Shown in pieces: positions 1-64,000 of a stretch of DNA of 64,000 bases. The notes under the pieces are model-generated. The model was not told the DNA's origin. It worked only from the letters and a program-made list of their open reading frames with translations, and searched no databases. This stretch comes from Flavobacterium sp. 9 (GTDB lineage Bacteria; Bacteroidota; Bacteroidia; Flavobacteriales; Flavobacteriaceae). The stretch lies in assembly GCF_002754195.1 (NCBI RefSeq), contig NZ_PEEU01000001.1:1736001-1800000 (forward strand), in the 5' to 3' direction. The first letter of the stretch is position 1. Every line of letters starts with the position of its first letter. The translations under genes and the position numbers were made by a program.

Positions 1-1331
1 ATAGCGTTGAATGTACGCTGACGCCGTCAATCTGTAAACTAACCGGAGAAGTTAAACTTGAATTTGCTGCAGAAATTTTATCGACAAATACTTCTTTAAT
101 TCAATGCGACGATAATACGGACGGAATCAATGTTTTTGACTTAACAAAAGTTGATAATATTGTAAAAAATAATGTTGCTGATATTACAAATAATGGTTAC
201 TACGAAACATTACCAGATGCTCAGAACAAGACAAAACCTATAGCAACTCCTTCAAATTATACTAACAAAGCAAACAATCAGATTGTTTTTGCCAGAATCG
301 AAAATAAATATGGTTGTTATGAAACCGCTGAAGTAACATTACAAATTTCAAGCGCGACAATTCCAAATCAAAGTCCAATTGCAACTTGCGATGATGATGA
401 TAATAAACTAGATGGATTCTACCAATTTGACCTTGCCACTCAGGTCACTCCGCAAGTCCTTACAGGTTTACCAAGTGGTTTAGTTCCTTATTACTATTCA
501 TCTCAAAATGATGCTTTAGCTGATACCAATAGATTACCAAATATCTATAAGAACACAACTGCTTTTAATCAGACAATTTATGTTCGTATTGTCAACGGAC
601 CAGATTGTTACGGTATTACATCTGTCCCACTTGTTGTAAATACTTTCGATCCGCCTAACTTTGAGGATGAATCTGAAATTCTATGCAAAGGAGATGACAC
701 AACATTAGCTGTTGCAAATACTTTTAGCAGTTATTTATGGAGTACCGGCAGCATGGCAAATCAAATCGATGTTGATACCGCTGGAGATTATTCTGTAACT
801 GTACAAGATGCAAATGGTTGTAGCAAAACTAAAAAATTCAAAATAATTGCGTCTGAACCAGCAGCAATAACAGAAGTTGTTGTTAAAGATTTTTCAGGAA
901 CTGACAACTCGGTTTTAATTGAATTTACAGGAAACGGAAACTATGAATTCTCAATAGACAGAATATCTTATCAGGACAGTCCTTCGTTTTCAAACGTAAA
1001 TACAGGAATATATAATGCCGTTGCAAGAGATAAAAACGGATGTGGTCCCTCTAATACCTTTTTATTTTATGTTCTGGATTATCCTAGGTTTTTCACACCT
1101 AACGGAGATGGATTTAATGATTTATGGTTTGTAAAAGATTTCGATCAGCTTCCTGCTTATAAAATATCTATTTTTGATCGTTATGGAAAGTTTTTAAAAC
1201 AAATGGATCAAAACAGCGCAGGTTGGAATGGAACTTTTAACGGTCAACAACTCCCATCAGATGATTATTGGTTTACCTTGGTTCTTGTAAATGGGAAAAC
1301 TATTAAAGGTCATTTTAGTTTAAAAAGATAA
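1..1331 (+). CDS. T9SS type B surface protein, 3' part (gliding motility-associated C-terminal domain)
   Basis: The reading frame is open from the first bases of the window (codons in phase with position 3), so the start lies upstream and only about 443 residues are visible. These are Cys-containing beta-rich modules typical of large Bacteroidota adhesin-like surface proteins, followed by a final block starting near FFTPNGDGFNDLW and ending in YWFTLVLVNGKTIKGHFSLK-R. That block is the CHU_C / type B sorting domain that directs export through the type IX secretion system and leaves the protein on the surface or in the medium. An internal ATG at 753 is not the true start, because coding sequence continues in phase upstream of it. 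The specific role (adhesion, polymer binding) cannot be read from this fragment. The 3' end is followed by a strong hairpin shared with the convergent typA gene. Confidence 0.88.
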   Translation, partial: SVECTLTPSICKLTGEVKLEFAAEILSTNTSLIQCDDNTDGINVFDLTKVDNIVKNNVADITNNGYYETLPDAQNKTKPIATPSNYTNKANNQIVFARIENKYGCYETAEVTLQISSATIPNQSPIATCDDDDNKLDGFYQFDLATQVTPQVLTGLPSGLVPYYYSSQNDALADTNRLPNIYKNTTAFNQTIYVRIVNGPDCYGITSVPLVVNTFDPPNFEDESEILCKGDDTTLAVANTFSSYLWSTGSMANQIDVDTAGDYSVTVQDANGCSKTKKFKIIASEPAAITEVVVKDFSGTDNSVLIEFTGNGNYEFSIDRISYQDSPSFSNVNTGIYNAVARDKNGCGPSNTFLFYVLDYPRFFTPNGDGFNDLWFVKDFDQLPAYKISIFDRYGKFLKQMDQNSAGWNGTFNGQQLPSDDYWFTLVLVNGKTIKGHFSLKR

Positions 1332-1391
1332 TTACCCAACTTCAATTAAAGAAGAAATTCAGATAACAATTTTACAAACTAACATTGCATA

Positions 1392-1423
1392 AAAAAAGCC
1401 ATTCGATATCGAATGGCTTTTTT
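1392..1423. terminator. Bidirectional terminator between the T9SS gene and typA
   Basis: A perfect palindrome: AAAAAAGCCATTCGAT is followed immediately by its reverse complement. A-runs lie on one side and T-runs on the other, so it can act as an intrinsic terminator for transcription from both convergent genes. Confidence 0.85.
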
Positions 1424-1443
1424 ACTTTTATATAAAGATAAAA

Positions 1444-3240
1444 TTAGATTTTAAATCTTTTTCTATCAGTTTCTGTCAAATAGATTTTTCTCAAACGAAT
1501 AGATTTTGGTGTAACCTCTACATATTCATCTTTTTGAATGTACTCTAAAGCTTCCTCTAATGAGAAAATAATTGGAGGGATGATTCTTGCTTTTTCATCA
1601 TTTCCAGAAGAACGAACGTTAGATTGTTTTTTCTCTTTCGTTACGTTTACACACATATCATCAGCACGAGAGTTTTCTCCAATTACCTGACCTTCGTAAA
1701 TTTCAGTATTTGGTTCAACAAAAAACTTACCACGATCTTGCAATTTATCGATAGAATAAGGAATAGCTTTTCCTTTTTCCATAGAAATCAATGAACCTTT
1801 GTTACGTCCGGCGATTTCACCTTTGTAAGGCTCATATCCAATGAAACGGTGTGCCATAATAGCCTCACCAGCTGTTGCAGTAAGCAATTGGTTACGTAAT
1901 CCAATAATTCCACGTGATGGAATATTAAATTTCACAATCATACGCTCCCCTTTAGTTTCCATACTCAACATTTCACCTTTACGTAAAGTAACAAACTCTA
2001 CTGCTCTACCTGAAAGTGATTCTGGTAAATCGATTGTCAATTCCTCAATTGGCTCACATTTTTTACCATCAACTTCTTTGATGATAACTTGTGGCTGACC
2101 GATTTGTAACTCATAACCTTCTCTTCTCATTGTTTCAATAAGAACAGATAAGTGAAGTACTCCACGACCAAAAACCATGAATTTATCAGCAGAATCAGTT
2201 TCACCTAACTTCATCGCTAAGTTTTTCTCTAATTCTTTTGTCAATCTTTCTCTAATATGACGAGAAGTTACAAATTTACCCTCTTTACCAAAAAAAGGAG
2301 AGTCATTAATTGTAAACAACATACTCATTGTAGGCTCATCGATATCAATCGTTTTTAAACCTTCAGGATTTTCATGATCGGCAATAGTATCACCAATTTC
2401 AAAACCTTCAACTCCAATGATTGCACAAATATCTCCAGCAATAACTTCTTGTACTTTTTTACGACCAAGTCCTTCAAATGTATGAAGTTCTTTGATACGA
2501 GATTTAGATATACTACCATCTCTTTTTACTAATGAGATTGGCATACCTTCTTTAAGAACTCCTCTTTCAAGACGACCAATAGCGATACGACCTGTAAAAG
2601 CTGAGAAATCTAAAGAAGTAATTAACATTTGTGGTGTTCCTTCAGAAACTTTAGGAGCCGGTACATTTTCAACAACCATATCCAATAATGCTTCAACATT
2701 ATCAGTTACGTTTTCCCAATGATCAGACATCCAGTTATTTTTAGCAGAACCATAAACTGTTGGGAAATCCAACTGCCATTCTTCAGCACCTAATTCAAAC
2801 ATTAAGTCAAAAACTTTTTCGTGAACTTCTTCAGGAGTACAGTTTTCTTTATCAACTTTATTGATAACTACACATGGCTTAAGACCTAAGTCAATAGCTT
2901 TTTGTAATACAAAACGAGTTTGTGGCATTGGACCCTCAAAAGCATCCACTAGCAAACATACACCATCGGCCATGTTCAAAACACGTTCTACTTCACCTCC
3001 AAAATCCGCGTGGCCAGGAGTATCGATAATGTTGATTTTTGTTCCTTTATATTGAACAGAAACGTTTTTAGAAGTAATAGTAATACCTCTCTCACGCTCT
3101 AAATCGTTATTATCAAGAATTAAATCACCTGTGTTTTCGTTGTCACGAAATAATTGACAGTGATACATAATTTTATCAACCAAAGTGGTTTTACCGTGAT
3201 CGACGTGGGCAATAATTGCAATGTTTCTAATAGATTCCAT
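1444..3240 (-). CDS. typA: Translational GTPase TypA/BipA
   Basis: A 598-residue translation-factor GTPase, full length for the family. The P-loop AHVDHGKT is at residues 11-18, DTPGH at 73-77 and NKVD at 127-130, followed by EF-G-like domains and the TypA-specific C-terminal domain. TypA binds the ribosome at the EF-G site and is known to matter for ribosome assembly and growth under cold or other stress. The ATG at 3240 lies about 14 nt below the likely transcription start given by a TACCTTTG box at 3260-3267, which supports this start. It is monocistronic: a terminator follows and a divergent histidine kinase gene lies upstream. Confidence 0.97.
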
Positions 3241-3259
3241 CTGTGATTTTTAATGGGTG

Positions 3260-3267
3260 CAAAGGTA
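3260..3267 (-). promoter_or_regulatory. -7 box of the typA promoter (TACCTTTG)
   Basis: Matches the Bacteroidota TAnnTTTG -7 consensus on the minus strand, 20 nt upstream of the typA ATG. No clear TTG -33 box is seen at the usual distance. Confidence 0.6.
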
Positions 3268-3372
3268 CACTTTATTTTGATATAAAAAACGTTTCGACGA
3301 TAGTTTGCGTATAGACAAGTAATTAGTTCATCAAAAACAGCATTAATTTAAGTGTAATTTGAACTTTTGTTA

Positions 3373-3404
3373 TTGTTTAATTATACTTAATTTAACTATA
3401 TTTG
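3373..3404 (+). promoter_or_regulatory. Promoter of the PAS histidine kinase gene
   Basis: A TTG at 3373-3375 and TATATTTG at 3397-3404 are 21 nt apart, inside the range reported for Flavobacterium promoters. The -7 box ends only 4 nt before the ATG, so the predicted transcription start falls on or next to the start codon, suggesting a leaderless or nearly leaderless mRNA. Confidence 0.55.
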
Positions 3405-3408
3405 AGTA

Positions 3409-5118
3409 ATGAAAAGTAAAACTATCCAAATTACTCTAGTCTATATTATCATATCGTTATTTATGGCGATTGTCTGTCATAAAATACTTACTACTTACTT
3501 TTCTAAGACCGAATATTATTTAGTTTTTTTCTTTAAAGATATTTTTTTCATAATCAGTACCGCACTATTCTTCAATTACATACTATCCAAAAACGAGAAA
3601 AAAAATATTGCAGTTTTCAAGAAATTAAAAGAAACAAACGAAGAAATTAAAGAATCAAATGAAAAATATGACATTGTAGCAAAAGCAACAAGTGATACAA
3701 TTTGGGACTGGAAAATTCAGGAAGACAGCATAAATTGGAATAAAGGAATAGAAGGAATTTTTGGTTATAATCCAGCCGAAGTCGGAAAAACATCTAAATG
3801 GTGGTTTGACAAAATTCACCCTGAAGACAGCATTAGAATGTCGATCAAATTATACTCTTTTATTGAGCAAAAGACGGAGAAATGGCAAGATCAATATCGT
3901 TTCAGATGTGCGGATGGAACTTATAAATATGTTTTGGACAGAGGTTTTCTATTAAAAGATGAAAACGGAAGAGCCATCAGAATGATTGGAGCCATTCAGG
4001 ATATTACAAAACAAAAAGAGGAAGAACAGCGATTAAAACTTTTAGAAACCGTAATTACACAATCCAGAGATTCAATTTTAATCACAGAAGCAAATTCAGC
4101 AGATCGTAAAATACCACGAATCGTATATGTAAACCCGGCATTTTCGCAAATGTCAGGATATCAATCCAATGAGATTATCGGAAAATCTCCAAATATCTTT
4201 AAAGGGCCAAAATCTGATTCTGAGGAATTAAAGAAACTATTAAAAGCTATAAAAAATGAAGAAGAGTGTTTAATAGAAACCATTACCTACACTAAGAAAA
4301 AGGAAGAATATTGGGTGAGATTCTCCATGATTCCAATTTTCAACAATGAGAGTGTTATTACACACTGGATTTCGATACAAAGAGATATCACAGACGAAAA
4401 GAAACTAGAAACAGAAAAAGAACATTTAATTAGAGAATTAACTCAAAACAATAAAGATTTAAAACAGTTTTCCTATATCACATCTCACAACTTAAGAGCT
4501 CCATTATCTAACTTGATTGGACTTTTAAATCTAATTGAGGATATTCCGATCGAAAACGAAGAACTTGAAGAAATTCTGGGAGGCTTTACCAAATCAACAC
4601 ATTTATTAAACGAAACTATAAATGATCTGGTAAAAGTAATCATCATCAAAGACAATCCTTCGATGCAGAAAGAGGAAGTTTCTCTAAAAGAGGTTTTCGA
4701 AAATGTATTTAGTCAATTGTCATTTCAAATTGAATTGCACAAACCAATTATCAAACTAAAATTTGATCGGGTTCCATTACTAAACACCAACAAAGCTTAC
4801 ATTGAAAGCATTTTACTTAATCTACTCACGAATTCAATAAAATACAAGTCAGAAAATAGAAAATTAAAAATCTCTATTACTGCAGAACAAATAGATCACA
4901 AAGCAATATTAACTTTTAAGGACAACGGAATTGGAATTGATTTAGAAAGAAACCGAGATAAAGTTTTTGGACTATATCAAAGATTTCATAATTACCCAGA
5001 CAGTAAAGGACTCGGCTTGTATCTTGTAAAGTCACAGGTTGAAACCATGGGAGGAACAATCAGCATCGACAGCGAGGTGAATAAAGGCACCACGTTTACA
5101 ATAACATTTAAAAATTAA
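3409..5118 (+). CDS. PAS-domain sensor histidine kinase
   Basis: A 569-residue inner-membrane sensor kinase. Two hydrophobic segments (about 7-27 and 37-58) are followed by a short coiled segment, a PAS/PAC domain (about 85-205), a second PAS/PAC domain (about 210-330), and a histidine kinase core with the H-box SHNLRAPLSN (His360) and ATPase motifs NLLTNSIKY, DNGIGID and SKGLGLYLV. The second PAS has NIFKGP where LOV domains carry a flavin-binding Cys, so it is not a blue-light LOV domain. The kinase most likely phosphorylates the response regulator starting 4 nt after its stop codon. The signal is not evident from sequence. Confidence 0.93.
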   Translation: MKSKTIQITLVYIIISLFMAIVCHKILTTYFSKTEYYLVFFFKDIFFIISTALFFNYILSKNEKKNIAVFKKLKETNEEIKESNEKYDIVAKATSDTIWDWKIQEDSINWNKGIEGIFGYNPAEVGKTSKWWFDKIHPEDSIRMSIKLYSFIEQKTEKWQDQYRFRCADGTYKYVLDRGFLLKDENGRAIRMIGAIQDITKQKEEEQRLKLLETVITQSRDSILITEANSADRKIPRIVYVNPAFSQMSGYQSNEIIGKSPNIFKGPKSDSEELKKLLKAIKNEEECLIETITYTKKKEEYWVRFSMIPIFNNESVITHWISIQRDITDEKKLETEKEHLIRELTQNNKDLKQFSYITSHNLRAPLSNLIGLLNLIEDIPIENEELEEILGGFTKSTHLLNETINDLVKVIIIKDNPSMQKEEVSLKEVFENVFSQLSFQIELHKPIIKLKFDRVPLLNTNKAYIESILLNLLTNSIKYKSENRKLKISITAEQIDHKAILTFKDNGIGIDLERNRDKVFGLYQRFHNYPDSKGLGLYLVKSQVETMGGTISIDSEVNKGTTFTITFKN

Positions 5119-5122
5119 AATC

Positions 5123-5539
5123 ATGCTCGAGCAGATTCTGTGCATTGACGATGACCCTATCACGTTGATGTTATGCAAAAAAGTAATTGCAAAATCCGAG
5201 TTTTCGAATGAAATTATTACGGCTCAAAATGGAGAAGAAGCACTTCATCATTTCAATACCTTAAAATATACCAATAACAAAAACAAGGTAAACAAAAAAC
5301 CTGAGTTGATTTTCTTAGACCTAAACATGCCGGTCATGGGCGGATGGGAATTTTTAGATCATTTTACATCTCAAGATTACGCCGAATTTAATAAGACCGC
5401 CAATGTTATTGTTTTATCTTCTACAATAGATCCTGACGATTTAGCCAAAGCAAAAAAATACCCTATTATAATTGATTTCCTTTCAAAACCTATTACACAG
5501 CCAATGCTGGAATATCTAAAAAAGAAAATTGATCTTTAA
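5123..5539 (+). CDS. Single-domain response regulator (CheY/Rcp1-like)
   Basis: 138 residues made of one receiver domain without an output domain. The acidic pair is DD at residues 10-11, the phosphoacceptor is Asp66 in LIFLDLNMP, and the conserved Lys is in DFLSKPI near residue 122. It sits 4 nt downstream of the PAS histidine kinase, so the two are probably cotranscribed as a sensor/receiver pair. Single-domain receivers of this type usually act by protein-protein contact or as phosphorelay intermediates, so downstream targets cannot be named. Confidence 0.93.
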   Translation: MLEQILCIDDDPITLMLCKKVIAKSEFSNEIITAQNGEEALHHFNTLKYTNNKNKVNKKPELIFLDLNMPVMGGWEFLDHFTSQDYAEFNKTANVIVLSSTIDPDDLAKAKKYPIIIDFLSKPITQPMLEYLKKKIDL

Positions 5540-5561
5540 TAAAAGCAGTAAGACTTAAATA

Positions 5562-5630
5562 AAAAATCCCAAATTCCGATACTGATCGCTTAAGTTTATC
5601 AAGCATTAAATATTGGGATTTGGGATTTTT
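5562..5630. terminator. Long hairpin after the response regulator gene
   Basis: The arm near AAAAATCCCAAATTCC (5562 on) pairs with GGGATTTGGGATTTTT (5615-5630) with a few mismatches, and a T-run follows on the plus strand. It likely ends the kinase/regulator transcript. Confidence 0.6.
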
Positions 5631-5671
5631 CTTTGGAAATTCATTTAATTTCCATTTAGGATAAAAACAAG

Positions 5672-5697
5672 AAAAGTCCTCTAAAAGAGGACTTTTT
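5672..5697 (-). terminator. Terminator of rpsT
   Basis: AAAAGTCCTCT (5672-5682) pairs perfectly with AGAGGACTTTT (5686-5696) around a 3-nt loop. On the minus strand it lies directly after rpsT and ends in a U-run. Confidence 0.75.
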
Positions 5698-5721
5698 ATA
5701 TCTTTAGGAAATTGTAATTAA

Positions 5722-5973
5722 TTACAATTTAGCAACATGTTTAGTTAATTTAGACTTCAAGTTAGAAGCTTTATTATCATGAATGATGTTCTTTTTAGCT
5801 AATTTATCAATCATAGAGATTACAGTTGATAATTTAGAAGATGCATCAGCTTTATCAGTAGCTAATCTTAACGCTTTAATAGCATTACGAGTAGTTTTAT
5901 GCTGGTATCTGTTAAGAACTCTTCTTTTTTCGTTACTTCTGATTCTTTTTAATGCTGACTTATGATTTGCCAT
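5722..5973 (-). CDS. rpsT: 30S ribosomal protein S20
   Basis: 83 residues, rich in Lys/Arg and starting MANHKSALKRIRSNEKRR, the characteristic S20 N-terminus that binds 16S rRNA in the body of the small subunit. Length is normal for Bacteroidota S20. It is downstream of three tRNA-Glu genes on the same strand with about 150 nt between, so readthrough from the tRNA promoter is possible, but no separate promoter with a good TAnnTTTG box was found immediately upstream. Confidence 0.97.
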   Translation of the reverse strand: MANHKSALKRIRSNEKRRVLNRYQHKTTRNAIKALRLATDKADASSKLSTVISMIDKLAKKNIIHDNKASNLKSKLTKHVAKL

Positions 5974-6127
5974 TTTGTTTTAATTTTAGATGTAATAATT
6001 ATTATAGATACTAGTTAAAAAAGAAAAACCTCCCACAATTATAAAATAATCACTTTGGTTTTAACTAATAAAATAAAAATCGAGACACCAACCTTTATTT
6101 TACAAAACTTATTCACAACTAATTTTG

Positions 6128-6199
6128 TAGTCTGTAAGGGAATCGAACCCCTGTTACCAGGACGAAAGCCTGGAGTCCTAACCCCTAGACGAACAGACC
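6128..6199 (-). tRNA. tRNA-Glu (anticodon UUC), copy 3 of the array
   Basis: The minus strand folds into a 72-nt cloverleaf: acceptor GGTCTGT/ACAGACT, anticodon stem CCAGG/CCTGG with loop CTTTCGT (anticodon TTC), and T-loop TTCGATT. CCA is not encoded. Its acceptor stem and D-arm differ from the other two copies, and it has G rather than A at position 37. Confidence 0.93.
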
Positions 6200-6244
6200 A
6201 GATTCATTCTAAGTTTTCTTCAATTTATATAAAATTGAAATTTG

Positions 6245-6316
6245 TAGTCCGTGGGGGAATCGAACCCCCCTTACCAGGATGAAAACCTGGCGTCCTAACC
6301 GATAGACGAACGGACC
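6245..6316 (-). tRNA. tRNA-Glu (anticodon UUC), copy 2 of the array
   Basis: A 72-nt cloverleaf on the minus strand: acceptor GGTCCGT/ACGGACT, anticodon stem CCAGG/CCTGG, loop TTTTCAT with anticodon TTC, and a strong GGGGG/CCCCC T-stem. CCA is not encoded. Confidence 0.95.
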
Positions 6317-6361
6317 ATTTTAATTCTCAGTATTTCAAGAACATTCTCGCAGTAAAAATAG

Positions 6362-6433
6362 TAGCCCGTAGCGGAATCGAACCGCTCTTACATGGATGAA
6401 AACCATGCGTCCTAACCGATAGACGAACGGGCC
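6362..6433 (-). tRNA. tRNA-Glu (anticodon UUC), copy 1 of the array
   Basis: A 72-nt cloverleaf on the minus strand: acceptor GGCCCGT/ACGGGCT, anticodon stem CATGG/CCATG, loop TTTTCAT with anticodon TTC, and T-stem AGCGG/CCGCT. It is the promoter-proximal member of the array. CCA is not encoded. Confidence 0.95.
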
Positions 6434-6452
6434 TGCTTCTCTAATGCGGATG

Positions 6453-6482
6453 CAAAAATACAACTATTTTTAAGATGTACAA
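6453..6482 (-). promoter_or_regulatory. Promoter of the tRNA-Glu array
   Basis: On the minus strand a TTG (6480-6482) is followed after exactly 19 nt by TATTTTTG (6453-6460), close to the ideal Flavobacterium -33/-7 arrangement. It lies 20 nt upstream of the first tRNA. Confidence 0.75.
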
Positions 6483-6510
6483 TACCTGATGCAAAAAAAA
6501 TTAAAAAAAA

Positions 6511-7989
6511 TTAATAAGCCTTCGCAAACAACACTCTTTTTGAAGACGGATTACCAGTAAACACACAGGTTCCAGCCTCTTCAACAGCGTCCAAAGGAAT
6601 GCAACGAATCGTAGCTTTTGTCAAATCTTTTATCTTTTCTTCGGTAGCAGCAGTTCCATCCCAATGTGCAGATACAAACCCTCCTTTACCGTCTAAAACT
6701 TCTTTAAATTCCTCAAAACTATTTACTTCTGTAATATGCGTATTACGATAGTCTAATGCTTTGTTAAATAAATCAGCTTGAATCTGCTCTAACAAGTCAT
6801 TTATATAAGTAACAATTCCTTCACCAGAAACAGTCTCTTTTGTCAATGTATCACGTCTTGCAACCTCAAAAGTTCCGTTTTCTAAATCTTTTGGTCCAAC
6901 AGCAATTCTAACAGGAACTCCTTTTAATTCCCATTCAGCAAATTTGAATCCTGGTTTTTGAGTTGTTCTATCGTCATATTTAACAGATATTCTTAATTTC
7001 TTAAGTTTAGCCGTTAAATCATTTACTGCAGTTGTAATTTCTGCCAATTGCTCATCTGTTTTATAAATAGGAACAATCACAACTTGTATTGGAGCCAAAT
7101 TAGGAGGCAATACTAATCCCTGATCATCTGAGTGCGTCATAACCAACGCTCCCATCAAACGGGTAGAAACTCCCCAAGAAGTCCCCCAAACGTGCTCTTG
7201 TTTTCCTTCAGCATTTGCAAACTTCACATCAAAAGCTTTTGCAAAGTTTTGACCTAAAAAGTGAGATGTACCCGCTTGCAATGCTTTTCCGTCTTGCATT
7301 AAAGCTTCAATACAATATGTTTCATCAGCTCCGGCAAAACGTTCTGTTTCCGTCTTAATACCTTTTACAACCGGAATTGCCATAAAGCCTTCAGCAAAAT
7401 CAGCATAAACATTCATCATTTTCACAGACTCTTCAAGCGCTTCGGCTTTTGTAGCGTGAGCTGTATGTCCTTCTTGCCATAAAAACTCAGCAGTTCTCAA
7501 GAACAAACGCGTACGCATTTCCCAACGAACAACATTTGCCCATTGATTAATCAATAAAGGTAAATCTCTATAAGATTGAACCCATCCTTTATAAGTAGAC
7601 CAGATAATTGCCTCACTAGTAGGACGAACAATAAGTTCTTCTTCTAACTTAGCGTTTGGATCAACCATAAGTTTTCCAGGTTTATCCGGATCATTTTTTA
7701 ATCTATAATGCGTTACAATAGCACATTCTTTTGCAAATCCCTCTGCATTTTTCTCTTCCGCCTCAAACATGCTTTTAGGCACGAATAGTGGAAAGTATGC
7801 ATTTTGATGTCCTGTTTCTTTAAACATTCTATCTAACTCCGCCTGCATTTTTTCCCAAATAGCATATCCGTAAGGTTTAATAACCATACATCCTCTAACT
7901 CCTGAGTTTTCAGCTAGATCTGCTTTTACAACCAGTTCATTATACCACTTTGAATAATCTTCTGATCTTGTTGTGAGGTTCTTGCTCAT
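6511..7989 (-). CDS. proS: Prolyl-tRNA synthetase (archaeal/eukaryotic-type)
   Basis: 492 residues of a class II aminoacyl-tRNA synthetase that charges tRNA-Pro. The short form without the large editing insertion, the motif-2 region [12 protein letters not shown] and the segment [10 protein letters not shown] identify the archaeal-type ProS that Bacteroidota use, followed by the anticodon-binding domain and a C-terminal extension ending in FAKAY. The ATG at 7989 gives the expected N-terminus [21 protein letters not shown] good promoter sits about 50 nt upstream, overlapping that of the divergent lipoprotein gene. Confidence 0.97.
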
Positions 7990-8042
7990 ATTGAATAGTT
8001 TGGCACAAATTTTGTTTTAATAATTTTAACTAAATAGTTTGA

Positions 8043-8070
8043 CAAAACTAACTATTTTTGTAATGTGCAA
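8043..8070 (-). promoter_or_regulatory. Promoter of proS
   Basis: Minus-strand TTG (8068-8070) and TAGTTTTG (8043-8050) are 17 nt apart, matching Flavobacterium promoters. Its -7 box lies only 2 nt from the opposite-facing -7 box of the divergent gene. Confidence 0.65.
8053..8060 (+). promoter_or_regulatory. -7 box for the Tyr/Gly-rich lipoprotein gene (TATTTTTG)
   Basis: TAnnTTTG match 30 nt upstream of the ATG at 8091. No TTG box is seen at the normal distance. The box lies inside the proS promoter on the other strand. Confidence 0.5.
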
Positions 8071-8090
8071 CAATAAAAAACACGACAGAT

Positions 8091-9098
8091 ATGAAAACTT
8101 CTATTACTCTCCGCCAAAACTCAAGTCATTTTTACTTAATTGGATTATTGAGTTTTCTGCTAGCATCGTGTGGTTCTTACCAAAATACATCTTACCAAGA
8201 TAATGACGGTGTATATGGTGGTTCCCAAAGAACGTATGCTCAAAATACTAGTAATGGTACAAACAACCAATATAAAGATTACTTCAGATCACTTCAAGAC
8301 GATAATCAGCCAACTGAAATTTTTACAGATGTTGACAGTTATGGCAATTATGCCGATAGTGACAGCACTCAAACTACAACTACAGCTTATCCTGCATGGG
8401 GAAGCAGTAATTCTGAAGTTTCTGTTAATGTTTATTCTGATCCAACCTGGTCATTAGGATTTGGTTTTGGATTTGGATACCCATATTATGGATGGGGTTA
8501 CGGAGGATACTGGGGATACCCAGGATATGCTTGGGGATACCCAGGATATTGGGGAGGCGGATGGGGCTACCCTGGTTATTACAGACCTTATTACGGATAC
8601 AATAACTACTCGTACAACTACGGAAGAAGAGGATCTGCTGCTTATTATGGCGGAAGAAACTATGGTTATGACAGAAACTACACCGGTAGAGGAAACTATA
8701 ACAGAAACTACACAACAAATAGAAACTATACCACAAATAGAAGTTATAACACAAACAGAAGAGACTATACAACGAACAGATCAAACGGTTATACTGATTT
8801 TAGAAGAAGTTCTTCTGTAAACGGAAGATCATACAACTCTTCAAATTCAAATTACACAGACAGAAGAGGCTCAACTACTCAATACAATGGTGGTGATTAC
8901 AGCAACAGAAGATCTAGTAGCACTACTAACTCAAACAGAAGCTACAACTACAATAACGGTAACAGCAGCCCAACCAGAAGCTACTCTCCTAGCCCATCAC
9001 GTTCTATGAATAGCGGCGGCGGTGGAAGCATGCGATCATCTGGCGGCGGTGGCGGTGGCGGAAGATCTTACGGTGGAGGCGGCGGAGGAAGAAGATAA
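8091..9098 (+). CDS. Tyr/Gly/Asn/Ser-rich low-complexity lipoprotein
   Basis: 335 residues, not assigned to a known functional family. The N-terminus has a signal sequence and lipobox LLASC (Cys27), so it should be lipid-anchored. The rest is strongly biased: a Gly/Tyr/Trp/Pro block (about residues 120-180, repeated GYPGY/WGYPGY units), an Asn/Tyr/Arg block with repeated RNYTTN-like units (about 190-230), a Ser/Asn-rich stretch, and a Gly-rich tail ending GGGGGRR. This composition suggests a disordered or self-associating envelope protein. It sits between divergent proS and a FadL-like gene 53 nt downstream on the same strand, which may be cotranscribed. Confidence 0.8.
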   Translation: MKTSITLRQNSSHFYLIGLLSFLLASCGSYQNTSYQDNDGVYGGSQRTYAQNTSNGTNNQYKDYFRSLQDDNQPTEIFTDVDSYGNYADSDSTQTTTTAYPAWGSSNSEVSVNVYSDPTWSLGFGFGFGYPYYGWGYGGYWGYPGYAWGYPGYWGGGWGYPGYYRPYYGYNNYSYNYGRRGSAAYYGGRNYGYDRNYTGRGNYNRNYTTNRNYTTNRSYNTNRRDYTTNRSNGYTDFRRSSSVNGRSYNSSNSNYTDRRGSTTQYNGGDYSNRRSSSTTNSNRSYNYNNGNSSPTRSYSPSPSRSMNSGGGGSMRSSGGGGGGGRSYGGGGGGRR

Positions 9099-9151
9099 TC
9101 TCTTCTTCTCCCGTTTCAGAAATCGAAAAATCAAACTAAATCTTACCCAAA

Positions 9152-10711
9152 ATGAAAAAAATATTCTTCCTACTTATTACAGGACTAACTGTTAGCGTCT
9201 CACATTCTCAAGAAGTTTCGGATGCTATTCGCTACGCACAAGATAACATAACCGGAACAGCAAGATTTAGAGCAATGAGCGGTGCATTTGGAGCCGTTGG
9301 AGGTGATTTATCTTCTATAACTGTCAATCCTGCAGGGTCTGCCATATTTTCTAATAATCAGGTTGGGGTAACTTTTAGCAATCAATCTACTAAGAATAAC
9401 TCTGATTATTTTAACACTAAAACCAGCGAAAACGACAATTCTTTTATATTAAACCAAGCTGGTGGTGTTTTTGTTTTTCACGATCATAATCCAAACAACA
9501 ATTGGAGAAAAATCACAATTGGAGCAACTTACGAAAACACAAGAAATTTCGATAATAGCACATTTTCAGCAGGTACAAACCCTACGCATTCTGTAGGTGA
9601 TTATTTTTCAGAATTTGCAAATTATGGAAATGGAGGAACTCCGGTACCTTTTCAAGTTATTAATACCGGCAATAATATTACCTATACCTATGGAGATTTA
9701 GGATCAAGATATCCTAACGGACAGTACCCAAATCTTTCTGGATATACTGCACAACAAGCTTATTTAGGCTACATGGGAAAAGTTATTGGATATGACAATA
9801 ATACTAATTCTTATACAACAAAAATTCCTGCCGGAGGAAATTATTATCAGGATAATATATTAAATGAAAGTGGCTACAATAGTAAAGTAAGTTTCAATAT
9901 TGCTACATCTTATAAAGACAGAATTTATTTTGGAGCCAATCTAAATGTTCACGTTCTGGATTACAGAAGATCAAGCAGTTTTTACGAATCCAATATTAAC
10001 CCGTTGACTGGAACAGAAACGATATCTAATTTAACTTTCAACAACGACTTATATACTTACGGGAATGGATTCTCTTTTCAACTTGGAGCCATTGCTAAAG
10101 TTACAGAAGCTTTCCGTCTTGGTTTAGCTTACGAATCAAACACTTGGTACGATCTTTACGACGAAACTTCTCAAGCTTTATTCACAACAAGACAAGCTCT
10201 TAATGGACCTGAACTAAATGCTGATGTAGCCCCAAATGTTGTAAATGTTTACGAATCTTACACTTTACAAACTCCTGGAAAAACAACTTTTAGTGCAGCC
10301 TATGTATTTGGAAAATCAGGCTTAATAAGTGTTGATTATTCTATTAAAGATTACGGAAATACAAAATACAAACCTACTAATGGCTTCAACGGTATAAATG
10401 ATCAAATCAGCAATCAATTAACCAGCAATGGAGAATTAAGAGTTGGCGCCGAATACAAAATAAAACAATTAAGCCTTCGTGGAGGTTACCGTTTTGAAGG
10501 AAGTCCTTATAAAGACAAAACTACGATTGGCGACCTAAATAGCTACTCTGGAGGTTTGGGTTACAATTTTGGAGCTACAAAAATAGATTTAGCATATTCT
10601 TACTTTGAAAGAAAATCAAATCAGCCATTTTTTGAAACAGGATTTTCTGGCGCTCCAAACATTACATCGAAACTAAATAATGTTTCTTTGACTTTATTAT
10701 TTGAATTGTAA
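9152..10711 (+). CDS. OmpP1/FadL/TodX-like outer membrane protein
   Basis: 519 residues with a Sec signal peptide (about 1-19, ending SHSQ), a conserved N-terminal region ARFRAMSGAFGAVGGDLSSI followed by NPAG typical of FadL-like hydrophobic-substrate channels of Bacteroidota, and alternating amphipathic strands to a C-terminal aromatic-hydrophobic strand ending LLFEL. Family members form 14-strand barrels that let hydrophobic compounds cross the outer membrane; in Flavobacterium such proteins are sometimes labelled hemin receptors without direct proof. It lies 53 nt after the Tyr/Gly-rich lipoprotein gene and is followed by a clear terminator. Confidence 0.85.
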   Translation: MKKIFFLLITGLTVSVSHSQEVSDAIRYAQDNITGTARFRAMSGAFGAVGGDLSSITVNPAGSAIFSNNQVGVTFSNQSTKNNSDYFNTKTSENDNSFILNQAGGVFVFHDHNPNNNWRKITIGATYENTRNFDNSTFSAGTNPTHSVGDYFSEFANYGNGGTPVPFQVINTGNNITYTYGDLGSRYPNGQYPNLSGYTAQQAYLGYMGKVIGYDNNTNSYTTKIPAGGNYYQDNILNESGYNSKVSFNIATSYKDRIYFGANLNVHVLDYRRSSSFYESNINPLTGTETISNLTFNNDLYTYGNGFSFQLGAIAKVTEAFRLGLAYESNTWYDLYDETSQALFTTRQALNGPELNADVAPNVVNVYESYTLQTPGKTTFSAAYVFGKSGLISVDYSIKDYGNTKYKPTNGFNGINDQISNQLTSNGELRVGAEYKIKQLSLRGGYRFEGSPYKDKTTIGDLNSYSGGLGYNFGATKIDLAYSYFERKSNQPFFETGFSGAPNITSKLNNVSLTLLFEL

Positions 10712-10738
10712 TTAAGAATAAATAGATGAATTGAAATT

Positions 10739-10769
10739 TCCGTCAGGTCTAACTTGACGGATTTTTTTT
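10739..10769 (+). terminator. Terminator of the FadL-like gene
   Basis: TCCGTCA (10739-10745) pairs with TGACGGA (10755-10761), followed by a run of T. It is immediately followed by a dispersed repeat element. Confidence 0.8.
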
Positions 10770-10844
10770 AGCCCTGATGGAAGCAACATCCTTTTTCTTG
10801 CTCCCTTAGCAAGGAAAAGATATAGCGGACAGCAGGAATAGCTT
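10770..10844 (+). repeat. AGCCCTGAT-type dispersed hairpin element, copy A
   Basis: Starts AGCCCTGATGGAAG and ends AGCAGGAATAGCT. The central stem TTTTTCTTGCT (10792-10802) pairs with AGCAAGGAAAA (10808-10818) through 11 pairs with one G-T. Two further copies are at 33565-33646 and 63818-63910. It lies between the FadL-like terminator and the rimO promoter. Confidence 0.85.
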
Positions 10845-10897
10845 CATAAAAAACATCTAAAAGAAACGGAAACAAGCGCTGTTTGAATAAAAAAGTG

Positions 10898-10905
10898 TAA
10901 TTTTG
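10898..10905 (+). promoter_or_regulatory. -7 box of the rimO promoter (TAATTTTG)
   Basis: TAnnTTTG match 20 nt before the rimO ATG. It lies downstream of repeat copy A, so that repeat is probably not part of the rimO leader. Confidence 0.5.
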
Positions 10906-10924
10906 CACTCCAATTTATAAAAGT

Positions 10925-12238
10925 ATGAGAACCAAGTCTTTAAAAAAGAACAAAATTAACGTAATCACTCTTGGGTGTTCGAAGAATGTATATGACAGTG
11001 AAGTGCTTATGGGTCAGCTTCGTGCAAACGGAAAAGAAGTTGAACATGAAGCTCCTGCAGAAAGAGAAGGAAACATTATCGTAATCAACACTTGTGGTTT
11101 TATTGACAATGCTAAAGCGGAATCAGTAAACATGATTTTGGAATATGCTGATAAAAAAGACAAAGGATTAGTAGATAAGGTTTTTGTTACAGGATGTTTG
11201 TCTGAACGTTACAGACCTGACTTAGAAAAAGAAATCCCGAATGTGGATCAATATTTTGGTACAACTGAATTACCTCAATTATTGAAAGCTTTAGGTGCCG
11301 ATTATAAACATGAATTATTAGGTGAGCGTTTGACTACAACTCCTAAAAATTATGCTTACCTAAAAATTGCCGAAGGTTGCGACAGACCTTGTAGTTTTTG
11401 TGCAATTCCTTTAATGAGAGGTTCTCACGTTTCGCAACCAATCGAAAAACTGGTTAAAGAAGCGCAAGGTTTAGCCAAAAACGGGGTTAAAGAATTGATC
11501 TTAATCGCGCAAGACTTAACTTATTATGGTCTTGATATTTATAAAAAGAGAAATCTTGCTGAACTTCTTGAAGAATTAGCAAAAGTAGAAGGTATCGAAT
11601 GGATTCGTTTGCATTATGCTTATCCTACAGGTTTCCCAATGGATGTTTTGGAACTAATGAAGCGTGAGCCTAAAATCTGTAACTATATAGATATTCCGTT
11701 GCAACATATATCTGATTCTATTTTGAAATCGATGCGTCGTGGTACTACTCAGGCTAAAACGACTCAATTATTGAAAGATTTTAGAGCTGCGGTTCCGGGA
11801 ATGGCAATCAGAACTACTTTGATCGTTGGTTATCCTGGTGAAACTCAGGAAGATTTTGAAATTTTGAAAGATTTTGTTCAGGAAATGAAATTTGACAGAA
11901 TGGGTTGTTTTGCTTATTCTCATGAAGAAAACACACACGCTTATTTATTGGAAGATAATGTTCCGGATGATGTTAAACAAGCCAGAGCAAACGAAATCAT
12001 GGAATTACAATCTCAGATTTCATGGGATTTAAATCAGGAGAAAGTTGGACAAGTATTTAGATGTATTATTGACAGAAAAGAAGGTGCTCATTTTGTGGGT
12101 AGAACTGAGTTCGATAGTCCGGATGTTGACAATGAAGTCTTGATTGACGCTTCTAAACATTACGTAAAAACTGGCGAATTTGTTAATATACGAATAATAG
12201 AGGCGACAGAATTTGATTTATACGGAGAACCTGCTTAA
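10925..12238 (+). CDS. rimO: Ribosomal protein S12 methylthiotransferase RimO
   Basis: 437 residues. RimO is a radical SAM enzyme with two iron-sulfur clusters that adds a methylthio group to a conserved Asp of ribosomal protein S12. The N-terminal UPF0004 domain carries Cys18, Cys57 and Cys91 (LGCSKN, NTCGF, TGCLSE); the radical SAM motif CDRPCSFC has Cys152, Cys156 and Cys159; the C-terminal TRAM domain covers about 370-437. LGCSKNVYDSE is the RimO version of the motif, which separates it from MiaB. Length is normal. Likely monocistronic with its own -7 box. Confidence 0.96.
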   Translation: MRTKSLKKNKINVITLGCSKNVYDSEVLMGQLRANGKEVEHEAPAEREGNIIVINTCGFIDNAKAESVNMILEYADKKDKGLVDKVFVTGCLSERYRPDLEKEIPNVDQYFGTTELPQLLKALGADYKHELLGERLTTTPKNYAYLKIAEGCDRPCSFCAIPLMRGSHVSQPIEKLVKEAQGLAKNGVKELILIAQDLTYYGLDIYKKRNLAELLEELAKVEGIEWIRLHYAYPTGFPMDVLELMKREPKICNYIDIPLQHISDSILKSMRRGTTQAKTTQLLKDFRAAVPGMAIRTTLIVGYPGETQEDFEILKDFVQEMKFDRMGCFAYSHEENTHAYLLEDNVPDDVKQARANEIMELQSQISWDLNQEKVGQVFRCIIDRKEGAHFVGRTEFDSPDVDNEVLIDASKHYVKTGEFVNIRIIEATEFDLYGEPA

Positions 12239-12279
12239 ATTTACGCTATACAATATCAATTTTAGATAAAAACAATCTT

Positions 12280-12840
12280 ATGAAACCTACACTATCATTT
12301 TTTCTTTTGGTTTTTACTATACTCTGTTTCAATTCTGTTTCGGCACAATACGGAAATGGATATAATAATGGTTACGGTGGCGGTTATGGCAATAATGGCT
12401 ATGGAAGAGGTGGCGGAATGGGAATGGATCGAAGCATGATGGGTGGTCCGCAACAAAACACGCAAAGCAAACCTAAAGAAATCCCTGTAGAAGAAACGGC
12501 CGGTAGAATTGTTGAACAAATGAAACCGGAAGTAAATCTTGATGAACTTCAAGCAATTGCAATTACAAACGTATTGGCAGACAGCTTAAGAGAACAAGGA
12601 ATTCTTTTGAAAAATGAAAGCAGCAGTCAGGATCAAAAAATCGAGCAAATTAAAGCTTTAAGAGAAAGTACTACTAAAAAAATAACAGCTTTTTTAAATC
12701 CTGATCAAGTAGAAAAATACACTACTTTCATGAATAGCTTTAAAGAGGTTAAGAAAGCTAAATCAAAAAAGAAAAAAGATTCTAAAGAAGAAACTAAAGA
12801 AATAAAAGAAGATACAGAAGCAGCAAAAATTCAAGAATAA
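12280..12840 (+). CDS. Small exported protein with Gly-rich N-terminus and charged C-terminus
   Basis: 186 residues of unknown function. A signal peptide (about 1-22, ending SVSAQ) is followed by a Gly/Tyr/Asn-rich segment (about 23-58), a helical domain with EIPVEETAGRIVEQMKPEV and a FLNPDQVEKY segment (about 68-150), and a Lys/Glu-rich tail. The spacing of the helices and the 'LNPDQ..KY' segment loosely recall Spy/CpxP-type LTxxQ periplasmic proteins, but this is a weak resemblance. It starts 41 nt after rimO and is followed 36 nt later by an amidase lipoprotein gene, so the three may share a transcript. Confidence 0.75.
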   Translation: MKPTLSFFLLVFTILCFNSVSAQYGNGYNNGYGGGYGNNGYGRGGGMGMDRSMMGGPQQNTQSKPKEIPVEETAGRIVEQMKPEVNLDELQAIAITNVLADSLREQGILLKNESSSQDQKIEQIKALRESTTKKITAFLNPDQVEKYTTFMNSFKEVKKAKSKKKKDSKEETKEIKEDTEAAKIQE

Positions 12841-12876
12841 TTGTTCAGAACCTCATCTTAAAAAATCTAAGTAACC

Positions 12877-13782
12877 ATGTCAAAAAAACATTTTTGTTAT
12901 CTGATTTTAGCAATTATTATTACTTCTTGCTCTACAAATCCTTATAAAAACACTGAAAAAGCTTACGATCAACAGCTTAAAACTTTAGAGAACCAAATTA
13001 CAAGTAAAGATCCACAGGCAATACCTCCTATTCCTCCTGTTGTTATTGATACTTCTTATGCATCGCAATTAGGGATTGTAAAAGATACTTTATCAAAAAC
13101 AGGATCTACTTATTTACAAAATGGAGTAAATACAGAATGGGTTGGTACTGTAAATTTTAATTTAAGAAAACCTAGTTTTATTGTTTTACACCATACGGCG
13201 CAAGATTCTATTCAGCAAACAATTAAAACTTTTACCTTAACAAGAACACAAGTAAGTGCTCATTATATTATTTCTGAAAACGGAAAGGTGGTTCAGATGC
13301 TTAATGACTATTTAAGAGCTTGGCATGCAGGCGCATCGACTTGGGGGAAAAATACTGATTTGAATTCTTCTTCTATTGGAATTGAGCTTGACAATAATGG
13401 TTTTAAACCTTTTACAGAAGCACAAATTAGTAGTTTGGTCGCTCTTTTGACAAAATTGAAAAAAGAATACAATATACCAACTCAAAATATTTTAGGTCAT
13501 TCAGACATTGCTCCAGGAAGAAAACAAGATCCAAGCGCTTTATTTCCTTGGAAAACTCTTGCTGAAAAAGGTTTTGGAATCTGGCCGGATCAGGTTCTTG
13601 AAGAAGCTCCTTTTGACTTTAAAATTGAACAGGCTTTGAGAATTATTGGTTACAATACTAAGAATCTTTCGGCTGCAATTATGGCGTTCAAATTACACTA
13701 TATTCAAACTGATGTAACGCCAACTCTGGATCGAAAAACAATAGATACTATTTACTCGATCTACAAAAAACAAGTTCAGTAA
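12877..13782 (+). CDS. N-acetylmuramoyl-L-alanine amidase lipoprotein (Amidase_2)
   Basis: 301 residues. The lipobox IITSC gives Cys18 as the acylation site. The Amidase_2 (PGRP-like, zinc-dependent) domain spans about 95-230, with zinc ligands in VLHHT (His105/106) and LGHSDIAPGRKQDP (His208 and Asp218 region). A C-terminal helical region of about 60 residues resembles the peptidoglycan-binding tail of AmiD-like enzymes. Predicted role: cleaving the bond between MurNAc and the stem peptide in cell-wall turnover, from the inner leaflet of the outer membrane. A strong terminator follows. Confidence 0.92.
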   Translation: MSKKHFCYLILAIIITSCSTNPYKNTEKAYDQQLKTLENQITSKDPQAIPPIPPVVIDTSYASQLGIVKDTLSKTGSTYLQNGVNTEWVGTVNFNLRKPSFIVLHHTAQDSIQQTIKTFTLTRTQVSAHYIISENGKVVQMLNDYLRAWHAGASTWGKNTDLNSSSIGIELDNNGFKPFTEAQISSLVALLTKLKKEYNIPTQNILGHSDIAPGRKQDPSALFPWKTLAEKGFGIWPDQVLEEAPFDFKIEQALRIIGYNTKNLSAAIMAFKLHYIQTDVTPTLDRKTIDTIYSIYKKQVQ

Positions 13783-13804
13783 GAGATATTTACAAAAAGA
13801 TATA

Positions 13805-13845
13805 AAAAACGCATTTCCGGAAATCTGGAAATGCGTTTTTCTTTT
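13805..13845 (+). terminator. Terminator of the amidase gene
   Basis: AAAAACGCATTTCC (13805-13818) pairs perfectly with GGAAATGCGTTTTT (13827-13840), with an 8-nt loop and a T-run. Confidence 0.85.
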
Positions 13846-13900
13846 ATGGTATATTCTTGTTTTATTTCTATAAAGAATATTCTTCTTCGTATAAAAGTTT

Positions 13901-14299
13901 GCCACGAATTGGGATCAATACGGAAACCTGTGGAGCTATAAAAATTAAGGATGAATTTAACAGCAAAGGGCGCAAAGTTTTTTTGTTATAGATTACGCTC
14001 ATTAAACGCAAAGTTCGCAAAGCTTTATCAATATAACTTTGCGAACTTTGCGTTTATATAAAAACCCTAGGAATAAAAAACCTTTGCGCCCTTGGCGGTC
14101 AAAATGATTAGTCAATACAAAATATTTTATGTTTCTCCACAGGTTTTTGTGTTGATCCACGACTCGACCGAAGGGAATAGGCGAAGCAATTGCACGAATT
14201 TTCACTAATCATTTTTGCGCATATTCTATTCTTATTTTATCCAGTTTGTAATTAAACATTCACACAAAGTAATTAGTAAAAATTCGTGTAATTTGTGGC
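13901..14299. repeat. Concentric four-shell palindrome (CGCAAAG family)
   Basis: Gap between the convergent amidase and porin genes, with no credible gene. Nested inverted arms: GCCACGAATT 13901-13910 with 14290-14299 (one mismatch); AAACCTGTGGAG 13924-13935 with 14135-14146; AAGGGCGCAAAG 13966-13977 with 14082-14093; and a 19-bp arm 14004-14022 with 14037-14055 around a 14-nt loop. The three inner pairs are perfect. A further pair of short arms (about 14191-14203 with 14277-14290) sits on the right side. Confidence 0.9.
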
Positions 14300-14320
14300 A
14301 AAAGAAAACCTTGTTCCAAT

Positions 14321-14372
14321 AAAAAAGCTGCCAAAACATTAATATGTTTCGACAGCTCCAAAAAAAAAAAAA
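14321..14372 (-). terminator. Terminator of the porin-like gene
   Basis: An imperfect stem, AGCTGCCAAAACATT with AATATGTTTCGACAGCT, is flanked by A/T runs. It lies directly downstream of the minus-strand porin gene. Confidence 0.7.
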
Positions 14373-14392
14373 AAAAATATCAATCTTTATCT

Positions 14393-15487
14393 CTAGAAAG
14401 AGTATGTTGTAGCTATTAATCCGAAGAAAGATCCTCCTGTTGGATTAGCATCTTTGTCTAAAAAGACATCTTCTGATGCTGCATCGTATCTAAACTCTGG
14501 AATTATAGTAAGTTTTCCAACTTTATAATTTAACGAAATTGTGTTTGCAAAAACGTTTGTCCCTGCAACTGTACCTAAACTTGCAGCAGCGTCTTTAGCA
14601 TCAAAATATTCCATTCTGTATGCTAAGCTCAAAGTTGGTTTGAATGCGTAATTAGCATATCCAACTAATGAAAACCATTCTCCATCTAAGTCACTATCAA
14701 AATCATTTTTAGTTTTAGCATACGTTGCATTAAATCCTAAAGCAAAAGCATCCGTTATTGTTTTTGACGCCACAAAATCAATTTGTGTTTTATTTTCATC
14801 AGATGGCACTACTAAAGTTCCGGGAGTAGGATTTGTACTTCCTGATGTAAAATTCAAATAAGCACTTCCTGTCTCACCCACATATCCTAATTGACCTATG
14901 TATGTTTTTTGAGTAGAACCTGCATCCATTGCTGATTTAAAATCAGTTGGATTTGTGATACCAAACATAGCAGTAAATTTTCCAGATGTATACTGTGCCT
15001 TTACCCCTGTATTAAAGAACGGTCCGTATGAAAATGCATATGACATACTGTAGTTTTTATTTCCTATCGCGTCTAATACTTCATAGCCAATATGTGTTCC
15101 GAAACTACCAGCTACTACTTTAAATTTATCTGTAATTTGATATGTAAAGAACAATTGTTTTATTAAAAATTTAGAATAAATATCTTTATCTGTTGTTTCA
15201 TTATATGAAAATTCTCCTGCTCTTTTTCCGAATCCTAAATCTACAAAAACAGAAGCTTTTCCGAAAGTATGACCTGCCTGAACTGACGCCATTCCTAGTT
15301 CAAATGAATCCTGAGAGTTGGTAAAGCTCGTTAATCCGTTCATTTGTTTTGAAAAATCATATTTATAATAAGCATCTGCTGACCCGCTCCAAGTTGTTGC
15401 TGGCGAAACTGGTGTTTCTGTATCATCTTGGGCAAAGGCAAAAGAACTCGTTAACATCGCGGCAAAAATGTGTAATACTTTTTTCAT
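14393..15487 (-). CDS. Porin-like outer membrane beta-barrel protein (OmpL-like, BBP2 type)
   Basis: 364 residues with a signal peptide (about 1-19, ending AFAQ), then a beta-barrel of alternating strands starting WSGSADAYYKYDFSK and ending with the aromatic C-terminal strand FFGLIATTYSF. The pattern (YKYDF near the start, GHTFGKASVFVDLGFG, LFFTYQITDKFKVVAGSFG) matches the putative beta-barrel porin-2 family common in Bacteroidota outer membranes. The substrate is unknown. It is monocistronic with its own terminator and a long AT-rich upstream region, and lies just outside the mannan locus, so a link to it is only possible. Confidence 0.75.
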   Translation of the reverse strand: MKKVLHIFAAMLTSSFAFAQDDTETPVSPATTWSGSADAYYKYDFSKQMNGLTSFTNSQDSFELGMASVQAGHTFGKASVFVDLGFGKRAGEFSYNETTDKDIYSKFLIKQLFFTYQITDKFKVVAGSFGTHIGYEVLDAIGNKNYSMSYAFSYGPFFNTGVKAQYTSGKFTAMFGITNPTDFKSAMDAGSTQKTYIGQLGYVGETGSAYLNFTSGSTNPTPGTLVVPSDENKTQIDFVASKTITDAFALGFNATYAKTKNDFDSDLDGEWFSLVGYANYAFKPTLSLAYRMEYFDAKDAAASLGTVAGTNVFANTISLNYKVGKLTIIPEFRYDAASEDVFLDKDANPTGGSFFGLIATTYSF

Positions 15488-15850
15488 GGTTTAATTGGTT
15501 TTTAGTTATTAATTGATTTTGGTTAGTTAATCTTTTATATATCTATTTAATAGTATAAGTCGTTTCTAAAACCTTCACATTCTCCCCTAAAACCTCTTCA
15601 TTTTCATTAGCGAATTTATTAACTTTTGTATGAGTAGAACAATTCAAATCTATTTTTTTGACGTTTTACAGCGAGAATTATGGATTACAAAAATTATTTT
15701 AACAATAATCGTGATTTGACATTATAACAGATTTATTTTTGAAAATTCAATAACACGTTTTTAGAACAAACCACTAAAAAAAATCAACGTAAATCTAAAA
15801 ATATCACACAAACAACCAAAAAACACATATAAAACACATTTTAAAATTAT

Positions 15851-15875
15851 ATACCCCCATAAAAAATAGGGGTAT
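15851..15875. promoter_or_regulatory. ATACCCC-N11-GGGGTAT dyad, candidate operator
   Basis: ATACCCC (15851-15857) and GGGGTAT (15869-15875) form a 7-bp inverted repeat around an A/T-rich spacer. The GC-rich arms stand out sharply in surrounding AT-rich DNA, about 360 nt upstream of the porin start. No T-run follows, so it looks more like a protein-binding dyad than a terminator. Confidence 0.35.
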
Positions 15876-16050
15876 TTGTAAAAATAAAATTAAATCCACC
15901 AAATAACACTTATAAATACAGCTCTAAAGAAACAAAAAAAACAAACCGTCAAAATTCCTACAAAAATAAAACGCTGATTTTATCAAAATGCTAATAAACC
16001 AATACCAATATTTTTCAATTTTAAATCAGCACTTTATAATTAAAACAAAA

Positions 16051-16077
16051 AAACCTGTTCAGAATCTGAACAGGTTT
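16051..16077 (-). terminator. Terminator at the end of the minus-strand PUL segment
   Basis: AAACCTGTTCAGA and TCTGAACAGGTTT form a near-perfect palindrome about 25 nt after the GH5 stop, with an upstream A-run that reads as U in the minus-strand transcript. Confidence 0.8.
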
Positions 16078-16101
16078 ACCTCTAAAAATAATTCAACAAT
16101 T

Positions 16102-17067
16102 TTATTCTTGCGTATTATACTTTCTTAAAAACTCGCGAACTTTAATTCCGGATTCTTTTAAATCTTCATCTTTCCACTTTCCTTCTGATTTTGCAGATTT
16201 TTTCAAAATAGAACATGTTTCGTCTTTATCAGAAACAGACCAAGTTATCCAACTTAGCTTTTTAGATTCCATCCAATCTATATATTCCTGCCAGGCTTTC
16301 AGGTTTAGCGGTCCGTCACCGGAAGCTTCCATTCCTGCAGACTCCGAAACAAAAATTGGCAAACCACTTTTTATAGCATCGTCCGTTCTGTCTCTTAATT
16401 CTTTTCCATGCGTTGCGGCATAAAAATGCATGGTATACATTATATTATCATATCCTCGAATTGGGTCTTCGGCAGGAAGATTTACATCCTGATCCCAATG
16501 TGGCGATCCTACCAAAATAATATTTTTAGGATCGTTCTCTCGAATTACTTTAATTACCTCTTCGGCGTAAGCCTTAACTTCTGACCACGATTCGTAATCA
16601 GGTTCATTAAAAACTTCATAAATTATATTGGGATATTTGCCATATTTCTTAGACATTTCGGCAAAAAAAGCTTTGGCTTCTTCCAGATTAATATTATGAC
16701 TGTGCCAATCTATAATTACATATATATCAGATTTTATGGCTCCATTTACTACAGCCTCGATTTTTTCTTTTGAGAATTGTGGTTCTTTCAAATAAGCCCA
16801 CTCTCCTATTTCAATTCCCATTGCAGCACGCACGACATTACAATTAAAATCCTTTTTTAACCAATTAACGGCTTTCTCATTATAAAACCTTGGCCACATA
16901 CTATGCCAGCCAAAACTCATTCCTCTTAATACAATTGGATTATTATCCTTATCTACTAACTGAGTTCCTAATACACTAAGTTGTCCATGATGTTTTACAA
17001 ATTGCGCTTTTGAAACGCAAAACATCAAGAGTAAAGCAATTGTAAAAAATTTGGTCTTTGATTTCAT
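16102..17067 (-). CDS. GH5-family endoglucanase/endo-glycanase
   Basis: 321 residues: signal peptide (about 1-21, ending SKAQ) and one (beta/alpha)8 GH5 catalytic domain. The acid/base Glu155 lies in VFNEPD and the nucleophile Glu242 in FVSESAG; RGMSFGWHSMWPR and WITWSVSDKDETC are typical of the bacterial cellulase-type GH5 subfamily 2. Such enzymes cut beta-1,4-glucan links; in this locus the likely target is the glucose-containing parts of glucomannan. It follows the GH27 gene by 11 nt and is the last gene of the minus-strand PUL segment, ended by a terminator. Confidence 0.9.
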   Translation of the reverse strand: MKSKTKFFTIALLLMFCVSKAQFVKHHGQLSVLGTQLVDKDNNPIVLRGMSFGWHSMWPRFYNEKAVNWLKKDFNCNVVRAAMGIEIGEWAYLKEPQFSKEKIEAVVNGAIKSDIYVIIDWHSHNINLEEAKAFFAEMSKKYGKYPNIIYEVFNEPDYESWSEVKAYAEEVIKVIRENDPKNIILVGSPHWDQDVNLPAEDPIRGYDNIMYTMHFYAATHGKELRDRTDDAIKSGLPIFVSESAGMEASGDGPLNLKAWQEYIDWMESKKLSWITWSVSDKDETCSILKKSAKSEGKWKDEDLKESGIKVREFLRKYNTQE

Positions 17068-17078
17068 AGCAAACTGTT

Positions 17079-18317
17079 TTAAGGAATTAATCTTAGCGTA
17101 ATAACGTCATGAGAAGCAATATCGGCAATAAAATTCTTTTTGGTGTTTCCTATTTCTTTATTCTTCCAAAGGTCTTTTAATTTGAAGGTTGTTTTATTAA
17201 AATCAGCTTCAAAGCCAAAATCAGCATCTTTAATAGTATGTTTTTTCCAATCAAAATTGACTTTCTTAGCAACTTCACTTCTATTTAAAAAAGTTATAGC
17301 CCAATTTCCATCTGATAAAGGTTTTACCCAAACTTCTAATCCATCTTCGGCAGAATATTTAAAACCCTGAATTCCCATTTTATCCTGATTAACCGCTATT
17401 AATTCCTTATTAGTTAAAATCGCAAGGGTTTCTTTTGACATTTTTCTAAAATCATTTCCGGCAATTAATGGAGACGCCATCATTGACCACATTGTAAAAT
17501 GTGCTTTATCTTCGATATTTGTCATTCCGTCGCCAACTTCCATCATATCAAAATCATTCCAATGATCCGGACCAGAATATTTGCGGATATCTTTACGCAT
17601 TTCGATAATTTTCATAAATCCCCAAGACGACCAATTTCCTTCTTCGTGTTTGAACTCACAATCAAAACAAGGATAAATATCGCCCGAAATTCTCCATAAA
17701 TTCCCAATTGGTTTTCCCCATTCCCAAGGCTGATTATCTCCCCATTCGCAAAGACTGAAAACAATTGGTTTTCCAGCAGTTTTAAGTGCATTACTCATTG
17801 TTGTATAAGCTTCTTTGGCAGTAATTCCTTGTGTATTACACCAATCGTATTTTAAGAAATCTATACCCAATTTAGCATAAAATCTTGCATCCTGATACTC
17901 ATAACCGCGTGTTCCCGGATAACCGGCACAAGTTTGGGTTCCAGCACAATTATACAATCCAAATTTCAGACCTTTACCGTGTACATAATCTATAACAGCT
18001 TTCATTCCGTTAGGAAATTTAACAGGATCAGGAACTAAATCACCATTTGCATCACGTTCTCTTGTCATCCAGCCATCATCTAACACAATATAATTGTAAC
18101 CCGCAGCCGCCATTCCGGATGAAACCATAATATCTGCGGTTTCTTTTACCAATTTTTCATCGATATTGGTTTCAAAAGTATTCCATGAATTCCAACCCAT
18201 TGGCGGTGTCATGGCAAGACCTTCAAATTTACCTGCTTTTTGTGTGTGCGTATTTCCTTGGCTAAAGCCGAAACCTGATATACTTAATGCAAACAATAGT
18301 AGTACTGTTTTTTTCAT
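17079..18317 (-). CDS. GH27 alpha-galactosidase
   Basis: 412 residues with a signal peptide (about 1-19) and a GH27 catalytic domain starting LAMTPPMGWNSWNTF. The nucleophile Asp158 is in FLKYDWCN and the acid/base Asp213 in WRISGDI; the C-terminal antiparallel beta domain covers about 320-412. It releases alpha-1,6-linked galactose side groups, as found on galactomannan and galactoglucomannan. It sits 11 nt upstream of the GH5 gene and downstream of the T9SS type A protein, from which it is separated by a hairpin, so the GH27-GH5 pair may be a partly independent transcription unit. Confidence 0.95.
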   Translation of the reverse strand: MKKTVLLLFALSISGFGFSQGNTHTQKAGKFEGLAMTPPMGWNSWNTFETNIDEKLVKETADIMVSSGMAAAGYNYIVLDDGWMTRERDANGDLVPDPVKFPNGMKAVIDYVHGKGLKFGLYNCAGTQTCAGYPGTRGYEYQDARFYAKLGIDFLKYDWCNTQGITAKEAYTTMSNALKTAGKPIVFSLCEWGDNQPWEWGKPIGNLWRISGDIYPCFDCEFKHEEGNWSSWGFMKIIEMRKDIRKYSGPDHWNDFDMMEVGDGMTNIEDKAHFTMWSMMASPLIAGNDFRKMSKETLAILTNKELIAVNQDKMGIQGFKYSAEDGLEVWVKPLSDGNWAITFLNRSEVAKKVNFDWKKHTIKDADFGFEADFNKTTFKLKDLWKNKEIGNTKKNFIADIASHDVITLRLIP

Positions 18318-18393
18318 TTTATTCTATTTTGATATTTTGTAATGTTGTTATTTTTTAATCTGCGGAAACAGAATAATATTTTATTAAATTATA

Positions 18394-18433
18394 AAAAACT
18401 CCAAATCGATGTCTCGAAATGGAGTTCTTTTTG
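18394..18433 (-). terminator. Hairpin between the T9SS type A gene and the GH27 gene
   Basis: AACTCCA (18398-18404) pairs with TGGAGTT (18420-18426), flanked by A and T runs. On the minus strand it follows the T9SS type A gene and may end or attenuate the upstream transcript. Confidence 0.65.
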
Positions 18434-18450
18434 TTATTAAAGAACGTTTT

Positions 18451-19425
18451 TTAATTCACAACCAGATTTTTCGTTCTCACATTACCGTTTTGATACGTTA
18501 CCTGAACCACATAAAGTCCAGATATCAACGAAGATCCAACTGTAGATTTAAGTTGAATTGCGGTACTTGAATTCAACAATGGAAAGCTTGTCATCAAAAT
18601 ACCTGAACTATTAAATACTTTACATGTTCCTGTAAAAGCAGGCGTTACTGCCGGTGCAACTATCGTTAAATATCCATTACTATACGGATTTGGTGAAACT
18701 GTAAATTCATAATTTGTTCCCGGAGCATTATTTGCACAACCTATTAAATTTAAAGGAACCGAATTCCCATAAGATGTCACCGTTACTGAATTTGACAAAC
18801 AACCGCCAGAAGATGTCGTGCTTGTCAGGTCATATAAAAAATAAGATTCTCCGTTTAACGGTAATTTCAATTCGAATACATTTTTAGACGTTTGTGTAAT
18901 TACAATGCTTGCATCTGCAATTCTAGGCGCAATACTATAATTGGTATTAGGACTTGGATTTGGAATTGGTGTAACATTCAACGTTATAATATGATATTGG
19001 GTTGTACAATAATCATTCGTTTTTGTTACAGTATAATTTGGCGTAGTTGGTGGCGTTGGCGTAATAAAATAAAAGTTTGGTGTTTGTGCAACAACAGTTG
19101 TTCCAGAGTAAAATGTTGCAAAAATATAATATGGCGCTGTTATTTGATTTCCCGGTTTTACCACGACTTTATTAAGCGTTTTGGGAGCCGGATCTCCTGA
19201 AAAAGTGATTCCTGAATTATCACTAGCAGACCAAATAACCGTGTCATAACTATTTATATCTGGCGCATTATTAATGCGATAATAAGGACTACTCGATATA
19301 CAATAAGGATTAAGACCGTCAATTGTTTGAGCTTGTCCAATCGAAATTATTAAAAGAAAAAAAACCGATAATAAAAAGAATTTTCTTTTTACTGAACCAA
19401 AATTCGAAATGTAATTGTTTTTCAT
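18451..19425 (-). CDS. Secreted T9SS type A protein of unknown function inside the PUL
   Basis: 324 residues with a signal peptide (about 16-33, ending GQAQ), two Ig-like/Cys-containing beta modules (about 34-230, with PYC, DYC, GGC and GC cysteines) and a C-terminal type A sorting domain starting near FTVSPNPYSNGYLTI and ending NVRTKNLVVN. The tail marks it for export by the type IX secretion system and surface attachment. No catalytic motif or known carbohydrate-binding module is recognised. It lies between the surface glycan-binding protein and GH27 genes and is flanked on both sides by terminator-like hairpins. A role as a non-catalytic glycan-binding or scaffold protein is a guess from context. 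Confidence 0.8.
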   Translation of the reverse strand: MKNNYISNFGSVKRKFFLLSVFFLLIISIGQAQTIDGLNPYCISSSPYYRINNAPDINSYDTVIWSASDNSGITFSGDPAPKTLNKVVVKPGNQITAPYYIFATFYSGTTVVAQTPNFYFITPTPPTTPNYTVTKTNDYCTTQYHIITLNVTPIPNPSPNTNYSIAPRIADASIVITQTSKNVFELKLPLNGESYFLYDLTSTTSSGGCLSNSVTVTSYGNSVPLNLIGCANNAPGTNYEFTVSPNPYSNGYLTIVAPAVTPAFTGTCKVFNSSGILMTSFPLLNSSTAIQLKSTVGSSLISGLYVVQVTYQNGNVRTKNLVVN

Positions 19426-19552
19426 AATTATATTTTTTTGTGTTAAAATAAATGATATATGTAAATTTAAACATCCATTTTACACACATTCAATACTATT
19501 TTATTAAAACACAATACTATATCGTCAATTTAAGAAAGAATTTTCTTTAATA

Positions 19553-19588
19553 AAAAACTCCATTCCGAAATGCCGAAATGGAGTTTTT
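19553..19588 (-). terminator. Hairpin between the glycan-binding protein and T9SS type A genes
   Basis: AAAAACTCCATTCCG (19553-19567) pairs with CGAAATGGAGTTTTT (19574-19588) with one mismatch. It is 20 nt after the glycan-binding protein stop and fits the end or an attenuation point of the susCD transcript. Confidence 0.75.
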
Positions 19589-19608
19589 ACATTACTAATT
19601 ACAATTCA

Positions 19609-20685
19609 CTATTCTGCTTTTAACATGAAACCAATATTGTCGATATAAAAGGTATTTGGTAAACCATCACCTTTTGCCGTTGCTGTTAAGTTTTGGAACG
19701 TAATATTCTGAACACGATCTGAACTGCTAAACATTGACCACGGAAGATAGAATGTTTTCCACTCTGTAGTCACACTCACTACAGGCGAATTTGTCCAATC
19801 TCCGTTAAATACCAATCTCACTTTTCCTTCGGCTTTTGCTTTAATTGCAACTCGTATTCCTGAATATGGCGCAAGTTTGTCAAACCATCCCCAGTTTCCT
19901 TCCAAACTTCCCCATGCATCCATATCTTTTGTAACGTAAGTTGTTCCTTGTTCTGCTTTTTCATCTTTCACATATGCAGGTGCCGGATAACCTAATCCAT
20001 AATAAGAAACATCATCAAGTATTGCGGTTCCAACGGCATAAGTAGAAGTTGTTGCTCCTGAAATATTCGCAATTGTAAGATATCTCAAATCAGCATTTTC
20101 CGGTAATTTGATAACCACTTTTTCCAGTGTAGAAGAAACCACTGTAACCGGAACTTCTGGTAATGTTTTTGTTTTTGCAAGTGTAACAACAGGATTCAAA
20201 AAGTATTTTCCGGTTATTGTTACTTCTTGTCCAGCCGTTGCGTTAATTGGATAAAATTGCAAAAAGGTTGGAACCGGAGGTTTAATCACAAAATCAAAAA
20301 GTGCTGTTCCTCTTTGTGTTACTACTTTTAACTTATTTGATGCATTTGCATAAGGCGTATTTTCATCCAATAATATGATGATATCCGTATCTGTTACAAA
20401 AGTTGGTCTGAAATAAGTATCAAAGTCGTTAAAATAAACCTTTGTTGTAGTAAGAAATCCTTTACCATGAATCACATAGTAATTTTTTGGATCTCCAACT
20501 CTAACCGGAGTTAATGGTTTTAAACTACCATCTGTATTATAACCTGATGGTGCTACATATTCAATAGCTGGTGCACTACCAGAAGAAGCTGATGCACTAT
20601 CATCATTTGAGCATGAACTAAAAAACATTAGAGATAACATCCATGTCATACATGCCGCTAACGAAACAATTTTTATATTTTTCAT
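19609..20685 (-). CDS. Surface glycan-binding lipoprotein (SGBP-B-like, IPT/TIG domains)
   Basis: 358 residues. The lipobox FFSSC puts the lipid anchor on Cys25. Two IPT/TIG Ig-like domains (about 40-125 and 125-205) act as spacers and a C-terminal beta-sandwich (about 205-358, containing WGSLEGNWGWFDKLAPYSG) resembles the glycan-binding domain of SGBP-B proteins. Such SusE/F-position lipoproteins sit on the cell surface and help SusCD capture the polymer. It starts 17 nt after susD, so it belongs to the same operon; its position and family fit a mannan or glucomannan binder, but specificity cannot be read from sequence. Confidence 0.88.
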   Translation of the reverse strand: MKNIKIVSLAACMTWMLSLMFFSSCSNDDSASASSGSAPAIEYVAPSGYNTDGSLKPLTPVRVGDPKNYYVIHGKGFLTTTKVYFNDFDTYFRPTFVTDTDIIILLDENTPYANASNKLKVVTQRGTALFDFVIKPPVPTFLQFYPINATAGQEVTITGKYFLNPVVTLAKTKTLPEVPVTVVSSTLEKVVIKLPENADLRYLTIANISGATTSTYAVGTAILDDVSYYGLGYPAPAYVKDEKAEQGTTYVTKDMDAWGSLEGNWGWFDKLAPYSGIRVAIKAKAEGKVRLVFNGDWTNSPVVSVTTEWKTFYLPWSMFSSSDRVQNITFQNLTATAKGDGLPNTFYIDNIGFMLKAE

Positions 20686-20702
20686 ATTTTTATTTTTAAA
20701 AA

Positions 20703-22301
20703 TTATTTAAAAGTATACGGAGCTACTTCTTTCAATTTTGGATTTTTAATCAAATCATCAGATGGATAAGGCAATAAAAGGTTTGCTGCAGAAATCGAAA
20801 TGTGTTTTTCAACTTCTCTATTTCCTCTGTTTTGAGCTTCCAGAATTGCTTTAGCCTGACTAAAAGGCAAACGCCCTAAATCAAAATAATAATCACCTTC
20901 GCAAGCAAGTTCTGCACGTCTTTCTTTAAAGATATCATTAAAAGAAATTGTTGTTTTTTCAGGAACTCCAGCTCTTCTGCGAACTGCATTAAATGATCTT
21001 AAAGCATTTGGATCTGAAGTACTTCCTGATTGTGATCCTAAAATTGCTTCGGCATGAATTAACAACAATTCTGAATAACGCATCATATAACTATTCATAC
21101 TGCTTTCGCCGTTAAACGGAGGATTAAATGGTCCTGTAATTGGTAAATTTTCTTTTCCGATTACATACTTTTTCAAACCTGCACCAGATTTCTGAGCTTC
21201 ATATTCGATAGCAAATGTATATCCCAAAATCAATGGAGAATCTACATCAAGCGTTTGTGCATAGGTTAGATTTGGATAAAAATCTCCAGGCAACATAAAA
21301 GTTTCTTTTCTTCTTTTATCACCGTCTTCATAAACATTTTTAATTAAATCTTGTGATGGCGCGATCTGTCCTGAATAAGTAGTTTCTACCAATCTGTTTT
21401 CAGGAGCAAATAATGTATTCGAAAAATTTCCGTCAAAATAAGTTCCTGCACCGTTCCATTGCCATGAAAAAATAGATTCTTCATTGTTATTGTTTTTCTG
21501 CAGCCACAAATCAGCAAAAGATTTCGTTGGCAATTCATCTCCACCCAATAATTTAAATTCTCCGCTATTGATCACTTCCTGCGCTAATGCTCTCGCCAAT
21601 TCATATTTTTTCTCATATAAATATACTTTAGCCAAAAGTGCTTTTGCAGAACCGCTTGATACATGTGCATTTGCAGCATAATTAGAACCTCTGTTTTTAG
21701 TTCTTAAATTGGCAATTGCAAATTTCAAATCGTTTTCAATGAATTTATATACATCTTCAGTTGGATTACTTGGAATCACATAATTCAGCGAATAATCGGC
21801 ATTGTTTTCAATAATCGGCACATTTCCCCATAATCTCACCAAGAAGAAATAAGAGAAAGCTCTAATAAAATGAGACTCTCCTAAAGCATTATTTAAAGCT
21901 TCTTTAGTCACATTTGGACCAACATTTTTAGGCAAACTATTAATGTAAGCGTTAGAATTTGCAACAGCTCCATAACAAGATCTCCACGCATCAGAAATAA
22001 AAGATTGAGAATTGGTAAAACTCAAATCTGTAAATTTTCCAAAATCATTATAAACATCTGCATACATGTTTCCAGAAATTACATCTGTAATACCGTAGAA
22101 AGCAGATTTATTCATATTAAACCAAACAAGACCATACAATCCGTTTGTAGCGTTGTCAAGTTTCGAATCTGAGTCGTAATAATTACCAATAGTAGGCGTT
22201 CCTTCTGCAGGAACATCGATGAAATCCTGAGAACAAGAAGATGACATTAGTAAAACAAGTGTCATGGCAATTGCACCGCTTCTTTTTATTATATTTTTCA
22301 T
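20703..22301 (-). CDS. susD: SusD-family outer membrane lipoprotein
   Basis: 532 residues with a lipobox at SSSC near residue 23 and the SusD/RagB fold: N-terminal SusD-like region (about 25-230, with TPR helices such as LGESHFIRAFSYFFLVRLWG) and the C-terminal domain containing RYSELLLIHAEAIL and RRRAGVPE. SusD proteins form the lid over the SusC channel and bind oligosaccharides at the surface. It lies 11 nt after susC and 17 nt before the glycan-binding lipoprotein gene, the standard PUL order. Confidence 0.96.
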   Translation of the reverse strand: MKNIIKRSGAIAMTLVLLMSSSCSQDFIDVPAEGTPTIGNYYDSDSKLDNATNGLYGLVWFNMNKSAFYGITDVISGNMYADVYNDFGKFTDLSFTNSQSFISDAWRSCYGAVANSNAYINSLPKNVGPNVTKEALNNALGESHFIRAFSYFFLVRLWGNVPIIENNADYSLNYVIPSNPTEDVYKFIENDLKFAIANLRTKNRGSNYAANAHVSSGSAKALLAKVYLYEKKYELARALAQEVINSGEFKLLGGDELPTKSFADLWLQKNNNNEESIFSWQWNGAGTYFDGNFSNTLFAPENRLVETTYSGQIAPSQDLIKNVYEDGDKRRKETFMLPGDFYPNLTYAQTLDVDSPLILGYTFAIEYEAQKSGAGLKKYVIGKENLPITGPFNPPFNGESSMNSYMMRYSELLLIHAEAILGSQSGSTSDPNALRSFNAVRRRAGVPEKTTISFNDIFKERRAELACEGDYYFDLGRLPFSQAKAILEAQNRGNREVEKHISISAANLLLPYPSDDLIKNPKLKEVAPYTFK

Positions 22302-22312
22302 ATTAATTCGTA

Positions 22313-25300
22313 TTAAAATTCAACATTAAAACCAAAAGTAATTTGTCTAGGCACCGGATAGCGACCATTATCAACTCCTGATAATAACGCGTCCTGGTTG
22401 TAAGAACCTACCTCAGGGTCATAACCTGTGTATTTTGTAAAAGTGAATAAGTTTTGTCCCGAAGCATAAATTCTCAATCTTGATAATTTTAGTTGCGAAA
22501 TCAAATCAGATGGTAAAGAATACCCAAGAGTTACGTTTTGAATTCTTAAGTAAGATCCATCTTCTATAAAACGTGTCGATACTGCATTATTAACATTATC
22601 ATAAGTTGATGGTCTTGGCAAAGAACCATTAATATTTGATGCTGAATAAAAATCTTCCGCTTCTGTCAAATAATTAGTTCCCAAATTACTGTTTAACGTT
22701 CCCGACATACGAGTTAAATTCATCAATTTATTTCCTGCCGTTCCCTGAAGAAAAATAGACAAATCAACATTTTTGTATTTGAAGTTGTTTGTAAATCCGT
22801 AAGTGAATTTTGGATTTGGATTTCCAATCGCTTTCAAATCGTTTTGATCAATAATACCATCGTTATTTTGATCTTTATAAATAACATCTCCTTTTTGGAA
22901 ATTTGGCTTTAGCGAATTCGTTCCGTCTTTCAGAACCACTTTATTACCTGAAGCATCAGTATGACCAAATTTTGTCAAATCATCATCTGTTCTGTAAATC
23001 CCTGCAGCTTCGTATCCAATAAATTCACCAATTGGCAAACCTTCCTGAGTTCTGGATACCGTAACAGTATTATAAGCAAGAGTTCCCATCGTTTTCACAA
23101 TATTTAATCCTGCCATATTAGTAACCTCATTTACATATTTAGTAATGTTCAAACTACCATTCCAGGAAAAATTATCTGAGAATTTTTCTGTGTAACCAAG
23201 CGTAAACTCGATACCTTTATTATGCATGCTTCCAAGGTTAAAATAAGGAGGATTTACACCACCTTCATAATCACCACCTCCGGAAAGGTAATTTGGCAAT
23301 GGAACCTGATATAAGAAATTCTTAGAAACTTTTTTGTACACATCTACCGAAGCCGTAAGTTTAGATTTAAACATTGTAAAATCAAGACCTAAGTTTGTCT
23401 GATCCTGAGTTTCCCATTTCAATTTTTGATTCGGTGTATTTGATGGCAAATAAGATGTTCCCATAGAACTGTTAACCAAATGCAGGTTTGAATCATATAA
23501 ATTATTCCCAATCTGATTGTTTCCTGTTTGTCCCCAACCTACTCTTAATTTAATATTATCAACGTATTTTTTAGTTCCTTCCATGAAAGCCTCGTTAGAA
23601 AGTTTCCACGAACCACTTGCAGAACTAAAAACGCCCCATTTATTTCCGTAGAAAAATTTTGAAGATCCATCAGTTCTTACTGCAGCAGAAACACTATACT
23701 TATCACCGTAATCATAAACAACCCTTCCTAAATAAGAAGCAAGAGTTTGAGTTCCGGAATAAACGCCGCTAGTTACCGCTTTTGGCAAATCAGATGCCGC
23801 AAGAGATTTATCGTTATTGTCTTTATATCCTTCTGCTGTTATTGTATATCCTTCCCAATGTGCTCTGTTTGCTTCTTGTACAGCAAGGATTGTGAAATTA
23901 TGTTTACCAATCGTGTTTCTATAAGTAAGCATGTTTTTTAAGTTCCATGAATTTCCTGAAGATGGATTGTAATATAAATTAGCATAACTTTTTACTGCAT
24001 TTCCTAAAGAATACATAGGATCAAAACGTTGTCCTAAATTGTCATATATATATCCACCGGCTTCGAAACGATATTCTAAACCTTTAAATAAATCTATTTG
24101 AGTATAGAAATTTCCGGAATAGTTTTTTCTAACCAAAGTATTAGAACCCAACAAAGAAGTCGCAACCGGATTCACAAATGAAGTATTTCCTCCAGAAGGC
24201 GGTCCCGAAAAAGCACCAGATAATTCTCTTACTGCAACATCAGGAGTTGCTAATAAAGATGTCGCAACAACCCCGTTAAACTGACCATTTAATGTCAACT
24301 TTTCATCTGTAAGAGCACCGCTGATATTAACACCAACTTTTATGAATTTGTTGACTCTAGCATCGATATTAGCTCTAACATTATATCTTTTAAATCCAGA
24401 TTCAATTACAATACCATCCTGATCTAAAACTCCACCAGAAAGGTAATAATTGATCCCTTCTTTGCCACCTGAAAACGATAACTGATTTGATTTCATAATT
24501 CCTGTTTCATAAATCGCATCTTGCCAGTCAGTTCCTTTTCCTAAAAGTTCAGGATGTGCAAATTCAGGACGTTTTGATGTAGGATCATAAACATCTGCCA
24601 AAGCATTTTGATGAATTGCATATTGCTGCAAATTCATAGAATGTAATTTTTTAGGCAAATTGCTTATCGAATAAGAATTTTCGAAAGTTAATTTTCCAGT
24701 TCCTTTTTTACCCGATTTTGTAGTAACAATTACAACTCCATTTGCTCCACGAGAACCGTAAATAGCAGTTGCCGAAGCATCTTTCAAAATATCTATAGAC
24801 TCAATATCACTAGGATTAATAAGTGCCAAAGGGCTTTGTGTAATATTACCGTTATTAGAAAAGTTACTATTTCCCTGTGCATTTCTTCCTGATGTAGACG
24901 AGTTACGAGCATCTCCTGAAATTGGCACACCATCAATTACATACAAAGGTTCGTTTGTCCCTGTCAAAGACGAAACACCTCTAATTCTAACAGAAACGTT
25001 ACTTCCCGGCTCACCAGAATTGCTATTTACCACAACTCCGGCAGCTTTACCCTGCATCATTTGGTCAAATGAAGCAACCTTTAAATTCTCAATATCTTTT
25101 GCGCCAATACTGGAAATAGCACTATTTACATCTTTTCTTTTTTGAGTTCCGTATCCAATTACAACAACATCTTTTAAGTCCTCAACATTAGATTTTAAAA
25201 CTACATTAATAGTCTTTTTTCCATCAACAGCTATTTTTTGAGAATTAAAACCTATAAATGTGAAAACCAAAGTCGCATTTGCAGGAACATCAATTGTATA

Positions 25301-25510
25301 TTTTCCATCAAAATCAGTAGAAGCAGTTGTTTTTTGTCCAACAACCGTAATATTTGCGCCAGGAATAGATAATCCTTTTTCATCAGACACAATTCCTGAT
25401 ACTTTAACCTGCGCCGAAATAGAATTGCAGGCGAGTAACAAAAATAAAATCAAAGGAACAGCGCTGTGGTTAGCATTCCAATGAATAAAGTTAGTTAGTA
25501 GTTTTTTCAT
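22313..25510 (-). CDS. susC: SusC-family TonB-dependent oligosaccharide transporter
   Basis: 1065 residues. After an unusually extended signal region (ending SISAQ near residue 34) come a CarboxypepD_reg-like domain (about 36-112), a TonB box-like stretch DVVVIGYGTQKRKDV, the plug (about 115-225, with the SusC motif LYVIDGVPI) and a 22-strand barrel ending in QITFGFNVEF. With SusD it forms the TonB-energised pump that takes oligosaccharides across the outer membrane. It is the first gene of the minus-strand PUL operon, and an AraC-type regulator gene is directly upstream on the same strand. The mannan substrate is inferred from neighbouring enzymes. Confidence 0.97.
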   Translation of the reverse strand: MKKLLTNFIHWNANHSAVPLILFLLLACNSISAQVKVSGIVSDEKGLSIPGANITVVGQKTTASTDFDGKYTIDVPANATLVFTFIGFNSQKIAVDGKKTINVVLKSNVEDLKDVVVIGYGTQKRKDVNSAISSIGAKDIENLKVASFDQMMQGKAAGVVVNSNSGEPGSNVSVRIRGVSSLTGTNEPLYVIDGVPISGDARNSSTSGRNAQGNSNFSNNGNITQSPLALINPSDIESIDILKDASATAIYGSRGANGVVIVTTKSGKKGTGKLTFENSYSISNLPKKLHSMNLQQYAIHQNALADVYDPTSKRPEFAHPELLGKGTDWQDAIYETGIMKSNQLSFSGGKEGINYYLSGGVLDQDGIVIESGFKRYNVRANIDARVNKFIKVGVNISGALTDEKLTLNGQFNGVVATSLLATPDVAVRELSGAFSGPPSGGNTSFVNPVATSLLGSNTLVRKNYSGNFYTQIDLFKGLEYRFEAGGYIYDNLGQRFDPMYSLGNAVKSYANLYYNPSSGNSWNLKNMLTYRNTIGKHNFTILAVQEANRAHWEGYTITAEGYKDNNDKSLAASDLPKAVTSGVYSGTQTLASYLGRVVYDYGDKYSVSAAVRTDGSSKFFYGNKWGVFSSASGSWKLSNEAFMEGTKKYVDNIKLRVGWGQTGNNQIGNNLYDSNLHLVNSSMGTSYLPSNTPNQKLKWETQDQTNLGLDFTMFKSKLTASVDVYKKVSKNFLYQVPLPNYLSGGGDYEGGVNPPYFNLGSMHNKGIEFTLGYTEKFSDNFSWNGSLNITKYVNEVTNMAGLNIVKTMGTLAYNTVTVSRTQEGLPIGEFIGYEAAGIYRTDDDLTKFGHTDASGNKVVLKDGTNSLKPNFQKGDVIYKDQNNDGIIDQNDLKAIGNPNPKFTYGFTNNFKYKNVDLSIFLQGTAGNKLMNLTRMSGTLNSNLGTNYLTEAEDFYSASNINGSLPRPSTYDNVNNAVSTRFIEDGSYLRIQNVTLGYSLPSDLISQLKLSRLRIYASGQNLFTFTKYTGYDPEVGSYNQDALLSGVDNGRYPVPRQITFGFNVEF

Positions 25511-25826
25511 AATAAATGTTTGGTTAGTTTAAATTTGTTTTATTCATAATTCAAGTCATAAAAAGGGATGTATTTATTCTCTTAAATTATTTAACAAATC
25601 TATAACACCAGAAAACATTAAATCGATAGTATTATATCATTTAATGATAATATTTTTACTATAGCGCTTTAAAAAAACACATATAAAAATAAAAGCAGTA
25701 AAAAATTACACTATTCGCAATCACCACGCCTTAAACCACTAAGAATTATAAATAAAAATTAACGAATCATCAAAAAAGCAATCGATTTCGTTAAAAATAA
25801 TATTTGTTTGTGCAAAAAAAGTATCA
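25511..25826. other. Regulatory gap upstream of susC
   Basis: 316 nt without a gene. It contains an odd-centred inverted repeat TATCATTTAATGATA at 25635-25649 and several A/T tracts. No TAnnTTTG box on the minus strand is convincing, although TACTTTTTTTG near the araC stop comes close. Probably the susC promoter and operator region. Confidence 0.5.
25635..25649. promoter_or_regulatory. Candidate operator dyad upstream of susC
   Basis: TATCATT-T-AATGATA is a 7+1+7 inverted repeat 125 nt upstream of the susC start. In such AT-rich DNA it could arise by chance. Confidence 0.25.
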
Positions 25827-26705
25827 CTACAAAATACGTTTTAATCCAGAAAAATCTTCTCTATATTGACTCGGAGTACAGTTTTTTATAGCCTTAAAGC
25901 TACGATTGAAGTTCGCAATATTATTAAAGCCAGATTTAAAAGCCACTTCAGAAACACTCATATCTTTCTCAACAAGCCATCTCGCAGCATATCCAATTCG
26001 GATATCATTAATATAATTCACAAAAGTTTTTCCCGTACGTTTTTTAATAAATCGGTTAAAAGAAATAATAGACATACTCGCAACATTTGCAACATCTTCT
26101 AAAGTGATTTTTTCAGCAAAATGTTTCTGCACATATTCATAAACCAACTTCATTTTGTCATAATCATCAAACGTATCATAATCTACCGTATAAGTCGAAA
26201 GCAAACGTTGATTTCTGGAATTTGCCAAATCATATAATAAAGAAGTGATTTCCAAAAAATAATCCATTCCGTCTAGTTTAGAGAGCCTTACAAGTCTTGG
26301 CGTTAATTCTTCGGCTACTTTTTTTGAAAATAAAATACCATGAATCGATCGATTAAACATATCCCGAATCGGATTCATAATTCGTCTTGACAATAAAGAT
26401 TCATGAAATAAATCGTTATGAAACTGAATTGTTATTTCATGTATTTTTTTGCTCGTGCATTTATTTAATTCCCAACCGTGATACAAATTTGGTCCAATTA
26501 AAACCAGTTCAACATTGTCGATTTCTTCTATATTATCACCAACAACACGCTTTACTCCTTTTCCATTTAAAATAAAATTGATCTCGAATTCCGGATGATA
26601 ATGCACCGGAAAATCAAAGCTGTCTTTTACCCTGTCGAACACTAAAAAACTATCTCCAGCTGCTAGCGGAGCGATTTCTCTATAAAAATTTTTAGAACTA
26701 CTCAT
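25827..26705 (-). CDS. AraC-family transcriptional regulator of the mannan PUL
   Basis: 292 residues: N-terminal cupin-like sensor domain (about 20-110, with DFPVHYHPEFEINFILNG and LIGPNLYHGWEL) and C-terminal AraC HTH pair (about 190-288, with LEDVANVASMSIISFNRFIK and VAFKSGFNNIANFNRSFK, then TPSQYRE). This layout is that of sugar-responsive activators. It lies between susC and the divergent GH26 operon, so it is the obvious local regulator of both arms. Flavobacterial PULs often use SusR-like or hybrid two-component regulators instead; none is seen here. The inducer is unknown; mannobiose or mannosylglucose would be plausible. Confidence 0.92.
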   Translation of the reverse strand: MSSSKNFYREIAPLAAGDSFLVFDRVKDSFDFPVHYHPEFEINFILNGKGVKRVVGDNIEEIDNVELVLIGPNLYHGWELNKCTSKKIHEITIQFHNDLFHESLLSRRIMNPIRDMFNRSIHGILFSKKVAEELTPRLVRLSKLDGMDYFLEITSLLYDLANSRNQRLLSTYTVDYDTFDDYDKMKLVYEYVQKHFAEKITLEDVANVASMSIISFNRFIKKRTGKTFVNYINDIRIGYAARWLVEKDMSVSEVAFKSGFNNIANFNRSFKAIKNCTPSQYREDFSGLKRIL

Positions 26706-27010
26706 CTTTAAAAACGGTTTTAGAAAGTGATATTAGATTTTTTTGTTTGCAATAATATGATATATAATTGATAAAATAATATTAATTATACGATAAACAT
26801 CCGATTATCTTTGAAAAATAGAATTATCAATTTTACAAAAACAACATTGATAATAAACATTAATCATTTTTAATATAATATGTTTTTATAGTTTTGATAA
26901 TATTAATCTAAAAATGGTATTGAATTTTCGATTGAAAAATCAGACATTTCAAAACCGTTTCAACAATTCACAAAACAATAGTTATCAAACTGAAAACAAG
27001 CACATTCATA
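26706..27010. other. Divergent regulatory gap between araC and the GH26 operon
   Basis: 305 nt, very AT-rich and without a gene. It holds the likely GH26 -7 box at 26889-26896. TGATAATATT next to that box (26895 on) also occurs upstream of susC near 25645, a possible but weak shared operator half-site. Confidence 0.45.
26889..26896 (+). promoter_or_regulatory. -7 box for the GH26-led operon (TAGTTTTG)
   Basis: TAnnTTTG match about 115 nt before the GH26 ATG. No TTG box at normal spacing, consistent with an activator-dependent promoter. Confidence 0.4.
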
Positions 27011-28156
27011 ATGAGAAAAAACATAATAGCACTAATCACAGCAGTATTTATAGGAACTTCTTGTTCTGCAAAGCCTGTTAGCAGTAATACTAATTTGTCA
27101 CTTTCAGATAAAAAAGCAACACCTGAAACTGTTTCATTGTATAAAAAGCTAGTCCAATTGAGCCAAAAAGGATATCTATTTGGACATCAGGATGATCTTG
27201 CATACGGTGTAAACTGGAGATATGAAGATGGTCGCAGCGATGTAAAAGATGTCGTAGGAGATTATCCCGCAGTTTATGGTTGGGATTTGGCAGGCTTAGA
27301 AAAAGATAGTCCAAATAATATCGACGGAATTCCATTTACAAAAATGAAGCAATATATCGAAGAAAGCCACGAACGAGGCGGTATCACAACGATAAGCTGG
27401 CATTTTGATAATCCTGCAACCGGAAAAAGCGCTTGGGATACTGTTCCAAATTCACTTAAAACCGTTTTGCCTGGAGGAGAAAATCATCAAAAATTTACTA
27501 TTTGGTTAGACAAAGCAGCCAATTATCTTTTGTCTTTAAAAGATAAAAAAGGAAAAAACATTCCCGTTCTTTTTAGACCTTATCACGAACTTACCGGAGG
27601 TTGGTTTTGGTGGGGAAAAGGAAATTGTACTCCAGAAGAATTCACAACCTTATGGAAATTCACCTTTGATTATTTACAAAAAAAAGGAGTTCACAACTTA
27701 ATTTATATTTATAACACAAGTAGTTTCAAGACACAAGAAGATTTTTTATCGAATTATCCTGGCGATGATTACGCCGATGTTTTAAGCTTTGACTCTTATC
27801 AGAATAATGATGATAAAGAAGGTACAAAATTTATAGAAGAAGTTCAAAGCCAACTTAAAATCATAAATGAACTCGGCACAAAACAACATAAATTAATAGC
27901 GATAGCCGAAGCAGGTTACGAAGCAATTCCAGATCCAAAATGGTGGACAGGAACTCTTGACAAAGCTATTGGAGACTATAAAATCTCCTACGTTTTATTA
28001 TGGAGAAACCACGGCTGGCAGGAAAAAGAAAAAAAGATGCATTATTATGCTCCATATTCCGGCCAGGTAAGCGAGAAAGATTTTGTTGATTTCTATAAAC
28101 TGGATAAAACGCTATTTGAAAAAGACATCAAAAAAAAATTAAAAATTGAGAATTAA
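27011..28156 (+). CDS. GH26 beta-mannanase lipoprotein (first copy)
   Basis: 381 residues. Signal peptide with lipobox GTSC (Cys18), then a GH26 (beta/alpha)8 domain. The acid/base Glu193 lies in RPYHELTGGWFWWG and the nucleophile Glu300 in IAIAEAGYE; PGGENHQKFTIWLDK and YPGDDYADVLSFDSY are family hallmarks. GH26 enzymes hydrolyse beta-1,4-mannosidic bonds; the Bacteroides fragilis enzyme at the matching position in a similar operon produces mannobiose. It leads a plus-strand operon with the symporter, phosphorylase and epimerase genes, so a mannobiose-forming role is likely. Confidence 0.95.
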   Translation: MRKNIIALITAVFIGTSCSAKPVSSNTNLSLSDKKATPETVSLYKKLVQLSQKGYLFGHQDDLAYGVNWRYEDGRSDVKDVVGDYPAVYGWDLAGLEKDSPNNIDGIPFTKMKQYIEESHERGGITTISWHFDNPATGKSAWDTVPNSLKTVLPGGENHQKFTIWLDKAANYLLSLKDKKGKNIPVLFRPYHELTGGWFWWGKGNCTPEEFTTLWKFTFDYLQKKGVHNLIYIYNTSSFKTQEDFLSNYPGDDYADVLSFDSYQNNDDKEGTKFIEEVQSQLKIINELGTKQHKLIAIAEAGYEAIPDPKWWTGTLDKAIGDYKISYVLLWRNHGWQEKEKKMHYYAPYSGQVSEKDFVDFYKLDKTLFEKDIKKKLKIEN

Positions 28157-28308
28157 AAATTAAAAATTCGCGTCATCTACGTGCTAAAGAATATAAAAAT
28201 AAAATCTGTTTTTATCCGCGTTTTTACAAAGTAAATCCGTTTTATCCGCGTCAAAAAACACACACAGAAACATTAAAATAATTAACCAAACAAAACCACA
28301 AAAGCCTA
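28157..28308. repeat. Short direct-repeat gap between GH26 and the symporter gene
   Basis: Contains direct repeats of AATTAAAAATT at the GH26 3' end and two copies of TTTTATCCGCGT (about 28210 and 28241). No terminator-like stem is seen, so the genes can still be cotranscribed. Confidence 0.5.
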
Positions 28309-29700
28309 ATGCACGACAAAATTAGTTTAAAAGAAAAAATAGGTTATGGCCTTGGAGACGCCGCATCATCTATGTTCTGGAAAATTTTCAGCATGTACCT
28401 CCTATTTTTCTATACCGATGTTTTCGGTTTGGCGCCAGCAGTCGTTGGAACCATGTTTTTGATCACCAGAATCTGGGATTCTTGTTTTGACCCAATTGTT
28501 GGAATCATCGCTGACCGAACAAAAAGCAAATGGGGAAAATTCAGACCCTATTTATTATGGGTTGCCGTTCCTTTTGCCGTTATTGGAGTTTTGACTTTTT
28601 ACACACCGGATTTTGACGAAAAAGGAAAAATAATATACGCCTACGTAACCTATTCGGCGATGATGATGATTTATTCCTTAATCAATGTTCCGTATGCATC
28701 ACTTTTAGGCGTTATGTCTTCTGACCGAAAAGAAAGAACCACATTATCCTCCTATAGAATGGTTTTTGCTTTTGGCGGAAGCCTTCTCGCACTTTGGTTA
28801 ATTGAACCATTAGTAAATTACTTCGGCGGAAGCCTGAATTCCAAAACGGGTTGGTTAGCAACAATCACTGTTTTTGGAATCATTACAACAGCTTTTTTCT
28901 GGGGTTGTTTTTTCTTCACTAAAGAAAGAGTAAAACCAATCTCGGATGAGAAAAACAATCTAAAAGAAGATTTAAAAGACTTATTAAAAAATAAACCATG
29001 GTGGATTTTATTAGGAGCCGGAATTGGCGCTTTAGTATTCAATTCAATCCGAGATGGGGCAGCCGTTTATTACTTTAAATATTATGTAAGCAGCAGCGTA
29101 AATTTTGATTTTTCAATTTTTGGAACAAGTTTCCATATGACACCAACATCTATTTATTTGGTTCTGGGACAAGCCGCAAATATTATTGGAGTTATTGCCG
29201 CTACACCAATTGCCAACAGAATTGGAAAAAAGAAAACCTTTTTTGGTGCCATGGCTTTAGCAGCAATATTGAGTTTGATTTTCTATTTCTTCGGAAAAGA
29301 AGATGTTTTCTTAATTATGAGTTTTCAGGTTTTAATCAGTATTTGTGCCGGTTGCATTTTCCCGTTAATCTGGTCAATGTATGCAGATAGCGCCGATTAT
29401 TCAGAGTGGAAACAAGGTCGAAGAGCAACAGGATTAGTATTCTCTGCTTCATCAATGTCACAAAAATTTGGCTGGACAATTGGTGGCGCCGGAACCGGAT
29501 GGCTTTTAGGTTATTATGGTTTTCAGGCAAATGTTGAACAAACCGCCGTAACTCAAAACGGAATTCAATTAATGTTGAGTATTCTTCCTGCAATTGCAGC
29601 AATTATATCAGTCGTTTTTATCTTATTCTATCCATTATCTGAAGAAAAACTTCAAATAATCGAACAAGATTTGGACGAAAAACGAGACCAGAACAATTAA
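28309..29700 (+). CDS. GPH-type sugar symporter (MFS), probable mannobiose/mannosylglucose importer
   Basis: 463 residues with about 12 membrane segments. The N-terminus KISLKEKIGYGLGDAASSMFW, the DPIVGIIADRTKSKWGKFRPY loop and the second-half motif YADSADYSEWKQGRRATG are signatures of the glycoside-pentoside-hexuronide:cation symporter family (MelB/XynB-like). It should carry a small oligosaccharide across the inner membrane. Between GH26 and the GH130 phosphorylase/epimerase genes, its substrate is most likely beta-1,4-mannobiose or a related disaccharide, as in the B. fragilis mannan operon. Confidence 0.92.
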   Translation: MHDKISLKEKIGYGLGDAASSMFWKIFSMYLLFFYTDVFGLAPAVVGTMFLITRIWDSCFDPIVGIIADRTKSKWGKFRPYLLWVAVPFAVIGVLTFYTPDFDEKGKIIYAYVTYSAMMMIYSLINVPYASLLGVMSSDRKERTTLSSYRMVFAFGGSLLALWLIEPLVNYFGGSLNSKTGWLATITVFGIITTAFFWGCFFFTKERVKPISDEKNNLKEDLKDLLKNKPWWILLGAGIGALVFNSIRDGAAVYYFKYYVSSSVNFDFSIFGTSFHMTPTSIYLVLGQAANIIGVIAATPIANRIGKKKTFFGAMALAAILSLIFYFFGKEDVFLIMSFQVLISICAGCIFPLIWSMYADSADYSEWKQGRRATGLVFSASSMSQKFGWTIGGAGTGWLLGYYGFQANVEQTAVTQNGIQLMLSILPAIAAIISVVFILFYPLSEEKLQIIEQDLDEKRDQNN

Positions 29701-29729
29701 AATTATTACCCATACCGAAATCAAATAAT

Positions 29730-30920
29730 ATGACAACAATAACCTCTTCAGCTATATTTCAAGATAGAAAAATAGCATTAGAAAAAGAACATAAAACATT
29801 GGTTGAGCAAAAGAATGCTCCACAAGATCAAGCCGGAAACGGTATTTACGAACGCTACAAAAATCCGGTTGTTACGGCGGCTCACGTGCCTTTGAACTGG
29901 CGTTTTGATTTGAACGAAAGAACCAATCCGTTTTTGCAGGAAAGAATCGGGATGAATGCAGCATTTAATGCTGGCGCAATGAAATGGAACGGAAAATATC
30001 TGCTTGCCGTTCGTGTAGAAGGAATCGACAGAAAATCTTTTTTCGCTATAGCGGAAAGTCCAAATGGCGTAGATAATTTTAAGTTTTGGGAGAAACCTTG
30101 CGTGATTCCACAAACGTCAGAACCGGACACAAACGTTTATGATATGCGTTTAATCAATCACGAAGACGGTTGGGTTTACGGAATTTTTTGTACCGAAAGA
30201 AAAGATCCAAAAGCTCCAAAAGGCGATACAAGTTCGGCTGTAGCCAATGCCGGAATCGTTCGCTCAAAAGATTTGATAAACTGGGAAAGATTACCGGATT
30301 TGATTTCGAATACAGGACAACAACGTAATGTAGTTTTGCATCCGGAATTCGTAGACGGAAAATATGCCTTATACACCCGTCCACAAGATGGATTTATTGA
30401 TGTTGGAGCCGGTGGCGGAATTGGTTTAGGTTATGTCGATGATATGACAAATCCGGTTGTAAAAGACGAGAAAATTATCTTCGGAAAACAATATCATACG
30501 ATTTACGAATTGAAAAATGGTCTTGGTCCAGCTCCAATTAAAACCGAAAAAGGCTGGTTGCATCTTGCACACGGCGTTCGAAATACTGCTGCAGGATTGC
30601 GTTACACACTTTATATGTTCATGACAGATTTGAATGATATTTCGAAAGTTACGCACGTTCCTGCTGGACATTTTATGGGACCGGAAGGAATTGAAAGAGT
30701 TGGCGATGTCTCGAATGTTCTATTTTCAAACGGATGGATCGAAGATACTGACGGAACCGTTTATGTATATTATGCTTCATCTGACACAAGAATGCACGTT
30801 GCAGTTTCGTCTGTAGAAAAACTGGTTGATTATGTTACTAATGCGCCTTCGGATACTTTTATATCTGCAGGATCTGTAAAAACAATCATTAGCCAAATCG
30901 AAAAAAACAACACAATATAA
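29730..30920 (+). CDS. 4-O-beta-D-mannosyl-D-glucose phosphorylase (GH130_1)
   Basis: 396 residues, cytoplasmic (no signal). Five-bladed propeller of GH130; the sequence closely follows GH130 subfamily 1 mannosylglucose phosphorylases, including NPFLQERIGMNA, VRVEGIDRKSFFAIAESPNG, TNVYDMRL with the proton donor Asp138, HPEFVDGKYALYTRPQDGFI and HGVRNTAAGLRYTLYMFMTD. It uses phosphate to split Man-beta-1,4-Glc into alpha-mannose 1-phosphate and glucose. The epimerase that makes its substrate starts 4 nt downstream and the likely importer is 29 nt upstream, so the three form a compact catabolic module. Confidence 0.95.
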   Translation: MTTITSSAIFQDRKIALEKEHKTLVEQKNAPQDQAGNGIYERYKNPVVTAAHVPLNWRFDLNERTNPFLQERIGMNAAFNAGAMKWNGKYLLAVRVEGIDRKSFFAIAESPNGVDNFKFWEKPCVIPQTSEPDTNVYDMRLINHEDGWVYGIFCTERKDPKAPKGDTSSAVANAGIVRSKDLINWERLPDLISNTGQQRNVVLHPEFVDGKYALYTRPQDGFIDVGAGGGIGLGYVDDMTNPVVKDEKIIFGKQYHTIYELKNGLGPAPIKTEKGWLHLAHGVRNTAAGLRYTLYMFMTDLNDISKVTHVPAGHFMGPEGIERVGDVSNVLFSNGWIEDTDGTVYVYYASSDTRMHVAVSSVEKLVDYVTNAPSDTFISAGSVKTIISQIEKNNTI

Positions 30921-30924
30921 TATC

Positions 30925-32115
30925 GTGTCAGCAAAATTAAAACAGCTTAAAGCAGAATTATCATCCGAACTTGATTCAATTTTGAATTATTGGTCAAAAC
31001 ATACTTTAGATAACGAAAATGGAGGTTTTATTGGTCAAATTGATTTCAACGATCATATTATTACCAATACGGAGAAAGGTTCTGTTTTGAATGCCCGAAT
31101 TTTATGGACTTTTTCGTCAAGTTATAAAATCACAAAAAGCGAAAGTCACAAAACGATAGCTAAACGTGCTTTTGATTTTCTTTCGGATAATTTTTATGAT
31201 CCTGAATTTGGTGGTTTATTTTGGAGTATCAACGCTGATAAAACACCAAAAGACACCAAAAATCAAATCTATGCTTTAGCTTTTGCGATTTATGGATTAT
31301 CTGAATATTACGCATTTTCTAAAGATGAAAAAGCTTTAGAAATAGCCATAAATCTCTATTTAAAAATCCAAGAGCACAGTTACGATCCAGTAAACAAAGG
31401 TTATTTTGAAGCTCTAACCCGCGATTGGCAACCTATCGAAGATTTACGTTTGAGCGACAAAGATGCCAATGAAAAAAAGACAATGAACACACATTTGCAT
31501 ATTGCAGAAGCGTATGCAAATTTGTTTAAAGTCTGGAAAGATAAAAAACTCCAAAGTGATATCGTTGAGTTATTAGAAACCATAGAAAAACATTTCATCA
31601 ATACTGAAACAGGACATTTGCGATTGTTTTTTGATGAAAACTGGATCGAAAAACCAGACGTAATCTCTTATGGTCATGATATCGAAGCAGCTTGGCTTTT
31701 ATTGCAATGTGCCGAAATTTCTGAAGATGAAAATTTAATTGCCAATTATAAAAAACACGCCATTCAAATGGCAGATGTTACGCAGGAAGGTTTGGATTCT
31801 GATGGCGGATTATGGTACGAATTTGATTCTGAAAAGAACGAGTTGATTGCCGAAAAACATTGGTGGGTTCAAGCCGAAGCTTTAATTGGTTTTTATAATG
31901 TGTATCAATTAACCAGCGATCAAAAGTATCTTGACATTGTTTACAAAAACTGGGATTTTATACAAAACCACATTTTAGACAAGCAAAACGGAGAATGGTT
32001 TTGGGGAATTTACCGAGATAATTCTTTGATCGAAAAAGACAAAGCAGGTTTCTGGAAATGCCCGTATCATAATGGTCGCGCGTGTCTGGAATTAATTAAC
32101 CGAATTAAAACATAA
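30925..32115 (+). CDS. Mannobiose 2-epimerase / cellobiose 2-epimerase (AGE family)
   Basis: 396 residues, cytoplasmic, (alpha/alpha)6 barrel of the N-acylglucosamine/cellobiose 2-epimerase family. Candidate catalytic His residues are in NTHLHIAEAY (His190/192), SYGHDIEAAW (His251) and KCPYHNGRACLEL (His382). It converts the reducing-end mannose of beta-1,4-mannobiose to glucose, feeding the GH130 phosphorylase just upstream. The start is a GTG at 30925, 4 nt after the phosphorylase stop; MSAKLKQLKAEL fits the normal family N-terminus and no ATG is closer. The GH26-2 gene follows after 5 nt. Confidence 0.95.
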   Translation: MSAKLKQLKAELSSELDSILNYWSKHTLDNENGGFIGQIDFNDHIITNTEKGSVLNARILWTFSSSYKITKSESHKTIAKRAFDFLSDNFYDPEFGGLFWSINADKTPKDTKNQIYALAFAIYGLSEYYAFSKDEKALEIAINLYLKIQEHSYDPVNKGYFEALTRDWQPIEDLRLSDKDANEKKTMNTHLHIAEAYANLFKVWKDKKLQSDIVELLETIEKHFINTETGHLRLFFDENWIEKPDVISYGHDIEAAWLLLQCAEISEDENLIANYKKHAIQMADVTQEGLDSDGGLWYEFDSEKNELIAEKHWWVQAEALIGFYNVYQLTSDQKYLDIVYKNWDFIQNHILDKQNGEWFWGIYRDNSLIEKDKAGFWKCPYHNGRACLELINRIKT

Positions 32116-32120
32116 CAAAA

Positions 32121-33365
32121 ATGAAAACTACATTTCTAAAAATAGCATTTATAAGTCTGTTGGTTTTGACCATAACAAGTTGTTCAAGTGATAACGGATC
32201 ACAAGATGAAGTTGTCATTAATCCACCTGCAGAAACGGATCCGTTGACGACACAAAATGTTACGACATATATGGTCGATGCAAGTGCTACCAAAGAAACT
32301 GTAGCTTTATTTTATAATTTAAAAAAACTGGCAAAAACTAAAATCGCAATCGGACAACAAGATGCTTTTAGTAGTTTTTATCAGGATAATGGCGGAGACT
32401 CGGATATTAAAAAAAATACAGGTTCTGATCCTGCACTTTTAGGTTCTGATTTTATATTTATCACCGACAAAAACAATAATAATCAAGCAGATAATTGGTT
32501 TTACCAACAGGAATTAAATACAATTAGTAATGTAAAAAGTGCTTACGCGAAAGGTGTAATCAATACTTTTTCTTGGCATTTGAGAGAACCTAACAACGAA
32601 GATTCTTTTTATGCCGCTGATATGACTGAGAGTCAAAAAGCAACAGCTTTTAAAAGTATTTTGCCCGGAGGAACAAATCACGAATGGTACAAGAAAAAAC
32701 TGGACAAAGTAGCGAGTGTATTTTTGAGTTTAAAAGGCGCAAATGGCGAATTGATTCCGATAATTTTCAGACCTTTTCATGAGTTTGACGGAAGTTGGTT
32801 TTGGTGGGGCGCTAATTTTTGTTCTGCCGATGATTATAAAAAAGTATATCAGTTTACAGTTGATTATTTAAAAAATACCAAAGGCGTTCACAACGTTTTA
32901 TATGCTTTTTCACCTGACAACTCTTATACAACTGCAGAGAATTATTTAAGCCGATATCCTGGTGATAAATATGTCGACGTTCTTGGAATGGATAATTACG
33001 GGGATTTTGATAATCAAGGTCAAACTGGAGCTACAAAAGCAAATACCAAACTAATAATGATTGGAAGTCTGGCTGCTAGTAAAGTAAAAATTGCAGCGCT
33101 AACAGAAACGGGATATCAGGTTACTGCAACAAAATCTCCGATTACTGATTGGTTTTCTAATTATTTATATAGCACAATAAGCAATGTTCAAGGATATGAT
33201 TCGACGATCTCAATTAGTTATGTAATGTTCTGGAACAATACAAAAGATGGATATTATGTTCCGAATAGTTCAGTTTCGAATGCTGCAGATTTTAAAACAT
33301 TTGCTACAAAACCAAAATCGGCATTATTGAATACTTTGCCTAAGATGTATGAATTGCCGAAGTAA
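32121..33365 (+). CDS. GH26 beta-mannanase lipoprotein (second copy)
   Basis: 414 residues with lipobox TITSC (Cys21) and a GH26 domain. The acid/base Glu221 is in RPFHEFDGSWFWWG and the nucleophile Glu329 in LTETGY. It differs clearly from the first GH26 (TETG instead of AEAG, longer N-terminal linker), so it is not a recent duplicate and may have a different location or product profile, for example a surface endo-mannanase beside a periplasmic mannobiose-releasing enzyme. It begins 5 nt after the epimerase gene. The following ~295-nt gap is full of repeats. Confidence 0.94.
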   Translation: MKTTFLKIAFISLLVLTITSCSSDNGSQDEVVINPPAETDPLTTQNVTTYMVDASATKETVALFYNLKKLAKTKIAIGQQDAFSSFYQDNGGDSDIKKNTGSDPALLGSDFIFITDKNNNNQADNWFYQQELNTISNVKSAYAKGVINTFSWHLREPNNEDSFYAADMTESQKATAFKSILPGGTNHEWYKKKLDKVASVFLSLKGANGELIPIIFRPFHEFDGSWFWWGANFCSADDYKKVYQFTVDYLKNTKGVHNVLYAFSPDNSYTTAENYLSRYPGDKYVDVLGMDNYGDFDNQGQTGATKANTKLIMIGSLAASKVKIAALTETGYQVTATKSPITDWFSNYLYSTISNVQGYDSTISISYVMFWNNTKDGYYVPNSSVSNAADFKTFATKPKSALLNTLPKMYELPK

Positions 33366-33425
33366 CGTTATCGTTAAAATGGCACACGGATTTGAACAGA
33401 TTTAAACGGGTTTACGCGGTTTTTT

Positions 33426-33527
33426 TTGTCATTTCGACGGAGGAGAAATCACACTCGTGAATCGACAAAGATTGGCGATTTTCTATGCGGAGTTTCTAGT
33501 GTGATTTCTCCTCCGTCGAAATGACAA
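33426..33527. repeat. TGTCATTTCGACGG long inverted repeat, copy 1
   Basis: Perfect 30-bp inverted arms (33426-33455 and 33498-33527) enclose a 42-nt core containing TCGACAAAGATTGGCGA. A second, diverged copy with the same core lies at 38911-39014. It occupies the gap after GH26-2. Confidence 0.9.
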
Positions 33528-33564
33528 GATTGTGGAAAACTAAAAACTTCTAAAAAAACCTAAA

Positions 33565-33646
33565 ACCCTAGCCCTGATAGAAGTGAAAATCCTTTTGTGC
33601 CGGGGTTCGGCACAAAAGATTGAAACAAATAGCGGGAAACAGCTCC
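33565..33646 (+). repeat. AGCCCTGAT-type dispersed hairpin element, copy B
   Basis: Runs from ACCCTAGCCCTGATAGAAG to GGGAAACAGCTCC. The central stem TTTTGTGCCG (33593-33602) pairs perfectly with CGGCACAAAA (33608-33617). It ends 14 nt before the GH5_7 start codon, in the same orientation as that gene. Confidence 0.9.
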
Positions 33647-33660
33647 AAAAAAAACAACTA

Positions 33661-34944
33661 ATGAAAAATATATTTCTAAAAACTCTCGGATTAGCTTTAA
33701 TTTTTTCTACGATCGCTTGTCAGGCGCAGGAAAGAATTACGGTGAAGGGAACGCAATTTTACAAAGGCAATAAGCCGTATGCTTATATTGGTACGAATTA
33801 TTGGTACGGAAGTTTATTGGCTTCGAAAAAAGTGGGCGACCGAAAAAGATTGCTTCGCGAACTGGATTTGATGCAGAAATACGGAATCAACAACTTAAGA
33901 ATTTTAGTTGGCGGCGATGGCGGAAAATATGATTTTACGGTTCGCCCAGCTTTGCAATATGAACAAGGAAAATACGATGAAGATTTGCTCGATGGTTTGG
34001 ATTTTTTGATTAGCGAAATGAGCAAACGAAAAATGTATGCGGTTTTGTATTTGACCAACAATTGGGAATGGTCCGGCGGAATGTCGCAATATTTAGAATG
34101 GAATGGAAAAGGTCCAATTCCGGTTCCTAATATTGCACCAAATACTTGGCCGCAATTTATGGCTTATACAGAACAATTTCATAGTTGTGAACCTTGTATG
34201 AAAGGTTTAGAAGATCATGTGAAATTTATTATTGGAAGAACTAACGCCTATTCTCATAAAAAATACACGGAAGATAACACGATTATGGCGTGGCAAGTTG
34301 GGAATGAACCGAGGCTTTTTACGGTAGAAAATGAAGCAAAATTCACGTCTTGGCTGAATAATATTGTAGATTTAATTGATAGTTTAGACAAAAATCATTT
34401 GATTTCTACAGGTTCTGAAGGAAAAAACAGTTCGAATGATAGTATGGAGATTTTCGAACGAACGCATAAAAATCCGCATATTGATTATTTAACAATGCAC
34501 ATTTGGCCCAAAAACTGGAATTGGTTTAAGGCTGATAACGCCGAAAAAACTTTACCAACGACACTCGAAAATGCCGGAAAATATATTGACGATCATATTA
34601 CTGTTGCCAATAATTTAAAGCGACCAATTATTATCGAAGAATTTGGTTTGGGAAGAGAAAACGAAAGTTTACTTGCAACCTCATCTGTGGCAAACAGAGA
34701 TATTTTCTACAATTTCATTTTTAACCGTGTTGCCGAAAGTCATAAAAATAATGATCCGTTGCAAGCAGCGAATTTCTGGGGATTTGGTGGCGAAGGAAAA
34801 GCAGTAAATGCAACCGGAAAATGGAATCCGGGCGATCCTTTAACAACCGATCCTCCGCAAGAACCTCAAGGATTAAATTCTGTTTTTTCGTCGGATAAAT
34901 CGACGTTGGATATTGTGAAGAAATACAATTTACAATTGAAATAA
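33661..34944 (+). CDS. GH5_7 endo-beta-1,4-mannanase
   Basis: 427 residues from the ATG at 33661. An in-frame ATG at 33583 falls inside a dispersed repeat and would put 26 non-signal residues before the signal peptide, so the later start (MKNIFLKTLGLALIF) is chosen. A Cys20 in STIAC may be lipidated. The GH5 subfamily 7 domain has the acid/base Glu216 in WQVGNEPRLF, the nucleophile Glu327 in IIEEFGLGRE, and MHIWPKNWNW. It cuts the mannan backbone internally. It is the last gene of the plus-strand PUL operon and converges with an aldo/keto reductase gene. Confidence 0.94.
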   Translation: MKNIFLKTLGLALIFSTIACQAQERITVKGTQFYKGNKPYAYIGTNYWYGSLLASKKVGDRKRLLRELDLMQKYGINNLRILVGGDGGKYDFTVRPALQYEQGKYDEDLLDGLDFLISEMSKRKMYAVLYLTNNWEWSGGMSQYLEWNGKGPIPVPNIAPNTWPQFMAYTEQFHSCEPCMKGLEDHVKFIIGRTNAYSHKKYTEDNTIMAWQVGNEPRLFTVENEAKFTSWLNNIVDLIDSLDKNHLISTGSEGKNSSNDSMEIFERTHKNPHIDYLTMHIWPKNWNWFKADNAEKTLPTTLENAGKYIDDHITVANNLKRPIIIEEFGLGRENESLLATSSVANRDIFYNFIFNRVAESHKNNDPLQAANFWGFGGEGKAVNATGKWNPGDPLTTDPPQEPQGLNSVFSSDKSTLDIVKKYNLQLK

Positions 34945-34948
34945 TAAT

Positions 34949-34994
34949 CACGCATGACGGAGACGCACTGCTGTGCGCCTCTACGATATGCGTG
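34949..34994. repeat. Two-shell palindrome between GH5_7 and the aldo/keto reductase gene
   Basis: CACGCAT (34949-34955) pairs with ATGCGTG (34988-34994); inside it GAGACGCAC (34960-34968) pairs with GTGCGCCTC (34973-34981) with one mismatch. The inner GACGCAC...TGCTGTGC unit recurs near 62260 and 62306. It could also work as a two-way terminator. Confidence 0.8.
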
Positions 34995-35023
34995 TTTACA
35001 TTTTACAGAACACATTTTACATT

Positions 35024-35980
35024 TTAAGATAATATCTTTTCGATCGCATTCAATTCATCAGATGAAAATTCCAAACTTTGCAAACAATCAATATTATTAT
35101 TTAATTGTTTAACGGAACTTGCACCAATCAAAACTGACGTTATTCTTTTGTCTTTTTGCAACCAAGCCAAAGCCATTTGTGCCAAAGATTGATTACGGTT
35201 TTGAGCGATTTCATTCAGTTGAACTAATTTCTGAATGCGTTCTTGTGTAACCTCGTTTTCTTTTAAATGTCCGTTTGGATTATGTGCTCTTGAATTTTCC
35301 GGAATTCCGTTTAGATATTTATCTGTTAAAAGTCCTTGTGCCAAAGGCGAAAATGCAATACAGCCAACTCCTTTTTCTTCGAGAACATCCAGCAAACCAT
35401 TTTCTACCCAACGTTCCAACATCGAATATTTGGCCTGATGAATCAAACACGGCGTTCCTAATTGTTTCAAAACATCAACCGCAACTCGGGTTTGTTCTGC
35501 CGAATAATTACTTATTCCAACATACAACGCTTTTCCGGATCTTACGGCATAATCAAGCGCCATCATCGTTTCTTCAATTGGGGTTTCGGGATCTGGACGA
35601 TGCGAATAAAAAATATCCACATAATCGACTTTCATTCTCTTTAAACTCTGATCTAAACTTGACAGTAAATATTTGCGGGAACCCCAGTCTCCATAAGGTC
35701 CGTTCCACATTGTATAACCCGCTTTTGTCGAAATAATAATTTCATCACGCAAATTTCCCTGGAAATTATGCCAAAGGATTTTACCAAAATTAGTCTCGGC
35801 AGAACCCGGAACTGGTCCGTAGTTATTCGCAAGATCAAAATGAGTAATTCCTTTATCAAACGCTTCTACAGCAATAGATTCTGCATTATCAAAATTATCA
35901 ACTGATCCGAAATTATGCCATAATCCTAAAGAAATTTCAGGTAATAATAACCCGCTTTTTCCACATCTGTTATATTTCAT
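35024..35980 (-). CDS. Aldo/keto reductase (YghZ/GPR-like)
   Basis: 318 residues, cytoplasmic, NADPH-dependent TIM-barrel reductase. FDLANNYGP carries the catalytic Tyr54; KAGYTMWNGPYGDWGSRKYL, YVDIFYSHRPDPETPIEET and IAFSPLAQGLLTDKYL match the YghZ/L-glyceraldehyde-3-phosphate reductase group. Substrate not known; family members reduce small aldehydes and ketones. It lies between the two arms of mannan-degrading genes, but transport or catabolism of mannan does not need it, so it may be a passenger or act on a sugar aldehyde. Upstream is a large concentric palindrome. Confidence 0.9.
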   Translation of the reverse strand: MKYNRCGKSGLLLPEISLGLWHNFGSVDNFDNAESIAVEAFDKGITHFDLANNYGPVPGSAETNFGKILWHNFQGNLRDEIIISTKAGYTMWNGPYGDWGSRKYLLSSLDQSLKRMKVDYVDIFYSHRPDPETPIEETMMALDYAVRSGKALYVGISNYSAEQTRVAVDVLKQLGTPCLIHQAKYSMLERWVENGLLDVLEEKGVGCIAFSPLAQGLLTDKYLNGIPENSRAHNPNGHLKENEVTQERIQKLVQLNEIAQNRNQSLAQMALAWLQKDKRITSVLIGASSVKQLNNNIDCLQSLEFSSDELNAIEKILS

Positions 35981-36066
35981 TTTTTTACTTTAATGGTTTG
36001 GTAGTTTATAGATTTTAAAGGTAGAAAAATATCAAAAGTTATTAATTCAAAAGTTGTGTTTTTTTT

Positions 36067-36398
36067 AATCTCGCAAAGACGCAGAGTAGCAAAGTTTTTT
36101 CGCTACGAATTCACGAATTTTAAGATTCAATAGCGTCCAGCTTTAGCTGGATGAAAATATAAACACAAACAAAAAGGCTTTAGCCAAACTCGTAAAGTTT
36201 GGCTAAAGCCCTTTTCTATTAAAATCTTATTCCCCTAGTTAAAACTAGGGGCTATGCAAAAAAATCACCACGACTCGAGCAATAGCGAACAGGCGAAGCA
36301 ATTCACGAATTTCAAACAATTTATTCGTGAATTCGTGGCGAAAAAAAACTTTGCACCTTTGCAAAAAAAACTTTGCGCCTCTGCGTCTTTGCGAGATT
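36067..36398. repeat. Concentric palindrome with internal hairpins (CGCAAAGACGCAGAG family)
   Basis: Gap between the aldo/keto reductase and bglX genes. Nested arms: a 20-bp perfect pair 36067-36086 with 36379-36398; GCAAAGTTTTTT 36089-36100 with 36365-36376; CGCTACGAATTCACGAAT 36101-36118 with 36323-36340 (one mismatch). Inside are three hairpins: TCCAGCT/AGCTGGA (36136-36151), GGCTTTAGCCAAACT/AGTTTGGCTAAAGCC (36176-36210) and CCCCTAGTT/AACTAGGGG (36232-36251). Confidence 0.9.
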
Positions 36399-36407
36399 AT
36401 TTCTTTG

Positions 36408-38702
36408 CTACTTCAATTCAAAACCACTTTCCAAACCATTCTCAGAACTTCCTCCAACCATAATTTTAAAAGTTGCCGGTTCAACTAAATAATTTCCATC
36501 ATTATCATAAAAACCAAGTTCTTCATCTGTCAAAGTAAAAGTTACTGTTTTAGTTTCTCCTTTTTTCAAATTAACTAACTCAAAACCTTTAAGCTCTTTT
36601 ATTGGTCGAACAATACTCGCATATTGATCATGAATGTACAATTGAACGACTTCTTTTCCGTCATAATTTCCTGAATTCGTAACAGTAACATTCACTTGTA
36701 CATTTTCTCCTTTTGCAAAAGCAGTTTTATTTAATTTCAAATCTTTATAATCAAATTTGGTATAACTCAAACCAAAACCAAACGGAAACTGAGGTGTTTT
36801 TGCAATATCAGTATAATGTGACCAAAACACATTTTTGTCAACATCTGTTGGTCTTCCTGTACTGTATTTATTATAGTAAATTGGAACCTGACCTACATTT
36901 CTAGGGAAAGACATAGGCAATTTTCCACTCGGGTTATAATCTCCGTATAAAACCTGTGCAACAGCATTTCCGGCTTGAGTTCCTAACTGCCAAGCTTCAA
37001 CAATAGCAGGAATATGCTCTGCAGCCCAAGGAATACTCAACGGACGACCATTATTCAAAACCAAAACAATATTTGGGTTTACTTTATAAATTTCTTCCAA
37101 TAATTCCTGTTGAACTCCAGGCAAATTAAGATCCGTTCTACTACGTCCTTCTCCACTCTGAAAACCATGTTCTCCCAAAACCATCACAACAACATCGGCG
37201 TTTTTGGCAGCTGTTTTTGCAGCCTCAAATCCGCTTTTATCAGTTGTATTAAAAATTACCTCATCTAAGAAACTTGTTTTTCCAACAACCAAATCGGCGC
37301 CTTTTTCAAACGTCAATTGATTGTCTTTATATTGCTGCATTCCTTCCAAAACCGAAACTGCCATATTATTATCCGATGCAATTCTCCAACTTCCCAAGGG
37401 ACTATTTTTATCGTTTACCAAAGCACCAATCAAAACAATCTTTTGACCTGATTTTTTTAGCGGAAGCAAATTCTTTTCATTTTTCAACAATACAATTGAC
37501 TTCTTCGCCATATCAAGAACTCCGTCATTATTGGCTTTACTTCCAACAACCGCTTTTTCACGTTTCTCATCGCAATATCTGTAAGGATCGTCAAACAATC
37601 CCAATTCAAATTTGACACGCAAAATCCTGCGAACTGCATCATCAACCAAAGCTTCTTTAACCTTTCCTTCCTTAACTAATGCCGCTAATTTTGCCACATA
37701 CAAATACGATTCCATATCCATGTCAGAACCTGCAATTACCGCTTTTGCCGTTGCATCGTCTTCGTCTTTTGCATAACCGTGTGCAATCATTTCACGAATC
37801 GAAGCATAATCCGAAATCACAAAACCATCGAACTTCCATTTTCCTTTTAGAATATCTCTTTGCAAAAATGCATTTCCGGTTGCCGGAACACCATTAAGCG
37901 TATTAAACGAATTCATAAACGTACGAACTCCAGCGTCAACCGTCGCTTTAAAAGGTGGTAAAACTGAGTTATATAATTTAGAATTACTAATATCCACAAT
38001 ATTATATTCCAATCCAGCTTCAACATAACCGTATGCAGCAAAGTGTTTCGCACAAGCTGCAATCGTGTTCACTTTAGCCAAATCAGTGATTGTTTCTCCT
38101 TGAAAACCTTTCACTCTTGCAATCGCAATTTTACTTCCCAAATACGGATCTTCACCCGCGCCTTCCATCACGCGACCCCAACGTGCATCATTTGCAATGT
38201 CAACATTTGGACCAAAAGTCCAGTTAATTCCAGATGCCGAAGCTTCATCTGCCGCAATCGCCGCCGACTTTTTAATCGCTTCCAAATCCCAACTCGCAGC
38301 TTCTGCCAACGGAATTGGACTCAACGTTTTATAACCATGAATAACGTCAAAACCAATAATCAACGGAATTCCCAAACGAGTTTCTTCAACTGCTATTTTC
38401 TGAACCGCACGAACTTCTTTCACACCGCGAACCGTAAGCATTGAACCAACCCAACCTTTTCGCAAATGTTCGTATTTCAACTCCGCCGTTCCGCCTTTTG
38501 GAACTGGTCCGGTAACATCCCAAAATCCGTTATATTGATTCATTTGCCCCACTTTTTCCTCCAAAGTCATCAATGGCAAAAGAAGATCAATACGTTCCTC
38601 TACAGTTTTATTTTTATCCAAATAAGGCTTTTTCTGTGCATTCATATTTCCAACAGTAAACAGGGCAAAAATCCCAATTGTTATTATTTTTTGATTTTTC
38701 AT
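36408..38702 (-). CDS. bglX: GH3 beta-glucosidase BglX
   Basis: 764 residues: signal peptide (about 1-22), GH3 N-terminal barrel with nucleophile Asp298 in FVISDYAS, GH3 C-terminal domain (about 395-620) and a fibronectin III-like domain at the C-terminus (about 670-755). The sequence pattern (KHFAAYGYVEAGLEYN, WAEASAS-type loops, GEHGFQSGEGRSRTDL, GWPFG-type FPFGFGLSYT) is that of periplasmic BglX. It removes terminal beta-linked glucose, and some relatives mannose, from oligosaccharides; here it would trim glucosyl ends of glucomannan fragments. Upstream is a 530-nt repeat-rich gap; downstream a concentric palindrome, so it stands apart from its neighbours. Confidence 0.95.
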   Translation of the reverse strand: MKNQKIITIGIFALFTVGNMNAQKKPYLDKNKTVEERIDLLLPLMTLEEKVGQMNQYNGFWDVTGPVPKGGTAELKYEHLRKGWVGSMLTVRGVKEVRAVQKIAVEETRLGIPLIIGFDVIHGYKTLSPIPLAEAASWDLEAIKKSAAIAADEASASGINWTFGPNVDIANDARWGRVMEGAGEDPYLGSKIAIARVKGFQGETITDLAKVNTIAACAKHFAAYGYVEAGLEYNIVDISNSKLYNSVLPPFKATVDAGVRTFMNSFNTLNGVPATGNAFLQRDILKGKWKFDGFVISDYASIREMIAHGYAKDEDDATAKAVIAGSDMDMESYLYVAKLAALVKEGKVKEALVDDAVRRILRVKFELGLFDDPYRYCDEKREKAVVGSKANNDGVLDMAKKSIVLLKNEKNLLPLKKSGQKIVLIGALVNDKNSPLGSWRIASDNNMAVSVLEGMQQYKDNQLTFEKGADLVVGKTSFLDEVIFNTTDKSGFEAAKTAAKNADVVVMVLGEHGFQSGEGRSRTDLNLPGVQQELLEEIYKVNPNIVLVLNNGRPLSIPWAAEHIPAIVEAWQLGTQAGNAVAQVLYGDYNPSGKLPMSFPRNVGQVPIYYNKYSTGRPTDVDKNVFWSHYTDIAKTPQFPFGFGLSYTKFDYKDLKLNKTAFAKGENVQVNVTVTNSGNYDGKEVVQLYIHDQYASIVRPIKELKGFELVNLKKGETKTVTFTLTDEELGFYDNDGNYLVEPATFKIMVGGSSENGLESGFELK

Positions 38703-38758
38703 AATGTTTTTTTTAAAGGAGCTAAGGGACTGAGATACTAAGGTTCTAAGTTTAATTT

Positions 38759-38855
38759 GGGCGTGTCCCGCCGAAAAAGGCGGGTCGGGCTATGCGTTTC
38801 AAGTCCTCGCACTTCCTTCGTCAGGCTGTGGGCTTTTCTCTTCTATCCCTCACGC
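38759..38855. repeat. GGGCGTG...TATCCCTCACGC palindromic element
   Basis: GCGTG (38761-38765) pairs with CACGC (38851-38855) at the ends; inside, CCCGCC (38767-38772) pairs with GGCGGG (38779-38784). GC content is far above its surroundings. From memory, elements with the same GGGCGTG...GGTCGGGC...TATCCCT frame are common in Bacteroidota genomes; only one copy is in this window. Confidence 0.65.
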
Positions 38856-38910
38856 GAACGGCAAACGAGAATGTTTTGTTTCCAAAAGAAAAACTTCAAT
38901 TTCCACAATC

Positions 38911-39014
38911 TTGTCATTTCGACGGAGGAGAAATCACACACGTAACTCGACAAAGATTGGCGACTTTGATTACGGAATTTCTAGTGTGATTTCTCCCTTC
39001 GGTCGAAATGACAA
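38911..39014. repeat. TGTCATTTCGACGG long inverted repeat, copy 2
   Basis: Left arm 38911-38939 and right arm 38983-39014 are inverted copies with small differences (CGACGGAGGAG against CGACCGAAGGGAG). The core contains TCGACAAAGATTGGCGA as in copy 1 at 33426-33527. Confidence 0.88.
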
Positions 39015-39235
39015 AAAAAAAGCTTAATTTCCAATCTTTGTCGAGTTTCTTGCGGAGATTCCTCGTTCCTCGGAATGACAAACTTTATGTTTCACTTTCC
39101 GGGACTTCAACTTCGCTCAGTCTGACAAAAATGAAACGTAACAACAAGAAAAATCTGCGTCAATCCGTTACATCAGTAAAATCCGTGGGCAAAAAAATCT
39201 ATCCCGAGGCTTCGGGACTAAAATCTAAAATTCCT

Positions 39236-40615
39236 CTACTCCGAAACAAAACAAGAAGCCGGCAAATTTGCTTTATTAAACAAATCTGACTGAATTGTAT
39301 TTCCCCATGCAAATCTTACTTTTACAGGATTTGGAACTTTTTTACTCGTCAAAATCACCTGATTATTTTTTATAGAAGCTTCTGCGGGATAGAAAACTCC
39401 ATCGGTTCCAGCCACTTCAAACTGATTCGAAATTTTGTTCTTAAAGTACAATCCTTCTGAATAATCAAACGAAATGATTACTTTGTTTTTCTCTATTTTA
39501 AGATCTCTAAAAAGTGGTCCGTTTACCACATTATTATTCGTCTTATAAACTTCGGCTAAAGCCAAATTTGCCAAACGAATTCCAACCGACTTTTTATTCT
39601 TTGGATGAATATCTATAGTATCCGAAATATCACTTGTCAGAACCATTCCTGTCTTTGGAACTTCTTTCAGGATTTTTCTTTGTGAATCTCTTACCGTGAC
39701 ATTAGAGAAGTTATTGCTGCCCGTTTTATACGGCGCAATCTGAACGAAATAAAAAGGAAATTCTTCTTGCCAAACTTTCCTCCAAGAAGTAATCAAAGTC
39801 GATAATGTTTTATCATAAACCAATGAACCAACATTCGATTCGCCTTGATACCAAAGCGTTCCCGCAATCTTGAAACCCACAAACGGATAAATCATCGCAT
39901 TGTAAGCGCGTCCAGGTTGGCGAGGTCCATATTCTTGTTCGTTGAGTTTTTTGGCATTTTCTAATAAAACCGGATCATTCTGAACGACTTCTTCCGGCAT
40001 CCAGATTTCAGCAGGAGTTCCGCCCCAGTTAGAAGAAATTAATCCAATTGGGACATTTTTTAAATCTTCGCGCAAGCGTTTGGCAAAGAAATAACCAATT
40101 GCGCTAAAGTATTTCATGGTTTCCGGAGTCGATTCTGTCCAGTTTCCTAATAGGTTATTTTGCGGAGTTGTAGCGGTTAATTTCGGAACTAAGAAAAAAC
40201 GAATATTGGAATTCGTGGCATTTTTCATTTCTTCTTCACCATTATCGATTCCCCAACTTGCAGACATTTCCATATTAGATTGTCCGGAACAAATCCAAAC
40301 TTCACCAATTAAAATGTTTTTAAGAACAACTTCATTATATCCTTTTATAGAAATGGTGTAAGGTCCTCCGGCTTCGGGAGTTTTTACATGAAGTTCCCAT
40401 TGCGCCTGATTGTTTGCTACAACTTTATATTCCTGATTGTTCCAGCTCGAAACCAGTTTGATTTCTTCCTTAGGATTTGCCCAACCCCAAATCTTCACTT
40501 CGGAGTTGCGTTGTAAAACCATATTGTCGCCAAAAATATTCGGAAGCGTAACGTTTGCCATCATAGTACTGGAAATCATCAGAATGAAAACAAACTTAAA
40601 TATATTATTTTTCAT
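39236..40615 (-). CDS. Sialate O-acetylesterase-like (SASA) carbohydrate esterase
   Basis: 459 residues with a signal peptide (about 1-20), an N-terminal beta domain beginning VTLPNIFGDNMVLQRNSEV and an SGNH/SASA catalytic domain. The nucleophile Ser113 is in WICSGQSNMEM, and WYQGESNV marks a later conserved block. Family members remove O-acetyl groups from sugars; with a CE2 gene overlapping it by 11 nt and mannanases nearby, acetyl groups on mannan are the likely substrate rather than sialic acid, since no other sialic acid genes are present. It is the downstream member of the esterase pair. Confidence 0.9.
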   Translation of the reverse strand: MKNNIFKFVFILMISSTMMANVTLPNIFGDNMVLQRNSEVKIWGWANPKEEIKLVSSWNNQEYKVVANNQAQWELHVKTPEAGGPYTISIKGYNEVVLKNILIGEVWICSGQSNMEMSASWGIDNGEEEMKNATNSNIRFFLVPKLTATTPQNNLLGNWTESTPETMKYFSAIGYFFAKRLREDLKNVPIGLISSNWGGTPAEIWMPEEVVQNDPVLLENAKKLNEQEYGPRQPGRAYNAMIYPFVGFKIAGTLWYQGESNVGSLVYDKTLSTLITSWRKVWQEEFPFYFVQIAPYKTGSNNFSNVTVRDSQRKILKEVPKTGMVLTSDISDTIDIHPKNKKSVGIRLANLALAEVYKTNNNVVNGPLFRDLKIEKNKVIISFDYSEGLYFKNKISNQFEVAGTDGVFYPAEASIKNNQVILTSKKVPNPVKVRFAWGNTIQSDLFNKANLPASCFVSE

Positions 40616-41693
40616 TTAGTAACTTTTTTAAAAATGGAGCATATTCATCTGCCAGAACTTTATGATCTGCAACATCCGGATGTCCTAAACAGCCTTTCGG
40701 TGTCATTGGTTTAAATTTGAAAATCAGAATTTCTTTATGCGGTTTATCATTCGCAAAAGCGGCTTTTACTTTGTTCAGACAATCTTCAAAAACAATCGCT
40801 CTGTCTCCGCCAACCATTGGACTATTTGTTATCACAATCTGAGCATTCGGATTGTGTTTATAAAGCATTTTGATAAAATTGATGTAATTCGAAATATACT
40901 TTTCGGCATTAAAAGGCAAACGTTCTTTTTTTCCATCTCCGCCCGAAAAATCATTGGTTCCTAAAGCAATACTGATAATATTTGGCTGAAAAGCAAAATC
41001 ATATTTGGTTTTCGAAGGATCTTTTGTTAAATATAAATTTTCATAAACATCGGGCATAATCGCTTCATCTTTATTCTCATCATTCCAATTGCGATACATT
41101 CCAATTCCTGAAACGGAACTTACTAAATAATCAACATCAATTTCTCTTGAAATTCTTGGACCATAAGCATAATAACCCTTATGATGATCCATATATTCGC
41201 CTTTATCACAATCGACTGAATCGCTCGCTGCTGCACAAGTAATAGAATCTCCAATAAATTCGATTTTCTTTTTCTTTTTTGCAGAAATTGTAGTCAGTTT
41301 TGCTGTGGTTCCGGCAAATAAAATATTCCCGCTTTGTGCTTCGGTATTTTTATAAACTTCTAAAAGATGTACTTTTTTCTTTGCCGTAACTTTTATAGGA
41401 AAAGATTGTGCTGCACCTTTTTCGATTCTTATTTTACCAATATATTTTCCGTCCAGAACTATTGAAGCATAATTATGATGTTCATAAGAATCTATACTTT
41501 TAAGTGAAATCGAACATTCATTTCCTGTAAAATTAAAAGAAACAGAAGAAGCTGTTCCAATTAAGACAACATTATTGTTTTGAAGCTTTTCAACCCGACC
41601 GGCGTATAGAAATTTATTATTTTTGGTTTGTGAAATGGAAGTTGCCGAAATCAGCAAAAACAAACTTAAAAGGGCTATTTTTTTGAGAAACAT
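40605..41693 (-). CDS. CE2-like acetylesterase (GDSL/SGNH)
   Basis: 362 residues: signal peptide (about 1-21), N-terminal beta-sandwich (about 28-135) and SGNH hydrolase domain. The nucleophile Ser150 is in IEFIGDSITC; ALGTNDFSGGDG and GCLGHPDVADH supply the other blocks, the last with the catalytic His. The beta-sandwich plus SGNH order is that of carbohydrate esterase family 2, which de-acetylates xylan, mannan and cello-oligosaccharides. Its stop overlaps the start of the SASA esterase gene by 11 nt, indicating translational coupling. A TATATTTG box lies about 32 nt upstream of the ATG. Confidence 0.9.
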   Translation of the reverse strand: MFLKKIALLSLFLLISATSISQTKNNKFLYAGRVEKLQNNNVVLIGTASSVSFNFTGNECSISLKSIDSYEHHNYASIVLDGKYIGKIRIEKGAAQSFPIKVTAKKKVHLLEVYKNTEAQSGNILFAGTTAKLTTISAKKKKKIEFIGDSITCAAASDSVDCDKGEYMDHHKGYYAYGPRISREIDVDYLVSSVSGIGMYRNWNDENKDEAIMPDVYENLYLTKDPSKTKYDFAFQPNIISIALGTNDFSGGDGKKERLPFNAEKYISNYINFIKMLYKHNPNAQIVITNSPMVGGDRAIVFEDCLNKVKAAFANDKPHKEILIFKFKPMTPKGCLGHPDVADHKVLADEYAPFLKKLLNEK

Positions 41694-41724
41694 AATTTAT
41701 TTGTTAAAATACAAATACGATTCA

Positions 41725-41732
41725 CAAATATA
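41725..41732 (-). promoter_or_regulatory. -7 box for the esterase operon (TATATTTG)
   Basis: Minus-strand TAnnTTTG match 32 nt upstream of the CE2 start. No TTG -33 box was found at normal spacing. Confidence 0.45.
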
Positions 41733-41804
41733 TTTGAAATGAAGTATATAGAAAGATACTAAAACATCAAAAGGCAATAAAAAAACACCAAAATTATAAG
41801 ACTA

Positions 41805-41885
41805 TTTTATCGTTTTTATCGTTAGTTAATGAACTACATTGCAAACGATATCCTTTATCGCTCAAAAGCAACGATAATCTTTATC
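41805..41885. promoter_or_regulatory. Cluster of TTATCG / CGATAA-type hexamers between divergent genes
   Basis: The gap between the CE2 and NlpC/P60 genes contains TTATCG at about 41808, 41817 and 41855 and AACGAT at about 41842 and 41869, several as TATCGTT/AACGATA. The repeated half-sites could be a regulator-binding region. Confidence 0.3.
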
Positions 41886-41912
41886 AATTAAATTTCACAT
41901 TATCTCTTAAAA

Positions 41913-42422
41913 ATGAAATCAACCTTTTATGTTGCGTTTGCAGCAATTCTTATATTATCGTCTTTTACTATAAAAACAAAAACTACTTTTGAAGTAAGTT
42001 CTATTGAAGTGACACAAAATAAAATAGATAGAGATTCTATTATTCTTTATGCAAAAAAATATTTGGGAACACCTTATTTATATGCGGGAAATGACCCGAA
42101 AAAAGGATTTGATTGTTCTGGTTTTGTAAATTATATTTTTAAAAATTACAACATTACTTTACCGAGAAGTTCTAGCGGTTTTAAAAATTTAGGCACAAAA
42201 TTATCTCCCGAAGATTTTAAAGTGGGAGATATTTTAGTTTTTTATGGTTACAAGAACAAAACAATTGTTGGTCACGTTGGGATTATTTGTGAGGCAAATG
42301 GAATGCATTCAAAATTTATTCACGCTTCTTCTGGAAAAGCCGGAAGTGTAACTATTAGCGATTTAGATTCTGACCATTATAGCAAACGTTATTATAAATG
42401 TATTGATGTGATTTCTAAATAG
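41913..42422 (+). CDS. NlpC/P60 cell-wall peptidase
   Basis: 169 residues: N-terminal signal/hydrophobic stretch (about 5-20) and a single NlpC/P60 domain with catalytic Cys68 in KGFDCSGFVNY, His121 in VGHVGII and a third residue near His137 in FIHASS. These enzymes cut peptide bonds in peptidoglycan stems, often gamma-D-Glu-diaminopimelate. No substrate-binding SH3 domain is present, so it is a minimal secreted form. It stands alone, divergent from the esterase pair and convergent with an L,D-transpeptidase gene. Confidence 0.92.
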   Translation: MKSTFYVAFAAILILSSFTIKTKTTFEVSSIEVTQNKIDRDSIILYAKKYLGTPYLYAGNDPKKGFDCSGFVNYIFKNYNITLPRSSSGFKNLGTKLSPEDFKVGDILVFYGYKNKTIVGHVGIICEANGMHSKFIHASSGKAGSVTISDLDSDHYSKRYYKCIDVISK

Positions 42423-42425
42423 ATT

Positions 42426-42534
42426 TTTTGCACGCAGATTTAAAAGGATTTAAACAGATGTACGCAGATTTATTTATTGTAATATCTCAAAAAAACAATT
42501 AAACCTGTCTCAATCTGCTAGATCTGCGGGCAAA
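42426..42534. repeat. CGCAGATT-type inverted repeat
   Basis: TTTTGCACGCAGATT (42426-42440) is roughly inverted as AGATCTGCGGGCAAA (42520-42534). ACGCAGATTT also occurs as a direct repeat inside the left half. It fills the gap between two convergent cell-wall genes. Confidence 0.7.
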
Positions 42535-42560
42535 TTAATGTCGTTTACTCGCAAATAATT

Positions 42561-44141
42561 TTATTCTTCTGTCAATAGTTTTATCAAACTTTCGTCTCTT
42601 TGATAAACGTCTTTATAGAAATTCAGATTTCCTTTTCTATCTACCCAAGCAGTAAAATATCCAATATAAACAGGAACTTTCTTTTTTAAGCTATACCAAC
42701 TTTCTTTTCCGGCATGCATTGCTTTATCGATTCGAGCAGGAGTCCATGAAGGATCTTGTTTTAAAAGTTCAATAGCTAAATCTCTTGGCTTTCCTACGCG
42801 AACGCATCCATGGCTAAAAGCTCTGTTTTCTCTTTCGAATAAACTTTTTGCCGGTGTATCGTGTAAGTAAATATTATTCGAATTTGGAAACAAAAATTTC
42901 ACTAAACCAAGCGAATTATTTTTTCCAGGCAACTGGCGAACGGCGCCATTATTCCACTCTAGATTTTTCTGAGCCAAATAATTCTTGTTTTTTGCCATTC
43001 CGGGTTTTATCTCTTTATTGATAATGCTCGTAGGAACATTCCAATACGGACTAAAAACAATATTGTTCATCATTCCGCTAAAAATAACCGTTTGAGTCAT
43101 TGCTTTTCCAACTACAACTGGCGATACAAAAGCAATTTGGTGATCTCGAATTAAATACAATCTAAACTCCGGAATATTAACTTCTATATATTCCTGACCT
43201 TTCTCAAGCGCAGGATCAATCCATCTGCAACGCTCCATATTGGCAATAATCGTTTTGATTCTGTCTGAAACCGGAATATTCATTTCGGCAATATGTTCTG
43301 GTAAAATTGTGTTTTTTGGAGTTAATCCGTGATGCGTTTCAAAGTTTTTGACCGCTGAAATTAAAGTCGAATCACAAATATTGCTTTTACTGTTTTCTTT
43401 AAGATCGCCACCAATATAAAGTCTTTCTCTAATTTGCCCGATTGCTGGAACAGAATCACCAATTTTTAAACTTTTAAAATCATCTCCAACTTCAATTGTT
43501 TTCCAGCCTCCTTTTTTTTCAATTTCTCTATATTCATGAAGTGCATCACGAAGTTTGTAATATTGACTGAACATTTTACTCTTTTTGTCATCACTTATAG
43601 TCGCCTTTTTATAAATGGAATCTGAAAAGACCCGATAATTGACTTTTTTTCGGGGTAAAAGCCATTCTAATGATTTGGTGGTTTTTTCGTCTACGCCAGA
43701 TACTTTCTGAACATAGTAGAAATACAAATTGGTAATCATCAAATCTGTGTCTGCTTTCGATAATTTATTATCATCTAGATGATCAAAAATAGGATTGATT
43801 TTTTCATTATACGGAAAATTAGCCTTCAACCCTTCTCTATCTAATCCTTTGTATTTACTAAATAAATTACTTGCAAACTCAACAATTCCTTTATTGTCAA
43901 GCCACAATTGAGTAGATTTATTTTTCTTGTATAAAGCAAAAACATCGTTTTGAAATTTCTCCAATTTGGGATACGCTTGATAAAAAGCAGCAATTTTAGA
44001 ACTATCGATTGAGATTTTTAGTTCTGGTATTACTTTTTCTACGGTCTTTTTCAATTCTTCTTCCTTTTTTTCTGCTTTAGAATTACAAGAAACAGCAGCA
44101 AAAAGAAGCACAACAGCAGCAAGCGAATACAAAATTTTCAT
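42561..44141 (-). CDS. L,D-transpeptidase (YcbB/YkuD type) lipoprotein
   Basis: 526 residues. The lipobox FAAVSC near residue 19 suggests lipid anchoring. A long N-terminal helical region (about 40-215), a peptidoglycan-binding-like segment (about 225-285) and a YkuD catalytic domain (about 318-470) with His427 in IYLHDTP and Cys446 in FSHGCVRVG. The domain order is that of YcbB (LdtD), which forms 3-3 cross-links between diaminopimelate residues. Monocistronic and minus-strand; next to an NlpC/P60 gene but convergent with it. Confidence 0.93.
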   Translation of the reverse strand: MKILYSLAAVVLLFAAVSCNSKAEKKEEELKKTVEKVIPELKISIDSSKIAAFYQAYPKLEKFQNDVFALYKKNKSTQLWLDNKGIVEFASNLFSKYKGLDREGLKANFPYNEKINPIFDHLDDNKLSKADTDLMITNLYFYYVQKVSGVDEKTTKSLEWLLPRKKVNYRVFSDSIYKKATISDDKKSKMFSQYYKLRDALHEYREIEKKGGWKTIEVGDDFKSLKIGDSVPAIGQIRERLYIGGDLKENSKSNICDSTLISAVKNFETHHGLTPKNTILPEHIAEMNIPVSDRIKTIIANMERCRWIDPALEKGQEYIEVNIPEFRLYLIRDHQIAFVSPVVVGKAMTQTVIFSGMMNNIVFSPYWNVPTSIINKEIKPGMAKNKNYLAQKNLEWNNGAVRQLPGKNNSLGLVKFLFPNSNNIYLHDTPAKSLFERENRAFSHGCVRVGKPRDLAIELLKQDPSWTPARIDKAMHAGKESWYSLKKKVPVYIGYFTAWVDRKGNLNFYKDVYQRDESLIKLLTEE

Positions 44142-44270
44142 AATAATATTTTTAATAAAAATAGAAAAGTTTTATTGAAAACAAATCATCTGCAGAAAAA
44201 ATAATACTGGCTTTACAATCTCTGAAATTATCAAAACTCAGTTGTGATTTTATTTAACTACAAGGCACAA

Positions 44271-44303
44271 AAAAACTCCAAACATGGCACATTTGGAGTT
44301 TTT
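44271..44303 (-). terminator. Terminator of the DUF1573 gene
   Basis: AAAAACTCCAAA (44271-44282) pairs perfectly with TTTGGAGTTTTT (44292-44303), just downstream of the minus-strand DUF1573 stop. Confidence 0.8.
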
Positions 44304-44328
44304 CGCTTTATAACCAACCTTTAATTAT

Positions 44329-44745
44329 TTAAATAACCGTTCCTTTTAAAGTAAGGATTTTTGGCGCCGTTTCGGCACTTGTTGTTACAGTAACTGTTTT
44401 TGTAAAACCACCTTTATTAGCGGCATTATAAGTTGCTGTTACTTTAGCCGTTTTACCAGGTAAAATTGGCTCTTTTGTATAATCTGTTGCAGTACAACCG
44501 CAAGATCCCTGAACATTCGTAATTACAACAGCAGTTTTTCCTGTGTTTTTAAATTCGTAAACAATCGCTTTTGGAGTTCCTTGTGGAATTTGTCCAACAT
44601 CAATAGTTTCAGCTTTCCAAACAATAGTTGAAGCATCAAAAGTTGCTATATTCGTTTCAGAAACTAATGCTTTTACCGGTGCAATTGCTGAAAAAGACAT
44701 TAGTCCTAAAGCTAGTGCTAACATCGAAATTTTAATAATTCTCAT
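44329..44745 (-). CDS. DUF1573 domain exported protein
   Basis: 138 residues with a signal peptide (about 1-26) and one DUF1573 domain (about 42-138), an Ig-like/ASH-type fold recognised by VYEFKNTGKTAVVITNVQ, the GSCGCTATDYTKEPILPG block and an ending like LTLKGTVI. DUF1573 proteins are abundant in Bacteroidota and are exported; their molecular role is not established. It is monocistronic, divergent from a sensor kinase gene, with a clear terminator. Confidence 0.92.
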   Translation of the reverse strand: MRIIKISMLALALGLMSFSAIAPVKALVSETNIATFDASTIVWKAETIDVGQIPQGTPKAIVYEFKNTGKTAVVITNVQGSCGCTATDYTKEPILPGKTAKVTATYNAANKGGFTKTVTVTTSAETAPKILTLKGTVI

Positions 44746-44910
44746 AGTTCTTTATTTTAAATGGTTTATAGTTCAAATTTTATATTCCAAAAGTACTTCA
44801 GACAAAATCAAATCGCTGTTAACCGCTTTCAAATCTTTGTTAACGAGTTGTTAATCGCTATTTTTAACTATAATTTTGATTAATATTACACTCTTTAAAA
44901 CACCTTTTTC

Positions 44911-46173
44911 TTGAAAATAAATAAACTTAATAGTATTATCCTTCTGGGACTTGTCGCCATTATTAGCATATTGGTGGCGCAATTGCTTTGGACCAAAGAG
45001 GCTTTTACTTTAGAACAGAAAAAACTAAGTCAGAAAGCAAATATTGCTTTACTGGAAGTTGCCAGAAAATTATACGAGGGAAAAGATCATGAATCTTCCT
45101 GCCAAAATCCTGTTCAGAAAATTTCGAACGACTATTATATTGTCAATGTCAATAATGCTTTTGAACCGGATATTTTAGAGTTTTACTTGAGAGCCGAATT
45201 CAAAAAAATGAACATTACGACTGATTTTGAATTTGCAATGTACAATTGCCAAAGTGACGAAATGGTCTATGGAAAATACATTTCATTTTCTGATAAAGAA
45301 CAGACGAAAAAAACAGTTTCGTTCCCAAAACATAAAAATTTAGTCTATTATTTTGCGGTACGTTTTCCTAATGAGACTACTTATTTATTTAGTTCGATGC
45401 GTTTTTGGTTTGTACTTTCTATTGCGCTTATTTTTATTTTATTGATTTATGTTTATTCGATTTTTACGCTTTTGCAGCAAAAGAAATATTCTGAGTTGCA
45501 ACGAGATTTTATCAATAATATGACGCATGAATTCAAAACTCCTTTGTCTTCGATTTTAATTGCTTCAAAATATTTAATTGAACAAAATCCGATTAAAGAC
45601 GATAAGAAACTTTATACTTATACTGACATTATTATCAATCAAAGCAATAAACTGAATCATCATATTGAGAAGATTCTAAACATTGCAAAATCCGATTATA
45701 CTCCATTAGAATTAAAAAAAGAGACTGTTTTAATTGTTCCGATTATTGAGGAAGTGATCGAAAATATTCAGTTAAAATATCCTGAAGCTTCTATTAAAAT
45801 TGAAAAACAATCAGATGAATATGCAATAGAAACTGATGTTTTTCATTTCTCCAATTTAGTTTATAATCTACTGGATAATGCTGTAAAATATTGCAATCAA
45901 AAACCTCAAATTATCATTCAGATACTAGTAGAAAATTCGACTTTGAAGCTAAAATTTATTGATAACGGAATTGGAATTGCTTCTAAAAACATTTCGTTTA
46001 TCTTTGATAAGTTTTACCGCGCTCAAAACGAAAAAAGCAATGAAGTAAATGGTTTTGGACTTGGTTTGTATTATGTAAAAGAAATTTGCAACTTGCATAA
46101 TTGGAAAATTAAAGCCGAAAATAATTTAGAAAATGGCACAACAATAACCTTGTCAATTCCTTATAAAAAATGA
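44911..46173 (+). CDS. Two-component sensor histidine kinase
   Basis: 420 residues. Membrane segments at about 8-27 and 166-187 enclose a periplasmic sensor region of about 140 residues without a known domain. HisKA has the phosphorylated His206 in NMTHEFKTPLSSI and the HATPase domain has NLLDNAVKYC, DNGIGIA and GFGLGLYYV. The start is a TTG at 44911, chosen because MKINKLNSIILLGLVAI is the natural beginning of the first membrane helix and no upstream ATG is available. It overlaps the downstream regulator gene by 4 nt (ATGA), so the two are translationally coupled. Confidence 0.92.
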   Translation: MKINKLNSIILLGLVAIISILVAQLLWTKEAFTLEQKKLSQKANIALLEVARKLYEGKDHESSCQNPVQKISNDYYIVNVNNAFEPDILEFYLRAEFKKMNITTDFEFAMYNCQSDEMVYGKYISFSDKEQTKKTVSFPKHKNLVYYFAVRFPNETTYLFSSMRFWFVLSIALIFILLIYVYSIFTLLQQKKYSELQRDFINNMTHEFKTPLSSILIASKYLIEQNPIKDDKKLYTYTDIIINQSNKLNHHIEKILNIAKSDYTPLELKKETVLIVPIIEEVIENIQLKYPEASIKIEKQSDEYAIETDVFHFSNLVYNLLDNAVKYCNQKPQIIIQILVENSTLKLKFIDNGIGIASKNISFIFDKFYRAQNEKSNEVNGFGLGLYYVKEICNLHNWKIKAENNLENGTTITLSIPYKK

Positions 46174-46853
46174 AACAATTCAAAATACTTTATACCGAAG
46201 ACGATGAAACTCTGGCGTTTTTAACCAAAGATAATTTGGAACAAAATAACTACGATGTTACACATTGCTGTGATGGTAATTTAGGTTTGGAAGCCTTTAA
46301 AAAAGAAAATTTTGACATTTGTATCTTTGATATAATGATGCCAAAAAAAGATGGTTTTGAATTGGCAACTGAGATTAGAAAAACCAATACTGACATTCCG
46401 ATTATTTTTCTTTCGGCCAAAACTTTAAAGGAAGATCGTATTAAAGGATTACGTCTTGGCGCCGATGATTATCTGGTGAAGCCTTTTAGTATCGAAGAAT
46501 TATTATTGAAAATTGAGATTTTCTTAAAGCGTTCACAGAAAAATGTTCCAGCGGAAAAAAATGTGTACGAAATTGGAAAATACCAGTTTGACACTAATAA
46601 TTTTATTCTATTTAACGAAAGCGAAAAAATCAGCCTTACACAACGTGAAGCTGAATTACTGAAGTTATTTCTTGACAATAAAAATTCGGTTTTAAAAAGG
46701 GAACAAATTCTGACCTCACTTTGGGGAACTGATGATTATTTTATGGGAAGAAGTCTGGATGTTTTTATTTCGCGTCTGCGTAAAATTCTGTCTAATGAAA
46801 AAGGAATTTCTATAGAAAACCTACACGGAATTGGTTTTAGATTTACAATGTAG
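46170..46853 (+). CDS. OmpR/PhoB-family response regulator
   Basis: 227 residues: receiver domain (about 4-118) with acidic residues EDD at 10-12, phosphoacceptor Asp54 in CIFDIMMPKKDG and Lys in LVKPFS, and a C-terminal winged helix (about 130-225, with SLTQREAELLKLFL and RSLDVFISRLRKIL). A DNA-binding regulator paired with the overlapping sensor kinase upstream. The target genes are unknown. Close Bacteroidota relatives form the RprXY-type kinase/regulator pairs, which is a family resemblance only. Confidence 0.94.
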   Translation: MKQFKILYTEDDETLAFLTKDNLEQNNYDVTHCCDGNLGLEAFKKENFDICIFDIMMPKKDGFELATEIRKTNTDIPIIFLSAKTLKEDRIKGLRLGADDYLVKPFSIEELLLKIEIFLKRSQKNVPAEKNVYEIGKYQFDTNNFILFNESEKISLTQREAELLKLFLDNKNSVLKREQILTSLWGTDDYFMGRSLDVFISRLRKILSNEKGISIENLHGIGFRFTM

Positions 46854-46909
46854 TTTTTTGACTATAAATATTTAAATTTTTGTATTTTTAATATCTAAAA
46901 TCCCCCGAT

Positions 46910-47674
46910 ATGAAATTACATCATTTACGTAACGCGACTTTAGTTATTGAAACTGATCAACATGTAATCTTAGTTGATCCTATGTTAGGAAAGCGAAAAA
47001 CGATTCCGCCTTTTACTTTCTTTCGTTATAAACCTAAGAGAAATCCGTTGGTTTCTTTGCCAAAAAATAGTCGGGATATTCTAAGCAGAGTAACACATTG
47101 TTTGATTACACATTTGCACCCTGATCATATTGACAAAGCCGGAGAAGTTTTTTTAAGACGCAAAAGCATTGCTGTTATTTGTAGTTCAAAAGATGAAAAA
47201 GTTTTGGCTAAACGAGGTTTAAATATTGCTCAAACTTTAGATTATTGGGAACCTCAACCTTTTCTGGATGGAAAAATCACCGGAATCCCTGCTATTCATG
47301 GATATGGTTTTGTTGCAAAATTAATGGGAAATGTAATGGGTTTTCATATCGAATTGCCAAATGAAAAATCAATTTATATAAGCTCAGATACTGTTTTTAC
47401 TGAACATGTAGAAAAAGTGTTAGTAGAGTTTAAACCTGATATTGCAACAGTTGCTTGCGGAACGGCAAGATTAGATATTGGTCAGCCTTTATTAATGAGA
47501 ATGAATGATATTTTGAAATTTGCGGCTCTTGCTCCGGGTAAAGTTTTTGCAAATCATTTAGAAGCTTTAAATCATTGTCCAACGACCAGAGAACAACTAA
47601 AAGCAGCTTTGGCAGAAAATGATCTTTTATCTAAAACGGCCATTCCTAATGATGGAACTTATGTAGAGTATTGA
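46910..47674 (+). CDS. Metallo-beta-lactamase-fold hydrolase (UlaG-like)
   Basis: 254 residues, no signal. N-terminal MBL fold with the metal-binding motif THLHPDHID (His68, His70, Asp72, His73), a further His in AIHGYGF and Asp in YISSDTVF, and a late His in ANHLEALNH. The opening MKLHHLRNATLVIETD is typical of the UlaG/COG2220 group, which includes lactonases and phosphodiesterases. The substrate cannot be inferred: the neighbours are a two-component system and a membrane protein of unknown function. Confidence 0.88.
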   Translation: MKLHHLRNATLVIETDQHVILVDPMLGKRKTIPPFTFFRYKPKRNPLVSLPKNSRDILSRVTHCLITHLHPDHIDKAGEVFLRRKSIAVICSSKDEKVLAKRGLNIAQTLDYWEPQPFLDGKITGIPAIHGYGFVAKLMGNVMGFHIELPNEKSIYISSDTVFTEHVEKVLVEFKPDIATVACGTARLDIGQPLLMRMNDILKFAALAPGKVFANHLEALNHCPTTREQLKAALAENDLLSKTAIPNDGTYVEY

Positions 47675-47723
47675 TTTTTTTTTGTTAAAGAATAAAATTA
47701 TTACTCAATTTCTATTTTAATAT

Positions 47724-47731
47724 TAAATTTG
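47724..47731 (+). promoter_or_regulatory. -7 box before the small membrane protein gene (TAAATTTG)
   Basis: TAnnTTTG match 23 nt before the ATG at 47755; no clear -33 box. Confidence 0.4.
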
Positions 47732-47754
47732 GTTTTCAATTCAAACCAAAATAC

Positions 47755-48282
47755 ATGAATGATTTTCTAAGAAAAATAAATTTCATCAAAGACATTGTCA
47801 TACAATTACCCGTTTCTAAAATAGATTTTATTGAAAAATTCAGAATTAATGTAGATGAATCTAATTTAAGTTATGAACCATTCGAAGTTTTTCAATCTAG
47901 TACAAATGAATATAAAGGCTATATTGAAAACAATTATTTTGAATTAAAAAAGAGAAGAAAATTATTTGACATGAATTACCCTTTTGCGAAAGTAACTGGA
48001 GAATTAACTCAGGAAAATGATCAATTAATCATAAACGCTGAAATTTCTTGTTTTAGAAAAAGAATGATTCTATTTCTAGTTGGCATACTTCTTTTTTATT
48101 CGCTTTTTTTTATAAGCATGGCTTTTAATAGTGAAAATAAAATCCCATTTTTTATCGTTCCATTTCTTTTAGTTCATATGTCACTAATGATAGGAGCTCC
48201 TTATTTTATAATACGAAAAATTGTAAATAAAATGGCTTATGATTTAGAAAGAGATTTTCATTATTGGGTAACAAAATACTAA
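47755..48282 (+). CDS. Small membrane protein of unknown function
   Basis: 175 residues, not recognised. The first 100 residues are a charged soluble region starting MNDFLRKINFIKD, followed by two predicted membrane helices (about 104-123 and 130-152) and a short Lys/Arg/Asp-rich tail ending YWVTKY. No signal peptide or lipobox. It has its own -7-like box and its stop lies 19 nt from the stop of the convergent radical SAM gene. Coding looks genuine because the frame is long, uninterrupted and has ordered hydrophobic segments. Confidence 0.7.
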   Translation: MNDFLRKINFIKDIVIQLPVSKIDFIEKFRINVDESNLSYEPFEVFQSSTNEYKGYIENNYFELKKRRKLFDMNYPFAKVTGELTQENDQLIINAEISCFRKRMILFLVGILLFYSLFFISMAFNSENKIPFFIVPFLLVHMSLMIGAPYFIIRKIVNKMAYDLERDFHYWVTKY

Positions 48283-48301
48283 TTAATTTATTTTTAAAAC
48301 T

Positions 48302-50518
48302 TTATAAAACTAATAAACCAAATTCGCGCAATGTATTAATTGGTTTTGAATACCAGAACAATTCAAAATCATCTAAATTGGTTTCAAAATCGGCTTTTAC
48401 TTCTTGAAAAGTATAGTTTTTAGCATTCGAAATTGTGATTTTAGTCAAAATATCGACAAGCCATTCGCCTTCTTCTTTATTGGTCTGAATGTTGAAGCTT
48501 TCCTTTTTATCATGAAAAGTAAAAGTCATCATTTCCCACGTTCTTCCTTTTTTAGATTTTGTAAAATGTTCTACAGAAGGTTTTCCGCCTAACCAAACTA
48601 CTTTTGCATTTGGTTTTGTATTAAAATCATTTCCTTCTTCGAGTGCATTAAAAATAAAATCGGGATCAATTTTCGTCTTCGGAATTTTAAAGTCGAACCA
48701 ATCTTGCAATTCATAATCAAAACATATTCCGTGCATGAAATTGAAGAGTGATTTCTTTAATCCAAAACTGAATTTATCGTGATTGATTCCTGTAGAATCT
48801 GTATAATCAATATCATTATTGGCAAAAGTTCCAATTGCTTCTGTTTTTTTTGTGACTCCAAATTTCTCCGGATATAAACCAACGGGACTATGCGCTGTCA
48901 TTGCAAATTGATGCCAGAAACCTGATTGCAAAATTCCGGCTTCAAACAATTGACGCACCATTTCGAGACTGTCAACGGTTTCCTGAATCGTTTGTGTTGG
49001 ATATCCGTACATTAAATAGGCATGAACCATGATTCCGGCTTCAGTGAAATTTCGGGTAACTTTTGCCACTTGTTCTACTGTTACACCTTTGTCAATTAAT
49101 TTTAATAATCGATCAGAAGCCACTTCTAAACCACCCGAAACGGCAATACAACCTGAAGCTTTCAATAAAAGACATAAATCTTTGGAGAAACTTTTTTCAA
49201 ATCGAATGTTTGTCCACCAGGTTACAGCAAGTTTTCGACGTAAAATTTCCAGAGCCAAAGCACGCATCAATGCCGGCGGAGCTGCTTCGTCTACAAAATG
49301 AAAACCATTTTGACCGGTTTGCTGCATCATGTCTTCCATTCGGTCGCATAATAAATTGGCAGCAACAGGTTCGTAAACTTTTATATAATCTAATGAAATA
49401 TCACAAAAAGTACATTTTCCCCAATAGCAACCGTGCGCCATTGTGAGTTTATTCCAACGGCCGTCGCTCCACATTCTATGCATTGGATTCACAATTTCGA
49501 TTACCGAAATATATTTATCCAAAGGCAAATCTGAGTAATCCGGCGTTCCTACATAAGCTTGTTTGTAATCATGCTTCAAGGAATTATTTTTGTAAATGAC
49601 TTTTCCGTCTTCTAAAAGAAAAGTTCTTTTGTAACGCTTCTCGTCCCTCGACTCCGCTCGGGATGACAAATTTTCAACAAGTTCTTCTATCGGAACTTCT
49701 CCGTCATCTAAAGTAATAAAATCAAAAAATTCAAAAACACGTGCGTCAGAAAGCGAACGTAATTCGGTATTTGGGAAACCTCCTCCCATCGAAATTTTGA
49801 TTTCGGGATGATTTTGTTTTATCCATTGTGCACATCGAAAAGCGCTATATAAATTCCCAGGAAAAGGAACAGAAATTAAAAATAATGTCGGTTTTATTGA
49901 TTCGATTTTCTCTTTCAAAAGTGAAATTAAAATCAAATCGATATAAGTCGGTTTTTGTTGTAAAGCTTCGTATAATTCATCAAACGAATTGGCGCTTCGG
50001 CCTAAACGCTCAGCATATCGGCTAAAGCCAAAATTTTCATCGACACATTCTACAATAAAATCTGAAATATCTTCAAGATATAAAGTCGCCAAATGTTTGG
50101 CTTTATCTTGCGTTCCCATTGTTCCAAAAGCCCAATCCAGTTCTTCTAATTGTGCAAATCGAGAAGCTTCGGGCAGAAAATCTTCCTGACAAATTTGTAA
50201 TGCCAATGTTGGATTTTTTCCTTGCAAAAACTGAATTACAGCGTCAATAGTTTTGATGTATTCGTCTTGTAATGCAAAAATACGTTTTGAATTATCAGAT
50301 GTTTCAGAACCTGAAACTTGAAACCTGAAACTTGAAAATTCAAACAAATCAATCAAACCTTTCTTCGAAAACAATTCCAATATCACATCTATACCTAAAT
50401 CAGCCTGAACCGATTCGATATTTTTAGTGTTTAGAAATCCTTTTATATATGCTGTCGCTGGATAAGGTGTATTCAGTTGGGTAAAAGGAGGCGTAACGAC
50501 GAAGAGTTTGGTTTTCAA
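48302..50518 (-). CDS. B12-binding-domain radical SAM protein with repeat-derived insertions
   Basis: 738 residues. The N-terminal half resembles a cobalamin-binding Rossmann region (LFLISVPFPGNLYSAF, ISMGGGFPNTEL), and the radical SAM core starts at CYWGKCTFC (Cys364, Cys369, Cys372), with HFVDEAAPPALMRAL and VSGGLEVAS following. Proteins of this layout methylate or rearrange unreactive carbons; the substrate is unknown. The start is a TTG at 50518, about 8 nt after the transcription start predicted from a TATTTTTG box; no in-frame ATG is near. Two segments (residues about 62-75 and 284-296) look like intergenic repeat DNA translated in frame. Confidence 0.85.
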   Translation of the reverse strand: MKTKLFVVTPPFTQLNTPYPATAYIKGFLNTKNIESVQADLGIDVILELFSKKGLIDLFEFSSFRFQVSGSETSDNSKRIFALQDEYIKTIDAVIQFLQGKNPTLALQICQEDFLPEASRFAQLEELDWAFGTMGTQDKAKHLATLYLEDISDFIVECVDENFGFSRYAERLGRSANSFDELYEALQQKPTYIDLILISLLKEKIESIKPTLFLISVPFPGNLYSAFRCAQWIKQNHPEIKISMGGGFPNTELRSLSDARVFEFFDFITLDDGEVPIEELVENLSSRAESRDEKRYKRTFLLEDGKVIYKNNSLKHDYKQAYVGTPDYSDLPLDKYISVIEIVNPMHRMWSDGRWNKLTMAHGCYWGKCTFCDISLDYIKVYEPVAANLLCDRMEDMMQQTGQNGFHFVDEAAPPALMRALALEILRRKLAVTWWTNIRFEKSFSKDLCLLLKASGCIAVSGGLEVASDRLLKLIDKGVTVEQVAKVTRNFTEAGIMVHAYLMYGYPTQTIQETVDSLEMVRQLFEAGILQSGFWHQFAMTAHSPVGLYPEKFGVTKKTEAIGTFANNDIDYTDSTGINHDKFSFGLKKSLFNFMHGICFDYELQDWFDFKIPKTKIDPDFIFNALEEGNDFNTKPNAKVVWLGGKPSVEHFTKSKKGRTWEMMTFTFHDKKESFNIQTNKEEGEWLVDILTKITISNAKNYTFQEVKADFETNLDDFELFWYSKPINTLREFGLLVL
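49643..49671 (-). repeat. Intergenic-type repeat fragment inside the radical SAM gene (CATCCCGAGCGGAGTCGAGG)
   Basis: On the minus strand this segment reads TGTCATCCCGAGCGG followed by AGTCGAGGGA, the pattern of dispersed TGTCAT...TCGA elements such as those at 33426 and 39085. It encodes roughly LSSRAESRDEK, in frame. Confidence 0.65.
50301..50340 (-). repeat. AAGTTTCAGG-type short tandem repeat inside the radical SAM gene
   Basis: On the minus strand, AAGTTTCAGGTTTC is repeated about twice and is translated as SSFRFQVSGSET. It is low-complexity and unlike its coding surroundings. Confidence 0.6.
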
Positions 50519-50532
50519 AAGAAATGTTTTTG

Positions 50533-50540
50533 CAAAAATA
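50533..50540 (-). promoter_or_regulatory. -7 box of the radical SAM gene (TATTTTTG)
   Basis: TAnnTTTG match 15 nt upstream of the TTG start, implying a very short leader. Confidence 0.45.
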
Positions 50541-50610
50541 AGGCATATTTAGTGACTTTTTATGAAAAGATTCAACTTGATATTTTAGTTTTCTTTTGTA
50601 GATATTTAAT

Positions 50611-50618
50611 TACATTTG
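50611..50618 (+). promoter_or_regulatory. -7 box of the first tandem T9SS gene (TACATTTG)
   Basis: Ends 21 nt before the ATG at 50639. The surrounding 28 bp (50592-50619) are identical to the region before the second paralogue at 53374. Confidence 0.6.
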
Positions 50619-50638
50619 CCGCAAGACAAATTATCCAA

Positions 50639-53233
50639 ATGAAACATAAATTACTTTTCCTTTTTATTTCTATATTTTTTTTCAATAGTATTAAAGCTCA
50701 GGATTTTCAATGGGTAAGGCAAATTGGAAATCAGCAAACTGATGAAGCTCAAGCCGTAGAAGTAGACAATGATGGTAATTCTTATTCTCTTGGTGTAGCA
50801 CAATCTTATACTTACGATCTTGATCCAACTCCTAATGGCACTCAAATTATTAATAATAGTTCTACTCCATTTTCTCCATACACAGATGTTTATTTAATAA
50901 AACTGAACAGCAATGGCGACTTTGTTTGGGGAAAAACATTTGGAGATTTAAAATCAGGACAATCTGCTTATGAAATAAAAATTGGACCCGATGGTAATAT
51001 TTATCTTCTTTTACAAACTGCAGAGCTTGTTCCAAATCAAATTAACTCCTATTTCACTATTATAAAAATTTCTCCTGATGGAAATGAGTTATCAAAAATT
51101 AAAATTAAAAATCCCGGTTCCATTTTTATCAATAGTTTTGATATTGACAATCAAAATAATCTTCTTGTTGGCGGCTGGTTTGTAAACTCACAAACGATAA
51201 ACATCAACAACACTGATGTAAAATTTGAATCACAAAATAGTATTGCTTCATACATTTTTAAACTAGATAATTCTGGAAATTTTATTTGGAAAAAAATATT
51301 TGATTATCCTGAGCCCTCTAACGTAAAAATTCACACAAAACCAGATGGAAACATTATTGCTGTAGTAAATACTTCAGATAAAGGTTATCCCATGTGTTCG
51401 ATATTTAATATTAATACGAGCAATGCAAATGTTATTTGGGAAAAAAAATTATCGCAGCAAGGCATAGAAACTTTTCATATTGATCGTAAGGGAAATATTA
51501 TTTCAGCTGGTACTAATGGAGTTTTTCAAGGTGCAGTAGATGTTGATCCGTCATCAAATGTGGTAAACACCTATTCTCAAAAATTTTTATTATGGCTTGA
51601 CAGTAATGGTAACTTCGTGGATTTAAAAGAATATTTTGTTGCACAATTTTCAGCAGACTTTCGTATGTGGCAAATAGAAAGTGATGCACAAAATAATATT
51701 TATTTAGTTGGTGATTTTGCCGGAAAAGTCGATGCGGATCCTTCTCTTAATAATTTTTTCTTAGAAAACCCTTATGGTTCGATTCAATATGGATCAGGTT
51801 ATGCCATAAAATTTGATTCAAATAGAAATTTTGAGAAAGCTTATATGCTAATTTCTAATTATCGTTCATTAGTAAAAGATATAAAAGTTAAAAATAAAAG
51901 TATATATCTTTTAGGTGACTTTAATGGCGAATGTGATTTCGATCCAGGTGTTGGCAGTCAAATATTTGATTCTTTACATAATGGAGGTGTACTAACATCA
52001 GATGGTTTTATTGTTAAACTCAGTCCGTGTGATCCTTCGAAACCTGATGGTGAAGAAAGTCAACTTTTTTGTACAAGTCAAAATGCAACAATAGGCGATT
52101 TAACTCCACATTTTAGTGGAATAAAATGGTATGATTCAGCGACAAATGGAAATATTCTGTCGCCTACTTCTGCTCTGGAGAATGGAAAAACGTACTATGC
52201 TTCTCAATCATCAAACAGTTGTGAAACGGAACGATTAGCTGTTACGGTAACAATTACCAATACGCCTTCTGCTCCGGCAATAAATACAAGTCCTATATTT
52301 TGCAAAAAGGAAAATGCAACTTTAAGCAATATTAAAATGTCAGGGCAAAATATAAAATGGTACAACACCAATATTGATGCTGCAGCTTTACCTAATAGTA
52401 CTTTATTAGAGGACAACAAGATATATTATGCATCGCAAACAAACGGATGTGAAAGCGACAGAACACCTGTTTTAGTTCGAATTTACGATACAGAACTGCC
52501 ATCAGGAAATAATACTCAACATTTTTGCAGGACTGAATTTGCAACTATTGAAAATATTACTATAAATGGAACTGACCTCAAATGGTATGATTCTGCATCA
52601 AACGGAAATGTTTTAGAAAAAAACGATCTATTACAAAATGGCATTTATTATGTCACACAAATAAAAAACAACTGCGAAAGCGAGAGGCTTGCAGTAACCA
52701 TAATAATTGTAGACACTCCAAACCCTATTGCCAATTCTCCGCAAACATTTTGTATTCAAAAAAATGCTAAAATCAGCGATATTGATATTAATGGCGAAAA
52801 TATAAAATGGTTTGAAAGTCTATCCGTTAATACTACTTTATCAGAATCAACATTGCTTCAAAACGACATTACTTATTATGCTTCGCAAACAATAAACAAT
52901 TGCGAAAGTGACAGAATTCCGGTAATGATAAAAGTTCTTGAAGCTACTACTGGCGACTGTATTAATTTTGTTGATGAACTTCCTTTTCCAAAATTTTTCA
53001 CTCCAAACAATGATACTTATAATGATTACTGGACAATTGATTTTACATATTTAGCGCCAAATACAGGAATCAAAATATTTGATCGCTATGGAAAATTAAT
53101 CAAAGAATTAGTTAATAATGGAAGTTGGGACGGTAACTTTCTTGATCAGGAACAACCTGCATCTGATTATTGGTTTACTGTAACAAGATTAAACGGAACC
53201 GAATATAGAGGGCATTTTAGTTTAAAACGATAA
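50639..53233 (+). CDS. Large T9SS type B surface protein, paralogue 1
   Basis: 864 residues from the ATG at 50639, where MKHKLLFLFISIFFFNSIKAQ is a clear signal peptide; an in-frame ATG at 50477 would give a long non-signal extension across the promoter and is rejected. An N-terminal SBBP-like beta-propeller region (about 22-460) is followed by four Cys-containing Ig-like modules of about 75 residues, each with the pattern FC..xNATI..I...G..IKWY...TYYASQ..N.CES, and a CHU_C type B sorting domain from about FFTPNNDTYNDYW to the end. Predicted to be exported by the type IX system to the cell surface. The last 171 codons are nearly identical to paralogue 2. Confidence 0.9.
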   Translation: MKHKLLFLFISIFFFNSIKAQDFQWVRQIGNQQTDEAQAVEVDNDGNSYSLGVAQSYTYDLDPTPNGTQIINNSSTPFSPYTDVYLIKLNSNGDFVWGKTFGDLKSGQSAYEIKIGPDGNIYLLLQTAELVPNQINSYFTIIKISPDGNELSKIKIKNPGSIFINSFDIDNQNNLLVGGWFVNSQTININNTDVKFESQNSIASYIFKLDNSGNFIWKKIFDYPEPSNVKIHTKPDGNIIAVVNTSDKGYPMCSIFNINTSNANVIWEKKLSQQGIETFHIDRKGNIISAGTNGVFQGAVDVDPSSNVVNTYSQKFLLWLDSNGNFVDLKEYFVAQFSADFRMWQIESDAQNNIYLVGDFAGKVDADPSLNNFFLENPYGSIQYGSGYAIKFDSNRNFEKAYMLISNYRSLVKDIKVKNKSIYLLGDFNGECDFDPGVGSQIFDSLHNGGVLTSDGFIVKLSPCDPSKPDGEESQLFCTSQNATIGDLTPHFSGIKWYDSATNGNILSPTSALENGKTYYASQSSNSCETERLAVTVTITNTPSAPAINTSPIFCKKENATLSNIKMSGQNIKWYNTNIDAAALPNSTLLEDNKIYYASQTNGCESDRTPVLVRIYDTELPSGNNTQHFCRTEFATIENITINGTDLKWYDSASNGNVLEKNDLLQNGIYYVTQIKNNCESERLAVTIIIVDTPNPIANSPQTFCIQKNAKISDIDINGENIKWFESLSVNTTLSESTLLQNDITYYASQTINNCESDRIPVMIKVLEATTGDCINFVDELPFPKFFTPNNDTYNDYWTIDFTYLAPNTGIKIFDRYGKLIKELVNNGSWDGNFLDQEQPASDYWFTVTRLNGTEYRGHFSLKR

Positions 53234-53259
53234 AAATAATTTCATTCAAAAATTGTAAT

Positions 53260-53306
53260 AAAGCCGATTTTGATTCTTCTAATAAGGATTCAAAATCGGC
53301 TTTTTA
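53260..53306 (+). terminator. Terminator between the tandem T9SS paralogues
   Basis: AAAGCCGATTTTGA (53260-53273) pairs perfectly with TCAAAATCGGCTTT (53290-53303) and is followed by Ts. It shows that the two paralogues are separate transcription units. Confidence 0.85.
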
Positions 53307-53345
53307 ACATGTTGCCTTTTAAATTGTCTTTTGTAGATATTTAAT

Positions 53346-53353
53346 TACATTTG
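53346..53353 (+). promoter_or_regulatory. -7 box of the second tandem T9SS gene (TACATTTG)
   Basis: Same box, same 21-nt spacing to the ATG and same flanks as in paralogue 1, indicating that the promoter was duplicated with the gene. Confidence 0.6.
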
Positions 53354-53373
53354 CGACAAGCCAAATTTTCAAA

Positions 53374-56300
53374 ATGAAACATAAGTTACTTTTATTTTTT
53401 TTTATAATTACAATTCAACTATTTTCCCAAACTAAAAACCAATCTATTGGATTTAAAGAAAATAAAGATCAAATAATAGACCAAAAAGGAAAATCGAACT
53501 CCGCTGTAAAATATCTGTTAAATTCTAATGGATTGAATGTTCAGCTTAGAAAAAATGGTTTTTCATATGATGTTTACGAAGTAAAGAAAACTCCAATCGT
53601 TCGTTCACAAACAGCAAAAACACATCCTGAGCAGATTCCGGAAAAAGATAAACAAACCAAACCGGAATATAATTTAGAATATACTTTTCACAGAATAGAC
53701 ATTGACTTTGTAAACTCAAGTTCTAAAGTTGAATTAATTACAGAACAAAAATCGAAAGACTTTGATAATTACTACAACGTTCCCAATAAACCAGAAGGAA
53801 TTGTTGGTGTTCATCAATACAAGCAAATTACTTACAAAAACATCTACCCAAATATTGATGTTGTTTTTTCTATTCCAAATGATCCTCAAAAAACTGTCGA
53901 ATACAATTTTGTTATTCATCCAAAAGGAAAAATCTCAGACATTCAATTAAAATTTACTGGTGCTGAAACTGATTTGGTTGATAATAAAATCCAGATGAAT
54001 GTTCGCTTTGGTAAAATGGAAGAAACACTTCCGGCAAGCTGGATTGAAGACGGAAATAATAAAAAAGAAATTGAAGTTGGATATACTAAGATTAAAAAGA
54101 ATGTTTATGGGTTTAGTAGCTTAGAAGCTGTTTCTGGGAAAACGATTGTAATTGATCCTGTACCTAATCGATTGTGGGGGACTTATTATGGTGGAGAAGA
54201 ATCTGATTATCCTAGTAGTATATTCACAAAAGATGATTTTGTATATATGGCTGGAACAACATATAGCAAAAACAATATTGCTACTGTAGGATCACATCAA
54301 AGTACTTACGATTCAAATGGTTTTGTTGAGTTATTTTTCGCGAAACTTAATTCAGATGGCACAAGAGTTTGGGGAACCTATTATGGTGGTGATAGATATG
54401 TTGGCATTGAGCAACTTAAAGTTTCAAACAATAATAATATATTTCTAGTAGGTAGTACTTTAAGTACAACTAATATATCAACATTAGGATCTCATCAACC
54501 TAATAAAAGCCCATACATTGATGGATTTATCGCTAAATTTGATACTAATGGTATTCGTCAATGGGGAAGCTACTATGGAGGATCTGGTAATGAAAGTGTA
54601 AATAGTATACTAATTGATCCTAGTGAAAATATTTATATTTCTGGCGAGACAAGTAGTCACGAAAATATTGCTACTACAAATACTCATCAACCAAATCCCG
54701 GAAGATCTTCCTCTGAATATTCTCAAGATGGATTTATCGCAAAATTCACCAGTAATGGTTTTCGTGAATGGGGAACCTATTATGGCGGTAATGAAAATGA
54801 TGTTATTTACGATTCTAGTTTTACCTCAAATGGAGATATTATTCTTTTAGGAGTTTCAAAAAGCAGTAGCAATATTTCCACTGCAAATTCATATCAAGAA
54901 TTTAATGTTAATTATGATGGTTTCTTAGTAAAATTTACAACAGATGGAAATAGAGTTTGGGGTACTTATTTTGGAGGAGAAAAAAATGATTTTTTTCGTA
55001 ATATTGGAATTGATTCTTCGGACAATATTTATTGCTTTGGACAAACTAATAGTGATACAAATATAAGCACTCCAGGAGTCTTTCAAGAAAATTATATTCA
55101 AAATAGCATTTCTACTAATTGTGGCAGCATCTTTAAATTTACCCCAGATGGATTCAAAATTTGGGGATCCTATTTCTTTCCTGAAGCATTAGGAGGATCA
55201 GTCTCGAAAAATGGTTCTATCTATTTTACTGGAAGAGTTGAAGATGGTTTTCTTCCTACGGCAAATGCATATCAACAAGTGAGATTTCCAGGAACAGAAT
55301 CTTATTTGGTAAAATTTAATACTGAGGGAAAAAGAGAATGGGCTACTTATTTCGGGGGAGAAATGGCAGACAGTGCATTTATAACCGAAGTCGATAATGA
55401 CTCAAATATTTATATATCGGGAATTACTAATAGTACTATTAATATTGCGACATTAGGTACATATCAGGAAAATTTTTATCCAGATACTAATTCTTATACT
55501 TTTAATAATACAGATGCCTTTCTTGTAAAATTTAAAGATTGCGAATCAAGTACTTTAGTGACAAGCAACTCCCCAGTCTGTGTTGGTAAAACCTTAGAAC
55601 TAAAAGCTTCTGGAGGAACAAATTATTCATGGACCGGACCAAACGGTTTTACATCGACAGATCAAAATCCAACAATTACAAATGCAACAGCTATTAATAG
55701 TGGAGACTATACTTGTACAATTCTTGGTGGTGGTGATTGTGATGATACCAAAAAAATTACAGTAGTTATTGGCGATGTAGAAAAGCCAATTCCTGATTTG
55801 GCAACTCTTCCAACAATAACAGGAGATTGTCACACAACAATAAATACTATTCCAACAGCGACAGATGCTTGTGCTGGAGCGATTACAGGAACAACAACAG
55901 ATCCATTATCATATAGTTTACCGGGAACTTATACTATTGTGTGGAATTATAATGATGGAAATGGAAATACATCAACACAAAATCAAACTGTTACTATTAC
56001 AAGTCAACCACTTCCTAGTGCTAATACTCCGCAAACTTTCTGTAGTATTCAAAATGCTACTTTGGATAATATTGCTATTACAGGACAAAATATAAAATGG
56101 TACGACACTGCAACCGCGGGAACACTATTGCCAAAAACAACTTTACTTCAAAATGATGTAACATATTATGCTACTCAAACAATTAGCGGTTGTGAAAGTA
56201 ACAGATTTGGTGTAGTTGCAAAAATTGAAAATACTTTGCCTCCAACTGCAGATGCAAATCAGCCTTTTTGTTCCGGATCAAATCCAACTATCGCTGATAT

Positions 56301-57432
56301 TATAGTTACGGGAGATCTTGTAAAATGGTATGATGCTGCTTCAAACGGGACACTTTTGTCAAATACAACAAATCTTCAGGACGGAAAGACATATTATGCT
56401 TCTCAAACTGCAAATAGTTGTGAAAGTCAAAGATTTGCTGTCACTGTTTCGGTGAAAAATACTCCTCTTGCTCCTCTTGAACTTAATAGTCGTTCTTTTT
56501 GCAAAAATGAAAATGCAACTTTAAACGATATTCAAATTGATGGACAAAATTTGAAATGGTACAGTTCAAACATTGCAGCCAGTACTTTACCGAACACTAC
56601 TTTGCTGGAAAATAATACTACTTATTATGTTTCGCAAACTACAGGATGCGAAAGTGATAGAACTCCGATTTTGGTAAAAGTCAATGACACAAATTTACCA
56701 ATAGCAAAAGCGGAACAACCTTTCTGTATTGATCAAAATGCCACAATTGCTGATATTAATATTCAGGGAACAGGAATCATTTGGTACGATGCTGCAACTG
56801 CTGGAAACATCTTGACAGAAACAACTTTACTTGAAAACACAACGTATTATGCAACGCAAACTTTAAACAGTTGCGAAAGTAAACGATTTGCTGTGGTTGT
56901 AAAAATTCAAGACACTCAAAACCCAATTGCCAACTCTCCTCAAACATTTTGTATTCAAAAAAATGCTAAAATAAGTGACATTGATATTACGGGAGAAAAT
57001 ATAAAATGGTTTGAAAGTCTCTCTGCTACTACTACTTTATCAGAATCAACTTTGCTACAAAACGGCATTACTTATTATGCTTCGCAAACAATAAACAATT
57101 GCGAAAGTGACAGAATTCCAGTAATGATAAAAGTTGTTGAAGCAACTACTGGTGATTGTATTAATTTTGTTGATGAGCTTCCTTTTCCAAAATTCTTTAC
57201 TCCAAACAATGATACTTATAATGATTACTGGACAATTGATTTTGCTTATTTAGCACCAAATACAGGAATCAAAATATTTGATCGCTATGGAAAATTAATC
57301 AAAGAGTTAGTTAATAATGGCGTTTGGGACGGAAATTATCTAGGTCAGGAACAACCTTCATCTGATTATTGGTTTACAGTAACGAGATTAAACGGAACTG
57401 AATATAGAGGGCATTTTAGTTTGAAACGATAA
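53374..57432 (+). CDS. Very large T9SS type B surface protein with SBBP repeats, paralogue 2
   Basis: 1352 residues: signal peptide (about 1-19, MKHKLLLFFFIITIQLFSQ), an N-terminal beta-rich domain (about 20-265) of the kind that precedes SBBP propellers, about eight SBBP repeats marked by RxWGTYYGG (about 268-720), an Ig/PKD-like module (about 730-800), a HYR-like module (about 805-880), five Cys-containing Ig-like modules of the same type as in paralogue 1, and a CHU_C type B sorting domain. Adhesion or extracellular polymer binding is plausible but unproven. It carries its own promoter and ends before a concentric palindrome. Confidence 0.92.
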   Translation: MKHKLLLFFFIITIQLFSQTKNQSIGFKENKDQIIDQKGKSNSAVKYLLNSNGLNVQLRKNGFSYDVYEVKKTPIVRSQTAKTHPEQIPEKDKQTKPEYNLEYTFHRIDIDFVNSSSKVELITEQKSKDFDNYYNVPNKPEGIVGVHQYKQITYKNIYPNIDVVFSIPNDPQKTVEYNFVIHPKGKISDIQLKFTGAETDLVDNKIQMNVRFGKMEETLPASWIEDGNNKKEIEVGYTKIKKNVYGFSSLEAVSGKTIVIDPVPNRLWGTYYGGEESDYPSSIFTKDDFVYMAGTTYSKNNIATVGSHQSTYDSNGFVELFFAKLNSDGTRVWGTYYGGDRYVGIEQLKVSNNNNIFLVGSTLSTTNISTLGSHQPNKSPYIDGFIAKFDTNGIRQWGSYYGGSGNESVNSILIDPSENIYISGETSSHENIATTNTHQPNPGRSSSEYSQDGFIAKFTSNGFREWGTYYGGNENDVIYDSSFTSNGDIILLGVSKSSSNISTANSYQEFNVNYDGFLVKFTTDGNRVWGTYFGGEKNDFFRNIGIDSSDNIYCFGQTNSDTNISTPGVFQENYIQNSISTNCGSIFKFTPDGFKIWGSYFFPEALGGSVSKNGSIYFTGRVEDGFLPTANAYQQVRFPGTESYLVKFNTEGKREWATYFGGEMADSAFITEVDNDSNIYISGITNSTINIATLGTYQENFYPDTNSYTFNNTDAFLVKFKDCESSTLVTSNSPVCVGKTLELKASGGTNYSWTGPNGFTSTDQNPTITNATAINSGDYTCTILGGGDCDDTKKITVVIGDVEKPIPDLATLPTITGDCHTTINTIPTATDACAGAITGTTTDPLSYSLPGTYTIVWNYNDGNGNTSTQNQTVTITSQPLPSANTPQTFCSIQNATLDNIAITGQNIKWYDTATAGTLLPKTTLLQNDVTYYATQTISGCESNRFGVVAKIENTLPPTADANQPFCSGSNPTIADIIVTGDLVKWYDAASNGTLLSNTTNLQDGKTYYASQTANSCESQRFAVTVSVKNTPLAPLELNSRSFCKNENATLNDIQIDGQNLKWYSSNIAASTLPNTTLLENNTTYYVSQTTGCESDRTPILVKVNDTNLPIAKAEQPFCIDQNATIADINIQGTGIIWYDAATAGNILTETTLLENTTYYATQTLNSCESKRFAVVVKIQDTQNPIANSPQTFCIQKNAKISDIDITGENIKWFESLSATTTLSESTLLQNGITYYASQTINNCESDRIPVMIKVVEATTGDCINFVDELPFPKFFTPNNDTYNDYWTIDFAYLAPNTGIKIFDRYGKLIKELVNNGVWDGNYLGQEQPSSDYWFTVTRLNGTEYRGHFSLKR

Positions 57433-57438
57433 CGATTA

Positions 57439-57607
57439 TTTAACCGCAAAGTTCGCAAAGTATTTTTCGCAAAGGTCACAAAGTTTTTTTAGATCGCGGT
57501 TTTATAAAAACACAAAGTTCGCAAAGCTTTTTTTAAACTAGCTTTGCGAACTTTGTGTTTTTCTATGCGTAATATAAAATTAAATCTTAGCGAACTTTGC
57601 GGTTAAA
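57439..57607. repeat. Concentric two-shell palindrome (CGCAAAG family)
   Basis: Gap between convergent genes. The outer perfect 18-bp arms TTTAACCGCAAAGTTCGC (57439-57456) pair with 57590-57607; the inner perfect 23-bp arms 57506-57528 pair with 57540-57562 around an 11-nt loop. The motif CGCAAAGTTCGCAAAG is shared with the element at 13901-14299. Confidence 0.9.
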
Positions 57608-57609
57608 AA

Positions 57610-58887
57610 TTAAAACTGATGTACTTTCTTAGAAATCACTAAAAATGAGATTAAAGAAATTAAAGCAGCGGCTGTCAAATAAAAACCTACATAATTCAAT
57701 CCATATGTACTTGCAAGCCAAATTGCAATCATTGGTGCAAATGCAGCACCAAGAATTCCTGCCAAGTTAAAAGTCAAAGAAGCACCGGAATAACGAACTG
57801 TAGTAGGAAACAACTCAGATAAAAAAGTTCCTAATGGTCCATACGTGAATCCCATTAAAGACATTCCGATGCAAACAAAAGCTGTTACTAAAACAGAATT
57901 TCCCGAATTTAGAAAGTAAGAAAAGAAAAATCCAAAAACAGCAATAGCCGCTGTCGTAATAATTAATATTTTTCTACGTCCAATTTTATCGGCAACCAAA
58001 GCTGAAACAGGAATAAAAAAGGCGAAAAATAATACTGAAAGTAATTGAATCAATAAAGCTTCTCTTTTAGTAAAACCTAAATCTGAAGTGGCCCAACTCA
58101 GAGTAAAAACAGTCATTAAATAAAAAACCAAAAAGGTTGTAACTGCAGACAATGTTCCAAAAATCAATTGATTTTTATATGATTTCAGTAAAGTAAAAAA
58201 TGGAATTTTAACTTCTTTTTGTTCTTCTTTAGAATTTTCGAAAGCAGGCGTTTCGCTAATTTTTAAACGAATATAAAATCCAACAATTACCAAAAGTGAA
58301 CTTGCTATAAATGGAATTCTCCATCCATAATCCATAAAAGCTTCACTACTCATGCTGTCTGTCAAAATTAAAAAAGTCCCACCTGAAAGCAATAATCCTA
58401 TTGGTGCTCCCAATTGCGGAAACATTCCGTACCACGCACGTTTATGTGGCGGAGCATTTTCGATTGCCAATAAAACAGCGCCTCCCCACTCGCCTCCTAA
58501 ACCAACTCCCTGACCAAATCTACACAACATTAATAAAATTGGTGCAGCAATCCCGATACTTGCATAACCCGGTAAAAAACCAATTGCTATTGTCGATAAT
58601 CCCATTGTCAATAATGCAACTACAAGAGTCACTTTTCGTCCAATTTTATCACCATAATGCCCAAAAACAGCGGATCCCAAAGGTCTTGCCAAAAATGCTA
58701 TAGAAAACGTAGCCAATGATTCTAGTGTAGAAACAGTGCTATTAGCGCCCGGGAAAAAAAGTTGAGGAAAAACCAATACGGCAGCATTGGCATAAATATA
58801 GAAATCAAAAAATTCAATTGTGGTCCCAATTAAAGAACCAAAAAGAACATGTCGCAAGGAATTTTCCTTATTAGGATTATTTTTCAT
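57610..58887 (-). CDS. MHS-family MFS transporter (ProP/ShiA/KgtP-like)
   Basis: 425 residues from the ATG at 58887, with 12 predicted membrane helices. GSLIGTTIEFFDFYIYANAA, ARPLGSAVFGHYGDKIGRK and QGVGLGGEWGGAVLLAIENAP are hallmarks of the metabolite:H+ symporter family, whose members import organic acids, betaine or shikimate. The substrate cannot be chosen from sequence. A TTG 30 nt further upstream is in frame but lies inside the TATTTTTG promoter box, so it cannot be the start of translation in this promoter's transcript. It is monocistronic and divergent from bshC. Confidence 0.92.
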   Translation of the reverse strand: MKNNPNKENSLRHVLFGSLIGTTIEFFDFYIYANAAVLVFPQLFFPGANSTVSTLESLATFSIAFLARPLGSAVFGHYGDKIGRKVTLVVALLTMGLSTIAIGFLPGYASIGIAAPILLMLCRFGQGVGLGGEWGGAVLLAIENAPPHKRAWYGMFPQLGAPIGLLLSGGTFLILTDSMSSEAFMDYGWRIPFIASSLLVIVGFYIRLKISETPAFENSKEEQKEVKIPFFTLLKSYKNQLIFGTLSAVTTFLVFYLMTVFTLSWATSDLGFTKREALLIQLLSVLFFAFFIPVSALVADKIGRRKILIITTAAIAVFGFFFSYFLNSGNSVLVTAFVCIGMSLMGFTYGPLGTFLSELFPTTVRYSGASLTFNLAGILGAAFAPMIAIWLASTYGLNYVGFYLTAAALISLISFLVISKKVHQF

Positions 58888-58914
58888 GTAAGATAGATAT
58901 ACTTTTTTTAGTTG

Positions 58915-58922
58915 CAAAAATA
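58915..58922 (-). promoter_or_regulatory. -7 box of the MHS transporter gene (TATTTTTG)
   Basis: TAnnTTTG match ending 27 nt upstream of the ATG at 58887. It decides the start, because the alternative TTG codon at 58917 is part of this box. Confidence 0.55.
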
Positions 58923-59159
58923 TAATTTCATTATTAATAATTCATCTTTACCAAAATAAGTTTCAAAACAATCCTGCTTTTTTAACAAATTACATGCACT
59001 TTCAATTTTACCAAACAACTTTAAAACAAAAAAATTAAAAACCTGATTACGGGACTTTTAAACTTAAAATCAAAAATCAAATCATAAGCAATAGTTAAAA
59101 CCGTTTTTAACTGCATATTTTCATTAAATTTACAGCTATCAAAAATTAAATTCCAAATT

Positions 59160-60749
59160 ATGCCTACCGACTGTATCAGCTATCAAACTTCAGGATATTT
59201 CTCTAAGTTAATACAAGATTATTTAGATCAAAAATCAGAATTAAAACCGCTATACAATCATTTTCCAACTTTGGAAAACTTCGAAAAACAGATCACTGAA
59301 AAACAAGCTAATTTTGATAATGCAAACCGAATTCCTTTGGTTGAAACATTAAAAAAACAATATCGAAATATTGAAGTTTCAGATGCAACAAAACAAAACA
59401 TTGAGCTTTTAGCACTTCCAAATACGTTTACAATTACAACCGGACATCAATTAAATTTATTTAGTGGTCCATTGTATTTCTTGTATAAAATCATTTCGAC
59501 AATTAATCTTACCAAAGAATTAAAACTAAAATATCCGACGAATAATTTTGTTCCTATTTATTGGATGGCAACAGAAGATCACGATTTTGAAGAGATTAAT
59601 TATTTTAATTTTAAAGGAAAAAAATTCCGTTGGAATAAAGAAAGTACCGGACCAGTAGGAAGACTTTCTACAGAAGGTTTAGAAGAATTTTTCGAAATAT
59701 ATTCAAAAGATTTAGGTTCAAGCACAAATGCTAATGTCCTGAAAAAAATATTTGAAGAAGCTTATTTAAAGCATGAGAATCTTGCTGATGCAACTCGTTT
59801 TTTAGCCAATAGTTTATTTGCAAATTACGGTTTAGTAATTCTGGATGCTGATGATGCCAATTTGAAACGTCCTTTTATCCCTTATATCAAAGAGGAATTA
59901 GAGCAACAAACTTCCTTTAAAACTGTTCAGGAAACGATCTCAAAATTTCAAGATTATACTGTTCAGGTAAATCCACGCGAAATCAATTTGTTTTATATCG
60001 AAGATGATTTAAGAGAAAGAATCATTTTTGAGAAAGACAAATACTTTGTAAACAATACTAAGATTTCATTTTCGAAAGAAGAAATTTTACAACTATTAGA
60101 AAATAATCCGGAGAAATTTAGTCCAAATGTGATTATGCGTCCGTTGTATCAGGAAATTATTTTACCAAATTTATGTTACATTGGCGGAGGCGGAGAAATT
60201 GCTTATTGGTTAGAATTAAAATCTTTCTTTGATGCCGTAAAAATCACTTTTCCGATGCTTTTGGTTCGTAATTCTGTTTTATTAAACACTGAAAAACAAG
60301 CAAAAAAGGCAGACAAATTAGGTTTAAGCTGGGCAGATTTATTCACAAAACCTGCTGATTTAATAAATACAGTCACTCGTAAATTATCAGCTTTTCTTAT
60401 TGATTTAACGCCTCAAAAAGAAACATTGGAAAAACAATTTGAATATCTTTACGAACTGGCACAACAAACTGATAAATCATTTACCGGAGCTGTAAAAGCG
60501 CAAGAGGTAAAACAAAAGAAAGGTTTGGAAAATCTGGAAAAACGTTTATTAAAAGCACAAAAACGAAAACTGGATAATGAATTACAACGTGTCGCAGATT
60601 TACAATTCGAGTTATTTCCGAACCAAAGTCTGCAGGAACGTCAAGCTAATTTTTCTGAATTTTATCTGGAGAAAGGCGAACAATTGATTCCGCTTTTAAT
60701 TCAAAAATTAAAACCATTAGAAACAAATTTTAATATCATAACAATATAA
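59160..60749 (+). CDS. bshC: Bacillithiol biosynthesis cysteine-adding enzyme BshC
   Basis: 529 residues, full length for BshC. N-terminal Rossmann-like domain with TITTGHQLNLFSGPLYFLYK and PIYWMATEDHDFEEIN, then NVIMRPLYQEIILPNLCYIG-G, and a C-terminal coiled-coil region (about 420-500). BshC joins L-cysteine to glucosaminyl-malate, the last step in bacillithiol, the low-molecular-weight thiol used by many Bacteroidota as well as Firmicutes. bshA and bshB are not in this window. The gene stands alone with its own upstream region. Confidence 0.96.
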   Translation: MPTDCISYQTSGYFSKLIQDYLDQKSELKPLYNHFPTLENFEKQITEKQANFDNANRIPLVETLKKQYRNIEVSDATKQNIELLALPNTFTITTGHQLNLFSGPLYFLYKIISTINLTKELKLKYPTNNFVPIYWMATEDHDFEEINYFNFKGKKFRWNKESTGPVGRLSTEGLEEFFEIYSKDLGSSTNANVLKKIFEEAYLKHENLADATRFLANSLFANYGLVILDADDANLKRPFIPYIKEELEQQTSFKTVQETISKFQDYTVQVNPREINLFYIEDDLRERIIFEKDKYFVNNTKISFSKEEILQLLENNPEKFSPNVIMRPLYQEIILPNLCYIGGGGEIAYWLELKSFFDAVKITFPMLLVRNSVLLNTEKQAKKADKLGLSWADLFTKPADLINTVTRKLSAFLIDLTPQKETLEKQFEYLYELAQQTDKSFTGAVKAQEVKQKKGLENLEKRLLKAQKRKLDNELQRVADLQFELFPNQSLQERQANFSEFYLEKGEQLIPLLIQKLKPLETNFNIITI

Positions 60750-60764
60750 AAAACAAAAGATCTC

Positions 60765-60824
60765 GCCACGAATTTTACAAATACTCGCGAATAAAAATTA
60801 GTACTAATTCGTGAAATTCGTGGC
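60765..60824. repeat. GCCACGAATTT inverted repeat
   Basis: GCCACGAATTTTAC (60765-60778) is inverted as GTGAAATTCGTGGC (60811-60824) with one mismatch; a weaker inner pair TCGCGAAT/ATTCGTGA lies within. Its outer motif matches shells of the elements at 13901 and 36101. Confidence 0.75.
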
Positions 60825-60967
60825 AAAAAAATAATCCGTTAAGCGGATCAATATGAATAATAAAGTAATAATTCTCAGAAACAAATAACCACCTCTTCTA
60901 AGATTATTGCCTCTCTAAACCAAATAGTAACTTTTAAAAACAAAAAATTAACCTATTTACCAAAATT

Positions 60968-62239
60968 ATGACCAGAGAGCGCTTGATATCCTTGGATGTC
61001 TTTAGAGGATTAACAATTTTATTAATGACTATTGTAAACAATCCCGGAGATTGGGGACACGTTTACGCACCTTTATTACATTCAGAATGGCATGGCTGCA
61101 CGCCAACCGATTTAGTTTTTCCATTTTTTATCTTTATTATGGGAGTTGCAGTTCCTCTCGCAATGCCAACTAAAACTTGGAACGACACAACTTTCAACAA
61201 AATTCTTGTTCGTTCTCTTCGAATGTTCTGCCTTGGAATTTTCTTTAATTATTTTGCGAAAATTCAGCTTTTTGGACTCGACGGAATTCCACTTCTTATT
61301 GGTCGTCTGATTATTACCGTTGCTGTTGGTTATGCCTTAATGGGTAATTTCAGTTCTAAAGTCAAAAATATATTGGTCTTTTCGATTCTGTTTATTTACC
61401 TCTTTTTAGCTTATAGCGGTATTGAAGCCTATGAAAGCGTTCGTTTACCAGGCGTTTTACAACGAATTGGAATTGTTTACTTTGTAGTTTCTCTACTGTA
61501 TTTAAAAACAAGTAAAAAGACACAAATCATCACCGGAATAGTTCTATTATTGAGTTATTGGGCAATAATGACTTTAATTCCAGTTCCGGGAATTGGCGAA
61601 GCAAATTTAGAAAAAGGAACAAATCTAGCTTCTTGGTTAGACAGCGTTTTACTTAAAGGACATATGTATCGCGAAACCATAACCTGGGATCCCGAAGGAA
61701 TTTTAAGTACACTTCCTTCAATTGTAAACGGAATTATTGGTTTATTAATTGGACAAATATTACAACTTGAAATAACCAAAAAACAAAAAGCTACAAAAAT
61801 TGCTATTGCCGGCATAGAACTTATCATTGCAGGATTAATTTGGAGTATTGTTTTCCCAATAAATAAATCATTGTGGACAAGCAGTTATGTTTTATACACA
61901 ACGGGATTAGCAGCTACAGTTTTATCTATACTATATTATATAATTGACATTGCAGATTATAAAAAAGGATTCAAATTATTTTTAATCTGGGGAGTAAATC
62001 CAATGATTGTATTTTTCTTCTCACAGATTATTCCGCAAGCCTTAGTAATGGTTCAACTTAAAAATCCCGAAAATCCCGAAACTCAAATCAATCTTTTAAA
62101 TTATTTATATCATTTCGGAATTGCGCCATTTTTTAGCAATCCAATGATGGCTTCATTAGCCGGAGCTTTAGTTTATGTAGGAATCTGGTCTTTTATTTTA
62201 TGGATTTTCTATAAAAACAAACTGATTTTCAAAGTCTAA
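60968..62239 (+). CDS. NagX-like membrane acyltransferase (DUF5009/HGSNAT-type)
   Basis: 423 residues with about 10-11 membrane helices. The N-terminus RERLISLDVFRGLTILLMTI, HSEWHGCTPTDLVFPFFIFI and GVLQRIGIVYF are typical of the family that includes bacterial NagX and the lysosomal heparan-alpha-glucosaminide N-acetyltransferase. A role in acetylating or handling amino sugars at the inner membrane is assumed from the family; none has been shown here. It lies 218 nt after bshC, separated by a repeat, and is followed by a pair of small palindromes before ndk. Confidence 0.88.
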   Translation: MTRERLISLDVFRGLTILLMTIVNNPGDWGHVYAPLLHSEWHGCTPTDLVFPFFIFIMGVAVPLAMPTKTWNDTTFNKILVRSLRMFCLGIFFNYFAKIQLFGLDGIPLLIGRLIITVAVGYALMGNFSSKVKNILVFSILFIYLFLAYSGIEAYESVRLPGVLQRIGIVYFVVSLLYLKTSKKTQIITGIVLLLSYWAIMTLIPVPGIGEANLEKGTNLASWLDSVLLKGHMYRETITWDPEGILSTLPSIVNGIIGLLIGQILQLEITKKQKATKIAIAGIELIIAGLIWSIVFPINKSLWTSSYVLYTTGLAATVLSILYYIIDIADYKKGFKLFLIWGVNPMIVFFFSQIIPQALVMVQLKNPENPETQINLLNYLYHFGIAPFFSNPMMASLAGALVYVGIWSFILWIFYKNKLIFKV

Positions 62240-62257
62240 ATTTTTCACCATATATAT

Positions 62258-62328
62258 AGAGACGCACAGCAGTGCGTCTTTTTTTATTAAATATTACTTT
62301 ATGTTAGATGCACTGCTGTGCATCTCTA
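62258..62328. repeat. Pair of mutually inverted GACGCAC / GATGCAC palindromes
   Basis: AGACGCAC-AGCA-GTGCGTCT (62260-62279) and AGATGCAC-TGCT-GTGCATCT (62306-62325) are each hairpins and are also inverted copies of one another. The first is followed by a T-run and could terminate the upstream gene. Related to the inner hairpin at 34960-34981. Confidence 0.8.
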
Positions 62329-62418
62329 CTATCACTTATATGGTTTAAAAAAATCATAAAAACATTATTTCTTACTCTTTAATTATGAATTTATTAAAAT
62401 CAATTCATAAAAAAAGTA

Positions 62419-62426
62419 TACTTTTG
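62419..62426 (+). promoter_or_regulatory. -7 box of ndk (TACTTTTG)
   Basis: TAnnTTTG match followed by CAC, 25 nt before the ndk ATG. No obvious -33 TTG. Confidence 0.5.
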
Positions 62427-62451
62427 CACAAAATTAAAAATAAGCAATAAA

Positions 62452-62871
62452 ATGGCAACAAATAGAACTTTTACAATGATTAAGCCAGATGCAGTTCAAA
62501 ACGGACACATCGGTAATATCTTAGCAATGATTACTAATGGAGGTTTCAAAATCGTTTCATTAAAATTAACTCAATTAACTGTAGCTGATGCTCAAGCATT
62601 TTACGCAGTTCACTCTGCAAGACCTTTCTACGGAGAATTAGTTGAATTCATGTCTCGTGGACCAATTGTTGCTGCAATTTTAGAAAAAGACAACGCAGTA
62701 GAAGATTTCAGAACTTTAATTGGAGCTACAAATCCAGCTGAAGCTGCTGAAGGAACTATTCGTAAAGCATACGCAACTTCTATTGGAGAAAATGCAGTTC
62801 ACGGTTCTGATAGCGACGAAAACGCTGCAATCGAAGGTGCATTCCACTTTGCTGGAAGAGAGCAATTCTAA
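62452..62871 (+). CDS. ndk: Nucleoside-diphosphate kinase
   Basis: 139 residues, full length. NDK transfers the gamma-phosphate from ATP to other nucleoside diphosphates through a phospho-His: His117 in [32 protein letters not shown] and [17 protein letters not shown] are the other family blocks. High use of common codons fits strong expression. Monocistronic, with a -7 box just upstream and a terminator hairpin downstream. Confidence 0.98.
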
Positions 62872-62877
62872 TTCAGA

Positions 62878-63048
62878 CTTCTTAGATAGTTAGAATTTTA
62901 GACTAACTTAGATTTCTTAGAATTACAAAATAAAGAAACCCACTTCATTGAAGTGGGTTTTGTTTTTTTATCTTATTATTATTTTAAACAATCTAAAATC
63001 TAAATAAATCTAAGCTAGTCTAAAAGTCTAAAAAGTCTAAGCAAGTCT
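62878..63048. repeat. TTAGAnTTnTTAGACT-type inverted repeat around the ndk terminator
   Basis: Left arm (about 62874-62925) and right arm (about 62990-63048) are imperfect inverted copies built of short TTAGA/TCTAA units. The right arm runs into the end of the convergent DUF721 gene and supplies its TAG stop codon. Confidence 0.75.
62936..62972 (+). terminator. Terminator of ndk
   Basis: AAACCCACTTC (62936-62946) pairs with GAAGTGGGTTT (62950-62960), with a 3-nt loop and a T-rich tail. It lies in the centre of the TTAGA inverted repeat. Confidence 0.85.
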
Positions 63049-63343
63049 AACGTAAAACTACATCTTTCACCACGTCACGCCCTAATTCTTCATTAATCAT
63101 CTTAACGATTTTCGATTTTCCGTGACTTAATTCTTCTCTCAAAACCGCCGATCCAAGCTCAACATACAACGTACTGCCTTTTAGCACAACATTTTTAGTG
63201 TACGTGTTTACTCCATTTCCCATCAACTGTCTCCACGCCTCTTTCACATCAATCTGATCCATTCCGGGCTGTAATTTATTTACCTGGATTATCTGTTGCA
63301 AAACAGCCCCAATCGTACTTTGATTATTTAGTCTTTTTGCCAT
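63047..63343 (-). CDS. DUF721 / DciA-family protein
   Basis: 98 residues of the DUF721 family, N-terminal part with TIGAVLQQIIQVNKL, central VKEAWRQLMGNGVNTYTKNV and C-terminal LYVELGSAVLREELSHGKSKIV. DciA-like proteins load the replicative helicase in many bacteria; in Bacteroidota this short version is often next to recF, which may be outside this window. Its ATG overlaps the end of the upstream small lipoprotein gene by 20 nt, so they are coupled. Its stop codon lies in an inverted repeat. Confidence 0.88.
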   Translation of the reverse strand: MAKRLNNQSTIGAVLQQIIQVNKLQPGMDQIDVKEAWRQLMGNGVNTYTKNVVLKGSTLYVELGSAVLREELSHGKSKIVKMINEELGRDVVKDVVLR

Positions 63344-63764
63344 CGTTTAATAAATTTATTGGTCCTGCTTTTTTATAATGATACTCTTTTTTCTCCTGAT
63401 TTTTCACCACCAATTCCTTATCCGAAATCGAAATCAATTCTTCACTCCACTTTGCATAATCCGTTTTGTAATCTAAAAAAACCTGATTATCCTTAAACCG
63501 AACCGAAACATTTTCAAAAGAATCACTCGTTAAAAAAGTTCCATCAAATTGCGGCATTACTTTCTTTCGAATTCCTTTATTATTTTTAATTTCAAAAAAA
63601 TCAAAGCTTTCATTCACACCATAATCCTTTTGTTCACCCTTATCAAAAACCACTTTTTCGATTTCCCAATAACCATTAAGTTTTGCAATATCCGTTGGTT
63701 TAATTTCCTGCTTGCAACTCACAAACAAGAGTAACAAAGCCAAAATTATAAAAGTGTTTTTCAT
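63324..63764 (-). CDS. Small lipoprotein, lipocalin-like
   Basis: 146 residues with lipobox LFVSC (Cys17). After it, KLNGYWEIEKVVFDKGEQK begins a beta-strand-rich domain of lipocalin-like type, with GIRKKVMPQFDGTF and VSVRFKDNQVFLDYKT as later strands. Function unknown. It is expressed with the DUF721 gene, which overlaps its end by 20 nt; that gene pair is common in Flavobacteria from memory. About 54 nt upstream is copy C of the AGCCCTGAT element, and a TAACTTTG box further up suggests the element lies in this gene's leader. Confidence 0.75.
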   Translation of the reverse strand: MKNTFIILALLLLFVSCKQEIKPTDIAKLNGYWEIEKVVFDKGEQKDYGVNESFDFFEIKNNKGIRKKVMPQFDGTFLTSDSFENVSVRFKDNQVFLDYKTDYAKWSEELISISDKELVVKNQEKKEYHYKKAGPINLLNDGKKTK

Positions 63765-63817
63765 AGTTTATTATATTAAAATTCAATTACTTCAATCTTA
63801 TTTAAATTAAGAATCAG

Positions 63818-63910
63818 GAGCTATTTCCTGCTGTACGCTATATCTTTTATGTCTCCCGAAGCCTCGGGACCGCCATAAAAGGATACCGCTTCCATCAGGG
63901 CTAGGGCTCC
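63818..63910 (-). repeat. AGCCCTGAT-type dispersed hairpin element, copy C
   Basis: On the minus strand it runs from GGAGCCCTAGCCCTGATGG to CAGGAAATAGCTCC. The central stem is TTTTATG/CATAAAA, then TCCCGA/TCGGGA with loop GGCT. The outermost GGAGC/GCTCC also pair. Same orientation as the downstream lipoprotein gene. Confidence 0.9.
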
Positions 63911-63939
63911 AATTTTCAAAAGAGATTTTTTGCGAACTA

Positions 63940-63947
63940 CAAAGTTA
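63940..63947 (-). promoter_or_regulatory. -7 box upstream of repeat copy C (TAACTTTG)
   Basis: TAnnTTTG match on the minus strand. It would give a leader of about 170 nt, containing the repeat, for the small lipoprotein gene. A TTTG lies 14 nt upstream, closer than the usual -33 spacing. Confidence 0.4.
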
Positions 63948-64000
63948 AACTTATAAAACTCAAAAGAAATAAAAATATGCAAAACCAATTAAACTATTTT

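Follow-up and report, generated by a model that had tools for sequence, protein, structure and literature searches.

Flavo-1 copies in the analysed window

The DNA analysed here (hereafter the window) is a 64,000-nucleotide stretch of the chromosome of Flavobacterium sp. 9. It carries three copies of a hairpin element: copy A upstream of rimO, copy B upstream of an ATG at position 33661, and copy C before a small lipoprotein gene (ORF 63324-63764) (Table 1). Covariance-model scoring against Rfam assigned all three to RF01705, i.e. Flavo-1, and every score exceeded the gathering score of 42 bits. The original prediction had placed three elements within a few bases of these positions, had raised Flavo-1 as a possible identity and had described central stems that differ while each remains self-complementary; all these stems (CTTGCT/AGCAAG, GTGCCG/CGGCAC and TCCCGA/TCGGGA) are present.

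Copy A begins inside the T run of a terminator-like hairpin (CCGTCA...TGACGG), and the same layout, i.e. terminator-like hairpin then element, was found in many rimO loci among those listed. As had been proposed, this copy lies upstream of the rimO promoter, whose TAATTTTG box is retained in many of the listed rimO-upstream lines. Both TAATTTTG and TAACTTTG were taken to be -7-like boxes from the consensus TAnnTTTG. Copy C sits between the latter box and the lipoprotein gene. Its tip module TCCCGAGGCTTCGGGA is a separate repeat with a second occurrence at 39202-39217, and the orthologous copy in genome G135 carries another tip hairpin. Copy B stops 12 nt short of an ATG, and no promoter was identified for it.

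Table 1. Flavo-1 copies and neighbouring sequence features in the window
Feature	Position	Strand	Evidence and remarks
Terminator-like hairpin (intrinsic type) with T run	10740..10769	+	Sequence
Flavo-1 copy A	10766..10843	+	Rfam RF01705, 71.9 bits; R1, 84.9 bits; between the terminator of the upstream gene and the rimO promoter
TAATTTTG, presumed -7-like box of the rimO promoter	10898..10905	+	Sequence; downstream of copy A
Inverted-repeat unit TTTGTCATTTCGA...TCGAAATGACAAG	33425..33528	.	Precedes copy B; belongs to a composite repeat
Flavo-1 copy B	33566..33643	+	Rfam RF01705, 73.6 bits; orthologous copy in G135 (L217)
Flavo-1 copy C	63820..63906	-	Rfam RF01705, 66.3 bits; orthologous copy in G135 (L212)
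Palindromic module TCCCGAGGCTTCGGGA	63854..63869	-	Forms the tip of the copy C hairpin
TAACTTTG, presumed -7-like box	63940..63947	-	Upstream of copy C; retained in the G135 ortholog

Copy number, placement and distribution

The chromosome yielded 113 RF01705 matches at E<=0.001, 94 of them above the cut-off, with lengths of 75-145 nt for these 94. Four of the 113 (one second-strand duplicate and three weak matches) were omitted by our scripts, and 101 of the remaining 109 copies did not overlap any ORF of at least 70 aa as delimited by a simple ORF caller. Among 16 members of the genus, with 120 candidates scored in each, 4 to 110 matches were found per genome, and the 14 control genomes gave none at E<=0.001, which puts the family as a whole well outside chance. 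No copy was retrieved from plasmid, phage or viral contigs when a single copy or a single exact pattern was searched for, a search that divergent copies could escape.

Some copies are surrounded by a TTTGTCATTTCGA-bounded composite, both halves of which were found in 11 of 16 aligned own copies; considered under the TIR/TSD criterion used for MITEs, this composite came without an established target duplication. An autonomous element, suggested by long repeats common to four copies, was dropped because the shared stretch adjoins 16S genes and corresponds to the rRNA operon. A terminator at the 5' end of the element was also rejected as a general feature: a crude test gave it for 3 of 93 copies, two of which follow rRNA operons. 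The 5' terminator is nonetheless present at rimO.

For replication-strand counts, the origin was placed from the strands of the 16S genes. Own copies were split 59 to 35, with a split point picked afterwards from a scan; the split was 20 to 12 in G135 (32 of 41 matches in assignable arms) and 17 to 17 in G185 (34 of 41).

Folding and covariation

The sense strands of the three copies fold into the same long hairpin (copy A, -23.2 kcal/mol, z -1.92; copy B, -24.2 kcal/mol, z -2.33; copy C, -31.0 kcal/mol, z -1.87). Since 6, 6 and 10 of 200 shuffles, respectively, fold as well, a single copy's fold is just modestly beyond chance. The antisense strands fold worse for copies B (-22.1) and C (-25.8) and as well for copy A (-23.8). 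The conserved base of the hairpin comprises an outer CCNG/CNGG helix, purine-rich internal loops and a bulged C, and carries a variable tip hairpin.

Pairing is strongly conserved in the family: 97.3% of cells are paired, as against 74.0% in shuffled alignments. Two-sided changes number 547, and 18 of 21 base pairs show them. Both in the 107 distinct rows of our genome and in 86 from elsewhere, none of 500 shuffles reached any of the covariation measures. GU wobbles strongly outnumber AC in own copies (66 to 5) and in G004 (9 to 0), and weakly in G135 (10 to 6) and in rimO orthologs (8 to 6). This asymmetry, computed on cells that are not independent, suits RNA and single-stranded DNA equally, which counts against the reading that we favour below.

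Orthologous sites and exchange of tips

Orthologous sites were compared in 32 pairs, selected because both genomes carry Flavo-1: 15 of 16 loci with matching flanks in G004 and 17 of 20 in G135. Three own loci are counted twice among them, and three pairs precede rRNA operons, where the assignment between paralogs is uncertain. Place and orientation are kept in all 32 pairs (orientation in 31 by BLAST, in the last by alignment). Median identity is 0.81 for the element; the 60-nt flanks reach 0.64 and 0.705, and unrelated sequence 0.58. Changed base pairs still pair in 62 of 65 cases in the lower part and in 121 of 126 in the apical part (null means 47.9 and 63.8); in total, two-sided changes kept pairing in 153 cases and one-sided changes in 30, and pairing was broken in 8.

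The tip hairpin differs by at least 4 edits in 27 of the 32 pairs. For each of these 27 tips, a paralog within our genome is closer than the ortholog, within 1 edit in 11 cases and identical in 4. Tips were also listed by means of a regular expression, which parsed 67 of the 109 own copies and 27 of the 30 from G004. In the own copy 3787531, for instance, the lower part is 98% identical to the G004 ortholog and the tip is replaced; the internal-loop type also differs sometimes, on both arms together. The tips differ yet pair, and they have better matches in the same genome. The covariation of the stem therefore seems to arise for the most part from copies exchanging whole hairpins, in addition to selection on the fold; swapping of tips as units would explain stems that differ and still pair. 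The original prediction had read conserved flanks with compensatory stems as selection on a fold. Conserved pairing and real covariation are borne out, with one refinement: as orthologous tips differ as whole units, most central-stem changes do not have the look of stepwise compensation. That place and orientation are kept between orthologs while tips differ as units is the novel observation of this study.

Two further results count against the favoured reading. Tips from one genome are barely closer to each other than tips from different genomes (3.83 versus 4.22 edits, best of 29), so that within-genome homogenisation is not demonstrated. Moreover, the element is absent or decayed in many rimO loci, and that copy is therefore dispensable.

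Orientation relative to genes and promoters

The three copies of the window do point like the next gene, as had been noted, but the family does not: the downstream gene is co-oriented for 33 of 71 copies scoring at least 60 bits and for 46 of all 105 with two neighbours. The upstream gene is co-oriented for 42 and 58 of these copies, respectively, an apparent mild excess that counts against the favoured reading, as does the fact that copies B and C immediately precede genes in the sense orientation. Copies in sense to both neighbours (+,+) and antisense to both (-,-) number 36 versus 37 among the 105 own copies, 6 versus 10 in G004 and 8 versus 9 in G135. Those antisense to both are conserved like the (+,+) copies, with 93.6% canonical pairs versus 94.1%, and have 28 GU versus 1 AC. 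Convergent and divergent gene pairs gave no consistent preference (22 to 10 in our genome, 9 to 1 in G004, 3 to 9 in G135).

Promoter motifs were counted around 93 of the 94 above-cut-off copies; copy C, although preceded by such a box, was left out at the window end. TAnnTTTG was not enriched upstream in sense (5 of 93 flanks versus 15, 16 and 11 in the three remaining flank classes), nor, for this promoter type alone, was TTG-N15..23-TAnnTTTG (2 of 93 versus 2, 1 and 4 in three control flanks). The proposed location of copies B and C in mRNA leaders is compatible with the presumed -7-like box ahead of copy C and the ATG just after copy B; for the family at large, neither a leader role nor alignment with genes finds general support.

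Relation to known systems

All three copies match the published Flavo-1 motif (RF01705; Weinberg et al. 2010) along the entire model, both in sequence and in structure. To the description in print since 2010 our data add an AGC/GCT extension on the outer side, variants in which the outer helix is a different one and a third hairpin is present (e.g. after rRNA operons), palindromic modules in internal loops, probable tip exchange and inheritance in place. In the literature found by name, by RF01705 or on related repeats and RNAs, the accessible texts give no function for Flavo-1. The available part of the RepRanger paper (PMC12306157) tabulates counts for two Flavobacterium species, which were not tied to Flavo-1.

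Like REP elements and BIMEs, Flavo-1 is extragenic, palindromic, present in about 100 copies and without clear orientation to genes. Unlike them, it has conserved internal loops and no linked RAYT, and its positions are kept across species with flanks about 75-88% identical; it is also longer than the 20-40 bp given for REPs in the accessible text of PMC3733652. STAXI and other repeated candidates of Weinberg et al. 2010 are likewise hairpins in many copies that entered the literature as candidate RNAs; UUCG loops are frequent in STAXI (PMC2864571, available text), whereas the commonest Flavo-1 tips listed have GGGGTT- or TTTCTTTAAA-type loops.

Integron attC sites combine a poorly conserved sequence with a conserved single-strand fold, an extrahelical base and a variable terminal structure. 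By analogy, Flavo-1 may be compared with them, as it appears to share these features, though no integron context was noticed.

Interpretation

That Flavo-1 acts as a structured RNA, produced by read-through from either side and binding an RNA-binding factor or serving RNA processing, is possible but rather unlikely. The wobble asymmetry, the better sense folding of copies B and C (not of copy A) and their sense position directly before genes speak for it, as do the Rfam type sRNA and the view of a probable RNA in the available text of Weinberg et al. 2010 (PMC2864571). In the accessible part of the F. psychrophilum transcriptome study (PMC9723704), some 5' transcribed regions overlap Flavo-1; the same data, however, show no sense preference, as matches occur on either strand relative to transcripts and many fall in untranscribed stretches. 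Random orientation to genes, equal conservation in copies antisense to both neighbours and the lack of enrichment of promoter motifs upstream in sense argue likewise against an RNA.

Two further explanations concern the origin of the copies and of their stems. Template-switch mutation, in which one arm is recopied from the other, could yield perfect stems without selection for folding; it is able to make multi-base compensatory changes (PMC8794818, accessible text), and two-sided changes exceed one-sided ones. One-arm copying, however, leaves one arm unchanged, whereas both arms changed similarly in the 27 differing tips; similar tips reappear at other loci and in other species, and one-sided changes kept a G-U pair in 30 cases and broke pairing in 5. 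We hold this explanation to be very improbable. Mobilisation of a REP element by a Y1 (RAYT) transposase that reads the hairpin, which had been suggested in the original prediction as movement by a transposase-like enzyme, would suit the copy number, the extragenic placement, the hairpin form and the variation in copy number between species, but we give it the least credence. Y1 linkage was assessed by position in our genome, G135 and G185, and by presence and number in the other genomes. Neither of the two own Y1 genes has Flavo-1 within 1.5 kb, and by coordinates the smallest distance between a Y1 gene and a listed Flavo-1 is 5.7 kb in G135 and about 100 kb in G185. Nor do the two co-occur: Y1 is lacking in G004 with its 101 matches and in G011 with its 44, and G021 has three Y1 and no Flavo-1. 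Missing linkage and missing co-occurrence led us to reject a RAYT/Y1 partner, and many copies are inherited in place. No partner protein for Flavo-1 came to light.

We lean, by a little over even chances, towards Flavo-1 being an old chromosomal REP-like interspersed repeat whose tips come from other copies and which is kept through recognition of the folded single strand, DNA being a likelier substrate than mRNA. The tips would be acquired when paralogs recombine (ectopic gene conversion); a putative structure-specific factor would recognise the folded strand and thereby keep the element. A stronger proposal, which we consider unlikely, is that the copies make up a network, spanning the chromosome, of fixed sites that are defined by their structure and swap their tips through folded single strands, i.e. 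a hairpin recombination system, with a putative structure-specific enzyme that would also take up other palindromic repeats at the 5' loop, the tip and the 3' loop.

Flavo-1 thus passes from an sRNA candidate to a repeat that is often inherited in place, is indifferent to gene orientation and has tips differing as units. In multi-copy hairpin families, covariation can stem largely from exchange between copies, and it should therefore not be read as step-by-step compensation without a check of orthologs.

Identity and structure of Flavo-1 copies

The three hairpin copies of the original prediction proved real, each matching Rfam RF01705, Flavo-1, across the full model, and they are new members of this known family. 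Scoring of 150 of 1745 candidates on the Flavobacterium sp. 9 chromosome (6.33 Mb) retrieved 113 matches at E<=0.001, of which 94 exceeded the gathering score. Flavobacterium genomes contained 4 to 110 matches each (16 genomes including our own, 120 candidates scored in each), and an order-wide draw gave matches at E<=0.001 in 73 of 196 genomes and over the cut-off in 66 (best 22 candidates per genome); plasmids, phages and viral contigs, searched with one copy or one pattern, gave none. The 2010 publication of Flavo-1 has it in a table (PMC2864571) among likely RNAs, classed as not cis-regulatory. A 2021 transcriptome study (PMC9723704) places matches sense or antisense to transcripts, with many outside any and some coinciding with 5' transcribed regions.

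RNAalifold on 52 own copies gave 21 pairs, 14 with two-sided changes. The predicted covariation of central stems that stay paired was borne out: in alignments fitted to the model's structure, whose counts are thus biased in its favour, 97.3% of cells were paired in 107 distinct own copies, refitted, vs 74.0% in shuffles, with two-sided changes in 547 vs 162 cells and pairing falling to 43-50% when partners were slid out of register, and 86 rows from genomes G004, G135 and the rimO loci had 97.5% of cells paired, 467 with two-sided changes. The hairpin base conserves an outer helix CCNG/CNGG (N pair C:G, U:A, G:C or A:U), a U-A pair, next to it one pair of A:U, G:C, U:A or C:G, and beyond that GU/AC or GC/GC; also conserved are a bulged C and purine-rich internal loops, whereas tip sequence is free. 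Variants, e.g. downstream of rRNA operons, have GGG/CCC as outer helix and a third hairpin.

Several repeats accompany Flavo-1 (table below). Both halves of a second, inverted repeat lay directly upstream of it in 11 of 16 aligned own copies. Hairpin modules are inserted at its 5' or 3' internal loop, and the palindrome TCCCGAGGCTTCGGGA occurs alone and within tips or internal loops; own copy 4474470 carries it in place of about six different bases in its G004 ortholog. In one subtype, a motif found 5' in many other copies lies 3' of the core, as if the flank had been permuted or duplicated.

Flavo-1 copies and associated features (window coordinates; own copies by chromosome position)
Feature	Location
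Copy A	10766-10843 (+)
Copy B	33566-33643 (+)
Copy C	63820-63906 (-)
Inverted repeat TTTGTCATTTCGA...TCGAAATGACAAA	33425-33528; 38910-39082
Palindrome TCCCGAGGCTTCGGGA	39202-39217; 63854-63869
Own copies with modules (TCCCGAAGCTTCGGGA, TTGCTTCGCCAGTTCGC type, others)	4355132, 1347087, 3376403, 2059526, 1583180, 1602391, 4772101, 3673406, 6237680
Own copies with 3' TTCTTATGAAAA-like motif	1152917, 3993561, 538571, 4028324, 3207765

Genomic context and probable folding strand

Orientation like the next gene, true of the three window copies, is no family rule, since neighbour classes (strand of the upstream and of the downstream gene, taken relative to Flavo-1) are mixed: (+,+), (-,-), (+,-) and (-,+) numbered 36, 37, 22 and 10 among the 105 own copies with both neighbours, 6, 10, 9 and 1 in G004, and 8, 9, 3 and 9 in G135. 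Bits and pairing were similar in copies antisense to both neighbours, and 8 of 109 own copies overlapped ORFs of at least 70 aa. The full Bacteroidetes promoter motif was not enriched, being found in 2 of 93 upstream-sense flanks vs 2, 1 and 4 in control flanks, a count excluding copy C, which does have a -7-like box.

Three of six 16S genes in our genome, five of six in G185 and four of five in G135 had an antisense copy upstream, at a distance of about 670-800 bp, and variants followed four own rRNA operons, so that some operons are bracketed by outward-pointing Flavo-1. Before rimO, L145:2476-2908 carries two divergent copies about 135 bp apart, a BIME-like arrangement.

G-U exceeded A-C wobbles on the annotated strand (66 vs 5 in our genome, 9 vs 0 in G004, 10 vs 6 in G135, 8 vs 6 at rimO; cells mutually dependent), lower pairs alone giving no excess in G135 (1 vs 4) or rimO (4 vs 5). 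One-sided changes between orthologs kept a G-U pair in 30 cases and broke the pairing in 5. These two patterns suggest that the annotated strand folds, as RNA or single-stranded DNA; DNA is tentatively favoured, because Flavo-1 is indifferent to gene orientation. The Y1 transposase proposed as a mover of the hairpin found no backing: neither of the two own Y1 genes is close to Flavo-1, and Y1 presence across the compared genomes does not track Flavo-1 number.

Inheritance in place and proposed tip exchange

Upstream of rimO, Flavo-1 was present in 29 of 80 loci at E<0.5, 26 of them reaching E<=0.001, and each of the 29 was oriented as copy A; four further matches, two weak, lay elsewhere in these loci. 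Among the remaining loci listed, L102, L110, L113 and L171 hold altered or decayed forms and others hold none. Flanks matched own Flavo-1 neighbourhoods for 16 of 30 G004 and 20 of 30 G135 copies, the G135 partners of copies B and C being loci L217 and L212. Orientation by BLAST was the same in 31 of 32 ortholog pairs; the 32nd, L212, agrees by alignment, the window ending where BLAST would need an aligned flank. Median identity over these pairs, selected for element presence with own regions taken only where a copy exists, was 0.81 for the element vs 0.64 and 0.705 for the 60-nt flanks and 0.58 for unrelated sequence.

Between orthologs, 62 of 65 changed lower pairs still pair (null mean 47.9, maximum 56) and 121 of 126 apical ones (63.8 and 78; 1000 draws). 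Two-sided changes that kept the pair numbered 153, far more than one-sided changes that kept it (30) or changes that broke it (8). Tips were at least 4 edits apart in 27 of 32 pairs; own copy 3787531 and its G004 ortholog are 98% identical in the lower part, with the tip replaced. Over ten parsed pairs, lower-part identity was 0.88 in orthologs vs 0.79 in other copies, and tip identity hardly higher (0.69 vs 0.63). Template switching, a mutational process described in PMC8794818, would leave one arm, whereas both arms were altered about equally.

Recombination between paralogs would be the simplest cause of the tip differences. All 27 differing tips had a closer own paralog than ortholog (at most 1 edit in 11), a minimum over 107 paralogs favoured by sheer number; with the best of 29 own paralogs, mean tip distance was 3.8 edits, against 11.1 edits to the ortholog. 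For the closest among 29 non-orthologous copies from the other genome the mean was 4.2 edits, by which the tips look like a repertoire common to the species and shuffled among sites rather than a genome-specific set. New for Flavo-1 are its inheritance in place and the proposed exchange of tips.
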